This document shows, one piece after another, positions 1 to 64,000 of a stretch of 64,000 nt of DNA. The notes under the pieces were generated by a model, which saw only the letters and a list, made by a program, of their open reading frames with translations, had not been told where the DNA came from and searched no databases. Origin of the DNA: Liolophura sinensis (Eukaryota > Mollusca > Polyplacophora > Chitonida > Chitonidae); assembly GCF_032854445.1 (NCBI RefSeq), contig NC_088300.1, forward strand, positions 19,389,608-19,453,607, read 5' to 3'. A program made the translations under genes and the position numbers. Position 1 is the first letter of the stretch, and every line of letters starts with the position of its first letter.

Positions 1-445
1 AATGTTATGGTGATTACTCGGATGAAAACCTGTCATGTGAGCAGCTGTGAAGCCCTATAGTTCTTATATAATGAATATTTTATATCTGCCTGAGTATACA
101 AGTAGGGCTTGTTCACTTAGTGTTGAAAGATCTGTCAAAATGCTTCCCCATCTCCTTATTCCAGAGTCTAATCCCATGATATCAAATAGTAAAAAAAAAA
201 TCTTAACAGTAGCCCATGGGATGTGTATTTTTTTATTTGTGGATTATAAATTTTGGTTATTTATAATTTCCCTGTCTTAAGTTTCTTGCTTGAGTTATTT
301 TATATCATGTGTATGATGGTTACAAATGGAAGATGTCAGCTGCATCATTGTAGACACTTCATTTCAGTTTTTCTTTTCATTATGCTTTTGTCTGTTTTCA
401 TAACATTGATTTCTTTTTTTTGAAATTTATTTATTTAAACTCTAG

Positions 446-1179
446 TATAAACATGACAAAGGAAACCTGTTTCACAGTGGTCTGGGTGAAAAAATTATTA
501 AAGAAGTAGCCATCATTATGTTGTTACTGAATGTAGGCCTACTGGCTACCGTCCTCCATATTGACATGTATATGAATGGAGAGTAAGTTTTATACATACA
601 GTGCATGCTATCAAAATGTCAGTGACGAATATCTGGGTATCATCACAGTTCTGTGAGATGGTGCTATTTTAAATAGTTGGCCATTGGTAGTCGGTGTCAT
701 AATCATGACTACTTTGAGTTATTTATTTGACAGCATTGTCACAATATACTTGTTAATCACTTCCTGGTCTGGCAATGCTCTTGTGTAAAACACATCACAG
801 TATGTGTACACATACGGCATGATTGTTGTAAGGACTCATTACGCATGTCAATAAGTGGAATGAAAGTAGGACATCTGCTTCATGGACAGTGTTCTGATTT
901 TGCATATTGTCGGATGCTACAAATTTACGCGAGATACTGCAATTACATAAGATAATGTTCTGTTTTCTTTTGACAATTCAATTTTGAGGCATTGATTCGA
1001 CAATCACACCATGATAATCGTGGCTCATGAAAGTTCTCATCTTATAGTATGTCAGATATTTTCACTGTTTGAAATGGGGCCAGCAACCTGTTAACAGTAC
1101 ACAGAGAGGCTGTGAACATGAGTTTTGTGTTTTCCTTGTCAGACTTCTTATACTGTGTAACCTAGTTCACATTGACTGA
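446..1179 (+). CDS. Last two exons of an unidentified membrane protein (partial gene)
   Basis: Two exons are inferred. The first is 446-582 (137 nt), preceded by a pyrimidine-rich acceptor ending CTAG and followed by the donor GA|GTAAGT. It is fully open and starts YKHDKGNLFHSGLGEK, then a strongly hydrophobic stretch (VAIIMLLLNVGLLATVLHI), so a membrane helix is likely. It ends in phase 2. The acceptor TTTTCCTTGTCAG at 1142 opens an exon (1143-1179) whose first base completes that codon; it reads ELLILCNLVHID and stops with TGA at 1177-1179. The phase agreement supports the pair. Earlier exons lie left of the window, and no poly(A) signal is evident just after the stop. I do not recognise the family. 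The first exon is better supported than the second. Confidence 0.5.
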
Positions 1180-3942
1180 AGGAGTTAATTGTAATCAATT
1201 TGTCAGGTTATTTTAAGGGAGTTTTAGGCTGCTATGTTTTTGTTCTTCTTTATTTGTATTTCGTTTGGCCCCATAGATAGGAAAAAACTGGTCACCACTC
1301 AGAAATCCATGTACAGTTCTGACATTTTGAGACAAAATATATGAGATGTTAAAATACAATGTTTAAAGCCCAACATTATTTGTTTTTATTTGTTTATTCT
1401 AATGAGTAAGTGACTGACTACAAGTTTGCCTCATAATTATTCCAATGTTTGTCACACTTATATTTTAGAAAACTGTGTTCAGAAACTCTTGTCACAATGA
1501 TCTGAAATATGGTGCATGGTTTATAAAATGACAGTGAAATTGACTGGAATGACACACACAGATTTGTCCGGCTTCCATGCCCAGTCCACACCTGTGGGAC
1601 GATGGTACATGGTAGGTCGAGGTTTTCAACACACCTGTCCTTAACAGAGATAACTAGAGCACACACTGCATGAGAAATTCTGAAGATGTGCTAAATTTTT
1701 AGAAAATATTACTGCATATAATCGTATGTACTAAGTCACACTAATTTGCCAACCGGCCCGGATAGCACAGTTGGTAGAGCGTCCGCTTGGGGGCCGGTAG
1801 ATCCAGGATCAATCCTTGATCGAGTCACACCTAAGACATTAAAAGAGGAAGTTGTAACTTCCTCGCTTGGCGTTCAGCATGAAGGGGATAGTGCAACGAC
1901 TGGTTGACCCGTATCAGTATAATGGCTCGGGCGGGGCGGCTTACTTGCCTTCGGTAAGTCGTCTCAGTGAAGCAGCACTAAATAAAAGAGCGGTGGAAAT
2001 CCGTCCTGCAACAAGGAGGCACATTACACGTACATGCACCCTAATGATTCCTTCGTCGACATATGACTGAAAAATTGTTGAGTACGACGTTAAACCCCAA
2101 GCACTCACTCACTCACTAATTTGCCTGACAATGCTACAAACTCATGAGGCACATCCCAGTGGAACATTATTGTGTTGTGTTACATTTAGCTACATAGTCT
2201 AGTCATCGGGGATCATGAAACCATGGAGCAGTTGGCTTTGCCTGATTTGGCCCACTTCAGGTAACTGCCTTCCAATCATTAAGTCGAACATAATGTAGAT
2301 TCAACCCCATTTTTCAAGATTCCACTGCTTGTATGGATAACTGTGGGATGTGGAGACAACAGGTGTTCCAAGAATTTACTTGTGTGTTCTTACATGAAGT
2401 TCACTGAAGACCACTTGCCTTCCACTAATATGACAAGTGTCACAAACTGTAGAAATCACTGTAGCTCACAATGTTGGTGGTTTCCTTTGAGCGCTGGTAA
2501 GGATTATGTCAAAGACACCAGACATGACACCTCATCTTGTCAAGGAATATTGATGCTCAGTACACCAGTCCTATTACAACTGCTTGTAAGTCAATATTTT
2601 GTTATATCTACTACTTTAAAGTCACAGTTCATGGGAAGCTGGTCTGCTTTGATGATCCCATTAACAATAAGTATATCACCATCCTGGAAATTAATTTTGA
2701 TAATCTTCTGCAGTTGAAAAGTGGAAAACTTTACCAGTTGTATCAAGTACCAATAACTTTTGGGTTAGCTGATTAAAGCCTTATGTTAAGATGGGGGGAA
2801 ATTGTCAAGAGGTAATGTGTTCGACTCAACTATGCGACATACAGGGTGTGAGTTCAACCCTGACCATTAACAGGGAATTTTTATTGTTTGTGACATCTGT
2901 GGTGAGCATGGAGCTGTTTGCGAAGTCTTCTCTTTCATCAATATGGCGTATAAGTCTGTACACTGATGTAAAATAAGTGTCTGACATTTTGGGAACTCGT
3001 AAAATTTCTTCCCACCTGTATGAAGATGGTCCAAAGCTGTGAACTCATTAATTCTTCCCTTTATTACGTCACATAATGCCTGCTCATGAAACATACATGA
3101 AGTACACGAACACTTCGTCGCACAAAAAAACCGACGCGTTCTGTTGTCACTGGGACCTTCTGTGTAGCACATCCTCGAGTCTCCCATTGGTTTCAAACAT
3201 ATAGTAATAAGGAATCTTTCCTGCCAAAAGTACTGCAGTAATCCTCTGGTGGAAGACAGGTACTGTGTATGCTCAATGCTTAATTCAGCTAGTCCCCGGA
3301 CAGTCGTTACATGGGAAAATGTAGCATATAATGAGATTTAGAAGTATAGAAAGTAAAGAAATTTCTGAAGAGCACTGTCTCTATGGTTAGACCATGAGAA
3401 GAAGCAAATCAAAGCTGCATAACAATGATAAAAAAAAAACAACACAAGATAACATCTACCATGGAATTATTTATTTTTTTTATGATAAATATGCCACAAT
3501 GGTCACCATACAATGACTCCACAATGACTGCATACATGTACATAGCGTGCATATGTATCTTCATGCATTCTAATTTACAGCTTGGGTTTTTAAATGTGAA
3601 AGACATATTTGAACTATTGCTTTTGATATGAACTACAATCATGACAAAATGGTCCCTCTTTTGTCAACAGTGGTGGTTGTTGGAAAGTGTCCAAAAAGTG
3701 TCCAAACAGTGTGACTCTGCCACAGTGATTTAACCACTGTATAAATTCACACAAATTCTGGACACTTAAGTGTAGTACAGACATGTAGCTTGTTGTTTTG
3801 GACACGTGTATATCAATACTTTTGTGAGCATGAAGTCCTGTCTTTACAATGACTAAATTCTAGCTGTCATAATTGTATACATCCAAATTCGCTTATGTCG
3901 CAGACACTTGCCTTCTACAGTTCAGATTACACACACCTGTTG
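1180..3942. other. Intergenic stretch between the left-edge gene and the golgin 3' UTR
   Basis: No exon with convincing splice sites or conserved coding was seen apart from the SINE at 1751-2115. Open frames around 2343-2976 are AT-rich and contain a motif (about 2400-2430) resembling an internal piece of a degraded SINE that also recurs near 45710 and 60960. They are not considered genes. Confidence 0.5.
1751..2115 (+). repeat. tRNA-derived SINE, ACTC-tailed family, full length
   Basis: The 5' head looks like a tRNA gene: an A-box-like TAGCACAGTTGGTAGAG, then a degenerate B box about 40 nt later. The body ends in GAGTACGACGTTAAACCCC and a tail of ACTC repeats. The direct repeat CTAATTTGCC occurs on both sides (1741-1750 and 2116-2125), a target-site duplication that fixes the ends. 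Nearly identical to the copy at 61572-61925, which lacks 12 internal bases, so both insertions are fairly recent. The 67-codon open frame inside it is not a gene. Confidence 0.85.
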
Positions 3943-3948
3943 TTTATT
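3943..3948 (-). terminator. Candidate poly(A) signal of the golgin gene
   Basis: TTTATT on the plus strand (AATAAA on the transcript) lies about 850 nt after the TRIP11-like stop codon. An ATTAAA variant near 4073-4078 and another AATAAA near 3470 are alternatives. The 3' UTR end cannot be fixed without transcripts. Confidence 0.3.
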
Positions 3949-4798
3949 GCAGGTTTATCTGAATCAGAAATCTTTGATATGATATCATAAATGCATTAGA
4001 TAGTTACAAACGTAAACAAGAATAGAATCAAACAGAAACAGTTTCAGGCTAAATGTGGAATGACAAATACAGTTTAATAAAACTAGCTCTATTTCTAGAA
4101 AATCCAGGTGAACATTCATAACATGCATATCATTTTGGGTTTCTTTAATAACAGATAAAATGAATACCTAAAATGAAATTTTCGGACAAATTAAAATGTG
4201 GCAACTGGGTAACCAGCCGATTTTCTGATATCACATAGTCCTTAATAACTGCGTTATTACCTATAGACAACATGTATAATGCCCTCACCAAACACAACTA
4301 TCTTACACAACATTCCTTTTGTAAAAGTTTACAGCTGATATGTACATTGTTACCAAAATTTTGGACCATTTCAAGTAATGTAGATTAATGAAAAAGAGTA
4401 AGCTGAATCACAGTTATATGATAATTAAGGTCTATAGTATAAAGAATAGTCACATCAGTAAGCACCAGTGCATCAGCCTGCAAATGGGGACATTTTCCCT
4501 GACTAATTCCGATATTCAGGTTCAAGCTGGAAATTCTTGCTCACTTGTGTGATATTTCTCTTGCATTCCTGGATTACCTTACATAGCCTTTAAGCACAAG
4601 TGAACAGAAACATGGAAATAAACAATGCACACCTTCATTTCTCCCGAAATAGCCATAAAGTTAAGAAAAGTTTACACGCCCAAGCCTAAACATGTGATTC
4701 TGAAGTAAGACCATAAGTTATATACATATTACCTTAAATATTACAACAGTTTGTGTAAAACAACAAAAGCTTGTCATAATGGCTTAAGACAGTTGGTG

Positions 4799-5806
4799 TC
4801 ATCTACTGCTTAGCACATCTTTTAATATCGCACTGCTTGACACTGGCACGTTTTGAGTTGGTAAAACTGGAGTAATGGTGCCCTCACGGGCAGCTATAGG
4901 GGCAACCACAGGTAGCGCAGGTGATAAAGAGCTGGAGATGAGCAGGTGAGAGTCATGGGGGGAGGAGCGCCCTCCCACCTGGACGGGCATAACTGCGTGT
5001 CGCGGGGCAGTGAACGGGTTAAACTGAGGTGGGCGAGCACTCTGTTCCACTTTCTCTTTCTCCCGATCATGTTTGTGTTTTTGTCTTGTCTCCTGAGCCA
5101 TTTGCTCAGCAGGCAGTTGCATTACTGGGGGCGGAGGACTGGATTCCTTCTCCAAAAACTTCACAAACAGCTCAGAAAATGACTGAAAGTAGAAACATCG
5201 TTGGAAATACATATATGCACATGTACACTTATATTTAGCCTTTTCGTAACAGGGTTCCCATTCAAGAAAGAAAATGCTTTTCAGAGACATTCTAAGAAGT
5301 AATATACCATGTTTTCTATTACTCTGAATGACCATTTAAGTACAAAACCTTCAAGTGGAGATTAAAAAGTACTCTACTGGTAGCCTATTTCTCAGCCCAT
5401 TTCAAAACATAAGGCAGTATGACTTTCCCCACAGAAAAAAATCAAGAACAGTGAATGACAGCTTAAAGAATAAACTTTTCATTAGCATTTTCAAGGTCTG
5501 CTGAACGTTTCAAGGTCTGCTGAACATTTATTTCAACGATTCCACTGACCAGTGGAAACACCCCTCAAACCATTTGTTTTATGCATTCTTGATCCACCCT
5601 TCACTAAAATCACAATGTAATAATTTGCTTTTGCCAAACAGCTTTCTCACAGATACCCTGAACACTGAACTTGCTTGCTTCTTCTCGTCACTCACCTTAT
5701 CCAAGCCTCCGTGACTGCCCCTGGCTGGGGAGTGTGGAGGGGTTGACGGGGAACGACCAAACCTAAGGAACCCTGGGATCCAGCTACCCTGAGAGTCACC
5801 CACCAC
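4799..5806 (-). CDS. TRIP11: TRIP11 exons 26-27 and stop codon
   Basis: Exon 26 (5806-5696, 111 nt) has [20 protein letters not shown], the counterpart of the Trp/Gly-rich segment after GRAB in vertebrates. Exon 27 (5182-4799) starts with the highly conserved [14 protein letters not shown], passes through a Pro-rich stretch and [14 protein letters not shown], and ends ILKDVLSSR with TGA at 4799-4801. Human ends VVLKDLLKQ, so the C terminus is complete. Confidence 0.93.
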
Positions 5807-8800
5807 CTGGTAATAGAAAAATCACACACTGTACGAGAGTACAATGGATTACAGAATTATGAGGAATAAATGACGCAGTACCATAGTATGTCATTTATTT
5901 TTACACCATGCCTAACCTTTAATTTTAGACACTGAGAGGTCTGCCCACATTTTAAGATCAACATGCATTTAAGATGATAGACATGAATGATGACAGTGGC
6001 AAGGGAATAGGCAAACAACGAAAATTTTCAGCTTCAGACAGAAGGCATTTGGTTTTCAATTGCCAGATAGTTTCAATATCAATTTATTAAAATACAGATG
6101 TACAGAAAACAAGCACTCACTTTATGGAAATCGTCTTGAGAAAAGTTGAGAACCACACCTATGACCCTAAGAGCTTCATTTCGTTTGCTCTGAGGTGTAG
6201 ACAGGTAACCAACCAGTAAGTTCTTCACCAGAACCCTGGGGGAAGACCAGAACATGTCACGTTAATACATGTACCATGTGATGGCAGAAGCACATACAAA
6301 TGCCATGACAGAAAATGAAGTTTATGCCGAAGACTATGAATAAATTGACAGTTCTACTGGATAACTGATTTAAATGGTTCTAAAAATAACGTTCTAACAG
6401 TTCAAACTGTTTTTTCAATACAATTTACATATACATCCTTAACTTTTGACACAAGCATGAAACAAAAACAGAGACACTTGACTGGGTGGCCATCAGAGCT
6501 ATACTGAAGATTAGTGTACATCATATCTATGCATGCTATACATCAATCAACTCTTACTTATCAACTTTAGCCTCTGAAGTTGTCACCAACTTCTTCTTTT
6601 CATCTTCGCTAGATTTCAAAGCCTCTTCTCGCAGTTGAACTGTAAATAAAATAGACAGACTCTTCACACATGGGTCACTGCAAGGCCCACCACCATGGCA
6701 GAAAATGAAAATACAAACAAAGAAGGTATTAAAGGTGGACGTTTGAAAGTGGGAAAGCAAAATGGCTGACAATGCAATTATTTGTTACCAGTGTCGTATA
6801 CCTTGGTATGTGACCAGATGACCGCGGAGTGACAATAATATGACAATGGCAGGATAGAGACATTCCTAATACTTGTTTTATTACGAAATGCTTTAGTATA
6901 ATTTTCGAAATGACCTTAGAATGAATGGATGATGTCTATAAACAACCCTCATAAATACATTTGACAACAAAACACTGAGTGGATGGTTAAGAAAGCTGCA
7001 AGAGAAATAAGCTACACAGAGCAATGCAAGAACGGACTGAGCAACATACAGCAGCTTGGGGGTGAGGCCAGCTGAAATACAGTGAGCGCAGAGCGCACGC
7101 AGGCTGTACAGGACAGGGCGATCTGAGAATATCACAGAAGGTACTGACCGGTGAATAGCCCTCAGTACCTGATGTAATACTCAGAGATAGCAGGTCCTTG
7201 GCTCATGCACATTACCACACAGAGCAGCATTATGGACAGGCAACCTCTAAACATGGCAGGTCACATTAACACAGAAAACAGCACTGTGGACAGGAAACCT
7301 CTAAACATTACAGGTCACATTATCACAGAGAACAGCACTGTGGAGAGGAAACCTCTAAACATTACAGGTCACATTATAACAGAAAACAGCACTGTGGAAG
7401 GCAACATCCCAACATTACAGATAGCATTATCACAGAAAACAGCACTGTGGAAGGCAACATCCCAACATTACATATAGCATTATCACAGAGAACAGCACTG
7501 TGGAAGGCAACATCCCAACATTACAGATAGCATTACCACAGAGAACAGCACTGTGGAAGGCAACATCTAAACATTATACATGTAGGTCACACTGACACCA
7601 GGACACCAGGACAGTGCAGCCCTTACACCACATCCCAACATTATTATTGTGGACATGTACATGTACATTTTCATATCCCAAACATCATGCAAACACGCCA
7701 ACATTATACAATTCTTACAGTGCAAATAGCCACATTCACAATACATTATTACAAATCACATTATGATGCCACCAGTTTACACATGCCACAGCATAACACA
7801 ACAGCATTACATACAAGCACAGCAAACCAACCTTAACACAGCAGGGGGTGAAAACAAGTCTGTAACAAGCTGGAGCTCATGTCATCTATACGGATTTATT
7901 CACAGACAACACACACAGACATGCAAGCTATTGTAAGCATTCTGGAAACATGCTTGCAACAAACACAATTCAAGTTGCTATGCAAAATGAAGTACAGGTA
8001 TGACATAAAAAAAGCTACACTGACAATGCTTGTTCACGACAAGACACACCTGCGATGAGTACTTACTGTGGGTTATTGACTCCTAGCATGCAACAGGTAA
8101 CTTCTGACCTTTGAGTGCACAGCCAATCACCAACACTGCTGTCACCAGTTGAACTGCCTTATTACCATGCAGTGAGACAACAATTATCACAGGCTAAATA
8201 TCAAGGCTGTTTGATAATAAACACATGGCTAAAATAATCTCACAGTAGAGAAATGCGTGTTAAATCCATATCCGTGTAAGCCTGCAGCCTGCTCTTATTC
8301 TCAACAGCAAGAGCCAGAAACTGCAATGGTACATTAAACACACACCATTCACTGTATAAAAATGATGAAGTGATGCATTCCAACGATATACAACAATAAC
8401 ACATAAATTAAAATCTGTTTAGTCCATGCCGATTAGACAGACACGTGTGTAATCTCGGCTAGTAACTTGAGGATGGCTGGATTCTAACTCAGATTACCAG
8501 CTGAGATTAGACAAACATCCACAAACAACACATCATTCCAAAAACAAGAACCCATTCCATGCCAAACTGGCATGTAAAAAACTGAAAGTGAAAGTAACAC
8601 ACTGACAGTGTTAGCTGTTATCTCAGGTGGTCTCCCCTGTTAGTAGTGGGTGGGTTGTTCACAGGAGGCACTGTTTCCCCAATACCAGCGAGAATCCTGA
8701 ACCTGAACTTATTCAGAATTACCAGCTGATATTAAGAAACCAGGCTGTTACCACAATCCATGCAGTTAGGGCAATCCCCTCCATCTCTGGTTAATTATTC

Positions 8801-11800
8801 CATTCAGACACAAAACCTAGCAGGCCATTCCTCTCGCTGAGACAATACCCATGCTGTTTATTACCACACTATGCATACAGTGGTTTGATAGGACACTTGT
8901 CCAACCCCTGCTAGCAACCTCGAGGTGAAGTCTGTACTCTGGCTTACCAGCTGAGATTAGACAATGGTCTAGACTGTTAGGTAAACTAACACTCTTTAGA
9001 CAAACTAACATATCTGTCTCTTCTACCACGAACTCCTCACTTGGTATCTTTCACGTAAAACTATTCCCTCAACAAAAACACATGTCAGGTTACCAACTCA
9101 GCCACTTCACAGATTTATTTTCTTAACTGTCTAGGCTGTATAACATTTTTATTAATAAACACCTTGTTCCATGCCAAAAAGCTGATAAACTTTTTTAAAG
9201 TCTAGGCCTATTACAGAGACCTACAAAATGACATTGTCTGCATTATCCCACTTTTTCTGGGGTGGGGGGTGGGGGGTCTAACTTTACTGTCTTCATAATG
9301 TGTTCATCTAACATTTATCTATATTCTGATTCAGGGGAGTGTTCAGGGCAACTGACATTGGATCATACACAAACTAGACCAAATGACTCATCTTCAGTCA
9401 AGCTAAATATAAAGACTACACCTTTTGATATCAGAAAACAAAATGTCCTACACACAACTGAAAAAAACATTCTGACATAAAGGCCCATGGACAGTTTCAT
9501 GTAAGCTGACTTCAAGTACTGATGAGTGCTTCTCTTAAGTAGACTGCAGGGATTATTACATGTACCTCTATTGTACACATACTAAAAGAGCACTGCGATA
9601 TAATACAGTATGCATGTATTCCTGTTACCAAGCCTTTTAGGTAGCGTTTCATGGTTTACTAAGAAAGACAAAGAAATGATGACAGATCATGGAAGATTTG
9701 GGGATAAATACGAGTCCTTGGTATGAACAAGAATAATGTCCTAAAGGAGATGAATGGTCACTCATGTTTAACTCCACAGGGTAAAAATTCCCCAAATACA
9801 TCTCCATCTTCCTAACTGTACCTAAGACCTATATGTACAATGCAACTCTACAAAGGGAACTTTATCTATTCCGCAAGAAAGTGTGATGTTTAATGTGGCA
9901 GGTTCCCTAGGCAATGAGGACAAATTCTGAATCCGTAAATGGTTTCTTGACAACTTTTAAATGTTTAGAACCAAACTATATAGGGAAGACCAGTAACATG
10001 TTGCACAACCAGTAAGTACATGTAAATACTTATAGTGTCTACTGTAACAATTTCTCATGTACATGTATTGCTGTTTTCTTGAGAGCCCAGTATCATGTTC
10101 TAGAATGAATGATAATGGAATAATGCCACATCAGCAATACTTCAGCCATACTGTGGTGAATCACATTCTAGATGTATGTTTGCTACATGCATTTAACACA
10201 AAATCCTATAAAATATGTAATGTGATTAACGCAACCATGATTAGTAATGAAAGTACATCACAGGCATAAACAAAGAAAAACACAACAAACAAACCGTGAA
10301 TAGAATGAACATAAGACTGACAAATAAAACAATCCAAAAAGACAGTGTGATAAGATGCAGCTTATGCTCCTGATGCACAGCCAGCTAGTGTGTCTGAGGA
10401 TGTACCTTCTTCTCTGAGGGCCTGGATAGTGGCCTCCTTCTTGTCCAGCTGCTCACTGAGTCTGGCAGCAGCCTCCAGACATCAGATGCTTCCTCAAGTT
10501 GACTCTGTAAGAAATGTGCACAATAGGATAACGTTGCCTGTTATAAATGTGTTTTTATAAAGTTTTAAAATTAAAAAAGTTAAGTCTATAATCATATTTT
10601 CTACACATGCTTTCTGATCAATAATTGAAACTGTCATAAGTCTTATTTCTCTCTGTTTATTAAGTATAAGTGTAAGCTGATCATCCATACCTTAGTGTCT
10701 GCCAGTTCTGACCTCAGTCTGGCCACTTCACTGGTCAGCTCAGCGATCCGGGAGCGATAGTGGTCTGTCTCTGTGGCCAGCGTCGACTCCCTGTCTGTAA
10801 CCCACAAAACCATGCTAACATGTAATATGGACATCACAGGGTCCCCAGATTACAGGTTTTGGGGAACTTCTGAGAGAAACATTTCACTACTGTCATCACC
10901 ATACTGGACATAGTTTACAGTTAATCAACAACTGTAATTTGCAGAGTATTGATGTAAACTAGGAAGGGTGTAATTTGCTTAAATTTAAGCATTTAATGAA
11001 AAATGTGAACAAAAGCCTAACTGGTGTACAGTATTTCAATGATACGCGTGACCATTTCCCAAATTATCACACTGCCATTGCTGCTCTACTTTTGTCTTCT
11101 TTGCTGCAAGTCTTTTACTTTACATTTCCTTCCCTTTTTTACAATTTTTCTGCAGGACACATTTTTCAGCAGTTTAAGTCTAATGAATGCCAAATTCCAT
11201 TCAATGTCCACATAATGATAAATGCCTCTAGTCAGGCCTCAATTGTACAAATCCAAGAAGAAGAAAACATCTTTCACCTCATCATTATACTCACCCTGCT
11301 GAAACTGTTCCAGCACCAGCTGAAGGTTAGCCAATGAGGCACTGTACTGCTGACATTGCTCCTGGAGTAGCGCCACCTGGTGGTAGGCAGCATCTCGCTG
11401 ACCAGCAATGGCTACCAGTTGTTGCTGTAAACTCTCTAGCTGCTGACCAGCGTGAGCACTGACAAAACAGAAGATCAGCGATTTAAAACTGTGGCTCTTC
11501 AATACGAAATACTCTCACCGCCCTTACTGAAATACACAGTGAAGCACATATATGGTAAGCCTGGCTGTTTTAAAACTGTCAAACCTGGCTGTCAAACTGT
11601 ATGCAATTAAATACGGATTGCAACCAAATACCAATTACAATGAGAAAAAATAAACAAAGAGACCAAAATAAAGAAAAAAAACCTCATTCATACAAATCAC
11701 TACCTGTCCTCTCACTTAAGAGACAAATATACATAAGAAAATGAAAAGTTAGCATTAATTTGTGTAGAATTACAGAGACATGCAGGCTCATACTCACTTG

Positions 11801-14800
11801 ACATTTTCCACAGCGGCTGATGAGGACAGTACTTTCTCCTCCAGGCTTGCCAGTCTATTCCTCAGTTCCTTCTCTCTCTCCTCAGCTGCCAGTGCTTCCT
11901 GTGTGTACCCTTCCTCAATCTGTACACACAAATATGCATACCATATAATATAGCAGTCTCCCAACAGAGTACACACAAATACCCATATCATGAAATGTGC
12001 TTATCTTCCTCAGTGAGTACACACAATACCCATGTCATGTAATGTGTCTATCTTCCTCAATGAGTACTCACAAATACCCATATCATGTAATGTGCTTATC
12101 TTCCTCAATGAGTACTCACAAATACCCATATCATGTAATGTGTCTATCTTCCTCAATGAGTACTCACAAATACCCATATCATGTAATGTGCTTATCTTCC
12201 TCAATGAGTACTCACAAATACCCATATCATGTAATGTGTCTATCTTCCTCAATGAGTACTCACAAATACCCATATCATGTAATGTGTCTATCTTCCTCAA
12301 TGAGTACTCACAAATACCCATATCATGTAATGTGTCTATCTTCCTCAATGAGTACTCACCAATACCCATATCATGTAATGTGCCTAACTTCCTCAATGAG
12401 TACACACAAATACCCATATCATGAAATGTACCAATCTGTTTAACATGTACAAATTAAAATCCATTTCATGTAATCACCTGTCTTACTAGTCCTTGCCACG
12501 GTGTACACACAAATGCACATGTATACGTGAATTATCATTTATTTTCTTACCACTATCCTGAATGACACATTTGAGGAAAATATTGTAATTTCAGTTAGCT
12601 TTATCAACTATATAAGATCTCTTAATAGAATTTGGTTTCCCCTGCACTCTGCCCAGTTTCCTCCCACCATAATGCTGGCCGCCGTCTTCTAAGTAAAATA
12701 TTTTCAGTACTGCGTAAAAGAGGAAATAAATAAATAACAAAATTTGCAGTGATTTTACGGTTCAAACAATTACATTTACAGGTTAATAGTTAATCATGTC
12801 TTCTTCCTTAACTTATCCTCAACATTCAGTTGAGTACATACCTGAAGGAGATGATTCCTCAGTCTGTCTAATTCCCCACTCAGTTTCTGTTCCTTTTGTT
12901 TATGTTTTTCCACCTGCGGGAAACGGGCGCAGTATTATATATGTTAACACAATATTAACATGCAGTGTTCACATTATTATGCTGAATGAACACATTCCAC
13001 CACCAGATAGTTAGCTGAATATAGTATATACGTCAAAAGATATATGTATGCAAATATATGGTACATGCATACTGATAAAAAAAAGTAATGAGGAATACTT
13101 ACTTCAGGTGACAATGAATGAATGAATAAATGAATGACTGGAGTTGTAATGCCACATTGAAAATACTTCAGTCACACCCGTCATACATATGTTTAATATG
13201 TCAATTTATGGCAATGAACATCCCAAAGCAGAAGGAGTGTTAACTCAGAGTGGTTGTTGCAAGCTTAATGCGACAGAACTGAGCAGAGTAATGTCTCACC
13301 TGTTCCCGCAACTGGTCAGCCTCACCCTGGCGCTGTCTCAACACGATCATCAGCTGATCCTTCTCCTGCTGGAACGCCTGCGCCTGCTGATTGACAGCCT
13401 CATTATCCCGCAGTAGCCGGTCCAGTTGTCCTTCCTGTCCATCACGCTCCTGTAACATGGCAGTCAGTGTGGCGCATTTCTCCTTCAGCATCGTCACCTC
13501 AAACTCCTTCTCTCTTACAGACAGCATCACCTTGTCATTGGCTTCTCGTAACGCCTGCATCTCTGAGGTCTGCTGTTCCTTCCCCTGCTCTGCGTCGACG
13601 GAATCCTGACGTGCGACCTCCACTTCTCTTCGCAAACTCTGCATCTGGAATGACAGGTGCTCCACCTGTTTTTTGTAATTGTTTTTCTCAGTTTCTAAAC
13701 TATTTGTGGACAGTTCCAACTCATTGAGCCTTTGATTTAGAGAGTTTATTTTCGCCTCCTTTGTTTGAAGAGTTTGCTGACATTGCGTAAAGCGTTCTTG
13801 CAGTTTGCTGGCTTCCTGAGCCTTCATATTATACATACTAACATCAACTGTGTCTGATACATTCGACCTCTGCACCAGTTCGCCATATTTCACTTCTAGC
13901 TCGGTATATTTCTGCTTGTAATTTATCAGTTCATTTTGTGCCTTCAGAAGGGCTTGTTTTTTGTCCTCGAATTCCGGCACCAAATTTGCATAGTCTCTTT
14001 GCACATTTTCAAATTTTTCATTTTCAGTATTGATGTAGGCAGTGAGTCTCTGGACTTCATTGTGGTAAGCCACACTCTCCTGATGTTTCTGACTGACAAA
14101 GGCCACCATCTGGTCTCGCTCAGAGTGGAGGACAGCCAGTTGTTTGGTCAGGTTTTCCTTTTCCACCATTAGACTGTTGATCCGAGATCCGTCCTCAGAA
14201 CTATCCTGTAACACCTGAACCAGTGTTTCATTCTTCTGACGCAAAGCCTCCATTTCCACGTCCTTGTCACGTATAATCCTTGATAAATTCTGAACCGCCT
14301 CCTTTTGCATGTCTTCGTTTGGACTACTTTCTCTATTCCGTACCAAATGATTATTGTCCTGTGTTAATTTATCTAATGCTGTTTTCTCAGCTGATATTAT
14401 ATTCATAAGTCTATGAACTTCACTTTTTAATTTACTAGATTCTCGAGACTTCTCGTTCATCACAGCTAAAATTTGTTCTCGTTCAGTCTTGAGAGAGCGG
14501 ACTTCGTTCTCTAGCTTATGTACCTCTACAAGAGTTCTCTCCCCTCCAGAGGTCAAAGGTTTACTCTCTAACATCTTCATGAGGGAGGTGTTACTGTTCT
14601 GCAGTTCAGTAATCACCTGATCTTTGCCCTTGATGATACTCTGTAACTGTTCTATCTCTGCCGTAACACTATCATTAGAGCCTTCTGACCAATCACCAGA
14701 GAGACGACCATTGACCTCTGGAGGACGACTTTCCCTTAAATCAATGTCTACTTTGTTCCTAGCCGGACCTCCAGCCTCAGTTTCATCTAAATCCAGTGTA

Positions 14801-17800
14801 CCCTTCTCAGGGTACTCGATAGCTGGGAGGTTGGACACAGGAGTTGCGCCATTGTCATTTTGCTCCAGCATGTGACGTTTGTCTGACTCAACGAGCGACG
14901 TAGCACGGTGCAAGCGTTGCGTGACGTCACTAATCTCTGCCTCTTTCTGCAGTGAGCTCTGTTGTAGCACTGCTATCATGTCATCCTGTGAAGAGATCCT
15001 ATGAGCATACTCCTCCAACTCCTTTCCCTGAAGGTGCGTTTTGTTGTTTAGCTCTCGTATACTGGTCTCTTGGTCTCCCACCAGCTGAGTCAGTCTGTCT
15101 ACCTCCTCTTCCAGGGCTATGACCTTGTCTCTCGCCAAGGTCAGCTCTGACTCCATGTCTGTCATCACGTCAAGGGTCTGAGTTTCCAACTTCTCACTCT
15201 CTACACTTGAGTCTTCACTTGTTATTTTCGTTACCAATTCACCTTTCAGCTTTTGGTTTTCCTCCAGTGACCTACTCAGCTGAGTCTGTGTCCCTTCCAC
15301 CTTTATTTCTAAATCACTCATATTCTTCTCCTGCTCTTCAATCTTTCCTGTCAGGTATAAATTTTCTCTTTTCAAACTCAAAATTTCCGCTTCTTTTTCG
15401 TTGATCAATCCAGACAGTTGCTGCTGACTCTCTAAGGCTGACTGCATGGTTTCCTTGGAATCTTCCAGCTCAATTCTCAGAGTAAGGATCTCCTCCTCTA
15501 ACTGTGAAATCCTCATGTCCTTCTCATGGCTTACCATTATACTCTTACTGTGTTCTTCCTGGAGAGCAGTGGAGTCAAGAACCTGCCCTTTTTGTATATC
15601 ATGGATATAATTCTCATAGTTTTTGTGCTGCTTTTGAAGTTTTTGTTCCATCTGGTCTAGCTCCTTTTCTAACTCAGTCTTTTCTGTGCGGAGTGCTTCA
15701 AGCTGTGTGTAGAGAGCTTGGTTCTCTGAGCGCAATGCACTCACCTCCGTTGCATCAGCACCAGAGCTCAGCTCAACAGTTGGCTGCGGTCCATCCTCCA
15801 ACACTGCCTGACCGCTGCGCAGACTGACCACCTCAGTTTTGGATAGATCAAGCTCTGCCTGCAGAGCTGCAATCACAGAGTGCTGTGTCTGGTTGTTTCT
15901 CTGGCTGTCGCTCAGCTGACATTTCAGCTCCTCTAGCTCTGTCTCTAGGTGCTCCTGCGTGGATGAGTCAAATGCCGTGCTCTCCTCCAGAGCTTGTAAC
16001 TGCTGTTCTGCTAGCTCCAGCTTCTCCATGGTGCTCCTGTACGCTTCCTCTGCAGCCTCGCGCTGGTGCTTGAACTCGCTCAGCTTTTCCCGCGTCTCCT
16101 TGACCTCACTCTCCTGTATTCTCACCTTCTCTTCTAGCTCTTGCTTGTCCATGTGAAGCTGATTGAGAGCCTGTGCCCCGTCAACAAGCCGCTCAGACTG
16201 CTGCTCCTTCTCTACCTTCAGTTTCTCGTACTCGCGCCGCATTCGTTCCAGCTCCAATGACACTTCAGACAGGTCATGTGACTGATCACATGATTGGTCA
16301 GCAGCTGCGGTCTGGAGTTCCTGCAGCTGTAGGTTAAGCTGGTCAATGCAGGAGTCTTTCTCCCTGACCTGGCCCCTGAGCGCATCTGCCTGTTGCACCA
16401 GGCCATTCCGCATTCGGATCACCTCTCCCATTGCTTCATTATGCTGACTGTCTAGCTCCTCTAAGCCTGCCTCCAGCTCAGACTTCTCACTAGTCAAGTT
16501 CAGCACCTCTTCAGCCTTCTTTCCCAGCTGATTCCTCAGCTCCTCGAGCTCTGACTGGATTCCTATCCAACAACAACAACAACAGAGGTATGATATTGAC
16601 TGGGCTCATCAACAACAACAACAACAGCAGAGGCAGGAGTCTGACTGGGCCCCTAACAACAAGAACAACATAAGCAACAGGTAAATGTTCATCAAACCAA
16701 TAAGCAACCAACAAATGCCCAGAAACAGGACTCTGACACCACTTTACAGATGTTAAACATTCTTTTCCCAGCTCATCATAATAATGTAATATTAAAGACT
16801 GTACGATTATAAAGCAGAGACAAATACTGTAGTACTGTACACGTTTTGGGCTTTTTTTGATGTAACAATGACTTTAGGTCCTTGCCACCTCACAGGATTA
16901 AAAAACATATTCAGCCTCCCCAATCAAAGAAGGAGTTTTTGTAACTCAAAATCTCTGTTAGATGAAAAGAAAAATGAACAACAAAAAAACTGTTCAGAAC
17001 TGAGATAGCATGAGAAGTAAAGAGGGCATTACACTGGCAATGAAGAGTTTCCCCGGCGAAAACCAATAAATGATTTGTCTTAAACATAAACAGGCATCTA
17101 AGACATATGAAAATCAAATGCTCCAGAACAAGCTCAATCTCTTTGAGCACATACCTTCAGATTGATCCAAAGCCTTCAGTAACTCTTCATTTTTCTTCTT
17201 CAGGATTTGTATTTCTTCTTCTAACCTTGTCTGTAAAAACAAAGTACAATTTCATATATATAATCTTGATCAAGTAATACTGAGTCACCGGCAACACTTA
17301 CACACTTGAAGAGATAAATGTGAACACACCCGTTAAATTAGCTATTTATGTATTGAAGATGGTAAACATTTATTTATTTACTTGACTGGTGTTTTAAACT
17401 GCACTCAAGAATACTGAAATTTTAAAATGGCAGCGGGAAACATCACGACATGAATAAAACAGTTATCAGAAACCACTCTCACAAAACTTAGTACATGCAC
17501 TTATTAATTACAACTTATTTCGTAAATCACATCACTTCATAATGAAGACATTACCATATCTATAGAAAATGAACAACATTTCAAATACAGTTAAGGCTAA
17601 GCTTACAATCTTATCCTGTAATGCTGTCCTGTCACTGTCCATGGGGCCATCAGTCTTCACACGTGTCTGGAAAATATGACGTTTATAACTTCAAAACATC
17701 AACAAAAGAAATTTTACAGTGCTCACTAAAAGCACTGATCATATATAACTGATAACAATGAGTATTAACCTTCAAAGGGGTACAGCGTTAACACTCGCAG

Positions 17801-20800
17801 ACAGCGTAGAAAGGACGTTCTGGATTAAAGAATCTAACACTTGTTACACTTGAGTGCACAGCAAATAAACCTGGACTACCCACAATTCAGCTTAATCTAA
17901 GCTTGTCTGTCTCACACAACAGCCTATCAGTGAAAATTCTGAAGTCCTGTACGAAATTTTTTTAACATCAAATATGGCTAAGAAACATAAATTACTGTGC
18001 ATTTTGTTTAAAAAGTAATTTTAATATATCAGATACATTATGTAGCTAACAATGACAATATTAAGAATCTACGCTATGAACACACCTCTTTACTTTGTCA
18101 CAGAAATCTGACAATAGCAAATGCCACTAAAACTACTTCAGACATTAACTGCTCACCGATGCTGTGGTTAATGCAGCCTCTTTCTCTCGTAACTGTTTGC
18201 GAAGTCCCATGAGGACTTCCTCAAGAGCCTCCTTCTCCACCTGCCAGTCAGCCTTTAGACACTCATACTCCTCCAGTTGATCCTGGTACACCCTCAGCTG
18301 ACTGCTTAAATGTCGGAGTTCTCTCCCCTGTTCCTCCTCCTTGGCATCTCCACCAGGCCTGTTCTTTACATATGGCGTGCTAGCTACAGGTCTGAAAGCA
18401 GCAACCACGCCCACATAAGTTCTGACAATTAATCATGACAAAAAGCTAACTGTACTGGACATTCACAAGCATTACCATGCGTTTAATAAAAACTTGTCCT
18501 CATAAAAAACATGTGCCTTGACAACAAAGATAAATTTTGAAAAATCTGTGGTCTCTTTGATCTCTGACAATTTGGAAACTTGCTAACGCTTGATTGGTTT
18601 ATTTGACTGTTGCTTAAGGATATACTGAAGTCTTTTTCTCACTGACACAATGGTGGTTAGTGATATGAACACGGGTGGAGGAAATTGACATACCCACAGT
18701 AAAGAAATCACCTATGATGGGTTAGTTGTGAGCTCTCCTGGAGTTGTTGTCTATACAGAATACCCACTTACTCCCACCCAACACATACAGGTATTCGGCT
18801 CACCTGGAGTTGTTGTCTATACAGAATACCCACTTACTCCCACCCAACACGTACAGGTATTCGGCTCACCTGGAGTTGTTGTCTATACTGAGGTCCCATT
18901 GGCTCTCTGTCTCACTCAACCCTGTCTCATCCTTAGACTGGAGGACTTCTACACCTGTACATAGCACTTTGTGTTTGTTAAAACACATTACAAAGTCAAC
19001 TTCAGACCTAATATGTGATCTGTTTTTACACTGTGAATGCCATCTAACCGACATGAAGTAATGTGTTTACCAAAACCTTCACTCAGACAAATTTCAAAAT
19101 GGCAGCATGACTAGTTGTATTATGTTCAATCATTTGGCCTGACCATACATTTCTACACATATAAAATGTGATCTAGTTACATTAGCTACAGAAGCTATAT
19201 GTACATGCAGTCATACATAAAAGTGGCCAGACACCTAAAGGTGATGTCTGATGCAGCACAATTAATTATTTCAGACATGGCGTTCATTCATCTACAGGAA
19301 AAAAAAGACACTGAATCAAAGGTGTCTTATTTTGACTCTAAATTTACCTTTCTCATGCAAATCTTTGAATTTTTCTTCTGCATCTTTCCTCTCTTGCTTC
19401 AGTGTAGCAATATCTCTCTCCAGCTGAGTGACATGCTCCTTTTGCTCTACCATACTCTGTTTTAGTGCTGTGTTTTCCTGTTGTAGGCTGTCCAGCATTG
19501 CTGCAGGGTAAAATCAAACACTTCTCACAAAACTATTTGAAATTTTACAATATTATATACATATATATAAATAATTCTGTCTCAAGTCTCAATGACCAAT
19601 ACTGATGATAAAATGCAACAAAAGGCTTAAAAAACGAATAAACTATTTACAACATAGGCCTCTGTGACTTGCACTGAAAACACCTGGGCACAAAAATACA
19701 CTTTGTAAGTAAGACAAAGAGTGAACTAATTACAGTTTACATGTACTTCATATCAAAAAGGAAAACCCATCCTAATTGAACACAGCAGAACATTACCAAG
19801 TAACCTGAGCTTCACATGCAAAAGGCACTTAGTAAAGTTACATTGAGGAAAAATTGCTGACACAAATCCATTTTCGTTACCCTTGGTGACCTCCAGGTTC
19901 TCTGGACTGCCCAGTGATTGAATCAAATCTTTAGTCTCCGATGCCAGTTGTTGCTCAGACTGTTCCATATCTGATATTTGTTTACACAATTCAGCTTTCT
20001 GAAAATTCAAAGCCATCCAAAGAGAATGAGACATTCCAATATACGATAATCAGATGTATAAATCAGATTTCAAAAGAAATATATTTGATATTTACAGTAA
20101 ATCAACTACCAAGTATCTAACCATGTACAATGTCAACAGCATGGCAGGGGACATCCTCTAATGTTCGAGTTTCCAACAAAAAAGTCACCCACATGGACTG
20201 TCAGTGAAAAAATCTCCTATCAGTCATCATATCAAGAGGAAACAAAAGAAAGAAACAGGGGTAAAATAAAACATTTATGAAAAACTGAGAAATTAAGCAG
20301 CCAGAGTTATCTTCCCCTTGTTAATGCTGACGCTGACCTTAACACCAACAGCTATCAGTAGATTCACCAACTTGTCTTTTTCGTGTAAAACTTTGGATTT
20401 TCGTGCCAAAGTGTCGTCGTTCATCTGGTGACGAAAATGCTGAAGGTCACTCAACACTTCAAGAACATGGGCCTAGAAAAATGAGTAGAGACTCCAGAAT
20501 TTTGTAGTGCAGCAACCCTTACATAAGATCATATGATGTTCAGTTTATATGTTTCAAAATCAAAGCCAACAGGTATATAAAATAAGATTTATAATTGAAC
20601 ACAACATGTGACACATGCACTTGTCTGAATATTTCCTTTGTGACAAAATGTGACCGTTTTTGAGAAGACCTTGTTTTTATAGTTATATATCTTTAGACAA
20701 CAAAACTACAAAAACCTAGCCTAAAACAATTCCTTATCACTATATGCGAAAATAAAACATTCTTCAATATTGTGACCTACAGTAAAACAAAGCTGGAATG

Positions 20801-23800
20801 CATGTGCTTTAAAAAATATACATTCTAATGCAGTCACCTGAGCCCGTTCAAAGTAGTAGTAGCAACATTCTTAACTATGTTAATGCATTGAACTGCCCAA
20901 TGAATAGAGTCTTAACTAGGCCACCACAAGTGCCATTGGTGAGACTATTAGCTGCATGGAACAAGGGAGATAATCTCAAACAGGGACATCACTCTTCAGC
21001 AATATATCCATCCCATTATTAAAAAAAAAATTAGTATAACTGCAGTTTCCTCCGCCATGCATGCTGAACTGTAACAAGGGCAGATAACTGGAGAGAAAAC
21101 ATGCTTTTTATAATGATAAACGGTAGACCAACACACCCAGCAGTAAATACAATAGTGTTATTGCCATAGAAACAAATTTACAATGAAGTGAAGTTTACAG
21201 ACTTTCTCACAGATTACTTTCTGAAAATTTAAACAGATGCTACATGATGCAAATCAACTCAAAATGCAATCCTGACAGTTTTAGACAAGTTTTACATGAT
21301 TTGAATCCAACTGATCCAGAAGATTCTGTTTAGCATCAAATAACTCAGCCCGAACCTGTTTGTTTTCTTCCCCAAGTTGGCTGACATCTGCCTGAGAATC
21401 TGAAAGCAGAGAAAAAACACATGATATAATTACCTTATATGTACATGATATGATTGTTCAAGTTCCTTAAAAACCATAACAATAATAAATACATATTTAT
21501 AAAAGACATATGGAAGGCCAAAAGTCTCACAATCATAAGAACATTATTTTCAAGAAGGCAAATGGTAACTTGCATGTAAGGATAGAATAAATCCCTTTTA
21601 TCTGGCACGCCTTACTGACGGACTATTTAGAGAAGAATTTCAAGATATTAAATTTCACAACAATATACAGTTTCTTTATTGTCTATATCACACATTTTGC
21701 CCCACTCTGAAGGTTCTACTGAACTCAGAAATTTGCTTTCAGATTTGCTTGGAAGCTAGAGTGATACCTTACTAGAAAATTGTATGTTTCAGCACCAGAT
21801 GTAATATGTTATATGTTTTGGTGAGATTTCCTGTCATGTACCTTCAATAAAATCCTCCATCATTCCTGCAAACGTGAGCTCCTCACCTGTAATTTGAGCA
21901 GCCTGTTGCCTAGAAGTCTCCTCCAGCCGGACCACCTTGTCCTGAAGTGCGGAGTGCTCTGATCTTAAAACTCCCAACTCTGTCTCAAGTTCTACAGTCC
22001 GGGCCTTCATCTATGAGTGTGAGAGACACATACAAAGCTGACGTAGTCACATTCAGGAACTGTACATACATTGCTCAGTTACTTTGATCCGATGAGGATG
22101 GTGATTCCTTCACTTCATTAGTTTATTAGTTTTCAATTTCTTTACCTTAAATGTTATAAACTGGAGTAATAGCCCTATTCCTCTGCTTTATTGTTACTGT
22201 AATTTGTGCTGGATTCCCAGTCTAATGTTGATAAAAACCTGCGTCCGACATGGGTACTTCGGCATGATTATGATAAATCAATGAACTGTTTCACTGCTAT
22301 TTGGTGATCAATGTTATAGCAAAGATTATTTCACATTAATTCATGATGGTAGTCAAGTTTATGGATAGCAAAAACTGCTAACAGAGAAAAAAAAATTTGT
22401 CAGCTTAATTCAGAAAAACCTTTACTGAAGATGTCAGTACATTCATTTATGATCTGCATAGTACATGTTATTATTTATAAAGCAGTCTACAGAGACTAAA
22501 TATTTTCTTTTTGAACAAAATGATGCCCATGTATGAGTAAGAGTTTATAAAATGCCATATGATGAAGTAATGATATTGCTAGTGAAGAGAGAGGAGGGAA
22601 TGAGAGGAATAAACTCTGTTTTCTACAGAGAGTTTATACCTGAGCACTCTGTGTCTCTAACTGTGACAAGATGGTCATGGCTTGGTCTTTTTCTCGCACA
22701 GCTGTCTCCAGCTCAGTTTTCAGCTGCTCATTTTGGCCTTTAATTGTCACAAGGTCATGTTGAAGGTTAATAATCTCCTCATGTAGAGCTGAAATATCGC
22801 TTGAGGCACCATCTGCTACAAGAATAACAATGACTATATATCACTCAATACAAGATTCTCACAATCTCACAAACATAATTATTTTCTACCTTAAAACATA
22901 TGTTTCCAACAAGACCAGATCTTCACTTAACAATTTTGTTCAGTGTTGGCATTTAATGTTCCAATAGCCACGACAACCACAGGGCAACAAAGTTAATAAT
23001 AGCACAAAGTTAATAAGCCAGATAAGGTCTCTTGAACTGACCTGTTTTGGAGTGCTGTTGTTGTTGTAGGGCTTCTTCCAAGGCCTGCTCCTGAGCATGT
23101 GCTAATTCGGCCTGGTGCCGCTGCTTCAAGGAGGCCAGCTGAGATCTATGGTGGTCCTGAAGGGCCACAACCTCCTGCTGGTGCTGTTCTTGCACTGTTG
23201 ACAGCTCATGTTGTAAATTCTGAAACATATACATGCTCATTTTAAACTCGGACTATTCACCAGGTTAATTCTGCTTTCAACATTGCATTGGTCATCTCAC
23301 ATCACTGAATCCCTGAAGTAGGCAAGTCCTAATGCCAACATATTTATGGTGCTGCCTCACTGAAACACTATGTTTCACAAATGTGACACAAAGTCACATT
23401 AAACTGACTCTTGGTCAACCAGCACATGTATCTGGTTACTTGCATTGAGAATGACCTAACTCAGAATTGAACCTAACTCAGCATTGCTGCTTGGATGGCT
23501 AATGTTCACAGCTCAGGTTAACTAATGTGAGGTCCCTTTGTGGGATCTGGTATATGTAACTAAATGTTAAATGAAATAACATGACTCATGCACTAAGAAC
23601 TGCTGAACTATTATAATTAGTAGCAAGAATATATCTACACAAGTATGACTTACTACTTATCTGACTAATGTTATAGGCTGTAGGCAAGGAAAATTTTTTC
23701 TAATTCACAAGACAACAACCAGGTATACACGTGGCGGTAAGCAGGTGGAACTGAGGACAAGCAATGGACCTTGTTAACTATCTGATCAACATGAGGTACA

Positions 23801-26800
23801 ACAGGGATGTTGTTGACTATAGTTGAAAACACTTCTTGCCCATACAAAGTGGTGTTGATGTCAGGGAATCTTTTCCACTCACCTTGATTTCAGTTTGTAG
23901 TCTAGTGATGTCCTGGCTTTCATCTTTTCTCAGAAGGTCAGTCTTCAATCCTCCCTAACAACAAATATTGACATTTTAATTTTATTAGTCTCAAAAACAA
24001 TCTATGCAGTCTTTCTTGGCTTGGAGTTTAACGTCATATGACAATTGATGCTTTGCTTACCGCACCCAATGCTGAGAAGTTTACAGTGCTGCATCACTCA
24101 AACCCCAGGCCAAAGAGACCAAACAGGATGCCCACATGAAGTCAAAGTTTTCTGACAAAGGTGCAGAGACTACTCCTCTAATGCAGAGCTCTAAGGAAAG
24201 CAGTGCCAAAATTACCCATATAAAAATCTTACATATGACTGGAATCAGGATTGAACCCCAGATTGAGACAGATGGTCTATACAAAACACCTAAGCAGCCC
24301 ACATGATTACAAATGGCACTGCTGGGATATAAAGACACACGGGGACAAGATCTATACAAGAGGTTATATGACATAAAGAGAGATTACAAAGTTTTGTGGG
24401 AGTGGACTTTCCCTTGTGTTTCTCTGCAATATGCTGCACACAGACACAGAATGCTCCTGACAAGACATGACACAACAAACACCACCAACAGAAGACATTA
24501 TGGTTGGTCATTGTTGTCAAAGTCAATTGAACATTAAATAGTTATATATAAACTGTAGGTTCAGTTAAAGATGGAGGCTGGTGTGCTTCAGAGATTTCAA
24601 GATAACATACAAAATTTTAGTTATATCTACACATGAAGCAGAGATCTTCAAAGTAACAGCAATTTCAAACTGGCTTCATGCAATGTATGTGCAACATAAC
24701 ATGCACCAAATACAGTACATTATGGTACATGGCACATTGGGTAATTATGCAGTGTCGTGACCCTAGGTGTCCTACTATATAATGGGATTCACGTCTGCAC
24801 CTTGGACTGTGAGAAAAAATAAGAAAATTATTGCAAACTAACAATGAGATATATAAGGCTTGGTAGAACGTGTTGGCAGTGTTGATGTGTCTGAATTTCC
24901 CTGACCTTAACATGGTTCCCTTATGAAGTCAGGATTTAACCAGACAGCCATCTTGTAGGCCCACAGTGCTCAGGTGAAAGCAAACACCAGCTTTGTGGTT
25001 CAACTCGCCACTGTTTGCCCAGCAGTACTCCCATTATGAGTGATATAAATCTGTCGCCAACTGACCCAGCTGTCTGAGGCCAGCCTTCAGAGCCTACACC
25101 TGACAGACCATATCTCCAAGGGGTAGGGGGTTGGGGGTATGGGGTTGGGGCTATGAGGATGGGTGGGGTGACCTACTCAGATTAGTCCACAGCACTAATA
25201 CAGCTACTTTACCCTCTGGGTAACCAGGGACATATCCCACATGTTAATATAGTCATTTTACTCCAGGTAACCGGAGCTCTACCTCAATATCCCTGACAGG
25301 TGGGAGAGCTGTGCACCTCTTCACCTTAAACGCACAGAACCCCCACACCACTTAAGGCTTGCATCAGATTCACTAAGCAACACACTACACAAACCACGTG
25401 TATTAGTGGCTTCATAAACTTGACTAATGTATTTGTGGGCTCAAAAGCTTCCACAAAAGATTATTGGGTATGATGTTATCAAATGAACAAAACAACTCAC
25501 CAACTTGAATGAGGATGCATAACAAGTAATACATGTATGTTTTAACACAAAAAGAGATATATGATCCTTGGCAGAGTTTAATAAAACTTCCACAATACAT
25601 GTATGTTTTAACACAAAAAGAGATATAGGATCCTTGGCAGAGTTGATAAAACTTCCACAATACATGTATGTTTTAACACAAAAAGAGATATATGATCCTT
25701 GGCAGAGTTTGATTTATTTATTTATTTACTCGATTGGTGTTTTACGCCATACTCAAGAATATTTCACTTATACGACGGCGGCCAGCATTATGGTGGGTGG
25801 AAACCGGGCAGAGCCCGGGGGAAACCCACGACCATCCGCAGGTTGCTGGCAGACCTTCCCACATACGGCCGGAGAGGAAGCCAGCATAAGCTGGACTGGC
25901 AGAGTTTGATAAAACTTCCACAATACATGTATGTTTTAACACAAGAAGAGATATATGATCCTTGGCAGAGTTTGATAAAACTTCCACAATACATGTATGT
26001 TTTTAACACAAAAAGAGATATAGGATCATTGGCTGACTTTGATTAAACTTCCACAATACATGTATGTTTTATCACAAAAAGAAATATATGATCCTTGGCA
26101 GAGTTTGATAAAACTTCCACCATACATGTCTGTGTTAACACAAAAAAGATTTATGATCCTTGGTAGAGTTTGATAAAACTTCCACAATACATGTATGTTT
26201 TAACACAAAAAGAGATATATGAGCCTTCGCAGGGTTTGATAAAACTTCCACAATACATTTATGTAATAATATGTACATATATGTTTGCAAATTTTAATGT
26301 CACAAATATATGCTGCTAAATGCAGTATCCATGCTACATGTCCATAATATGTGACAGCATAAGTTCCAACATATTTATGTGCAATAAAATTGAAGAGCAT
26401 GTTTGTTGTATATATTTTAACATGCTTTATTGATTTCACCTGACTGAGTAAAAGTAATTTGTACTGCTAAATTTATGATGTTAATGATTTTATCATGATG
26501 TTGTGATATCCTGTGTGTAAGACAGGCCTGTTATTCAGAAACAAGTCCATATGTGCTGTGGCCAGGAAAATGGAGAGCTTTTCACATAGCTTTCACACAT
26601 ATATCACACAAAAATCCACACAGATACTGTACAATTACCATGAATTATTAAAACTGTTTGATCTACATGTAGCTTTGACAGCTTACAAACTACCACCACT
26701 CAGGAATATATTATAAAGTGGACACCAACTGAAATGGTAATAACACATAAACTGAACAAACATGTGTTGTATGTCTGTTTCAAACAGGATAAATCTGGTT

Positions 26801-29800
26801 ACACTAGTAACCATACAACATTATTTTTAGAGGCATCTATGAAATAGAGGAATCAGCTTACAAATTTGACAAAATTTGCAAGTTACTATTCCTGAAATAC
26901 ATAAAATTTGGGTTGAAAACAAATGAAGATATAAATATGGCAAAATATTCGCCCCTCCTTTTTTGTTCAACCCTAAACCGCTAACTTGTCCATGTATACA
27001 TTGTATATATATAGTTGAATGTCTATTTAATCTGTGATTTGCTGACAGCCTACAATCAAGCCAGAGCAGGTGTGTGCATTATCAACCACAAGTTTATCAA
27101 CGGTCTGATTAACTGAACCAAGATTATTTGTTCAAAACATTATACTGGATTTCATTTTCATACAATGTTTGAAAATCTGGAAACTACTTCAGATTACTGC
27201 CTCACTATTTTAAAAAATATCTGGATGACACTTGTTAACCTACAGATCTAATAAGAACAAAAAAAAAAAACGCAAAAAAAAAAAAACCCCATTGCTATGT
27301 AAAGGCTTTAATATACATTATTTCAGTAAATCAGGTACACTGCAGGATTACACGTGAATATTACTTAAATTCTTAAGGAAAAGAGTTCTTTAGTTCACTA
27401 GCTCAGCGTAATTACGCAAAAGTCTCTCACTAATGCTGTCGCTGTGAGTTCAAGACCAGCTCATGCTGGCTTCCTTTCCGGCCATACGTGAGAAGGTCTG
27501 CCAGCAGCCTGCAGATAGTCATCAGTTTCCTCCCAGCATAATGCTGGCTGCCATATAAGTGAAATATTCTTGAGTACGGCTTAAAACGCCAATCAAATAA
27601 ATAAAAGAAAAGACAATGCATACGTGCATCGATAAAGTTTAAAATCCACACTCTTTTATTTTTGTGATGTTGCATAACTGACATATCAGAATTCAAAGAA
27701 ATCATCACCGCACACATTGAAAAAAATTGAAAGCGCTGCTGTGTAATCAATTTTAACAAATCAGGCACAAATCAGTGAACAAACCAGTTATTTCTACAAC
27801 TCATGAACATAGCTGTTTCTGCTGACATCACACAAACACTGTTTTACATTTTAGCCTTGTGAGTGTGAAGTACAAGTGATGCGAGTTGTGAGTTGTGCTT
27901 CCAGTTTATCTAACATGACATATTCCATGTTGTAAGAATTCCAAACTGAAAGTTGATTTCCAGTGACCAAGAACGTCAGAACAAAAAAGCAATTTTTCGG
28001 TTTCCAGCCCTCTCCTGAAATAACTAAAGTCTTATTATTTGTTGTCTTTTTTTTTAAATCATAAAATTTGCATTCTTCATGAGCTTATATTAAGACAACT
28101 CATGCTGTGATTTATTTATTTATTTATTTGAATGGTGTTTTATGCCGTAATATTTCACTTATACAATGGCAGTCAGCATTATGGTGGAACTCATGTTGTG
28201 AGATATACGATCATTCCTTAAACTTTTTGCATAAAAAAGAGCAACTTTCAGTACAATTTATGCACATTTAATTTTGGAGAAAAAACTACACTGGTTGGAT
28301 CAGCCAATTTCAGAGTTTCACAAAAAGTACAATTTGAACAGTCTACAATGACTTCAGAATATGCTGGAATAAACAGATTACAAACATGCGAAAAGGTTCA
28401 GTGAGTGGGTGCTTGGGGTTTAGCGTCGTCGTACTTAACAACTTTGCAATCATATGACGACGAAGGAGTCCTTAGAGTGCATGTCATGTGCCTCCTTGTT
28501 GCAGGAAGCCCCTCCGTCTGACTGAACACCAAGCGAGAAAGTTACAACTTCCTCTTTTAAAGCCTCAGGTGTGACCTGACCCAGGACTGACCCTGGATCT
28601 ACTGCCTCCTGAAGCGGACACTCTACCAACTGTGCTATCGGAACGGGTCCAAAAAGTTGAAGAATTACAGCAGATCAGCTCATCACCACATATCCTTAAA
28701 ATGCTTAAATAGAATTTGCCTCCACACACCCTCCCCCCCCCCCCAAAAATGTATACTCAAGACACAGTTCTTTTTTTCTATGTGAGATCTTCACCTTTCC
28801 TTTACAAAAACATCCCTAACCTAATCACAAATCCTAACATTGCACAGCAGTGAGCGAAATGTGATGGCTTACACCACACCTTCAACTGAAAGCCTAGAAA
28901 GGTAGATGTACTCATGAGCCACAAGAAAAAGACATCAGTGGCTGAAAGTATATTACATAAATCTCTGCTTACATTTAAAAATAAAACACAGAAGTTTTAA
29001 TGTCACAAAATTAACATCCTACTTTGCAAAATATAACAAAAAGTAACATACAATTGGTCTGGGCTTATCTTGAAAATATTTTTCAACAATATGATGTTAT
29101 GCAATTCAAAATCTGACCCAGAAGGGTACTGATTCTGACGAGGGCTATTATATTTTGTTTGGGAGTCAGGTACCCAGCACTCCCACGTCTACCACTTGGA
29201 CTCTCTCCCACAAAATGAATGGCCTACTTCATACCTTACCTCTGCCAGGTAATTTTGCAAGGCCAACAGACCACATGTGATTTGTGTCGATGATTGGTCA
29301 CATTCAACATCAAATGGTCTCAAAGCACAACTTCCTCCCAACACAGGAAGACTCAAAATAAACCATCACATACCTGTACTATATCAGCATGTCACTGCAG
29401 AACAGATGCACCTAATAGGCAGGAAATAACTGTACCTGAAGAGCACTTTCTTATTTACATAAAACCTACTAGAGGCTTACACCATAGACACACACCTCAA
29501 TGAACTGAATTCAGGTTTACCTGGGGACTAAATCACCAGTATATTAGCTGTCTAGATGAGACTGAGACTGGTCCTTACCTCAGCTTGTCCCTGAAACACC
29601 TGTTTCCTGATCTCAAGACCTCACACACCTAAAAACTATCTCACCTGAGGAGCCTGATTGTGAAACCAGGTATTGAGCAATCAGAGCCAAAATCAGAAGT
29701 AGGTCAACCCACGCCCAATGCGAGTTCAGGTAAGCTGGCCAACCACTCCAGCACCCGCCAAGGTTTGGGGCATTCCCACCCGGCACATGGCCTAAATGTG

Positions 29801-32800
29801 AGGTCACCAGGGTAGAACCCTACGAGGGAATTGTGCACAGTTCTGGGCTTCAGCTGATTTAAACTTAACACTCATGTATACCTATGTGAAGCCCCTTCAC
29901 TGGCTGTAGCTAAAGATTTTAAGGTGATCTTTACAAAGGAGTTTCTAAAGGGAAGTGATTATGAACATCAAAAAATAGATGATATTTTGCAATACCATTA
30001 GCCTTAGAAATATATAATTTTCCCAACAAAAGGATGGATCTTAACAAAATTCCAGTTCCTAAAGTAAACTGTGTCATAAAAGAAGAATTAAAGTTGTAAA
30101 GACGACAGTCAAAACAACAGTTACCCGCGCAGGTTAGCTAGTGCAGGAGGATCAAACACAGATATACAGGAATACACCTGACCCACCTGAGCAGACTGAA
30201 CCAGAGTGGTCTGTGTTGAGAACTCACCAGGTGTTTCACTCTTATACACAGATTATTTACTTGTTCTCTGCATGTGCAGAGTCTTGGTATTGAGCATATG
30301 GTAATACCAGACAGTGGGTATATGGGACACATCCAACGGTTAACCACAAACATGAGCCTAACTGGCAAAAACCACATGTGGCCATGAACAATCTTAGTAA
30401 AGTAGATTTGTACACAAACCACTACGATATAATCAACTCTGAAATCACACAAAGCGGAAGATGATCAGGTCATCATTCTTGAAAACTGTATAACCCAAAC
30501 CTTTCATTTCTGAACTGAAATCTGTATTCAGGGCTTTTTGAGTATCAAACTACCAAAAGACCTTAGTTCTGGCTGTCCAAACAAATATTTCCTTATATTA
30601 CAGTGTGACAACTGTACATGTAAGTGTGAATGAATTGTTTTCCTGACTAGAGTTGTCTCAAAAATAAACAAATACTAGGACCAGTAGATGTACATGTATG
30701 TCTTAAGACAAGACAGCAAAAGACCAAAAATGAAAATGGCTACATACACTGTATATATTAGTATCAATTCAAAGCTGATTTTAACTGAACTATCAGAAAA
30801 CCACAGTTATCTAACATCTGTGGTATATTCTAAATTAAACTACTGCAACATGAATAAATGTATTCAGTGGTTAGCTATAGAATATTGAGTTTCCATATTC
30901 ATATGCTTTCTACAAATGTCAAAACTATCACTGATTACAGTAACAGCTTTTAACACAAACAACACTAGTCGATGTACATGGATCGCTGGTTTCTGCAAGT
31001 ACATGTAAATACAACATAACACAGCAAATCAAATGCCACAAACACACATTTTTATGATTTTGGTGGAGGCATGTTCAAAAAAACCCATTGGTTTATCAAA
31101 AGACCTAAGAGATCTAAGGAGATATCACACAATGACTAAATACTCACATACAAACAGTACAGAGTCTGAATTCAGCGCTGTTTGGTCAGGGACCATGACG
31201 ATCGACACAGCCTGCCAGCGATACACCCAGCTCTCCAGTATGTACCATCTGACAGCTATTCCTTCAGTGGACAAGTTATAAACGCACGTTTTTCCTCACC
31301 AAACACAAACCCCCCTTTTTAGGGAAAGCATATTTATATATATATATATACATCAGGCAAGACAGTGTTCCCAGTATGTATATAAATAATTAATCCTGTA
31401 CTACCAAGCGTCTGTGGCACGCTGTTATGAAGAAGGAAGATCAGACATATGTGTGTTGCTAGCTAAACTCTTCTACAGTCACAAGTTTGTACGCAGCCAA
31501 GGAAAGAAGTCACTGATAGCTCCAGATTTAATCGTGTCCCCATTTAGTTGCTATCATTTAAGATTTCTTGTGCCAGGCCGTACCTGTCTCTCCCGCCCGA
31601 CCCACAACTAAGAAGTCTGACCAAAGAACACTTAGCCAGGGCTACGCTACTGCAACTGATAAACAGCCCGTCTATGTTTGCCGTGTCTAACTACATTCTT
31701 GATGTCCTTAGCAACTAGCCGTCCGGCCCCAGTAAATGTTAACTCTCCCATCAATGTCTGACAGCTAGGTTTTATCTCGGGACTTGGCACAAATGACCCT
31801 GCATTTATCAAATATGTCTGCAAGCTAAGAACTTATTTAAAAAACTGTATTTATCTAACTAGTTTGTCACCTCTACAAGCACACAAAGTTCAGATTTCAG
31901 CCCACTGCAAAACAGCCTTCCATAGGATGAACTGCGTAAAAGATGAGGTTGCCAAAGAAGAATCGAACAGATTGAAAACAAATCTTAAATAGACCTGATA
32001 TTAATGTCCCAAATGTGTTTACACAAAAACTGACAAGCTTCTTGTTTAATACTAACAAGATCAAACATATTGCTCTTGAATATATCTAGCAAACTTCATC
32101 CATGGTTTGAAAACGTTACAGGAACAAAATGGAAACACTGTCAACAATAGATGAAGAAGTCAGTTATCCATAAGCAATGCAATTTATAGTCTTGTTCATG
32201 AGACCAACTCCTAAATGCCTCTGGAGCAAACTATAGCTCTGACCAGATGTAAAGGAACAACTAACTATGTGACAGTCAGAGCAGAAATGATAATATGTGC
32301 AAATGTGAGAAAACAAAATCAAACTCTGTGATGTGTATACATCAATCACATGGTGTCCAACGGTGAGAGAGCACAGTGTAAGCACAAATGACACAGTGGC
32401 CACAAATGTAAAAAAACAGCAACCATATGAGACTGTTATGGTATTGTTATCAAATGTATGGGACAATGTGGTGCAAGCATAAATGGCAAATGTGAGAAAA
32501 TTTATATTTAATTGATTTATATGAATGATCTTCTATTCCATACTGAAAAAACTTTTCACATAAACAGCTGCCACCAGGTTTAATGGTGGAGCAAACCAAA
32601 CTGCCTGGAACCAACCTGAGAAATTGACAGTGACAAATGGCAGTCACCAAAGCTGCCAGAAAACAGAAAAATAACACAAAAAGCAGGCGGCATGTTAACA
32701 CATGTCTGAAGAAACAGTCAGTCGACTGCATACTGAAGTAATCACTTGAAAGACACCCCTAACTGCATCTGCAACAGCTTAAAAGATGGATTCCAGGTGT

Positions 32801-33266
32801 GCAGAAGGACTTTGTACATCAGCCTATGTGACAGTGGGATATAGTGTCATCAGTATCTCTCAGACAATAAATCCTTCGTACATTTTTACAACATGATAAA
32901 TGTCGAGGATTGGCTATGAAGAGAGTGTCTTACAGCTTCTGCAGCCATCCTCTTCCAGTGGGTGTTCTCAGACTGCAGTCGCTGAACTTCCTTACTGAGC
33001 CGGTTAATTTCATGCTGCATTGAGATAGAGTCCCCAAAGTCAAGGTCGTCCCCAGGGAAGAGCTCAGAGCTACCTGTAATAAACCACACACACAAGGGTT
33101 AACAATCAGATCTCAGGGAGGAGGTGGAAGAGATGATCCTACCAAGGTTGGGCAAAAGGGTTGAAATGAAAATTGACCAGGTATACTGGTAATAGATTTG
33201 TTCAATATTTTGTCATTTATTAGATTAAAAATTTGATTTTTAAATGGAAATTATAAATTTAAAATG

Positions 33267-33324
<58 letters not shown>

Positions 33325-36300
33325 AAAATCTTGTTTACAGCATAGATTATAATGTAATTAAAATTATAAACCTCAATGCACTTTTGGCATTTCAAAACAG
33401 AATTTGTTTCAATTTACAAAAAGACCAGAGAAAATCTGATATTCTTCTTTCAACTGATGATTCTCATGACAGGCAATTGTGACAAAAAGGAGATTTGAAA
33501 ATTGAACCTGAACTTGGCCTATGGTCTAATTAGTTTATTTTTGGCTATCTATCCACTACAGCATGATTTATTTGTTACTACATGTATGCTACAGTCTAGA
33601 AAAGAAAAACTATGTGCACTCTGGAACACCAAACCAACATGTGCCCTGTATACTTGTTGTAACAGTGACTAGTAAAGATCTTGCTGCACATTTTTAAAGA
33701 TTCACAGCTTCTACATATCACTCTATCAGTGCTTTATTGCTGTCATTGAGTTTTCAGCCCAGTGAGTTTCATGTTTTATATTTCAGCTGAAATTTGTCTT
33801 TCCAGCTCATGAAGTTTTACTTTTCAACTTATTGGGTACTACTTCTCAGCTCATTGAGTTTTTATTTTTCAGCTCAGTGAATTTTTCCTTTTCTGCTCAG
33901 CGAGTTTTACGTTTCAGCTCAGCGAGTTGTACTTTTCGGGTGATGATCCTCCACTATGATCATGACAGAATTACCACTTCTTATGGTTAATGTCCCATGC
34001 ACCTTTTAACCACACATACATACATACATGTATACCTGTACCGAGTCATGTATATCACAAAAATGTTATGAAATACAAGCCTAAAAGACAAAGTTCTATT
34101 CTACTTTAATATATACAATACACTACCATCACTAAATGCATCATGTACCACAGTCAGCTCTATGAACAAACTCTACCAGACCTTTTAACACAGACAGAAT
34201 GTAGGTAAAAAAGGCTTTATTCTGTGGGATATGTGGGTCAGTGCTTTGTTCGAGTGTCTATACAGTTGGGTGACTTCCTGTCTCAGAGAAGGAGTTTCCT
34301 GTTTCAGGGCCAACCCGCTCAGGTAAACCTCTCTCTATAACCTGTTCATCCTAACTTCTCACACACTACAGCTCCCTATTATAAGCCTAACCAAGCACAC
34401 ATAGCCTGTGTGCTACTTTTGATAATATTATGGAAATTAACTCATTTCCCAAAAACAACAACAAAAAAATTACTGTAACTACAAAGTATCATTAGAACCC
34501 TAGGTATGACGCACTGATTAATAACTTACTGCACTGTGAGTTCAAGTCCCGGTTATGCTGGCTTCCTCTTCAGCCGTACGTGGGAAGGTCAGCCAGCAAC
34601 CTGCGGATGGTTGTGGGTTTCTGCCAGGATCTGCCTGGTTTCCTCCCACTATAATGCTTGCTGCTGTTGTGTAAGTGAAATGTTCTTGAGTACTGCGTAA
34701 AACACCAATCAAATAAATAAATAACCTACTGTAAATCTTCAACCCTTTCAACCACTACAGCACTTTTTTCAGAGGAATTTATGCACACATTTATAATAAA
34801 AATGATATTAAATATGATTTGTCCGTGTCACTAAAGATGCACCCTTTCTAAAACTGTTCAAATTATTAGATAACTTTCAGATTGTGGAACAAAATCAAAA
34901 CAGACCCTCCCTTCCCCCAACACATAAAATAAAACTTTTTATTTTTTAAAGAGTTTTCCAGGGTGCTACTGCAAATTTATCATCTGCCAGTTTTATTCTG
35001 ACACGTGACCATATAATAAGAGACATTATGGAGCTGGGTACATTCCAACCATATGCACATCCATGTGTAAGACAGAATAGTGCAGGTTTCTCAAGAACAG
35101 AAGAACAGCCTACTTTCATCTAGGAAAATAGGTTTCCAACATCTTGATTAGACTTTACACCTAGAAGATTCTAAAATAGGTATGAAATTATGCAAGATAT
35201 ATGTTTGCAATTGTGGTTTAGTTGAAGCTGAAGTCTGCTGTTAAGATAATAAACATTCAATAAAATGTTTAATTATAAAGTACCAATACAGGACTCAATG
35301 GGACACAGTTGGTTAACTTAGTATGATATTCTCACGCTGTGTAAACTTTCTAAAGATCAATAAAAAAGCTTAATTTTTTTTCTAATCTTTTCTGATAACC
35401 GAGTTCAAAGTACTGCCAGGATTACTTTGGAACGGCAGTTTTCAGGCCAACCTGACAGCCAAGTGTAGAGACTATGCATAAAACACAATCAATACCCCTG
35501 TTGTAAATTCAACAAGTGTCAGGCAAACCCAACAAACGCCCAGCGACCTCCAATCAAAAAGCAGTATTGGAGAGCTTATACTATGCAAACATTGGTGAGG
35601 ACAGCTGTTGCTTAGCAACCATATCCTGACTATTACAGCTGTTCCTTACTGCAATCTTAGTCAAACACTCCCTCACCAGCCCCGCTGTCAACTCGGCCAG
35701 GGACACAAATCTAAAAACACCTCTACTTATTGGCAACCTCTATCAAAATCAGATCAATTTATCTAACCCCTAATCTGACGCCAAAGGTAAACCGTAACAT
35801 ACTACATATTGTAAGTTGCAGATGAAATCATGAAGTTAGTAACAAAAGTAATACTCAGCATAACTTAAAACTAATGATGCCAAATGCTTCTGCAACCATA
35901 TTAACTATCATTCATGTGGACTAGTATCACTTACTAACTTTCTGAATGGCACATTTATTGAAAATCCCACTCTAAGAAAGTACTCAGCATACAAAAGATA
36001 TAATGAGCTTCAAGAATATCACTTGCTCCAGCAATCCTGAAGGGCGGTTCATCGGTCTTAAGGAATAGTAGGCCGTAACACAATAACATTCTCCAGGTGT
36101 AAAGGAGTCAGTCAACAGCTCATCAATCAAGATACTTAAACAGCAAGATCTGAGAAAGCATCCATCACTAAAACTTATAGGCACAGTACACTACATAATG
36201 AGCTGCTTAACCCATGGCTCACCTGACGAGAAAAATAATTACCTGTGCCATACCAGCTCTATTTATACAAAGGATATTAAAGGTTGTATGGTTCTGTGTA

Positions 36301-39300
36301 TTGTGAGATGTTACTCTAATCTCTCATGGTGTAATCAAGTCACAAAATCTCAATCTATTTCATAGCAAGAACTTATCTAAATAGACAAAAAGTTGACATC
36401 AGGGACATAAGGAGATAAAAATCACACATTCAATTATAGACTATTTAGCAGAAGTTTGGTCAAGGTACCTGTAGTCTTCAAGAACCTTTGGTATGTTGAT
36501 GATGATAACGGCAGGAATTAACAGTTACTCACACAATACTGAGGGCGACCCAGATTGTCATTAACAGCATGTGTGCAAAATAGGCTTCAAAGCATTGAAA
36601 GCATGCTCATTTAATAAAACCAGACATGATCAGTGAGTTGGCACAATACCTGATGGAGTGTTTACCACATCCTCAACATAAGATTTACCTGTATTTGCTA
36701 CACCTGTAGATCTAGTATAGGTCGAGTGGTAGGTCATGTGACTGTGAGAGTCATCCTCGCTGTCTCGCTGAGAGTTCATTTGGGATTCCAACATCTCATG
36801 ATGTTTCTGTTTCAACTCTTTAATCTCGTCCTGAAATGATGCAAAGTAAGTATTACAAATCTTGTTCTCAGTAACAAACTATTTCAAAAGGAATCTTTGT
36901 GCTATGTGGAAAATAATAACTAAGATTACTGAACAACTGGTTAATAAGAGACTTCCATACTAAATGTGAGTACCTCACGACCAGCAGCTTGATGTGTGAG
37001 AGTCCTGAATGGTGTAGGAGACGCCAATACTAAGTAGTGCTCAATGAACAACAGCCTGATGTGGGAAACTCCCATACTAGATGGAGAGTGCTCAATGAAT
37101 AACACCTTGATGTGGGAGACTCCCATAATAGACAGAGCGCTCAATGAACAACACCTTAATGTGGTAGACTCCCATACTAGATACATGTAGAGAGTGTTCA
37201 ATGAACAACACCTTGATGCGGGAGACGCCCACATGAGGAAGTGCTCAATGAACAACACCTTGATGCGGGAGACGCCCACATGAGGAAGTGCTCAATGGAC
37301 AACAGTCTGATGTATGAGACTTCTGTACTAGAGACAGAGTGCTCAATGAAGAACAACTTGATGTGGGAGACTCCCATACTAGAAAGAGAGTGCTCAATGA
37401 ACAACACCTTGATGCGGGAGACTCACAGACAAGGTGAGACTCAATGAACAACACTCATGTGTGAAACTTCCGGGCTAGAGATAGAGTGCTCAACGAACAA
37501 CACCTTTATGTGGGAGACTCACATACTAGATACATGTAGAGAGTGTTCACTGAACAACACCTTGATGCAGGAGATGCCCACACAAGGGAGTACTCAATGA
37601 ACAACATTCTGATGCATGAGACTTCTGTACTAGACAGAGAGTGCTCAACAAATAACACCTTGATGCAGGAGACGTCCACACAAGGGAGTACTCAATGAAC
37701 AACAGTTTGATGCATGAGACTTCTGTACTAGACAGAGAGTGCTCAACAAACAACACCTTGATGCAGGAGACGTCCACACAAGGAAGCACTCAATGAACAA
37801 CAGTCTGATGTGTAAGACTTCCGTACTAGAGAGAGAGTGTTCAATGAACAACACCTTGATGTGGGACACTCCCATACTAGATTGAGAGTGCTCAACGAAT
37901 AAGACCTTGATGTGTGAGACTGCCACACTAAGTTGAGAACGGTGATGACATTGTGCTCACTGGAGATTTAACATTACACTAAATGGAGATGGCCTTATAC
38001 TCAATATGCCAAATACTAGAGTATAAGACATTTCCACGCTGTGGAAATTATGCATTGAGGTGCTGGCTCTTTACCTGTTTCTGCTGTAGGAGATCCCTGT
38101 ACTGTGTAGAGATGGCATTAACCTGAAGTTCTGAGGCCTCAGCCCTCTCCTCTGCCTCACGGATAAGCGCCTTAACACGGTCATTCTGAAACAAGCACAA
38201 GGAAAAGAAACACTTAACTTATATTAGTCTTATACTATTAAAGATTTTCCCCTTATATTCATAGCTGCATGTTTATTTTACATGAAGATGGCAACAATGT
38301 GTATCTTCAGATATCGCTATATTACAGAAGAAAGTATTTTATTTATTTGATTAATGTCTCATGTCATACTTAAGAATATTTGACTATTAAATATGATAGC
38401 AGTCAGGTTTAAAGGTTGAGAAAACCACAGTTCCCAAAGTAAACCAATTTCCTTTCCCATGCTCTCTAACAATCCTCTTGACTTTAATAAAGCTATTAAA
38501 TGCTGCAAATTGCAAAAGGAGTGAAAATCAAGCAGAAGAAAACAAGATGATAATTCTCCTTAATAATGCAGGTGATGAATACATTTGAGTTTTACAAATT
38601 AAAAACAGACTTCCAAATATGTGAAAGTAGATTGCTCTAATTACTTACTCAATAATTTATAAAAAAAGAAAAAATTAAACGTATAAAGAATTTGCACAAA
38701 ATGCCTTGGAAGGGTGCTGAATGTATGTCTTATATTAAAATGAAAGTAATAACCCCTATCCTATGTACATGTTGAGTCATACCATTTCTAATCTCCTTAA
38801 ACAGGGGTATATCAACAAATAGGTTCCTAACAATCAGTACATATCATGTCTGCACGCATATCCACATATACGCTGTGTAAACACATCTTTTATGCTGGCT
38901 ATTATCCCCCAGTAACGTGCAGGAGACTGGGCTATTTCAATCTGAACATACACAATGGGCTATTTCAATCTGACCCTACAAACTGGAACATACGTTCCAC
39001 ATACACGTACTCAAATGTATGCGTGATTGTCTATTATCATTCTACAAATGTTGAGACACAGGAAATTACAACCTGTCCAAGATAGAATGAGACTTCGTGT
39101 TCATGGCAATGGATCAGCCAAATAAAACATTATGAATTTCTTAAACATTACTATCATAACAGCTTTCACACATACACATATATGGTATTGCAGTGTTTAA
39201 TAAGTACCTTGTTTATTTATTAATTTATTTGAGAGGTGTTTTATGCCATGTTCAACACTTTTTCACTCATGTGACTGTGCTCAGGTCTATGGGTGGGGGA

Positions 39301-42300
39301 AATCACAGTGACCTGAGTAACCATCACTCGACATACCTCCAAATTTAAAGCCGCACCCAAAGCAGTAAGAGCTGGATTTGACCACAGAACCTCTTTGTTC
39401 AAGGTCTAGAAGTAGTCGCAGTGAGCCAGCACTTTAATTAAAGGACCCCGCTGAACAGGTAAGCAGGTTAAATTCTAAGTTCTTGTTCACATGTTCATAC
39501 AAACTGCTGACAAATTATAGTTTAGTATGTAGGACCTAAAAACATTTTTGCAAAAATACCACATAAGGCTTTTTATGTGAGTGTGAGGTTAGTTCGTGCT
39601 CTGGTAATTTCTCATTATGGCATGAGGATGAATGAACACTGAAGCTGCTACACTTATCATGTCAACAAGAACTGAATACTTAACTTCCTGCTTACTACAT
39701 GTAGTACACAAGCCACACTTAATATGGCAACTCTGCCAGAGGTAACATTAGCAGTGACTGCCTTAATACATGGTGAATGCACCACTGTTGTAGTGTGAAA
39801 GGTGAAGATGGAAAAATACAGAAACAAGCACACTCATTTATGCTAGTGGAACTACAAACCCAAATCTTGAACTCCAAACTTCTGCTTAGATCACGATAGG
39901 ATATCATACTGAGCTGGTTATACATGTAAGTTGGTATTACTATGCTGCTGTATATGTGTACATATTATACCTGTATGGGAATACCTGGTAAAAAGCATGT
40001 CTTACTCATGGACACTTTGACTTACATGTATGTCATCAGTTTGCTTACATGTATGTTAAACTTGGCTGAGTGAATCAGAGAGGCAAATACTGTGATTCTT
40101 CAACCTTTTTCGATGTTTTCAAGATGTCTAGTTCAGTGTATTCTGAGGGCATTATTCTTTTCAGACTGATAAAATTATACTTTTTGTGAAGTGCTAAAAT
40201 TGGTAAACCCTACCAATGAAGTCTTTGTTTGAAAAATCAAATTACAAAAATTGCACAAATCACATCAGACTTTACTCTTGCATATTCGAAAATATTGAGG
40301 AATTAAGGTAATACTGTTTTAAGATCCATTTTGCTCTGTGCACTGATCTATCTGACTGAAACTGATGAAACATAAAAGTCTTAGAAGCGGTTCATCTCTT
40401 CAGGATGACATTAATACCTTTGTACTTGTACATTGGGCAGTATTAAATACTACACGCAGCCAACAACACCTGTTTGTTCCTCGGTACCTGGCTACCTAAA
40501 TCACCTTACCTTTCTGTATTGACCGTAGCGTATTCAGCGCTAGTCCCTGCAGTCGTACAGACGGCTATATCAGCTATCAATAGCCACAATCAATGGTTTC
40601 AGTGAGCTGTAGAGCACTGGAGCATAATGTTGTGTTTTGTTGCTTGACAATACCGCAGAGCACTGTTAATTTGATGCGTGTCATCTAATCTACTTTAGCT
40701 TTATCAGGTGTTCTCAGCTCAAGGGGTTCTCCTCTATTCACGGTAGATCTCTAGGATACAAGGATAGCCTGTCTGTAGTGGTACAACCTCCAAGTCTGTA
40801 TGCCACAATTGTCGCAGTACAATCCATGTTACCTGTGGCACATATGCCTAAATGTACCCCCACACACAGTTTCAATATACAATGATGTATCATTAACTTC
40901 CTTGTGCAAACTAAGGTGTCCAGGATTTTGTACAGTCGAGCCCACCTCGTATACATGTTTATGTGCACATAGTAGTGAACAGATTCTCACCATGTGAAGC
41001 AATACAAGAGACCAGAACAACTTCAGGATGAACTCCCAACAGTTCACTTTTACATGTGTACATGGAACAAGCATAATACTTAAAGCTAAAGAAAACATGA
41101 CCATTGATATGACAGTATTTTTCTGAGGTTCTCTAGTGCAAATTTTATTCTCAGAATCCTTTCAAAAATAGATTTCAAGCAACTCTGAAAATTGAATCAT
41201 ACAAATTTACAGCCCTTTACGTCTTCAGTTGTATATTTTATCACAGTATAATACCAGGTTGATTCAAGCCATAAATCTCATGCATGTTTAGTTTGGACAT
41301 AAACTACATGTATACACAGTGTGCAAAGTTCAGCACATCTCCACAAAGTACATCAATGAACATTTATGTAAGTACCAATTCCCAGCAAAATGTAGATCAC
41401 AACAAAATGTGATCTTGTGTGGCACTGAATCATCTAAAACTCAAAGCAGTAGGACGTAATAAGTTGTGGCAAAACATTAGCAATACACACAACGCTCATG
41501 TCTCACTGTACAAGCTATGCTGTATTTTAAGAGGAATTACAAGCTGCTTTAACACTGCACTACTGAAAGAAAGTTTCCTTTAACTGATGGTTTAGACCTT
41601 TAAACAGCTTAACCAAGAAAACTGTACACTGAGCAGGTCCATTCCACACATTCTGGTTCAGCTCAACTAAACTACATCTTCAAGTGATAAATGAGGGTAT
41701 TTTATTGAAAACAGAATGTATACAAATAAAACTGTTCAGTCAATATCTACCTGGACATTTTGAAAACAAATATACCTGTAAAAGATTTTCATGCGACTTG
41801 ATGCTGACTTGATGCAAATGAGGTCATCAAGGGAAATTTAGTTCAGTGAAGTCTCCAGCTACATGTACATGTAGTAATGAAGTGTGTATAAGTAAAATAA
41901 CTACTTTCTGCAACATGCACGGTGATCTACCTACATGTACAGACATGTAGATTATTTTTTTCTCCACGTTTAACTCACAGGCTACAGTAATTTCACTATT
42001 ATTTTTTTTCATTTAAGAAAAAATTTAGGCAAGTTGGATGGTTGAAGAGATCACAAAATACAACTTAAAAAGTATATACATATACATGTGTAATTACAGA
42101 CTAAGAGAATTTATATGCAATGACCAACTGCTAAAGAGCCATCCAATCTAAAAGAGCGGATATGAACAACACATGGATCCATATAATAATGCAATGAGTA
42201 CTTTGAAGAAATGCCAATCTTACCTCGGATTTCTGAGAATTCAGCACAATCTCCAACTCCTGGATCTTGGCCTTGGCAACTTTGAGTTCTGTGACAGGAT

Positions 42301-45300
42301 CTGTGAAGAGGAAATGCACTGATATGAAATCATATCACTGAAACACCACACCTAAATAACAATGAACCAATAGAAAGGCAAGTGACGCTTGACTACACAA
42401 AGTTCTACAATGTTGAAAGCTACACAAAAGTAAGCTGAACACATCTGTTTCTGTCTATCAGCACTGCCATAAAACCATACTAAATAACCTGTTAAATAAA
42501 TAATGATAAGTGGTTGTCTCAACACCATTTCTATACCTTTTTGTTTTGCTCACAGGTATAAAAAGCGACTTGCCTATATGGCTGGACTCCTGGCCCTAAG
42601 ACTGCCAGGTTTTAGGTTACGATATTTGGTTAAGGTTGATGGGTTGTACATGATAAATTAATACAGCCAGGTATTACTGGTCTGGGACTTGCCACGACAA
42701 TCCACAGTCTGACTGAGGGCACAACAGTGCACGATTGTCTGGCCACTGTCAGACGCCCAATCTTACCTGTCCAGTAGTATCAGGCCAGGTGTAAGGCCTA
42801 AGAAGAAGGGTGGTGGCAGAGTAGACGCGGGGTTGGGATTTCAGCCGGATCCAGCCGTCCCATCATCAGGCATCCAATCAACCAGCTCTATGTATACCCA
42901 CCACATAACCTTATCATTGTTCACACAGCTTGCAGTGTTTCGCAATAAATTTTTCTAGCCTTATAAATCATTTTCACATGACCTGGACATTATTTGAACA
43001 GTTGTTTCTGTAAAAGCACAGTATATATGTTGATGTTACAGCGCAAATTAACATGTGACTATGCGTCTACTCAGAACGAGAAACTCCAAGTCATGATGGG
43101 TTTTCACAGCGGCCATTTTTCTAGACATTCTTACCATCTAAATCCACTTTACATGATTTTCCACAGACATATTACAGGCCTTATACAGTCAAAACCAGGA
43201 TAGAGTGAGAGTGCACATGTACATAAAGTCAAACATAGTTGTGTCCAGAAATAATTCAAATTATATTTTTTTTTTCATTTTTTTCACAAAAATGCTATAT
43301 TTTCTAAGAGGATTTCTTTAGACCTCATATTCAAAAGGTTTTTCACATTATTTTGGGCATCTAAAATCAATTAATCTTGTAATAGAATGATCCCATGGTT
43401 GTTTGTCAGAGATAACTTTACAGAAAATAACTACAGATCGGTACATGTATTTTCAAAATGTTCTGCACTCAAATAAAGAAATTCTTACGGGACGATCACA
43501 TCACTTAGACAGCCCACTGAACCTAATCTACTTCAATTAATTTTAAGGTGCATCAAATATGACATTTTTAAGGAATTTCTTGTTAAGAAAAATTCGACGC
43601 ACCATAAAAAAATACTTGAAGTAGATAAGACACCATCTTAGAAAATATAGCATTTTTGCGGAAAAAAATGTTCCACAAAAACAAGTGAAAATAGTTTTGG
43701 GTACAGTTTTGCACGGCACTTTGAATGAGACTGATTCTGTTACAATGTTTCTGTTAACTTCACAGCTTACAAGGGCCAGTTTCGCAAAACTTTGTCAGTC
43801 ACATTTTATGCAACTTTTTTTGTAAAAGACATTGAAGACAGTAAGATAAGGCCACATCATTTACGAGAAAATTTACGAAAAATTGATCTACGATGTTTTG
43901 TAAAAGTGGCCCCTGGTGCACTCATAAGAACACAAGATACTGGATGAACTGAATATGCTCTTTTATCCACAGGTACACAACAATGAGAAAAAAAAAAAAT
44001 TTCTTTTGGGCACTTCAATTCAGATTTGAAATTCTGAAACAGCTACATTTAAATGTCCATGGTGTCTATATCAAAACAAAACAGACAGAAACAATTCTGA
44101 GCCAGATAAATGTACATGTATATGCATGAAGCAGGAATAGTCTCCAAACTTCTAAAGCTATATGAAAAAAATGGGATAGATGGACATTGTCAGTGTGATC
44201 TGTGTATTACATTACCCTACTCATACTAGTTTACAAATATAAGCCAATTACAGAATGATATACTAAACTGACCAAACAGAAACATTGATTGGCCAAGACC
44301 AATTTAACAGACCAAAACTCATAATTGTTCTACTAAAATTAGTTTTCAAAATATGCTCCAGTAAACTATAAGAAAAAGTCCAGCACAGGCACGAATGGAT
44401 GCACATGTAACCTGTCAGTTTCACGATCCGTCTCTATGCTAGTTTTTAAAACACGATCAAATCACTATATTCATGTACCTCACCACTGTCAGTGAAATTG
44501 CCGGGGACATGTAATACGTATACAGGGATGACCACTACAGCATATATCCACTTTTATATACATATCTATATATATCTAAAGTGCATCTGAAAATGAAAAC
44601 AAAATATTCTTGTGTTTCTTAAATACACGTATTTATACATTTAGATGCATTACATTATAACGTCAAAGTTAACACTGAGTTGTGAAAATTGTGAAAATAT
44701 TAACACGATCAAGTTTGGTAAATGTCTATGTCAAAAACCAGTGTTCAGACTGGTTTAGAAGTTCTGTCCTTTTCAATCATCCATTGGCTCTTGATTTCCT
44801 CACTTCCTCAAAATGAAAATGTACATGTAAAATGCAAGCATAAAAAGGATGTATTATATTATAAATGTATGTGCTTTTTTTTTGGACTTTGCAAGTAATG
44901 TAACGATAATCTATTTTATGTTCTTTGCAATCTAACAACTATGCAGGCTTACAAGTTATAATGTTATAAGTACCAAGCCTGCAATGATTTGTCGGTGCAG
45001 TTTTCTTATGAGCTCTGGTGAAAAGCCGTGTTATCACCCATTAAATCATTACCAGTGCAAACACTACGACAGCAGACAGTTATAAATGGCCACATATCTG
45101 TGTTTCTACAAACTAGTACAAGGGAACACCAGGCGATGTCAGTCAGACGCGATAAGCAACGCCAACACTTTTTACCTGAGCTATTTTGGATCTCTTTCAT
45201 GTGAAGAACAAACAGTAAAAGCTATACTGTATCTGGTACTGAAGGCCTGCTATACATGAAACACTGTCTCCTAGAGACGCATGAGGGGAACCCAGATACA

Positions 45301-48300
45301 TTCTGTTCAAACTTCACATGAAACACATGCACCTAACAGATATTTCAAAATCAAACAATATCTATTTTAATTTGTAACTGTCTATATATAGACAAATGTT
45401 CTACATTGGTTAGTTTAAGCCAAATGTTGGAAATATATCTATATATTCCAACATTTTGCTTAAACTAACCAATGTTGAACACTTAATAAAACAATTCATG
45501 TCTAAAGCTATTAAACACATCAAAACACTGGCTGGCTAAGATTCTCTTGCCCTTTAGTCGACCAATCAGATCAAGTGTTCAAGTCTAGGTCTCATTGCCA
45601 GTAGTTTTACTACATTTTTTTTTTGCTTTATGTCATACTCAAGAAATTTTGGCTTATAAACAATTTAATTTTCATCTATATGGGTGGAAGTAACTAGAGT
45701 GGACAAAGTAAATCACTGAAGACCACTTGTCTTCCATGAACATTAGTATCCTGGACAGTTTTTGTTTTCAAGGCCCCATTAACTGTAAGAACTCTGCAGT
45801 TTTCGGTCTACTGAGTGCATGTGCATTTACATTAGGTACTTAGCAAAGGGTAGTAGTTTCCCCTGGCATTCTGCTTTCCTCCACCCATAAACCTGTCCAC
45901 TGTAATATCAGCAAAAAATATCTGAGTACAGTGTAGCATTTATCACATAAATAACACACACAAAAATTATTTCTATTGCATTAAGTATTTTTTAAGGATA
46001 TAAAACAAAAATATGTATGCTACATTATTTCAAAAAAACCCAAAAACACCAGTATGAGAGAAGTGTATATTTAATGATTTTAAAAGAAGCTACATGTGCT
46101 GTACAGTGAATGGGTCTTTGTCTTACACTAAGTTTGTACAATCTAGCCTACGTGTACACGTAATCATTTTATAATTAAAATCATACTGCCAGTCTTCAAT
46201 ATTTAATAATAAATATGCACAACTTAATGCTCAGTAAGCTTTGTCCAGCAAGTGGAGAAAGGCAGTGGTTTAGTGGCTAGAGATGCTTGCCATTCAATCA
46301 TTAGGACACATGAGGTACAGGTTCAAACCAATCCATGGACAAGGAATTTGTAGACTGACCTATTCTCTCTACTTGTTGGCTTCATAACAGTACCAGATCA
46401 ACGAAGCTTGGGCGAGGCAGTTTACGTAGTCTTGTGTTAACTGCAGACTAATTGTCTGTCAACAATACATTGTCGTGTGCATATCTGTACGCCATATGTT
46501 TTGCCTGTAACTTGTCAAAGGTCTGCGTCTTAAGCCAGGAACTTAGGTTTCCTCAACTTATGTTACTGACCGCCACCATGTAAGTCAAAAAGTACCAAAT
46601 GCAGTGTTAAGCAACAATCAAATAAATAAATCATTCAAGAGGTTTAGAAGGATTGAAATGGCAGCTTGCTAAAGGTGAAAAGCAGCCAAAATTCAGCAGC
46701 AGCTGATCATCTCATAAAAATAAATTAAACACAGGCTATATTCCTGTTTAAACGGTCTCATGTTTTGGGATTCACATTTGCAAAATCCACTTGCACCTTA
46801 TTTGCAAAGACTACAAGATATATAACTTGTACAGCACATTTCAGAAATATAGCCCTGTTTGCCAAGAACAGTAAACCTTGGGAGAGCTTGGCTCAATTTC
46901 TTCCACTGTATATGTGACCACATCAGTGACATGGTCTACAGTCTTAAACATCACATACTGCATCAGTCAACACGTTAAATGAATAAAAAGATAAATAAAT
47001 CAAAGCAAAACATTTCACTTCTTCAAAAATACATGTACTTGCTTATTCAGAGAAGATTTCAAAGTAATCCTATTTGTTCAAAATCTGAAAGTAGGGATAC
47101 AGTGTAGAAGAAAACATCATCAAAAACAACTGTTACCTGATGGGGCTAAAAATAGTACTATCTTGTTATCACACTGAAAAGAACACTAAACCCCCAGCCA
47201 ACAAATCCATAATTATTTGCCACAATTCAGGGCAAACAATGTATAATACATGTCTGTTATTCAGTTTAATGGGATCAAACAATTATATCCTGTGAAAGCA
47301 TACACAAAATATCACAATGAACTGAAAGTACTTGAGTGTTAATAATGAACGGCCTCATGTAAAAAAAAAACTGCTTTCCATCGCCGTCTATTCAGATTTT
47401 GTTTGCCACCACAACATTTTACATGTCCTTTGTTGTGGTGATAAAAATGTACATTATGGTGTTTAAAGTAATATTTATTGTAATGTGGGAGCACAACAGA
47501 TTAAGCACAGCTTTTACTGGTCCAGTGACTGGAGGAATGCTATTTCTGAACTTCATTCAGAGTTATGTCCACAAGTAACAAAAAAAAAATTCCACGCTTT
47601 CATTAAAGGAAAAGACCTCTAAAAATGGAAGTAGGCATAACTTAATAGACCACTTAAAGTATGCATGAATATACTTTTATTTTATTTTTTTAGATTTCTG
47701 GGAAGAGAGATCAAGGCATTCAAATGTCTGAATTCTAACGTGTACTTTATGGACTATACTATCAGAGTTAAGTAACTCTGATGTCACAGGAAGATTTTCC
47801 AACTCTAATCACGACCCTGAGTATTGGAATAACTCTTTCCACCCATGACTTAAAGATTACTGAAATTATGCTCACAAAAACTCCTTCCTTCTAGTCAACA
47901 TCAGGAAAAAAAGTGACGTGACGTAAAAGTTTCTAGATACCGTCACTCGGTATGGCTCATAAAGCCCACCAGAGAACTCAAATATTTGAATGCCTTTCAA
48001 CACTCTTCAAAAAATCTTAAAAAATAAATGATAAATAAAGTATTTTTACGTATAGTTTTCAGTTGTCTGTATGATGAACCTTACTTCATATTTTAACTTT
48101 CTTTTACTTTAAGGAAACAAATAAGTTTTCATATTTTTTATGAGGCCCAACCAACAAAAATGTCTCAACCTTGCTTGTACTCATGTACATGTACGCATAA
48201 AATATGTGCATCTCTTGTTATTCATGTCCAGTTCTACAGACATTTGAATTCTCTTTCAAAACAGGTAACTGATGTTGCTTGTTAACATCGCGCTTCAGAT

Positions 48301-48609
48301 CTCCACCTGCACTCAGTCAACAAGTTTTCTAATAACCTGCATTATATCAGCATACTGTGCACATTTTCATTCTACACTGAGCACAAGCACAGATGTTAAT
48401 ATACAGGTAATACACATATTCATACAATGGTTACTGACACAAGTGTACTAGAGTGGTCTCCCTTGAACTGGTTTCCTCTGGTTAGAGATCTACATGTACA
48501 TCAGAAATGGAACAAAAATATCATGTCTTATGTGGCAAACAGTAGTATAGATCACCTTTATGACAGTGTCTAAGATGGTACAAAGTTATTTGCTGACTTT
48601 ATATGTGTA

Positions 48610-48666
<57 letters not shown>

Positions 48667-51600
48667 TTAATAAGCATTTGTATCCACATGAAATATTCAG
48701 CCAAGTCAGACAAATACATAACCATGTTTAGAATATGTATACAGATGTATGATGTCAGTCCAGATAAGCAGCTCTACTGATTTGGTAGGTAACATGTTTA
48801 GCAAAGCAAAATTCTATACCCTCAATAAAGTAAAACATACAAGTACATGACAGGCCCTCAGTAGACTACATATATTCGATTGAGGTCTGTTTCTCAAAGG
48901 GGTCATAACACTATGCTGGTCTAATCACCATGACATCGCATACTGATGGCAAAAGCTGCCTTGGTATTTGCAACTGTGCAACATTACGATCCCTTTCAGA
49001 AACATCCCCCAGAATCTTAAATTTCCACCAATAAAGCTCGCAAGCCTGTATGTCATACTCTCAGTAATTTGTCAAACTGTTTACCTCTACTCATGCATAA
49101 TTACATGAACACTGAATATATTCATTTATTTGATTGTTGTTGAATGTTGTATGAATTTTTCAATTAAATTACGTTGCTATGGGTGTAGGGAACTGGAGTG
49201 CTACCAGTTAACCACCTCACTTCACAGATCTCTGATAAACTTCCTGACTTAAAGCTTCAGCTGAACCAGTAATAACATACAAGCTCATTGGTCTAATGCA
49301 AGAAGCCTATGCTTTACATGTCACGCCACTGAGGGCTCTGCCAAATTACACATAAATGTACAAATGAAAGGCCAAAGGTCAATCTGCAACAAATGACCTT
49401 GATTCTGCATTTACTGCCATACATGTACATGTTGAACCTACAAAACTGAAAACTGCTAGAAAATGTAGAGTGTGATCTCTTCTTCAATCAATTGTCACCA
49501 ACTTGATGCCAGTTCACATGGTTGCACAATCACATAAGGAAAGATAAAAAGTTAATTTGAAACCAAGACGTTTGGTTCTCAGCTTATGAGGTGACTAAGC
49601 TGAATTTATACTCAGTGGGAATAGCATGTAGTAAAAGACTGATAATGGGTGGTAAATTTTGTCTGGCATCTTAAGCATTTATTTAAATGTAGAAGCATTT
49701 AAATATGTAGGCCATCTGCAGATCAGTTTCCATACTAAACAGCGATCAACTGCTTGTTGTACATTGGTGCAACTTAACTTCAAGGCGAACTTAATATTGA
49801 GAGGATAATACTTTGTCAAGATGGCGGATACTTATGTCAAACTTTTGATAGCTCAAGAGTCACAACGCACCAAGAAGTACAGATACATGTAAGTGTAAAA
49901 CTAATAAAGAAACACTTTACATCTAAAATCGGAGAAACTTTGCTTTCAATCATACCTTTTCTACAGGGTGTACAAGACATTTTTATTATTACATTTGTAA
50001 CCTTTTCTTAATGCCCCGGCCTTGTGTAAATGAGGTTCCATGATGATTTCCTTCACACCGGCCGAGGTGACAGTCATGATGGACAGGCTTGGTGACAGGG
50101 AACTCTGTAGACTAGTGAATCAGAGGTTTTTATGATAATGATACATCTAACAGAAAACCCTCTCAAAACCCTGGGTATTTACCCACACTTGTAACTTCTG
50201 TAGTATTTCCTCCCTGACATTTTCTCAATCAGCAAATCTTTGATCAAGGGGATCGCACTTTTATTGCACTTATTATCAGCTCCTGTTACCATCAATCGTA
50301 CGAAACATTTCTTGTCCACAACCCAGAAAATACTTCACCATCTCAAACTTGTGCATGCAGGATTGTGGTGTTGAGAGGGCTATACTCCACGGTGTGGACT
50401 TTACATTTGTCATGCACAGAGGACGATTTTTATGTGTAAATAGCTATCAGCATGACGAAAAGCCTCCATCATGGTCATGATGGTGAATAATCAGCATAGC
50501 ACTGAAAATGCGAACACGGCTGTTCAAAACTTCTGCCAGTTTTACATCTAAAAATGACCCATTTGAAAGATGGTTTTCATCCAACAAAAGGGCAATAGCT
50601 GATTGGCAAAATGTTGGGTAGGAAGTGCTAAGTGCAGACAGGAAAATACCCAGTTTGTTAGAAGGGACATTTGTTAAGCAGTGTGTTGTTGGCCTACAAC
50701 ACCTAATTCATTAGGTTACGAGCTGAGAAGTTGGGCTTTACCTGAGGCCTGCACCGCCTTACACAAAGACACTGTGTGATTGTCTCTGTAAAGTTACCAG
50801 TACAGGCTTTTTTGACTTGATGAAGGGCCTGTGCCAATATGGGTTACTGTTAAACTGCCATGGAATGTCAATTGCACCTAACCATGGCTTTGTAATTTGT
50901 GGTGCAAATGTTACATACCGATACCCTAAATGTTTTAACATGACTACATGTCTTGGCTTGGAATCTTAAGACAGAAATAATGGAAATTAAGTTTTCAATA
51001 ATTCTTCAGCACCAACATACAATACACGATCCAACTCATGTTGGTAAATGACGTCCAGCATGAACGGACGACGGCAACATCTACTACACTCATCAGCCAT
51101 GCACTGCAGTGGTTAGGCTTAGCCCTGAAAGACTCCAACTCCTTTTGTTATACTGGCCTAGTGTCATAGGATTGACAACGCTTACAATGTATATTTCATA
51201 CTCAACAAGGCTGATTGTCTTTGTTTTCGAAAAGTCTTGTGCATATAAAACACACCAACCTAAAGATGTGCTTTCCGCACCCACTGCACCTCCTCCATTA
51301 ATCCCTACTCAATTTAGAATAGACTGATTATAGCCGAGGAGCTTATACTGGGGAAGCTTCCATGGCTATAATAACTCTTTTCTAAATCGAGTATGGACGT
51401 ATGGTGGCGGGTGCGGAAAGCACGTCTTTAGGTTGGCGCGAGACTCGTTTGATAACAAAGACAATCGGTCTTGACCTCCGTTGAGTAAGAAATTGCCACT
51501 GGAAGCGTCGAGAATCCAGCGACGCTAGGCCAGTATAAGAAAAGGAATTGGAGCCTGTCGGTGCTAGGTTAGACAGGGGCATTTTTTTTTTTTTTGTTAT

Positions 51601-51868
51601 TTGAACAAGACTCAGATGCTTGGGAAATGCAAGCTGATAACTCACTTACATTTATTTATATTTACTGAAGGACTAACTAGCAATGCTGTCCATTTTCTGT
51701 GGCTCTAAGTCTCTGTTTCACAAACTTCACACGCAAACTGAAGAGTGATGATACCGGTCAGTATTTACACTTACCGCTCACTTCCTCCGTGCCTTCTGTC
51801 AAAATATCTTTGGTGAGGTTAGAAAGTTGATCGGTGATGGACGAAAAGCTGCCGCCGAGCCATGACAT
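4799..51868 (-). CDS. TRIP11: GMAP-210 / TRIP11 golgin, complete gene of 27 coding exons
   Basis: Coding exons in transcript order: 51868-51775, 42300-42224, 38185-38075, 36830-36689, 33073-32934, 23954-23883, 23219-23042, 22815-22640, 22010-21887, 21399-21296, 20472-20338, 19998-19881, 19500-19348, 18954-18870, 18391-18157, 17666-17607, 17230-17155, 16562-13300, 12913-12842, 11919-11798, 11458-11295, 10794-10691, 10504-10406, 6639-6558, 6235-6121, 5806-5696, 5182-4799. All introns are GT-AG and phases agree throughout except inside exon 23. About 2198 residues, against 1979 in human TRIP11. Landmarks matching the vertebrate protein are the MSWLGGS start with [22 protein letters not shown] with [67 protein letters not shown], and ILKDVL near the end. 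The family is a cis-Golgi tethering golgin: its N-terminal amphipathic helix senses curved membrane and captures small vesicles, and its C-terminal GRAB domain binds Arf1-GTP. Confidence 0.95.
6121..6639 (-). CDS. TRIP11: TRIP11 exons 24-25: GRAB-like Arf-binding region
   Basis: Exon 24 (6639-6558, 82 nt) ends with EAKVDK across the splice (human EGKVDK). Exon 25 (6235-6121, 115 nt) reads [20 protein letters not shown] then [18 protein letters not shown]. This aligns with human [20 protein letters not shown] and [20 protein letters not shown], the GRAB domain that binds Arf1-GTP at the cis-Golgi. The paired hydrophobic helices and the LxxxLLVGY start are kept. Confidence 0.92.
7215..7585. repeat. 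Minisatellite, 53-54 bp unit, about 7 copies
   Basis: Tandem units carry CAGCACTGTGGAAGGCAACAT and an ACATTACAG segment, with 53-54 bp spacing (for example GCATTAT starts at 7424 and 7477). Located in TRIP11 intron 23. The first units have GGAAACCTCTAAACATTACA and the later ones GGCAACATCCCAACATTACA, so two unit variants expanded in turn. Open frames through it are by-products. Confidence 0.85.
10406..10504 (-). CDS. TRIP11: TRIP11 exon 23, carrying a 1-nt frameshift
   Basis: The acceptor TTACAG|AGTCAA gives SQLEEASD in the incoming phase 0. The rest of the exon matches the family only in another frame, [19 protein letters not shown], and it must leave in phase 1 to join exon 24. The exon is 99 nt where these phases require 100, so one base is missing near 10477-10484 (GATGTCTGGAG on the coding strand). 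No nearby alternative acceptor repairs it. An assembly error or a recent deletion are the candidates; everything downstream is well preserved, which favours error or polymorphism. Confidence 0.8.
10691..12913 (-). CDS. TRIP11: TRIP11 exons 19-22, C-terminal coiled coil
   Basis: Exon 19 (12913-12842) has [11 protein letters not shown], matching human ELERLRNHLL. Exon 20 (11919-11798) has [19 protein letters not shown] and [16 protein letters not shown]. Exon 21 (11458-11295) has [19 protein letters not shown]. Exon 22 (10794-10691) has [18 protein letters not shown]. These four are among the best conserved segments. Phases are 0, 2, 1, 0. The acceptor of exon 20 is continuous with the 48-bp minisatellite beside it. 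Confidence 0.92.
11905..12440. repeat. 48-bp minisatellite derived from the TRIP11 exon 20 acceptor
   Basis: About nine 48-bp copies with TCTTCCTCAATGAGTACTCA as core, with near-perfect identity between 12050 and 12390. The same sequence, less conserved, forms the boundary of exon 20 at 11919 (TTCCTCAATCTGTACACACA), so the array contains degenerate copies of the 3' splice site and first codons (IEE). Because 48 is divisible by 3, frames stay open on both strands, giving spurious 130-148 residue ORFs. Confidence 0.85.
12648..12742 (+). repeat. 3' fragment of the AATAAA-tailed SINE
   Basis: Matches the 3' half of the full-length copy at 62113-62388: TTTCCTCCCACCATAATGCTGGC, then a TAAGTAAAATATTTTCAGTACTGCGTAAAA-like end and an AAATAAATAAATAA tail. 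The 5' head is missing. Confidence 0.7.
13300..16562 (-). CDS. TRIP11: TRIP11 exon 18: giant 3263-nt coiled-coil exon
   Basis: Uninterrupted for 1087 codons, about half of the protein. Acceptor is GGATAG|GAATCC, donor GAACAG|GTGAGAC. Nearly continuous coiled coil with a less helical acidic patch around 14700-14880 ([18 protein letters not shown]). Conserved GMAP-210 blocks in the second half include [40 protein letters not shown] and [13 protein letters not shown], in the same order as in the human protein. Human TRIP11 also has one very large central exon, so this is an old feature. The many small plus-strand open frames across it are antisense shadows. Confidence 0.96.
16548..16690. repeat. 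45-bp tandem repeat with (CAA)n spanning the TRIP11 exon 18 acceptor
   Basis: The motif TGACTGG recurs at 16552 (inside the exon), 16597 and 16642, an exact 45-bp spacing, each followed by a CAACAACAAC run. On the transcript the runs are GTT repeats that supply the polypyrimidine-like tract before the exon 18 acceptor. The two outer copies no longer carry the acceptor AG in the same context. Confidence 0.65.
17155..18954 (-). CDS. TRIP11: TRIP11 exons 14-17
   Basis: Exon 14 (18954-18870, 85 nt) reads [20 protein letters not shown] and ends AACTCCAG|GTGAGC in phase 2; its donor is part of a minisatellite. Exon 15 (18391-18157, 235 nt) begins [18 protein letters not shown], a likely non-helical link, then [20 protein letters not shown]. 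Exon 16 (17666-17607) is 60 nt. Exon 17 (17230-17155, 76 nt) is [18 protein letters not shown]. Phase 1 into exon 18 is correct. Confidence 0.88.
17368..17415 (-). repeat. Short 3' fragment of the AATAAA-tailed SINE
   Basis: TTTATTTATTTACTTGACTGG, GTGTTTTA and CTCAAGAATA match the reversed 3' end of the family. Only about 45 bp remain. Confidence 0.5.
18728..18900. repeat. 66-bp minisatellite duplicating the TRIP11 exon 14 donor
   Basis: Three copies with a 66-bp period (GTATTCGGCT at 18791 and 18857). Each contains the last 18 or so nt of exon 14 on the transcript, TATAGACAACAACTCCAG, and two of the three keep an intact GTGAGC donor (exon edges at 18870 and 18804). The third, near 18738, has lost the GT. 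Splicing at the second donor would extend the exon into an immediate TGA stop. Confidence 0.85.
19348..23954 (-). CDS. TRIP11: TRIP11 exons 6-13, coiled coil
   Basis: Eight short exons: 23954-23883, 23219-23042, 22815-22640, 22010-21887, 21399-21296, 20472-20338, 19998-19881 and 19500-19348. All code for heptad-type helix rich in Glu, Gln, Leu and Lys. Examples are [20 protein letters not shown] (exon 7), [20 protein letters not shown] (exon 8), [17 protein letters not shown] (exon 11) and [16 protein letters not shown] (exon 13). Phases agree at every junction. The exon 8 acceptor is a TAGCAG tandem acceptor, allowing one Ala to be included or skipped. Confidence 0.88.
24010..24300 (-). repeat. 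Probable old tRNA-headed SINE
   Basis: Reverse orientation. TTGGAGTTTAACGTCATATGAC resembles the 3' end of the ACTC-tailed family. About 240 bp further GGATTGAACCCCAGATTGAG resembles a tRNA B box in reverse. Strongly decayed, in TRIP11 intron 5. Confidence 0.45.
25545..26265. repeat. 66-bp minisatellite, about 9 copies, interrupted by a SINE
   Basis: The unit is 66 bp and carries AAAACTTCCACAATACATGTA, TTTTAACACAAAAAGAGATA and TGATCCTTGGCAGAGTTTGA. It lies in TRIP11 intron 5. A reversed SINE sits inside one unit at 25714-25897. The copies are well conserved, with drift at the right end. Confidence 0.88.
25714..25897 (-). repeat. AATAAA-tailed SINE inserted in a minisatellite
   Basis: Reverse-oriented copy, from TTATTTATTTATTTACTCGA to GCCAGCATAAGCTGGACT. 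It is flanked by the 13-bp duplication GGCAGAGTTTGAT (25701-25713 and 25898-25910), which is also part of the minisatellite unit. The tRNA-like head is absent, so it is 5' truncated. Confidence 0.85.
27421..27606 (+). repeat. AATAAA-tailed SINE, 5' truncated
   Basis: Starts near AGTCTCTCACTAATGC, contains TGTGAGTTCAAGACCAGCTC (B-box region) and CCATACGTGAGAAGG, and ends CGCCAATCAAATAAATAAAA. Same family as 62113-62388. Confidence 0.8.
28107..28190 (-). repeat. 3' fragment of the AATAAA-tailed SINE
   Basis: TTTATTTATTTATTTGAATGG, GTGTTTTATGCCG, then ATTTCACTTATACAATGGCAG and GCATTATGGTGG: the reversed 3' end only. Confidence 0.65.
28400..28650 (-). repeat. ACTC-tailed tRNA-derived SINE, older copy
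   Basis: Reverse orientation. It begins with TGCTTGGGGTTTAGCGTCGT (the family's 3' end) and ends at the tRNA-like head, CTCTACCAACTGTGCTATC. Diverged and shorter than the copies at 1751 and 61572. Confidence 0.8.
32934..42300 (-). CDS. TRIP11: TRIP11 exons 2-5
   Basis: Exon 2 (42300-42224, 77 nt) enters in phase 1 from exon 1 and reads [19 protein letters not shown], helical. Exon 3 (38185-38075, 111 nt) reads [20 protein letters not shown] onward. Exon 4 (36830-36689, 142 nt) starts [17 protein letters not shown] and has a polar patch with [14 protein letters not shown], a likely flexible break. Exon 5 (33073-32934, 140 nt) holds the conserved [11 protein letters not shown] block followed by [15 protein letters not shown], matching the human DDMDFGDIIS/EINRLSNEV region. 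Phases run 1, 0, 0, 1, 0. Confidence 0.9.
33272..33322. repeat. (TA)n microsatellite
   Basis: About 25 uninterrupted TA units in TRIP11 intron 4. Confidence 0.97.
33750..33940. repeat. Degenerate tandem repeat, about 28-32 bp
   Basis: TTTTCAGCTCAGTGAGTTTTA-like units recur about six times with variable spacing in TRIP11 intron 4. Older and less regular than the other arrays. Confidence 0.6.
34519..34722 (+). repeat. AATAAA-tailed SINE
   Basis: GTGAGTTCAAGTCCCGGTTA, CCGTACGTGGGAAGGTC and a CACCAATCAAATAAATAAATA end. A possible imperfect target duplication AATAACTTACTG / AATAACCTACTG flanks it. The tRNA head is mostly lost. Confidence 0.78.
37030..37930. repeat. Large minisatellite, about 49-57 bp unit, in TRIP11 intron 3
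   Basis: About 17-18 units with core GTGCTCAATGAACAACACCTT, then GATGTGGGAGACTCCCATAC and a TAGA-containing spacer. Spacing varies (49 bp at 37091-37140, longer with an added TACATGTA). Two higher-order variants alternate: one with GATGTGGGAGACTCCCATAC and one with GATGCATGAGACTTCTGTAC. Several short ORFs run across it and are not genes. Confidence 0.85.
38335..38440 (-). repeat. Possible SINE 3' remnant
   Basis: TTTATTTGATTAATGTCTCAT, CATACTTAAGAATATTTGAC and GCAGTCAGG keep the order of the reversed AATAAA-tailed SINE 3' end, with heavy decay. Confidence 0.4.
39210..39440 (-). repeat. Old tRNA-headed SINE
   Basis: Reverse orientation. TTATTTATTAATTTATTTGAG with GTGTTTTATGCCATG marks the 3' end, and GGATTTGACCACAGAACCTC about 160 bp away is a decayed B-box region. 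In TRIP11 intron 2. Confidence 0.5.
43262..43690. repeat. Nested foldback element
   Basis: Outer arms: AAAAATGCTATATTTTCTAAG near 43290 and its complement CTTAGAAAATATAGCATTTTT near 43638-43660. Inner arms: AATCTACTTCAATTAATTTT and GGTGCATCAAAT at 43525-43557, against GACGCACCAT and ACTTGAAGTAGAT at 43598-43625. A long imperfect hairpin, consistent with a non-autonomous foldback or MITE-type element. Confidence 0.7.
43772..43914. repeat. MITE-like element with GGGGCC-type ends
   Basis: Left end AGGGCCAGTTTCGCAAAACTT. The right end reads in reverse AGGGGCCACTTTTACAAAAC. About 143 bp, AT-rich centre, no coding. Confidence 0.65.
45176..45193 (-). CDS. TRIP11: Candidate optional 18-nt microexon in TRIP11 intron 1
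   Basis: Flanked on the transcript by a pyrimidine-rich tract ending CATGAAAG and by the donor CTCAG|GTAAAA. It enters and leaves in phase 1, so its inclusion would add six residues (VS-EIQNSS-D) without changing frame. The direct exon 1 to exon 2 splice is also in frame. Support is only from splice-like sites. Confidence 0.22.
45397..45484. repeat. Near-perfect hairpin, arms about 38 bp
   Basis: ACATTGGTTAGTTTAAGC then AAATGTTGGAA on the left; TTCCAACATTTTGCTTAAAC then TAACCAATGT on the right, with a short ATATATCTATATA loop. One or two mismatches only. It could be a solo MITE hairpin or a small-RNA precursor. Confidence 0.75.
45612..45960 (-). repeat. Possible decayed SINE
   Basis: TTTATGTCATACTCAAGAAAT followed by GGGTGGAAGTAACTAGAG and ACTGAAGACCACTTGTCTTCC. 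The last motif recurs near 2400 and 60960, marking an interspersed family. Confidence 0.4.
46252..46635 (+). repeat. tRNA-headed SINE with AATAAA tail (second subfamily)
   Basis: A-box-like TGGTTTAGTGGCTAGAG, then a good B box, CAGGTTCAAACC, about 50 nt later. It ends with AGTGTTAAGCAACAATCAAATAAATAAATC. The head differs from the 62113 family while the tail is shared. Confidence 0.65.
48614..48664. repeat. (TA)n microsatellite
   Basis: About 25 TA units in TRIP11 intron 1. Confidence 0.97.
48886..49006. repeat. Small MITE-like element
   Basis: Imperfect terminal inverted repeats: TGTTTCTCAAAGGGGTCATAA on the left and, in reverse on the right, TGTTTCTGAAAGGGATCGTAA. About 120 bp, no coding. 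Confidence 0.6.
51108..51577. repeat. 470-bp foldback element with arms of about 220 bp
   Basis: The left half returns in reverse on the right. For example CCTTTTGTTATACTGGCCTAG (51140-51161) faces CTAGGCCAGTATAAGAAAAGG, and AACCTAAAGATGTGCTTTCCG faces CGGAAAGCACGTCTTTAGGTT. The turn is near 51345. Arms are roughly 80-85% complementary by eye. It lies about 200 bp inside intron 1 from exon 1. Confidence 0.82.
51775..51868 (-). CDS. TRIP11: TRIP11 exon 1: N-terminal ALPS-type amphipathic helix
   Basis: The start codon is at 51866-51868 in the context CACCATGT, and the donor is AGCG|GTAAGTG. The peptide begins [20 protein letters not shown] and continues [11 protein letters not shown]. Large hydrophobics (W, L, F, I, L, L) spaced among Ser, Thr, Gly and Asn with almost no charge are the signature of the amphipathic lipid-packing sensor in GMAP-210. 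The vertebrate protein has a longer Gly/Ser-rich lead-in, so this version is shorter by about 16 residues. Ends in phase 1. Confidence 0.93.
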
Positions 51869-52110
51869 GGTGATGCCAAATTTTGAAATAATTTATCTCT
51901 GGTGTCTGTCATGTACAAGAGTCTTTAGAAGCAACGGTGTCCGCGAATCGCCTTATTCACAACATACAGCATGTTGTACTTGCCAACTCGACGGCCGCCA
52001 TGTTTACCGACATATTTCCTCGTTGCGCATGCTCACTGGTGTAGTTTGATGCACCCTGGGATAGTAAACATTTCGCACGTGGCAAATCTGTCACACGCTC
52101 GTAAAGGGTA
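51869..52110 (-). promoter_or_regulatory. Probable TRIP11 5' UTR and core promoter
   Basis: Just upstream of the start codon on the minus strand lies a region richer in CpG than its surroundings. It has a YY1-like GCCGCCATGTT (51995-52004) and an NRF1-like TGCGCATGC (52024-52032). Such sites are typical of TATA-less housekeeping promoters. The transcription start itself cannot be read from sequence. Confidence 0.4.
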
Positions 52111-52629
52111 ATTCGAATAGGGCGCCTCCTTTGAATCCGATCTAAACAAAGTGTGCAGACAGAGAGACAGTTGAATGGATCTACTTCAGTTATGTTTTAT
52201 TATCACGCGGTTATGTGTTTACAGATTTCTGCTGTTTAGCCGAAGAACAAATGTATGACTGATCGTACACAGGCGCCTAATAGTGGGCGTGGTCGATGGC
52301 CATGTAAATGTATGTCATGTTACTGCAAGCTGCGTAAACGTCATGTAAATCACAACATAATGATATGCTCCGGGCAGTTTATAAGAGGACTGTAGTTTCG
52401 CCCGCAAGACGTTTGTTCCAAAAATATACTATCTGGAGGTATGGTGTACGTTCTTCAATGTTCTGTAATTAAGGTCAGCTCAGATTGTTTGACTAATTGG
52501 TGTTTAACGGATACCGTACATAAAAATAACGCTAACACGAAGATTAACAGAAATTATGAAAGTTATGAAAAATGAAAAAGGGGAAAAAAATCGCTGTTAA
52601 GGAATATTTTCTAATTACCCCTCTGTTTT

Positions 52630-52794
52630 CTACCAATGTTCGGAAATGGGGACATCAGTGAACTTATTGGGAATACGGCACCAGCCCCGGCGCCCCTCAT
52701 TCCTCACACAGTTGTTCTGACAGCTATCACCGTTAACGTCACGGCTACAAGCAACTGAATTACCAGACTGACTTCCGGAAAACTGCAAATAACA
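52630..52794 (-). CDS. Possible terminal exon of a cysteine-rich secreted peptide
   Basis: The acceptor is a pyrimidine-rich stretch ending TATTTGCAG|, and the reading continues to TAG at 52630-52632. The peptide has SQSGNSVACSRDVNGDSCQN followed by NCVRNEGRRGWCRIPNKF. Four Cys occur in the order C-x8-C-x3-C-x9-C with GRRGWC near the last. A CxxxC helix followed by GxC is the layout of cysteine-stabilised alpha-beta and macin-type antimicrobial peptides, but two or more expected Cys would have to lie upstream. No signal-peptide exon was found. It sits between TRIP11 and the next gene. Function is an inference only. Confidence 0.38.
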   Translation of the reverse strand, partial: CYLQFSGSQSGNSVACSRDVNGDSCQNNCVRNEGRRGWCRIPNKFTDVPISEHW

Positions 52795-52848
52795 ATCGTT
52801 ATTACGCATCAAGAAGAAATGTAAGAAGATTTTTTCACTCTTTAACAC

Positions 52849-54023
52849 ATCATCAACTATATATCAGGGAATTAAAACCGACACTTTCACTTGTAGTTTA
52901 ACTCGGCACTCAAAGACTGCTGTCTTGTTTGTTGCTGGAGTAAACTGGAATGTTCAGAGTAAACCACCGCGTCTGTCCAGATATCTGGCTAATATATTGA
53001 CTTATCATCCGATTCGAACGCTCGACCTCATTTGTCAAGAGACACACAACCTGGAGAAGGTTCCGGGCAAAATCGCACCGGCATGTAAATTTCCTTTTTT
53101 TTTTCTTTTTTAATTTAATTGGTGTTTCACGCCGCACTTAAGAATATTTCACTTACATGACAGCGGCCGACATTATGGTGGAAGAAAAGCAGGCAGGGGG
53201 AAACCCACGACCATCCGTTGCTGCTGGTTGCTGTCAGCCCTACCCACGTACAGCCGGAGAGGAAGCCAACGGAGAGTCAATTTGTTACAACCAGTTGGAA
53301 AAATAACATTCCAGACATATCACCCTTTGGGCGGCTGCCAGGATTATGATGTTATGTTCTATGCGGCGCCGAAAATGAGATTTAAATCTCGATCTGACAA
53401 AATGTGATTTCTTCAAAATGGAGGACATGAGGAAATGACCTCATCGCGATGATTAAGACATGTAACATTGAATTTAACTAACCACATACAAAACATGAAA
53501 AGTGTTGCCATATTTCGATTTGGTGCAAAAAGTCACATTATAAAAGGTCAAGTTTGCATCACTGTGTGACGAAGAGAAAAAAATGGAAGAAAGCTGAAAA
53601 ATGAGTCACGTGACATTAAAAATCGCTCCAGCCTTAATTATTCGGAAATCAAAGCTTTTTTACGATAAAAGTATAGTCCTACTCACCGTGTAACAACATG
53701 TAGAATTTCTGTCCGATCGGATCGGCAATTTTTAAGAAGACGATTTTAAAATGTTTCTATAAAATTGCAAATGCATGGCCGCTAAACCATATACAAAATG
53801 GCAAGGTAGCGAGTGTAACACGCCATATCTTCAGTATTGTTACTGCTTATTTTTGGTTTCTCTACCTTTAGCGCTTTTGGCGATATTGGAGCTTGAAATC
53901 AGCCAACTGTGCTAATCTTAACAATTTCAACAGGTGATGTCACTCCAAGAGGGCGTGGATCCCTAATTAATAAACACACAACAGAGTAAAGAAATAAAAT
54001 GTTATACTGTACAATCTAAACTA
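52849..54023. other. Intergenic stretch left of the second gene
   Basis: Apart from the SINE at 53104-53275, no coding signal was recognised. An upstream exon of the cysteine-rich peptide would be expected here or further right but was not identified. Confidence 0.45.
53104..53275 (-). repeat. AATAAA-tailed SINE, reversed
   Basis: TTTAATTTAATTGGTGTTTCA, CGCCGCACTTAAGAATATTTC, ACCCACGACCATCCG and ACGTACAGCCGGAGAGGAAGC in the expected order. The tRNA head is missing. Confidence 0.78.
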
Positions 54024-54029
54024 TTTATT
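54024..54029 (-). terminator. Poly(A) signal of the second gene
   Basis: TTTATT on the plus strand (AATAAA on the transcript), 72-77 nt beyond the stop codon at 54101-54103. Confidence 0.6.
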
Positions 54030-54100
54030 CAATACATTTGATTACAATTAAGATATGATGGAAGTCTTTAGGTATGTGTCTGTTGGTATCTGACATGAAT

Positions 54101-57100
54101 CTATGTTTTATCTCGGACGCCTGTGTGCGTGGGCCTTCTCACCAAGACCAGTGCCCTTGATTCCAACTCTGTGGAATCGGAAGAACTGATGACCCGCTGG
54201 TGACCTGGAATAGAGTTGGGAATAACTTTAGTGTTGTTTTAATGATAATTCATGCCTATATTGCTGTTAGAATTCCTTCTATGATTTCCTTCCTGTGTAA
54301 AATGTACTGATAAATACATAATAATCAACAAAGACACTTAGTCTATATAAAAATATGAATCAAGAAAATATTTCAAACACTGATTGTGTTGGTCAGTAGC
54401 TAGTCTTCTGTTTGATGGACGCTCGACAGCCCGCATCGCGTAAGTATGGTTCAAGACATATGACAAATATTTACCTGTATTTTTCGTAAATATTTCACTT
54501 CTTTTCTTTTTGCGTGCCGCAGCGGAGACCTTAAGGAAGCTCTGACAGGCTTGACTGGGCGTCATGGATTTGGAACCCGTTCTCCGGAGAGAGCGATAGT
54601 CCGGTGTATACCGAGGTGTACCTTCAAATTAATAAGGGCAAGCATTTTTGCAGAACTTGAAAAAATATTTCACAATTACAAGAGGAAAATTGTCTCTATA
54701 TAGATAACTATAAAAAAAAAACTTGCTCACAAATGACCTCTAGGATTTAAATTGGTAAGTCCCTCTAATGAGACAGGTGAATATTAGTCACGAGTTGTTA
54801 CAATGTGCACCATATAAATGCGGGGGTATTTACTCTCTGCATTTCCAAAAGAAGAGATCTTGAACGCTCTATAAAATGCAAGAAACTCGAGTTTATGCGT
54901 TTGCGGTATGCACTGGCGTGATCTACAATACTAATAATTGGTGTTCAGAATTTATAGCAATGCAGTTTTCATACGATACTATATTTGTTGCTACAACTTA
55001 ATTGTCACGACAGCTGGTCACAACGGTCTGTCGCGCACGGGTGTAGCTGAATGAAAACAGATTATGTTCTACTCCTCTAGACTTGTAGTGTTCGACTGAA
55101 GTATCGTTCTCGTCCACACTTTAAGAGGTATGTGACAAAGTGCTACTACAAATGTCAGTTGAACTCTCACCGGGGGTCAGTCTGCCTGCAGGGGTCAATA
55201 GGACTCGATTAAGGGTTTTCAGAGGCGATCGCTTAAACCGGATGGCCCCCTGTTCCACAGGTGTTGGAGGTCGACCGCTTGGTGAGGAGAAACGGCCATC
55301 TTCGTCATCCATTATACTTCCGGTGCATTCACTCCTTTGCTGCTGCGCATCTGGCTCCTCCACCACGGTCGCTAGAGTCTGACTTGGAGTTAAGTGGTTC
55401 ACAAATATGTCCCCTGAAAATGTGATGTCAAAGCCTTACTTTAAATTCTGTGGTACAGTATATGTTTGCCCGATAATGCTTAATGCAAAAAAGGTGCTTT
55501 ACAGAGTCTGTATTTTGGGGGAAAAACATATATTAAATACCTACTTATAGGTGGAATCTGTTACGCCCAAAGTGACTAACAATAATACCTGATGACACTT
55601 GTTTTCTAAAGTTGGGAACACAAGCACACCTGGGGCCGATTCCACAAAGCCATTTCTGAATTTATTCAAACTTTAAAAGCTCGTTACAGTGCGTAGTTTT
55701 GGGGTACTAAACGTTAGGATTTTAACACATTTGTCTTAAGATATTATTTATGAGTTGGTTAAGATTTTATCGTCTATGGCGTGAAAAGAATTGTAAAATA
55801 GTATTTCAGATTTTGACTCCAGTCGGAAATGGTGCTGTGGAATATGTCCCAAACAGCACTTGCTCACTTACCTTGCTCACCAGTACAGGTTTCATCCCTT
55901 GTTGTGATGGGATCTAATGGCGTCAGACGGCTGATCTCAGGAAGTCGTCTCGGACTGTTTCTGAGGACTGTGGTGTCGCTAGAGGTCACTGATAACGGAA
56001 GTTTAAGTCGCGGTGTGCAGCTTGTCTCTTTCATCGGACTCTCACAATGCGGTGACGGATTAGATCTAGAAAGGATGGGGAGAACCCTGTGGTTAGGTGT
56101 GAGTGGGTGAGGGGAGGCATCCAACTTCTTAAAGGTTGCGACGCGAGAATGACAATCAGAACGGCTCCCAGCGTCCCCCTCGTTAGGTAGCGTAACCGTC
56201 TCTGCACAACAGAAGTGAGGTACAGTGTACAGTAAGCGAGACTGTGTAATACGGCAGTATCTACAGAACAGAAATTAGATATAGTTAGTAACTCTGGGTA
56301 ATATAAGGGTCTCCACAGAACGGAAATTAGATGTAGATAGCAACACTGGATAATATGACGGTCTCTACAGGACAAAAGTTAGATGCAGTTAGCAACACTG
56401 GGCAATATGACGGTCTCTACAAAATGGAAATTAGTTATAGTTAGCAACACTGAGTAATATGACTGTCCCTACAGAACAGATTAGGAAAGAGATTTTGATC
56501 TGCCCAGCTGCGGATCAGAAGTAATGGAAGATATAGCCAATGACATGGTCAGTGGATAATATGACGTTCTCTACAGAGCAGAAATGAGATATAGATAGCA
56601 ACACCGGGCAATATGACGTTCTCTACAGAACAGAAGTTAGATGCAGTTAGCAACACTGGGCAATATGACGGTCTCTACAGAATGGAAATTAGTTATAGTT
56701 AGCAACACTGAGTAATATGACTGTCTCTACAGAACAGATTAGGAAAGAGATTTTGATTTGCCCAGCTGCGGATCAGACGTTATGGAAGATATAGCCAGTG
56801 ACATGGTTTCGCCACAAAATGTAAGTTAAAGGTAGACCCAGCGACATTGAGCAATATGACGGTATATGGAACAGATATCATAGAGCCAGCGGCATTAGGC
56901 AATATGACGGTCTAAGGAACGGATGCTTTAGAGCCAGAGACATTGGGCAATATGACGGTCTACGGAACAGATTATAGAGATAGAGCCAGCGGTATTGAGC
57001 AATATGATGGTCTACGGAACAGATATTATAGAGCCAGCGGCAATATGATGATCTGTGGAACAGATATTAGAGATAGAGCCAGCGGTATTGGGCAATATGA

Positions 57101-60100
57101 CGGTCTACTGAACAGATATTATAGAGCCAGCGGCATTGGATAATGTTATGAACACAGGCAGAAGAGATAGTGACATCGGGTATGGCTACAAACCAAAGGC
57201 GTGTACCCCTAAAAGACAAACAAATGCATTATACATGTGATTGCAGAGCACTTACTGCGCGGTGATATGCGTTGCTCAGTGACGGGCATGGCCTCAAGTC
57301 GGACTCGGGGAGCGCTGGAGGAGTGGTGTAAAGGGAAACCCTTCTGGGGCGTGCTGGAGATATCCTGGAAGGATGGAAGGATGGACATGCAGCATGCAGC
57401 ACGAGATGAAAAATCCTGAACGTGTCATGACAGTAAACAGGTAATCATGTCTACACAATATATAATGAAGCATTTATGTATCAACAAACAGAAGTGTATA
57501 TGTATGATTTCTGATTGACTGGCTTTCTTTGCACCGTACTCGAGAATATTTCACTTATACGACGGCGGCGAGAATTATGATGGGAGCCCGAGGGAAACCC
57601 AAGACCGTCGGAATGTTGCTGGAAGACCTTTCCACATACGGTGGGATGGAAGCTAGCATGAACTGGATTTGAACTCATAGCGACCGCATTGTGGGCTGCT
57701 GGGTCATTGCGCCGCGCTGGCGTGTTAACCCTCTCGGCCTGGGAGGCCCCTTGTATGATTTCTGAGTGTGTTGGCTGTCATATTACAGATCACTATAACT
57801 CTTAGCCAAAGGGGTGAATTTCTGTTTTTTCACAAGTGATCTTACGTCCCCTCTGCTTCATCTCTCATAACCGTGGCAGGCATTATTTGTACGTTAAATA
57901 TACCTGAACACCGCGTAAAATAACAATGAAATAAATACGTAGGCGAAAAAAAAAATTAGAATGAGCGATAGCAAAGTTGTTACCGTATACACCGATTGAT
58001 AGAGAAATAAATCATTTTAATCCCTTTCTCTGATAAGGCGGTATCGATGTACAAATAAGATATTATATAAGCAAAATTGGCCACTGTAATGTTAACGATG
58101 GAATGGTATGTGTGCTACATTTGTGTCATTTCGCACCACTATAGCCAATATCAGCTGAGTAATTGTAAATACATAAGACGCTTTTCTCACCTTACTTCGT
58201 GAAGAAATGTGGACTTTCGTGTATTGGGATTCTATGTCCTTTACGATAGATGCGATGTCAGCACGTTTTATGGCGTCCTTTATTTGCTTGGATGGTGGAT
58301 TTTTTGTTATTTCCCTGTCAAAGAATATATATTTAAGACACAAGAAAATGCCTATGGCGAAGTCAAGAAAATGAGTTACACTAAAAAAATAATAATGTGA
58401 AAGTCTGTTGTCTGAGAGGTGCTAGAATGTGTTCTATTACTATAACATAGTAATGCGTCGTATCAGTGTAACGTTAAGTTAAATTAATAGAATATTTGTG
58501 CTACATCTATCAGAACAATCTGCTGCAATATAACAGAATACATTCTAGAATGACTCAAGCAACAAACTTTCTGTTAAACTTAACAGATTATTTTTTGAGA
58601 GTAATGGCTAAAAGAACACTTGGGGATATCGCCACATATACATGCACCGCTGAAAATATAACGTTTCAGGATTTCTTTATGTAAACCCTCCTTTGATCCA
58701 TGATTCAGGCCCCAGACCGTTTTTAGTTTAGACGAAAGATGATATAATAGCCTATTATGTATCTAATGCCGGTTGGTAAAACATTTAGCAATGGTGGAAA
58801 AGCGACATTTAACGGCTGATTTTGCGATGTAAGGAAACTATGATTATACCTGTAATACAGCGTAAGGGAACTCAGGCCAAGCATGCGAACTTCGACCCAA
58901 GGAAGACACGACTCACACAAGTACGAAATATGTAAAGTATTATGGTGGCTGAAGTATACGACCATTAATTAGCACGAAGGTTCTGGGCACTCACCATTGA
59001 AACCCAGGTATACTGACTGGAGTATTCTGTATATAAACCGTTATCACCTCTTATCAATTTACATCTCTCATAGAAGTGTTTGCTTTCTAGAAATGATGTA
59101 TTAACTCACATGTCAGATGATTTTATTTTTTTGGCAAAGTTTTGGATCGATGTGAGAAGTAAACACAAGCGCTCTCTCTGTTTGTTACTCCACATTTCTT
59201 GTAAATGGACAGCGTACTGTGAACATAAAAAGGATCAAAGACATCGAGGCCGGCAAGGAATAATTTTTAAACATGATGACAGACAACTTATGGAGGAAGG
59301 TCCTAAGATGAATAGAAACTAAACTAGGTGTTGTAAGTGCACATACATACCAAATGCAACTGAAAAAAAGGTACATTTTTAAGCTTACCTGTGCAACATG
59401 CGTTATCATTATTCGCGAATATACATTCATGTAGACACTTTTAAAATTTAAAAAATATTCTTGATTGCATATGTTTGGTTTCATTAGTATTTAATTTAAA
59501 AAAAAATTTCGTGGGTATGTTTCTTTGCGTAAGGATATCGGGCAGAGCGCATCCAACATCGCTCCTCGGATGTATATATATATATATTTATGCCGGTTAC
59601 CTGCCGGTTCAGGATTACCTGAAGGAACTCTCTCCTCTGTGACCGTTCTTTCCTGATAGTCGTGATGTACCGGTCCAGTGTGGCCATCGCCTGACTCTGA
59701 CACTCCGACATCCGACCAATGGCGATGTCAGAATGGCCCTTAGCATGCGTGACGTCAGCCAATACCTGCTCCTTGTCTCTAATCTTCTTCATGCTCTCCT
59801 GGTATTTCTTTCATTTAAATCAAATTATAATTGAAAGTAAAAGGTTTATTAGGAAAGAGTTTGTATCGTTTTTTCATGATGTCTTTTGATTTGTGGCAAA
59901 ACAACTGAGTTTGTTGAGAGTTTAATGCGATTAAAAATATGATTAAATTAGTATTACTGAGGACATTTAGTAAGTTTCGTCACGTTTTCAGTAATGATCA
60001 TATACATAGTCAAAGGCATGCAGTGAAGAACAAACAGTGAAAGTTAAATGTGAAAGTTAAGTGGCTGAAACTCTTAAATAAAAACTAATGAAGATTCCTG

Positions 60101-60737
60101 AATTTTTCCAGTGGTTTCTATGTAAAGGTAAAGAATCGAACCACAGCGACATGGTGGTTTTCGGATAACTGACCCTTACCTTCCCCTCTCGTTTAGATCG
60201 CGCCTCTCGGATTCGCTGGGTAGTCACTAGATAATTCATCTCTTTGGAAAGTCTTTCCATAGTGGGCTTAAAGTCGTGGGTCTCATAACTGAAGGATGAA
60301 CGATTGATTGAATCTGTCAATAGGCTATATGAATCTCCAATAGAACTTTACCAAATTACAACCTTTGCTAAAGGCAAAGAAAAATATAAACTGACAACTA
60401 ACATTTCGTGACTCTACGAGACGAGTTAAACTTCATAAAGTGTATGGAGGTGTCATATTTGTGGTAAGCCAGTTCTGCTTTATACCAAAAACATCACACC
60501 TAAAGCCTAAAGTGCAACGTAATACCCCAAGCATACATACACAAATTGACGATTGCACACATAATGCTTTGAGAGTTTATGGACGACTCTGTTCAATGTA
60601 CAAGACTCACCTGACAAGAGCCCTGCCCATGGTCTTGTTGTCCTCGATCTGTTGATGAATATTCATAAGGACCCCCGCCTTCCGCTCAGCGTAATCCACC
60701 AATGCTGACAGAGATTTCCTCAGAGCCTCAGGACATT
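54101..60737 (-). CDS. Unidentified helical, Ser/Thr-Pro-rich protein gene (5' partial)
   Basis: Ten coding exons in transcript order: 60737-60611, 60288-60180, 59807-59619, 59026-58995, 58314-58191, 57364-57256, 56201-55872, 55413-55171, 54621-54475, 54204-54101. All are GT-AG and phases agree at all nine junctions. They give 503 residues plus a TAG stop; the N terminus is missing (the first codon here is split with an unseen exon). The first 160 or so residues are charged and helical, for example CPEALRKSLSALVDYAER and MERLSKEMNYLVTTQRIRE, with MATLDRYITTIRKERSQRRE at the end. From about residue 165 the protein is low-complexity with many S/T-P sites (LTPNHRVL, NPSPHC, RPPTPVEQ, RLTPGTPRYTPDY) and basic clusters (RKKKRSE), as in proline-directed kinase substrates. 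I do not recognise the family and give no function. Confidence 0.8.
55630..55851. repeat. MITE-like element with GGGGCC-type ends
   Basis: Left end GGGGCCGATTCCACAAAGCCA, right end in reverse TGGGACATATTCCACAGCACC. About 220 bp, in the intron between the 330- and 243-nt exons of the second gene. The ends resemble those at 43772-43914. Confidence 0.6.
56195..57150. repeat. About 50-bp minisatellite grown from a 3' splice site, with 258-bp higher-order repeat
   Basis: Units of about 45-52 bp carry CAATATGACGGTCTCTACAG and AACAGAAATTAGAT-like parts. A longer block, starting AGATGCAGTTAGCAACACTG, occurs at 56381 and again at 56639, a 258-bp period. On the transcript each unit reads like TTCTGTTCTGTAG|AGA, closely resembling the real acceptor of the neighbouring 330-nt exon, TTCTGTTGTGCAG|AGACGG at 56201. 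Confidence 0.85.
57517..57735 (-). repeat. AATAAA-tailed SINE, reversed
   Basis: CTCGAGAATATTTCACTTATA and CGACGGCGGCGAGAATTATG at the 3' part; the TGAACTCATAGCGACCGCATT B-box region and GCGCCGCGCTGG head remnant follow. The tail is degraded. Confidence 0.75.
58995..59026 (-). CDS. 32-nt microexon of the unidentified gene
   Basis: Acceptor TATATACAG|AATACT, donor CAATG|GTGAGTG. Its 32 nt take phase 0 to phase 2, exactly what is needed to join the 189-nt exon (ends phase 0) to the 124-nt exon (enters with one base). It reads NTPVSIPGFQ and completes a Trp at the seam. Without it the frame breaks. Confidence 0.65.
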
Positions 60738-61343
60738 CTGAGTGAAATAATAATAAAAAACATGATCGGTTAGAACATTTTAAGTCGTGGTCGAGCCGTT
60801 ATCATTCTTGTCTTTCAATTGTCAGGATTCGCGAGGTATCTTGGCCATGAAATTAATTGATTCTCTCGCTTGTTAGGACTGGGACTATTGTTTTATATAA
60901 TAGCTCAAGGTTAGGCCTTGTCAACATGTTTGCGGTTTGAGCAGCCTTAAGTTCGCTGAACACCACTTGTCTTCCACCATTATGGAGTACAGATTTGTAT
61001 TTCTTATGTGGAAAGTTTGTCAAGAAAGTTCCTCTAGGTCTGGGGTTTACAACGAGCAATCTGGTTTTCCCCAGCCAAACAATTGACCGCATTCGCATGA
61101 GTGAAAAATGAAAAATTCTTGAGTATGCCGTTAAAGTGCAGTAAATCTCTCCTGTTACAGAGATCAACATGATTATGTCACAGAGGTCAACATGATTATG
61201 TCACGGAGGCCAAATTGATTATATCATAGTGGTTCACGTTATCAGGCTCCTGGGCTATGGATGACTGGAAAAAAACCTAGCCGGGATGAAAACTATTTGA
61301 ATTGGTGGAACCAGGAGGTGTGACTTTCCAGTACATAATATGA

Positions 61344-61977
61344 TGTACAGTATGCCTCCAGCAATACCAAAGGCGATGAAGCGAAGGGGCGAGGTTGCGA
61401 CGCGAAGGGGCGATGTCGCGATTCAACTTCGCCCCTTCGCAGCGCATCACCCTTTCCATCGCAACTTTGCCTCTTTGCATCGCAAATTCAGATTATCGTC
61501 TCTTCGCATCGCAGCTTCGCCCATTCGTATAACCCCTTTGTATAGCAACTTCGCCTCTTCGCATCGCAATTACCGGCCCGGATAGCACAGTTGGTAGAGC
61601 GTCCGCTTCGGGACCGGTAGATCCAGGATCAATCCTTGATCGAGTCACACCTAAGACTTTAAAAGAGGAAGTTGTAACGTTCAGCATGAAGGGGATAGTG
61701 CAACGACTGGTTGACCCGTATCAGTGTAATGGCTCGGGCGGGGCGCCTTACTTGCCTTCGGTAAGTCGTCTCAGTGAAGCAGCACTAAATAAAAGAGCGG
61801 TGGAAATCCGTCCTGCAACAAGGAGGCACATTACACGTACATGCACCCTAATGATTCCTTCGTCGTCATATGACTGAAAAATTGTTGAGTACGACGTTAA
61901 ACCCCAAGCACTCACTCACTCACTCGCATCGCAATTTCTCCCCTTCGTTTCATCGCCCTTGGTATACTGGAGACATA
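61344..61977. mobile_element. MITE-like element with GCGAAG-rich centre, split by a SINE
   Basis: Terminal inverted repeats of about 50 bp: the left reads ACAGTATGCCTCCAGCAATA then CCAAAGGCGATGAAGCGAAG; the right in reverse reads ACAGTATGTCTCCAGTATAC then CAAGGGCGATGAAACGAAGG. The interior is a GC-rich array of CTTCGCCCCTTCGCATCGCAA-like units. The ACTC-tailed SINE sits inside. Without the SINE and one copy of the target site the element would be about 270 bp. Confidence 0.75.
61572..61925 (+). repeat. tRNA-derived SINE, ACTC-tailed family, full length
   Basis: Same family and nearly the same sequence as 1751-2115, lacking 12 nt after GAAGTTGTAAC. Flanked by GCATCGCAATT (61561-61571 and 61926-61936), a target duplication taken from the host MITE's own repeat. 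Confidence 0.88.
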
Positions 61978-62112
61978 CTGTGGCCAGCCATCATATATAA
62001 ATAATAGACGATATCTTCGGCTTCAAACGACCGCATTCCCGCAGAAGTAAATGATATCTAGAATTTTTCCAAAGTAATATCTCATTTATAAGACGTCTTA
62101 AGACTTCAGCCA

Positions 62113-62388
62113 GGGGCCTCCGTGGCTCAGTTGGTTAGCGCGCTAGCGCAGCGCAATGACCCAGGAGTCTCTCACCAATGCGGTCGCTGTGAGTTCAAGT
62201 CCAGCTCATGTTGGTTTCCTCTCCGGCCGTACGTGGGAAGGTATTTCAGCAACCTGCGGATGATCGTGGGTTTCCCCCGGGCTCTGCCCGGTTTCCACCC
62301 ACCATAATGCTGGCTGTTGTCGTATAAGTGAAATATTCTTGAGTACGGCGTAAAACACCAATCAAATAAATAAATAATAAATAAATAA
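62113..62388 (+). repeat. Full-length AATAAA-tailed tRNA-derived SINE
   Basis: A tRNA-like head with A box GTGGCTCAGTTGGTTAGCGC and B box GTGAGTTCAAGTCC, a conserved body with CCGTACGTGGGAAGG and CCGGGCTCTGCCCGG, and an AAATAAATAAATAA tail. Flanked by the 16-bp duplication CTTAAGACTTCAGCCA (62097-62112 and 62389-62404). Best reference copy of the family in the window. The layout resembles the MetaSINE-type elements described in molluscs, by recollection only. Confidence 0.9.
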
Positions 62389-63368
62389 CTTAAGACTTCA
62401 GCCAAAAATTCGAACACAGCTACAATTAAAATCTTTTGCTCTAGGAATCAGAAATCACTGATTATTTACCGCAGAACAATGTTTGTCATCCACAATTTGA
62501 ATTCCTTCCTGTTCTTAGTTCGGATTTTTAGCGCTTGAAATTGATGACTTAAAGGCAAAGAACACAATAGCATGAAGTACATGGCAGATGAACGGCCATA
62601 AAATATTGTCCGGGAAAATAGGTTGATTCATTTTTAGAATATTGTTCGACCTAGTAAAATGGATTTAAAACTTTGCATTCTACTTTTGCCTTTTCTGACC
62701 ATATTGCGACCAGGGCTTTTTGCCACTTGACATGCACAGATTACTGTATTTCATCATTCAAAATGCATCTTCATTTAGACCTAGAAACGAACTATTTCAA
62801 GCCGAAAATACAGCTGTGACGTCACTGACACCCACTGAGTCCCAAAAGACGACCACAGAATCCTATGTTTTAAATGTATTAAAAAAACAAACAAACAATT
62901 AATCTCTTTTCGTGGGCAGTGTTTAATTGTCTTTCATCTGATAAATATTAAGTTGCTTATAATAAATACGTCATAATAATGGGAAAATTTCAGATGACTT
63001 TAAAATTTTTATTTCTTACGTAACAAGGTCAGAAAATTGATTGACCCCGTAAACTCTGGGTAAATTAAAAGAAATTTCAGCTAAAATAATGGAAAGAAAT
63101 GTACCAAGAGGAATTATACATCACCATGGTAACAGCTTTGTCAGAAGGGCCCAAGTAGCGGACTAATTTAGCAGTACATCAATAATCGTGTAAGCGCCAA
63201 TGTGATTGGCTAAGCATGCGGCCTCATTAATATGTACATGTAGAGCTATAATATCAAACCGGTAACTTGCTTTATGCAGGGTGTTACGAACCCCGTCTTT
63301 AAATATTGTATTATATTTTTTTCATTTTGTTTTGAGTTTACCGGGTTTATATCTGACCTACATTCTGT

Positions 63369-64000
63369 TAGTTGTTCTGTTGCAAGGCTGTGACATTGTG
63401 GGGACTTTGAAAAGATGACTGAGATACAAAACTATCAAGCAGATACTACCATTGTTTGTAGAAAGCCATTCGAGTTTTCGGACAGGACAAGCAGGTCGTG
63501 CCCTAATCTTCAGGACGTTGTGGGATGTGTACTTTAAAATGGCATCCACGAGAACTGACATGGACAACTCGGACAAACATCCCGGGACTAACAAGAGAAA
63601 GGCAAGCAAGCTTTTACAAAATCCTACCTTGAGGAAAGTAAACTCACATGGTGACATACTGTTAGCTAGCAGTCAGTCTACCTATCAATCAAACCCTATG
63701 CCGACAGGCCTTGTAAACTTAGAAGGTCTTATTGACAGCAGGATTCAAAAGCATCTCGATATCTGTATTCAACAAACTGTAAAGCCAGCAATGAATCAAG
63801 CCGAATCAAGTAAGTAGTTGTTCTGTTGCAAGGCTGTGACATTGTGGGGACTTTGAAAAGATGACTGAGATACAAAACTATCAAGCAGATACTACCATTG
63901 TTTGTAGAAAGCCATTCGAGTTTTCGGACAGGACAAGCAGGTCGTGCCCTAATCTTCAGGACGTTGTGGGATGTGTACTTTAAAATGGCATCCACGAGAA
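63369..64000 (+). repeat. Direct duplication with 446-bp period, second copy cut by the window end
   Basis: 63369-63554 and 63815-64000 are identical over about 186 bp as far as the window goes. The first unit contains the start of the ORF at 63539. Perfect identity means very recent duplication, an assembly artefact, or terminal repeats of a mobile element. Confidence 0.9.
63539..63817 (+). CDS. ORF in the duplicated unit, possibly a first exon or retroelement ORF
   Basis: From ATG at 63539 the frame reads MASTRTDMDNSDKHPGTNKR, continues through a Lys/Ser-rich stretch and LVNLEGLIDSRIQKHLD, and stops at TAG 63815-63817, exactly where the second duplicate begins. A strong donor AATCAA|GTAAGT lies at 63809/63810, so this may be an exon instead of a whole ORF. 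The polar N terminus followed by a short helix would fit the start of a retroelement ORF1, but no diagnostic motif is visible. Coding status is uncertain. Confidence 0.35.
   Translation: MASTRTDMDNSDKHPGTNKRKASKLLQNPTLRKVNSHGDILLASSQSTYQSNPMPTGLVNLEGLIDSRIQKHLDICIQQTVKPAMNQAESSK

Follow-up and report, generated by a model that had tools for sequence, protein, structure and literature searches.

Minisatellites in the genome of the chiton Liolophura run across splice junctions, and such junction-straddling arrays are general in this genome. We analysed a 64,000-nt stretch of the 609-Mb assembly (the window) together with a sample of exons from elsewhere in it. We conclude that the junction arrays are probably "mirage" minisatellites, in which a local duplication across an exon end was amplified inside the intron and the splice motifs were not purged. 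Mirage-type arrays, previously a curiosity of a handful of amphioxus genes, are now found in a mollusc, a member of a distant phylum, and with a measured frequency in a sample.

The junction arrays of the window lie in two minus-strand genes, TRIP11/GMAP-210 and a neighbour without a name. Exon ends were set from the reading frame and splice motifs, and the exon calls are computational.

6639-6558 and 6235-6121 (span 6121..6639), minus strand: two exons coding the GRAB domain (Pfam profile)
11798..11919, minus strand: TRIP11 exon whose acceptor adjoins the 48-bp array ("exon 20" in an earlier note), called from an open frame, acceptor and donor
11910..12429, minus strand: 48-bp minisatellite, ~11 copies; the copy nearest the exon crosses the acceptor, with 10 exon bases in the TRF array
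13300..16562, minus strand: large TRIP11 coiled-coil exon whose acceptor adjoins the 45-bp array
16546..16670, minus strand: 45-bp repeat; TRF reports 16568-16670 with 2.3 copies, and alignment extends it across the acceptor to 16546
18732..18888, minus strand: 66-bp repeat, 2.4 copies, across the donor, with 19 exon bases plus GTGAGC; the final copy has GAGAGC
18870..18956, minus strand: short TRIP11 exon with its donor inside the 66-bp repeat (first intron base 18869); the 5' end is approximate
55872..56201, minus strand: 330-nt exon of the second gene
56241..57139, minus strand: ~52-bp minisatellite with a higher-order period of 258 bp; a degraded copy extends as far as the real acceptor
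57256..57364, minus strand: second-gene exon upstream of the intron containing the ~52-bp array

The match to the GRAB profile PF10375 (33.1 bits against a cut-off of 26, for a peptide hand-joined from both exons) identifies the first predicted gene as TRIP11/GMAP-210. The large TRIP11 exon had two matches in the PDB, both weak, and nothing in the second gene scored above the Pfam cut-off.

The earlier note on this DNA had placed four minisatellites at exon ends in two adjacent genes and held that every unit contains the boundary of its exon. All four arrays are present, one at a donor and three at acceptors, and each meets a minus-strand exon end. For the content of the units, the 40 bases across each junction were aligned to the body of the junction's own array, with 4000 same-strand words as controls. 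No control scored as high as the junction word for the 48-, 45- and 66-bp arrays, and three did so for the ~52-bp array. When the 20 exon bases were aligned alone, the controls reaching their score numbered 0 (48-bp array), 32 (45-bp), 0 (66-bp) and 2532 (~52-bp). Exon sequence is part of the unit in the 48-, 45- and 66-bp arrays, whose exon parts beat the controls, and to this extent the claim stands. It does not extend to the ~52-bp array (junction 56201), whose exon part is at chance level and whose likeness to the junction consists of the acceptor and three aligned exon bases; its units carry a pyrimidine tract and an acceptor-like TAG.

Retention of the splice dinucleotide differs among the four arrays. 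AG is kept in 0 of 9 recognised copies of the 48-bp array, which have TC in its place, and in 5 of 6 recognised copies of the ~52-bp array. Both copies of the 45-bp array have AG by eye, with the exon start taken as 16562, and one of the two extra donors of the 66-bp array is intact. As examples, two of the four are poor: the ~52-bp array for having almost no exon sequence, and the 48-bp array for the loss of AG from every recognised copy. At least five further minisatellites in the window (7208-7576, 25528-26264, 33798-33937, 37036-37930 and 61153-61233) have no recognisable contact with an exon end.

How common are such arrays elsewhere in the genome? We sampled four unrelated gene families, dynein, kinesin, myosin and SNF2, from which 227 exons yielded 375 junctions (172 donors and 203 acceptors) in 259 kb. 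For dynein, 44 of 86 matches were entered manually (no internal stop, DNA fetched) and 43 were usable; for kinesin, myosin and SNF2, 190 of 271 matches were entered manually (no internal stop; one intronless SNF2 match excluded), of which 184 were taken in a randomised order. We excluded exon ends that coincide with a domain edge or whose splice scores are weak, and one donor first called inside an array was reassigned by hand to the exon-most site. Coverage by distance, the recognised-copy counts, and the counts at TRF score 200 and of unit matches precede this reassignment, and the dinucleotide row of that donor (7/7) uses the earlier call.

Fifteen arrays cross one of the 375 sampled junctions by at least 6 bases; at a threshold of at least 5 bases there are 9 at donors and 7 at acceptors. 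Of the 375 junctions, 18 have a spanning word that recurs in the neighbouring intron; among 941 mismatched pairs, 1 does. Some introns hold up to ~20 close copies of the real splice site plus its exon context. In one kinesin gene, the unit consists of the last ~43 coding bases of the motor-domain exon together with the donor, and it occurs about eight further times in the intron. To see whether the boundary copy escapes homogenisation, we compared 10 arrays: copies resemble one another clearly more than they resemble the real junction in 5 of them, and about equally in the other 5. Comparison of 83 array units gave 23 matches; the 20 listed of these link arrays that share a stretch or lie in two adjoining ones, so the remaining arrays look independent. 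The earlier note had also taken four junction arrays in one window to suggest a process favouring junctions or tolerance of decoy sites. Against such a process, the window's rate of ~4 in 70 junctions is near the 15 in 375 of the sample.

The copied splice sites are largely intact. Twenty sampled arrays have an edge no farther than +10. We tallied dinucleotides in the 16 of these where one or more junction copies were recognised, and left out the 4 where none could be. The splice dinucleotide is kept in 88 of 102 recognised copies, compared with 78% for the other dinucleotides of the same words. Array by array, its retention is above that of other positions in 11, below it in 4 and tied in 1 (Wilcoxon p 0.13), and we do not claim positive selection for this slight difference. 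Many of the copied sites score about as well as the real splice site. These counts support the earlier note's suggestion that decoy sites are tolerated, as far as sequence can speak to it. That decoys are necessarily disabled is ruled out, since the copied dinucleotides are kept slightly above other positions. We likewise ruled out that unit length serves the reading frame: 66, 45 and 48 are divisible by three, and the straddling units of the sample have no multiple-of-three bias.

How might these arrays arise? We propose that introns of this chiton often yield local tandem duplications and that a duplicated segment may by chance span an exon end. The ancestral copy, adjoining the exon, would keep the normal splice site, so the duplication would do little harm. 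Slippage or unequal exchange could then amplify it in the intron, and each resulting unit would combine part of the exon end with the splice site and a length of intron. No coding constraint would act on the copies, whose splice motifs are not purged; splicing would therefore have to choose the exon-adjacent site among equally good-looking decoys. Junctions may also be struck somewhat more often than even placement in introns predicts, depending on the null. Introns with many decoys offer a natural experiment on splice-site choice among equals, as well as material from which introns could be gained and boundaries shifted.

The human factor VII gene has a minisatellite at an intron donor site, and its repeat unit includes the splice donor. 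A splice donor in the unit is common to that case and the chiton arrays; factor VII is a single gene in a vertebrate. Amphioxus mirages are described for Adh3, the globins BflGb6 and BflGb9, PGBD5 and troponin C, with splice signals in many, not all, units (PMC3087553, PMC3902484; Canestro 2002 as cited there). Like these, the chiton arrays have tandem units that combine exon end and intron (three of the four window arrays, 15 of 375 sampled junctions, and the kinesin case). They lie on both sides, at donors and acceptors (1 and 3 in the window, 9 and 7 in the sample), and AG or GT is present in many, not all, units (88/102 in the sample; 0/9, 1/2 and 5/6 in the window). Unlike the amphioxus mirages, they belong to a mollusc rather than a cephalochordate, have a frequency of ~4-5% of sampled junctions and are known here from DNA alone. 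Among the papers listed for a limited set of terms in the open-licence literature, we found no report of mirages in molluscs. Introns can also be gained when AGGT proto-splice sites are tandemly duplicated (Rogers 1989 and Gao and Lynch 2009, cited in PMC3087553), and potato RdRp is given as a case (PMC4974935). This process resembles the chiton arrays in that the tandem duplication includes a splice signal. There a new intron is created, whereas in the chiton extra copies appear in existing introns.

Does the process favour junctions, as the earlier note had proposed? This is suggested rather than shown by our data, and the outcome depends on the null model. Predictions for the straddling count, near versus far coverage, a placement null and edge pile-up were fixed after the dynein set had been seen and before kinesin, myosin and SNF2 were fetched. 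The expectation from edge density, the window from -45 to +20 and the modified placement nulls (run-off, overlap limits) came later. The density of array edges 20-300 bp into the intron predicts 5.5 straddling arrays, against the 15 seen (p 0.002), and for kinesin, myosin and SNF2 only it predicts 5.3 against 13 (p 0.008). The 15 edges at -5 to -60 are denser than those at 20-300 bp (p 0.009, and p 0.024 without dynein), and the ratio for the -45 to +20 window is 2.7 (bootstrap 1.5-4.6). When placed arrays were allowed to run past stretch ends, the null was 5.3, with 0/300 runs reaching 15, and 4.9 for the three families, with 0/300 reaching 13. However, the literal placement null showed no excess (15 seen versus 23 for the same stretch and 15 pooled), and near versus far coverage came out contrary to junction preference.

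The remaining placement nulls fall on both sides. With exon overlap limited to one unit and arrays kept inside the stretch, the null is 10.6 for the full set (20/300 runs reach 15) and 14.9 for the three families, where 13 were seen (235/300 runs reach 13). With exon overlap of at most 30 bases, 9 arrays are seen in both the full and the three-family sets; the run-off nulls are then 3.0 (2/300 runs) and 3.1 (1/300), respectively, and the inside-stretch nulls 6.6 (65/300) and 10.6 (229/300). Dynein alone has 2 straddling arrays, with nulls of 0.5 for run-off (18/300) and 1.4 inside the stretch with a fixed overlap limit (203/500). The nulls conflict because the fetched stretches cut arrays: 32 of 83 are cut by a stretch end, which inflates the inside-stretch nulls and places the truth between the two kinds. 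The mixed outcome of the preset predictions lowered the probability that minisatellites here, perhaps in chitons generally, preferentially arise or survive at splice junctions, with thousands of introns carrying strings of competent decoys at their ends; we now regard this as rather unlikely. If it were true, the spliceosome would have to reject decoys by position, or might use them successively or as spares.

The alternative that fares best is that junctions are not special: in a minisatellite-rich genome some arrays must touch exons, and selection merely limits how far they reach in. We give this a little under an even chance. Minisatellites (period of at least 15) make up 9.1% of the 259 kb sampled. 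Their coverage is 11-14% in intron 200-500 bp from exons and declines smoothly towards them, from 13.7% at 400-500 bp from the junction to 4.9% at 0-10 bp. Of 375 words at intron control points, 24-38 are found again, more than the 18 of 375 at junctions, and the literal placement null is in line with this alternative as well. Against it stand the edge-density excess, in the full set and in the three families, and the run-off placement null. The alternative concerns the cause of position only, and under it the arrays are still mirages in structure.

An excess at junctions could also be one of detection, if junction arrays stay recognisable longer while selection holds the exon-side copy constant. 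Constraint on the exon part of the real copy should slow the divergence of any pair that includes it. Yet in many straddling arrays several copies are similar, so that these arrays would be detectable without the constrained one, and with a TRF score of 200 the edge excess does not shrink, which makes this explanation improbable. We are equally sceptical that the arrays are older and that the exon boundary slid into them when splicing came to use a unit whose splice site was good. The lack of AG in the other recognised copies of the 48-bp array could mean that AG arose in the exon-side copy, and there is hardly any exon sequence in the ~52-bp array. However, sampled domain matches end within a few bases (median) of the called junction, and the kinesin unit repeats motor-domain coding sequence, so the exon is older there; the direction from exon to array is plain in one closely examined example. 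Dispersed elements do occur in the window. Insertion beside exons of a dispersed repeat or transposon carrying splice sites is nevertheless ruled out by searching the whole genome with the 48-bp and ~52-bp arrays, two of the four, and has next to no probability, the 20 listed of 23 unit matches also being confined to one or two neighbouring stretches. Each of the two searched arrays matches itself alone in the 609-Mb genome, so no second haplotype copy was found.

The mirage reading also bears on annotation. In the published repeat table of the assembly, simple repeats, microsatellites and RNA together account for 0.08%, and unclassified repeats for 14%. With ~9% minisatellite around the sampled exons against 0.08% in that table, gene models there may be misled.

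Arrays that straddle exon/intron junctions are widespread in this chiton genome, beyond the window itself. We located exons of dynein heavy chain, myosin, kinesin, and SNF2 genes by Pfam-family search. The 43 dynein exons were examined first, a prediction was then written down, and 184 exons of the other three families, taken in random order with 500-bp flanks, were examined afterwards. To set the splice sites, we trained a position matrix on these exons and applied it to them, which yielded 375 junctions; 15 arrays cross one of these by at least 6 bases. The junction word (26 bases, 12 exonic and 14 intronic) was copied in the adjacent intron at 18/375 junctions, a copy requiring at least 19 of the 26 bases to match, including at least 8 of the 12 exonic ones. 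When junctions were paired with the intron of another junction as a control, a copy appeared in 1 of 941 pairs. The clearest case is in a kinesin gene on contig C1, where a 63-bp unit comprises ~43 coding bases from the 3' end of a motor-domain exon, the donor, and ~20 intron bases, with about eight further copies in the intron.

The window is close to this sampled rate. It holds ~37 candidate exons, picked by eye, and thus ~70 junctions, four of which meet an array in 64 kb. Both genes are encoded on the minus strand. In the large one, a long coiled coil is followed, toward the C-terminus, by a GRAB domain (PF10375, 33.1 bits against a cut-off of 26, on a peptide joined from exon translations). 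It is by this domain that the gene is named TRIP11/GMAP-210. For the second gene, a Pfam search returned no family above its cut-off. The four arrays are as follows.

11910-12429, minus strand, 48-bp array, extending 10 bases into exon 11919-11798
16568-16670, minus strand, 45-bp repeat, alignable across the exon start at 16562
18732-18888, minus strand, 66-bp repeat, covering 19 bases of the exon plus the donor GTGAGC
56241-57139, minus strand, ~52-bp array, units with a pyrimidine tract and TAG, then AGAC-like sequence

The earlier note claimed that each tandem unit contains the boundary of the exon it abuts. Control words equalled or bettered the straddling 40-mer in 0, 0, 0, and 3 of 4000 trials for the 48-, 45-, 66-, and ~52-bp arrays, respectively; with the 20 exon bases alone, the counts were 0, 32, 0, and 2532 of 4000. 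The claim therefore holds for the first three arrays. The ~52-bp array does touch its junction, with a worn copy meeting the true acceptor (56201), yet it resembles the exon no more than chance would give. Whole-genome searches with the 48-bp and ~52-bp arrays gave no match elsewhere. A further 895-bp array of alternating 47/51-bp units (37036-37930) lies in a TRIP11 intron ~145 bp from the nearest exon's donor, with no contact.

Does some process favor junctions, as the earlier note also proposed? The verdict hangs on the choice of null. The density of array edges on the exon side, counted 20-300 bp away from junctions and multiplied by unit length, predicts 5.5 straddling arrays, and 15 were seen (p 0.002); for the three families added once the prediction had been written, the figures are 5.3 and 13 (p 0.008). 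Array edges at -5 to -60, the range predicted beforehand, likewise numbered 15 (p 0.009), or 13 in the three families (p 0.024). However, the placement null as pre-written gave 23 (same stretch) or 15 (pooled) against the 15 seen. Limiting overlap to one unit, with arrays kept inside the stretch, gave 10.6, and 20 of 300 runs reached 15; for the three families, this null gave 14.9 against 13. Allowing arrays to run off the stretch, a variant that speaks for a preference, gave 5.3, and 15 was reached in 0/300 runs. The stretch end cuts 32 of the 83 arrays, so forcing them inside pushes cut arrays onto exons and raises the null, whereas run-off lets them leave and lowers it. Array coverage shows no junction peak, rising into the intron from 4.9% at 0-10 bp to 6.7% at 30-60, 10.8% at 200-300, and 13.7% at 400-500, and intron words 60-300 bp inside have a further copy in 24-38 of 375 cases, above the 18 at junctions. 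Together with the mixed nulls, these trends indicate that minisatellites are abundant in introns generally and that the junction arrays form their outer edge toward the exons, perhaps with an added accumulation at junctions of up to ~threefold.

The suggestion that decoys, the copied splice sites, are tolerated is supported: those of the sampled arrays are not purged. Of 20 sampled arrays whose edge lies no farther than +10, 4 lack a recognizable copy; the other 16 were tallied. AG or GT is kept at the junction place in 88 of 102 copies, whereas the remaining dinucleotides of these words are kept at 78%. Counted per array, retention is higher than for the other dinucleotides in 11, lower in 4, and equal in 1 (Wilcoxon p 0.13). 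Many decoys reach scores similar to that of the genuine site. In the window's 48-bp array, by contrast, AG is gone from 9/9 recognized copies. In the 66-bp repeat, the last copy has GAGAGC at the donor place. Among ten arrays with at least three copies each, the copies are clearly more alike than they are to the real junction in five, the pattern expected of exchange within the array, and about equally alike in the other five.

The chiton arrays share the structural features of amphioxus mirages, tandem duplications of the intron/exon boundary. In the amphioxus reports, AG/GT signals occur in many, not all, repeats, Adh3 data and globin RT-PCR suggest that regular splicing is undisturbed, intron gain from the repeats is proposed (PMC3087553), and PGBD5 and troponin C are further mirage genes (PMC3902484). 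Among the papers listed in searches of open-licence literature, none reports such arrays in molluscs. The first step was most likely local tandem duplication, which would be tolerated because the copy beside the exon retains a normal splice site; amplification within the intron would come next. If the junction excess is real, candidate causes are a mutational preference linked to either transcription or splicing, arrays that stay recognizable for longer when one copy is constrained, and a favorable redundancy of splice sites.

Tandem Repeats Finder placed 83 arrays on 23.6 of the 259.4 kb sampled (9.1%). In the published repeat table, simple repeats, microsatellites, and RNA together make up 0.08% and unclassified repeats 14%, against ~9% minisatellites in the 259 kb around sampled exons; the minisatellites may be hidden in the unclassified class or have been missed. 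At one locus (C1:26642195-26643386), two myosin matches ~1 kb apart share almost all of their profile positions (118-152 and 121-152), possibly as alternative exons of one gene. Within the window, two copies of a dispersed element (1752-2117 and 61572-61924) are 97-99% identical and 60 kb apart. Short dispersed elements, of 99-191 nt families 60-86% alike and possibly SINEs, are scattered at 25713-25811, 39212-39310, 53098-53196, and 57500-57598, and also at 27384-27533, 34476-34724, and 62129-62377. An exact 186-base repeat at the right edge (63369-63554 and 63815-64000, 446-bp spacing) is possibly part of a larger repeat.
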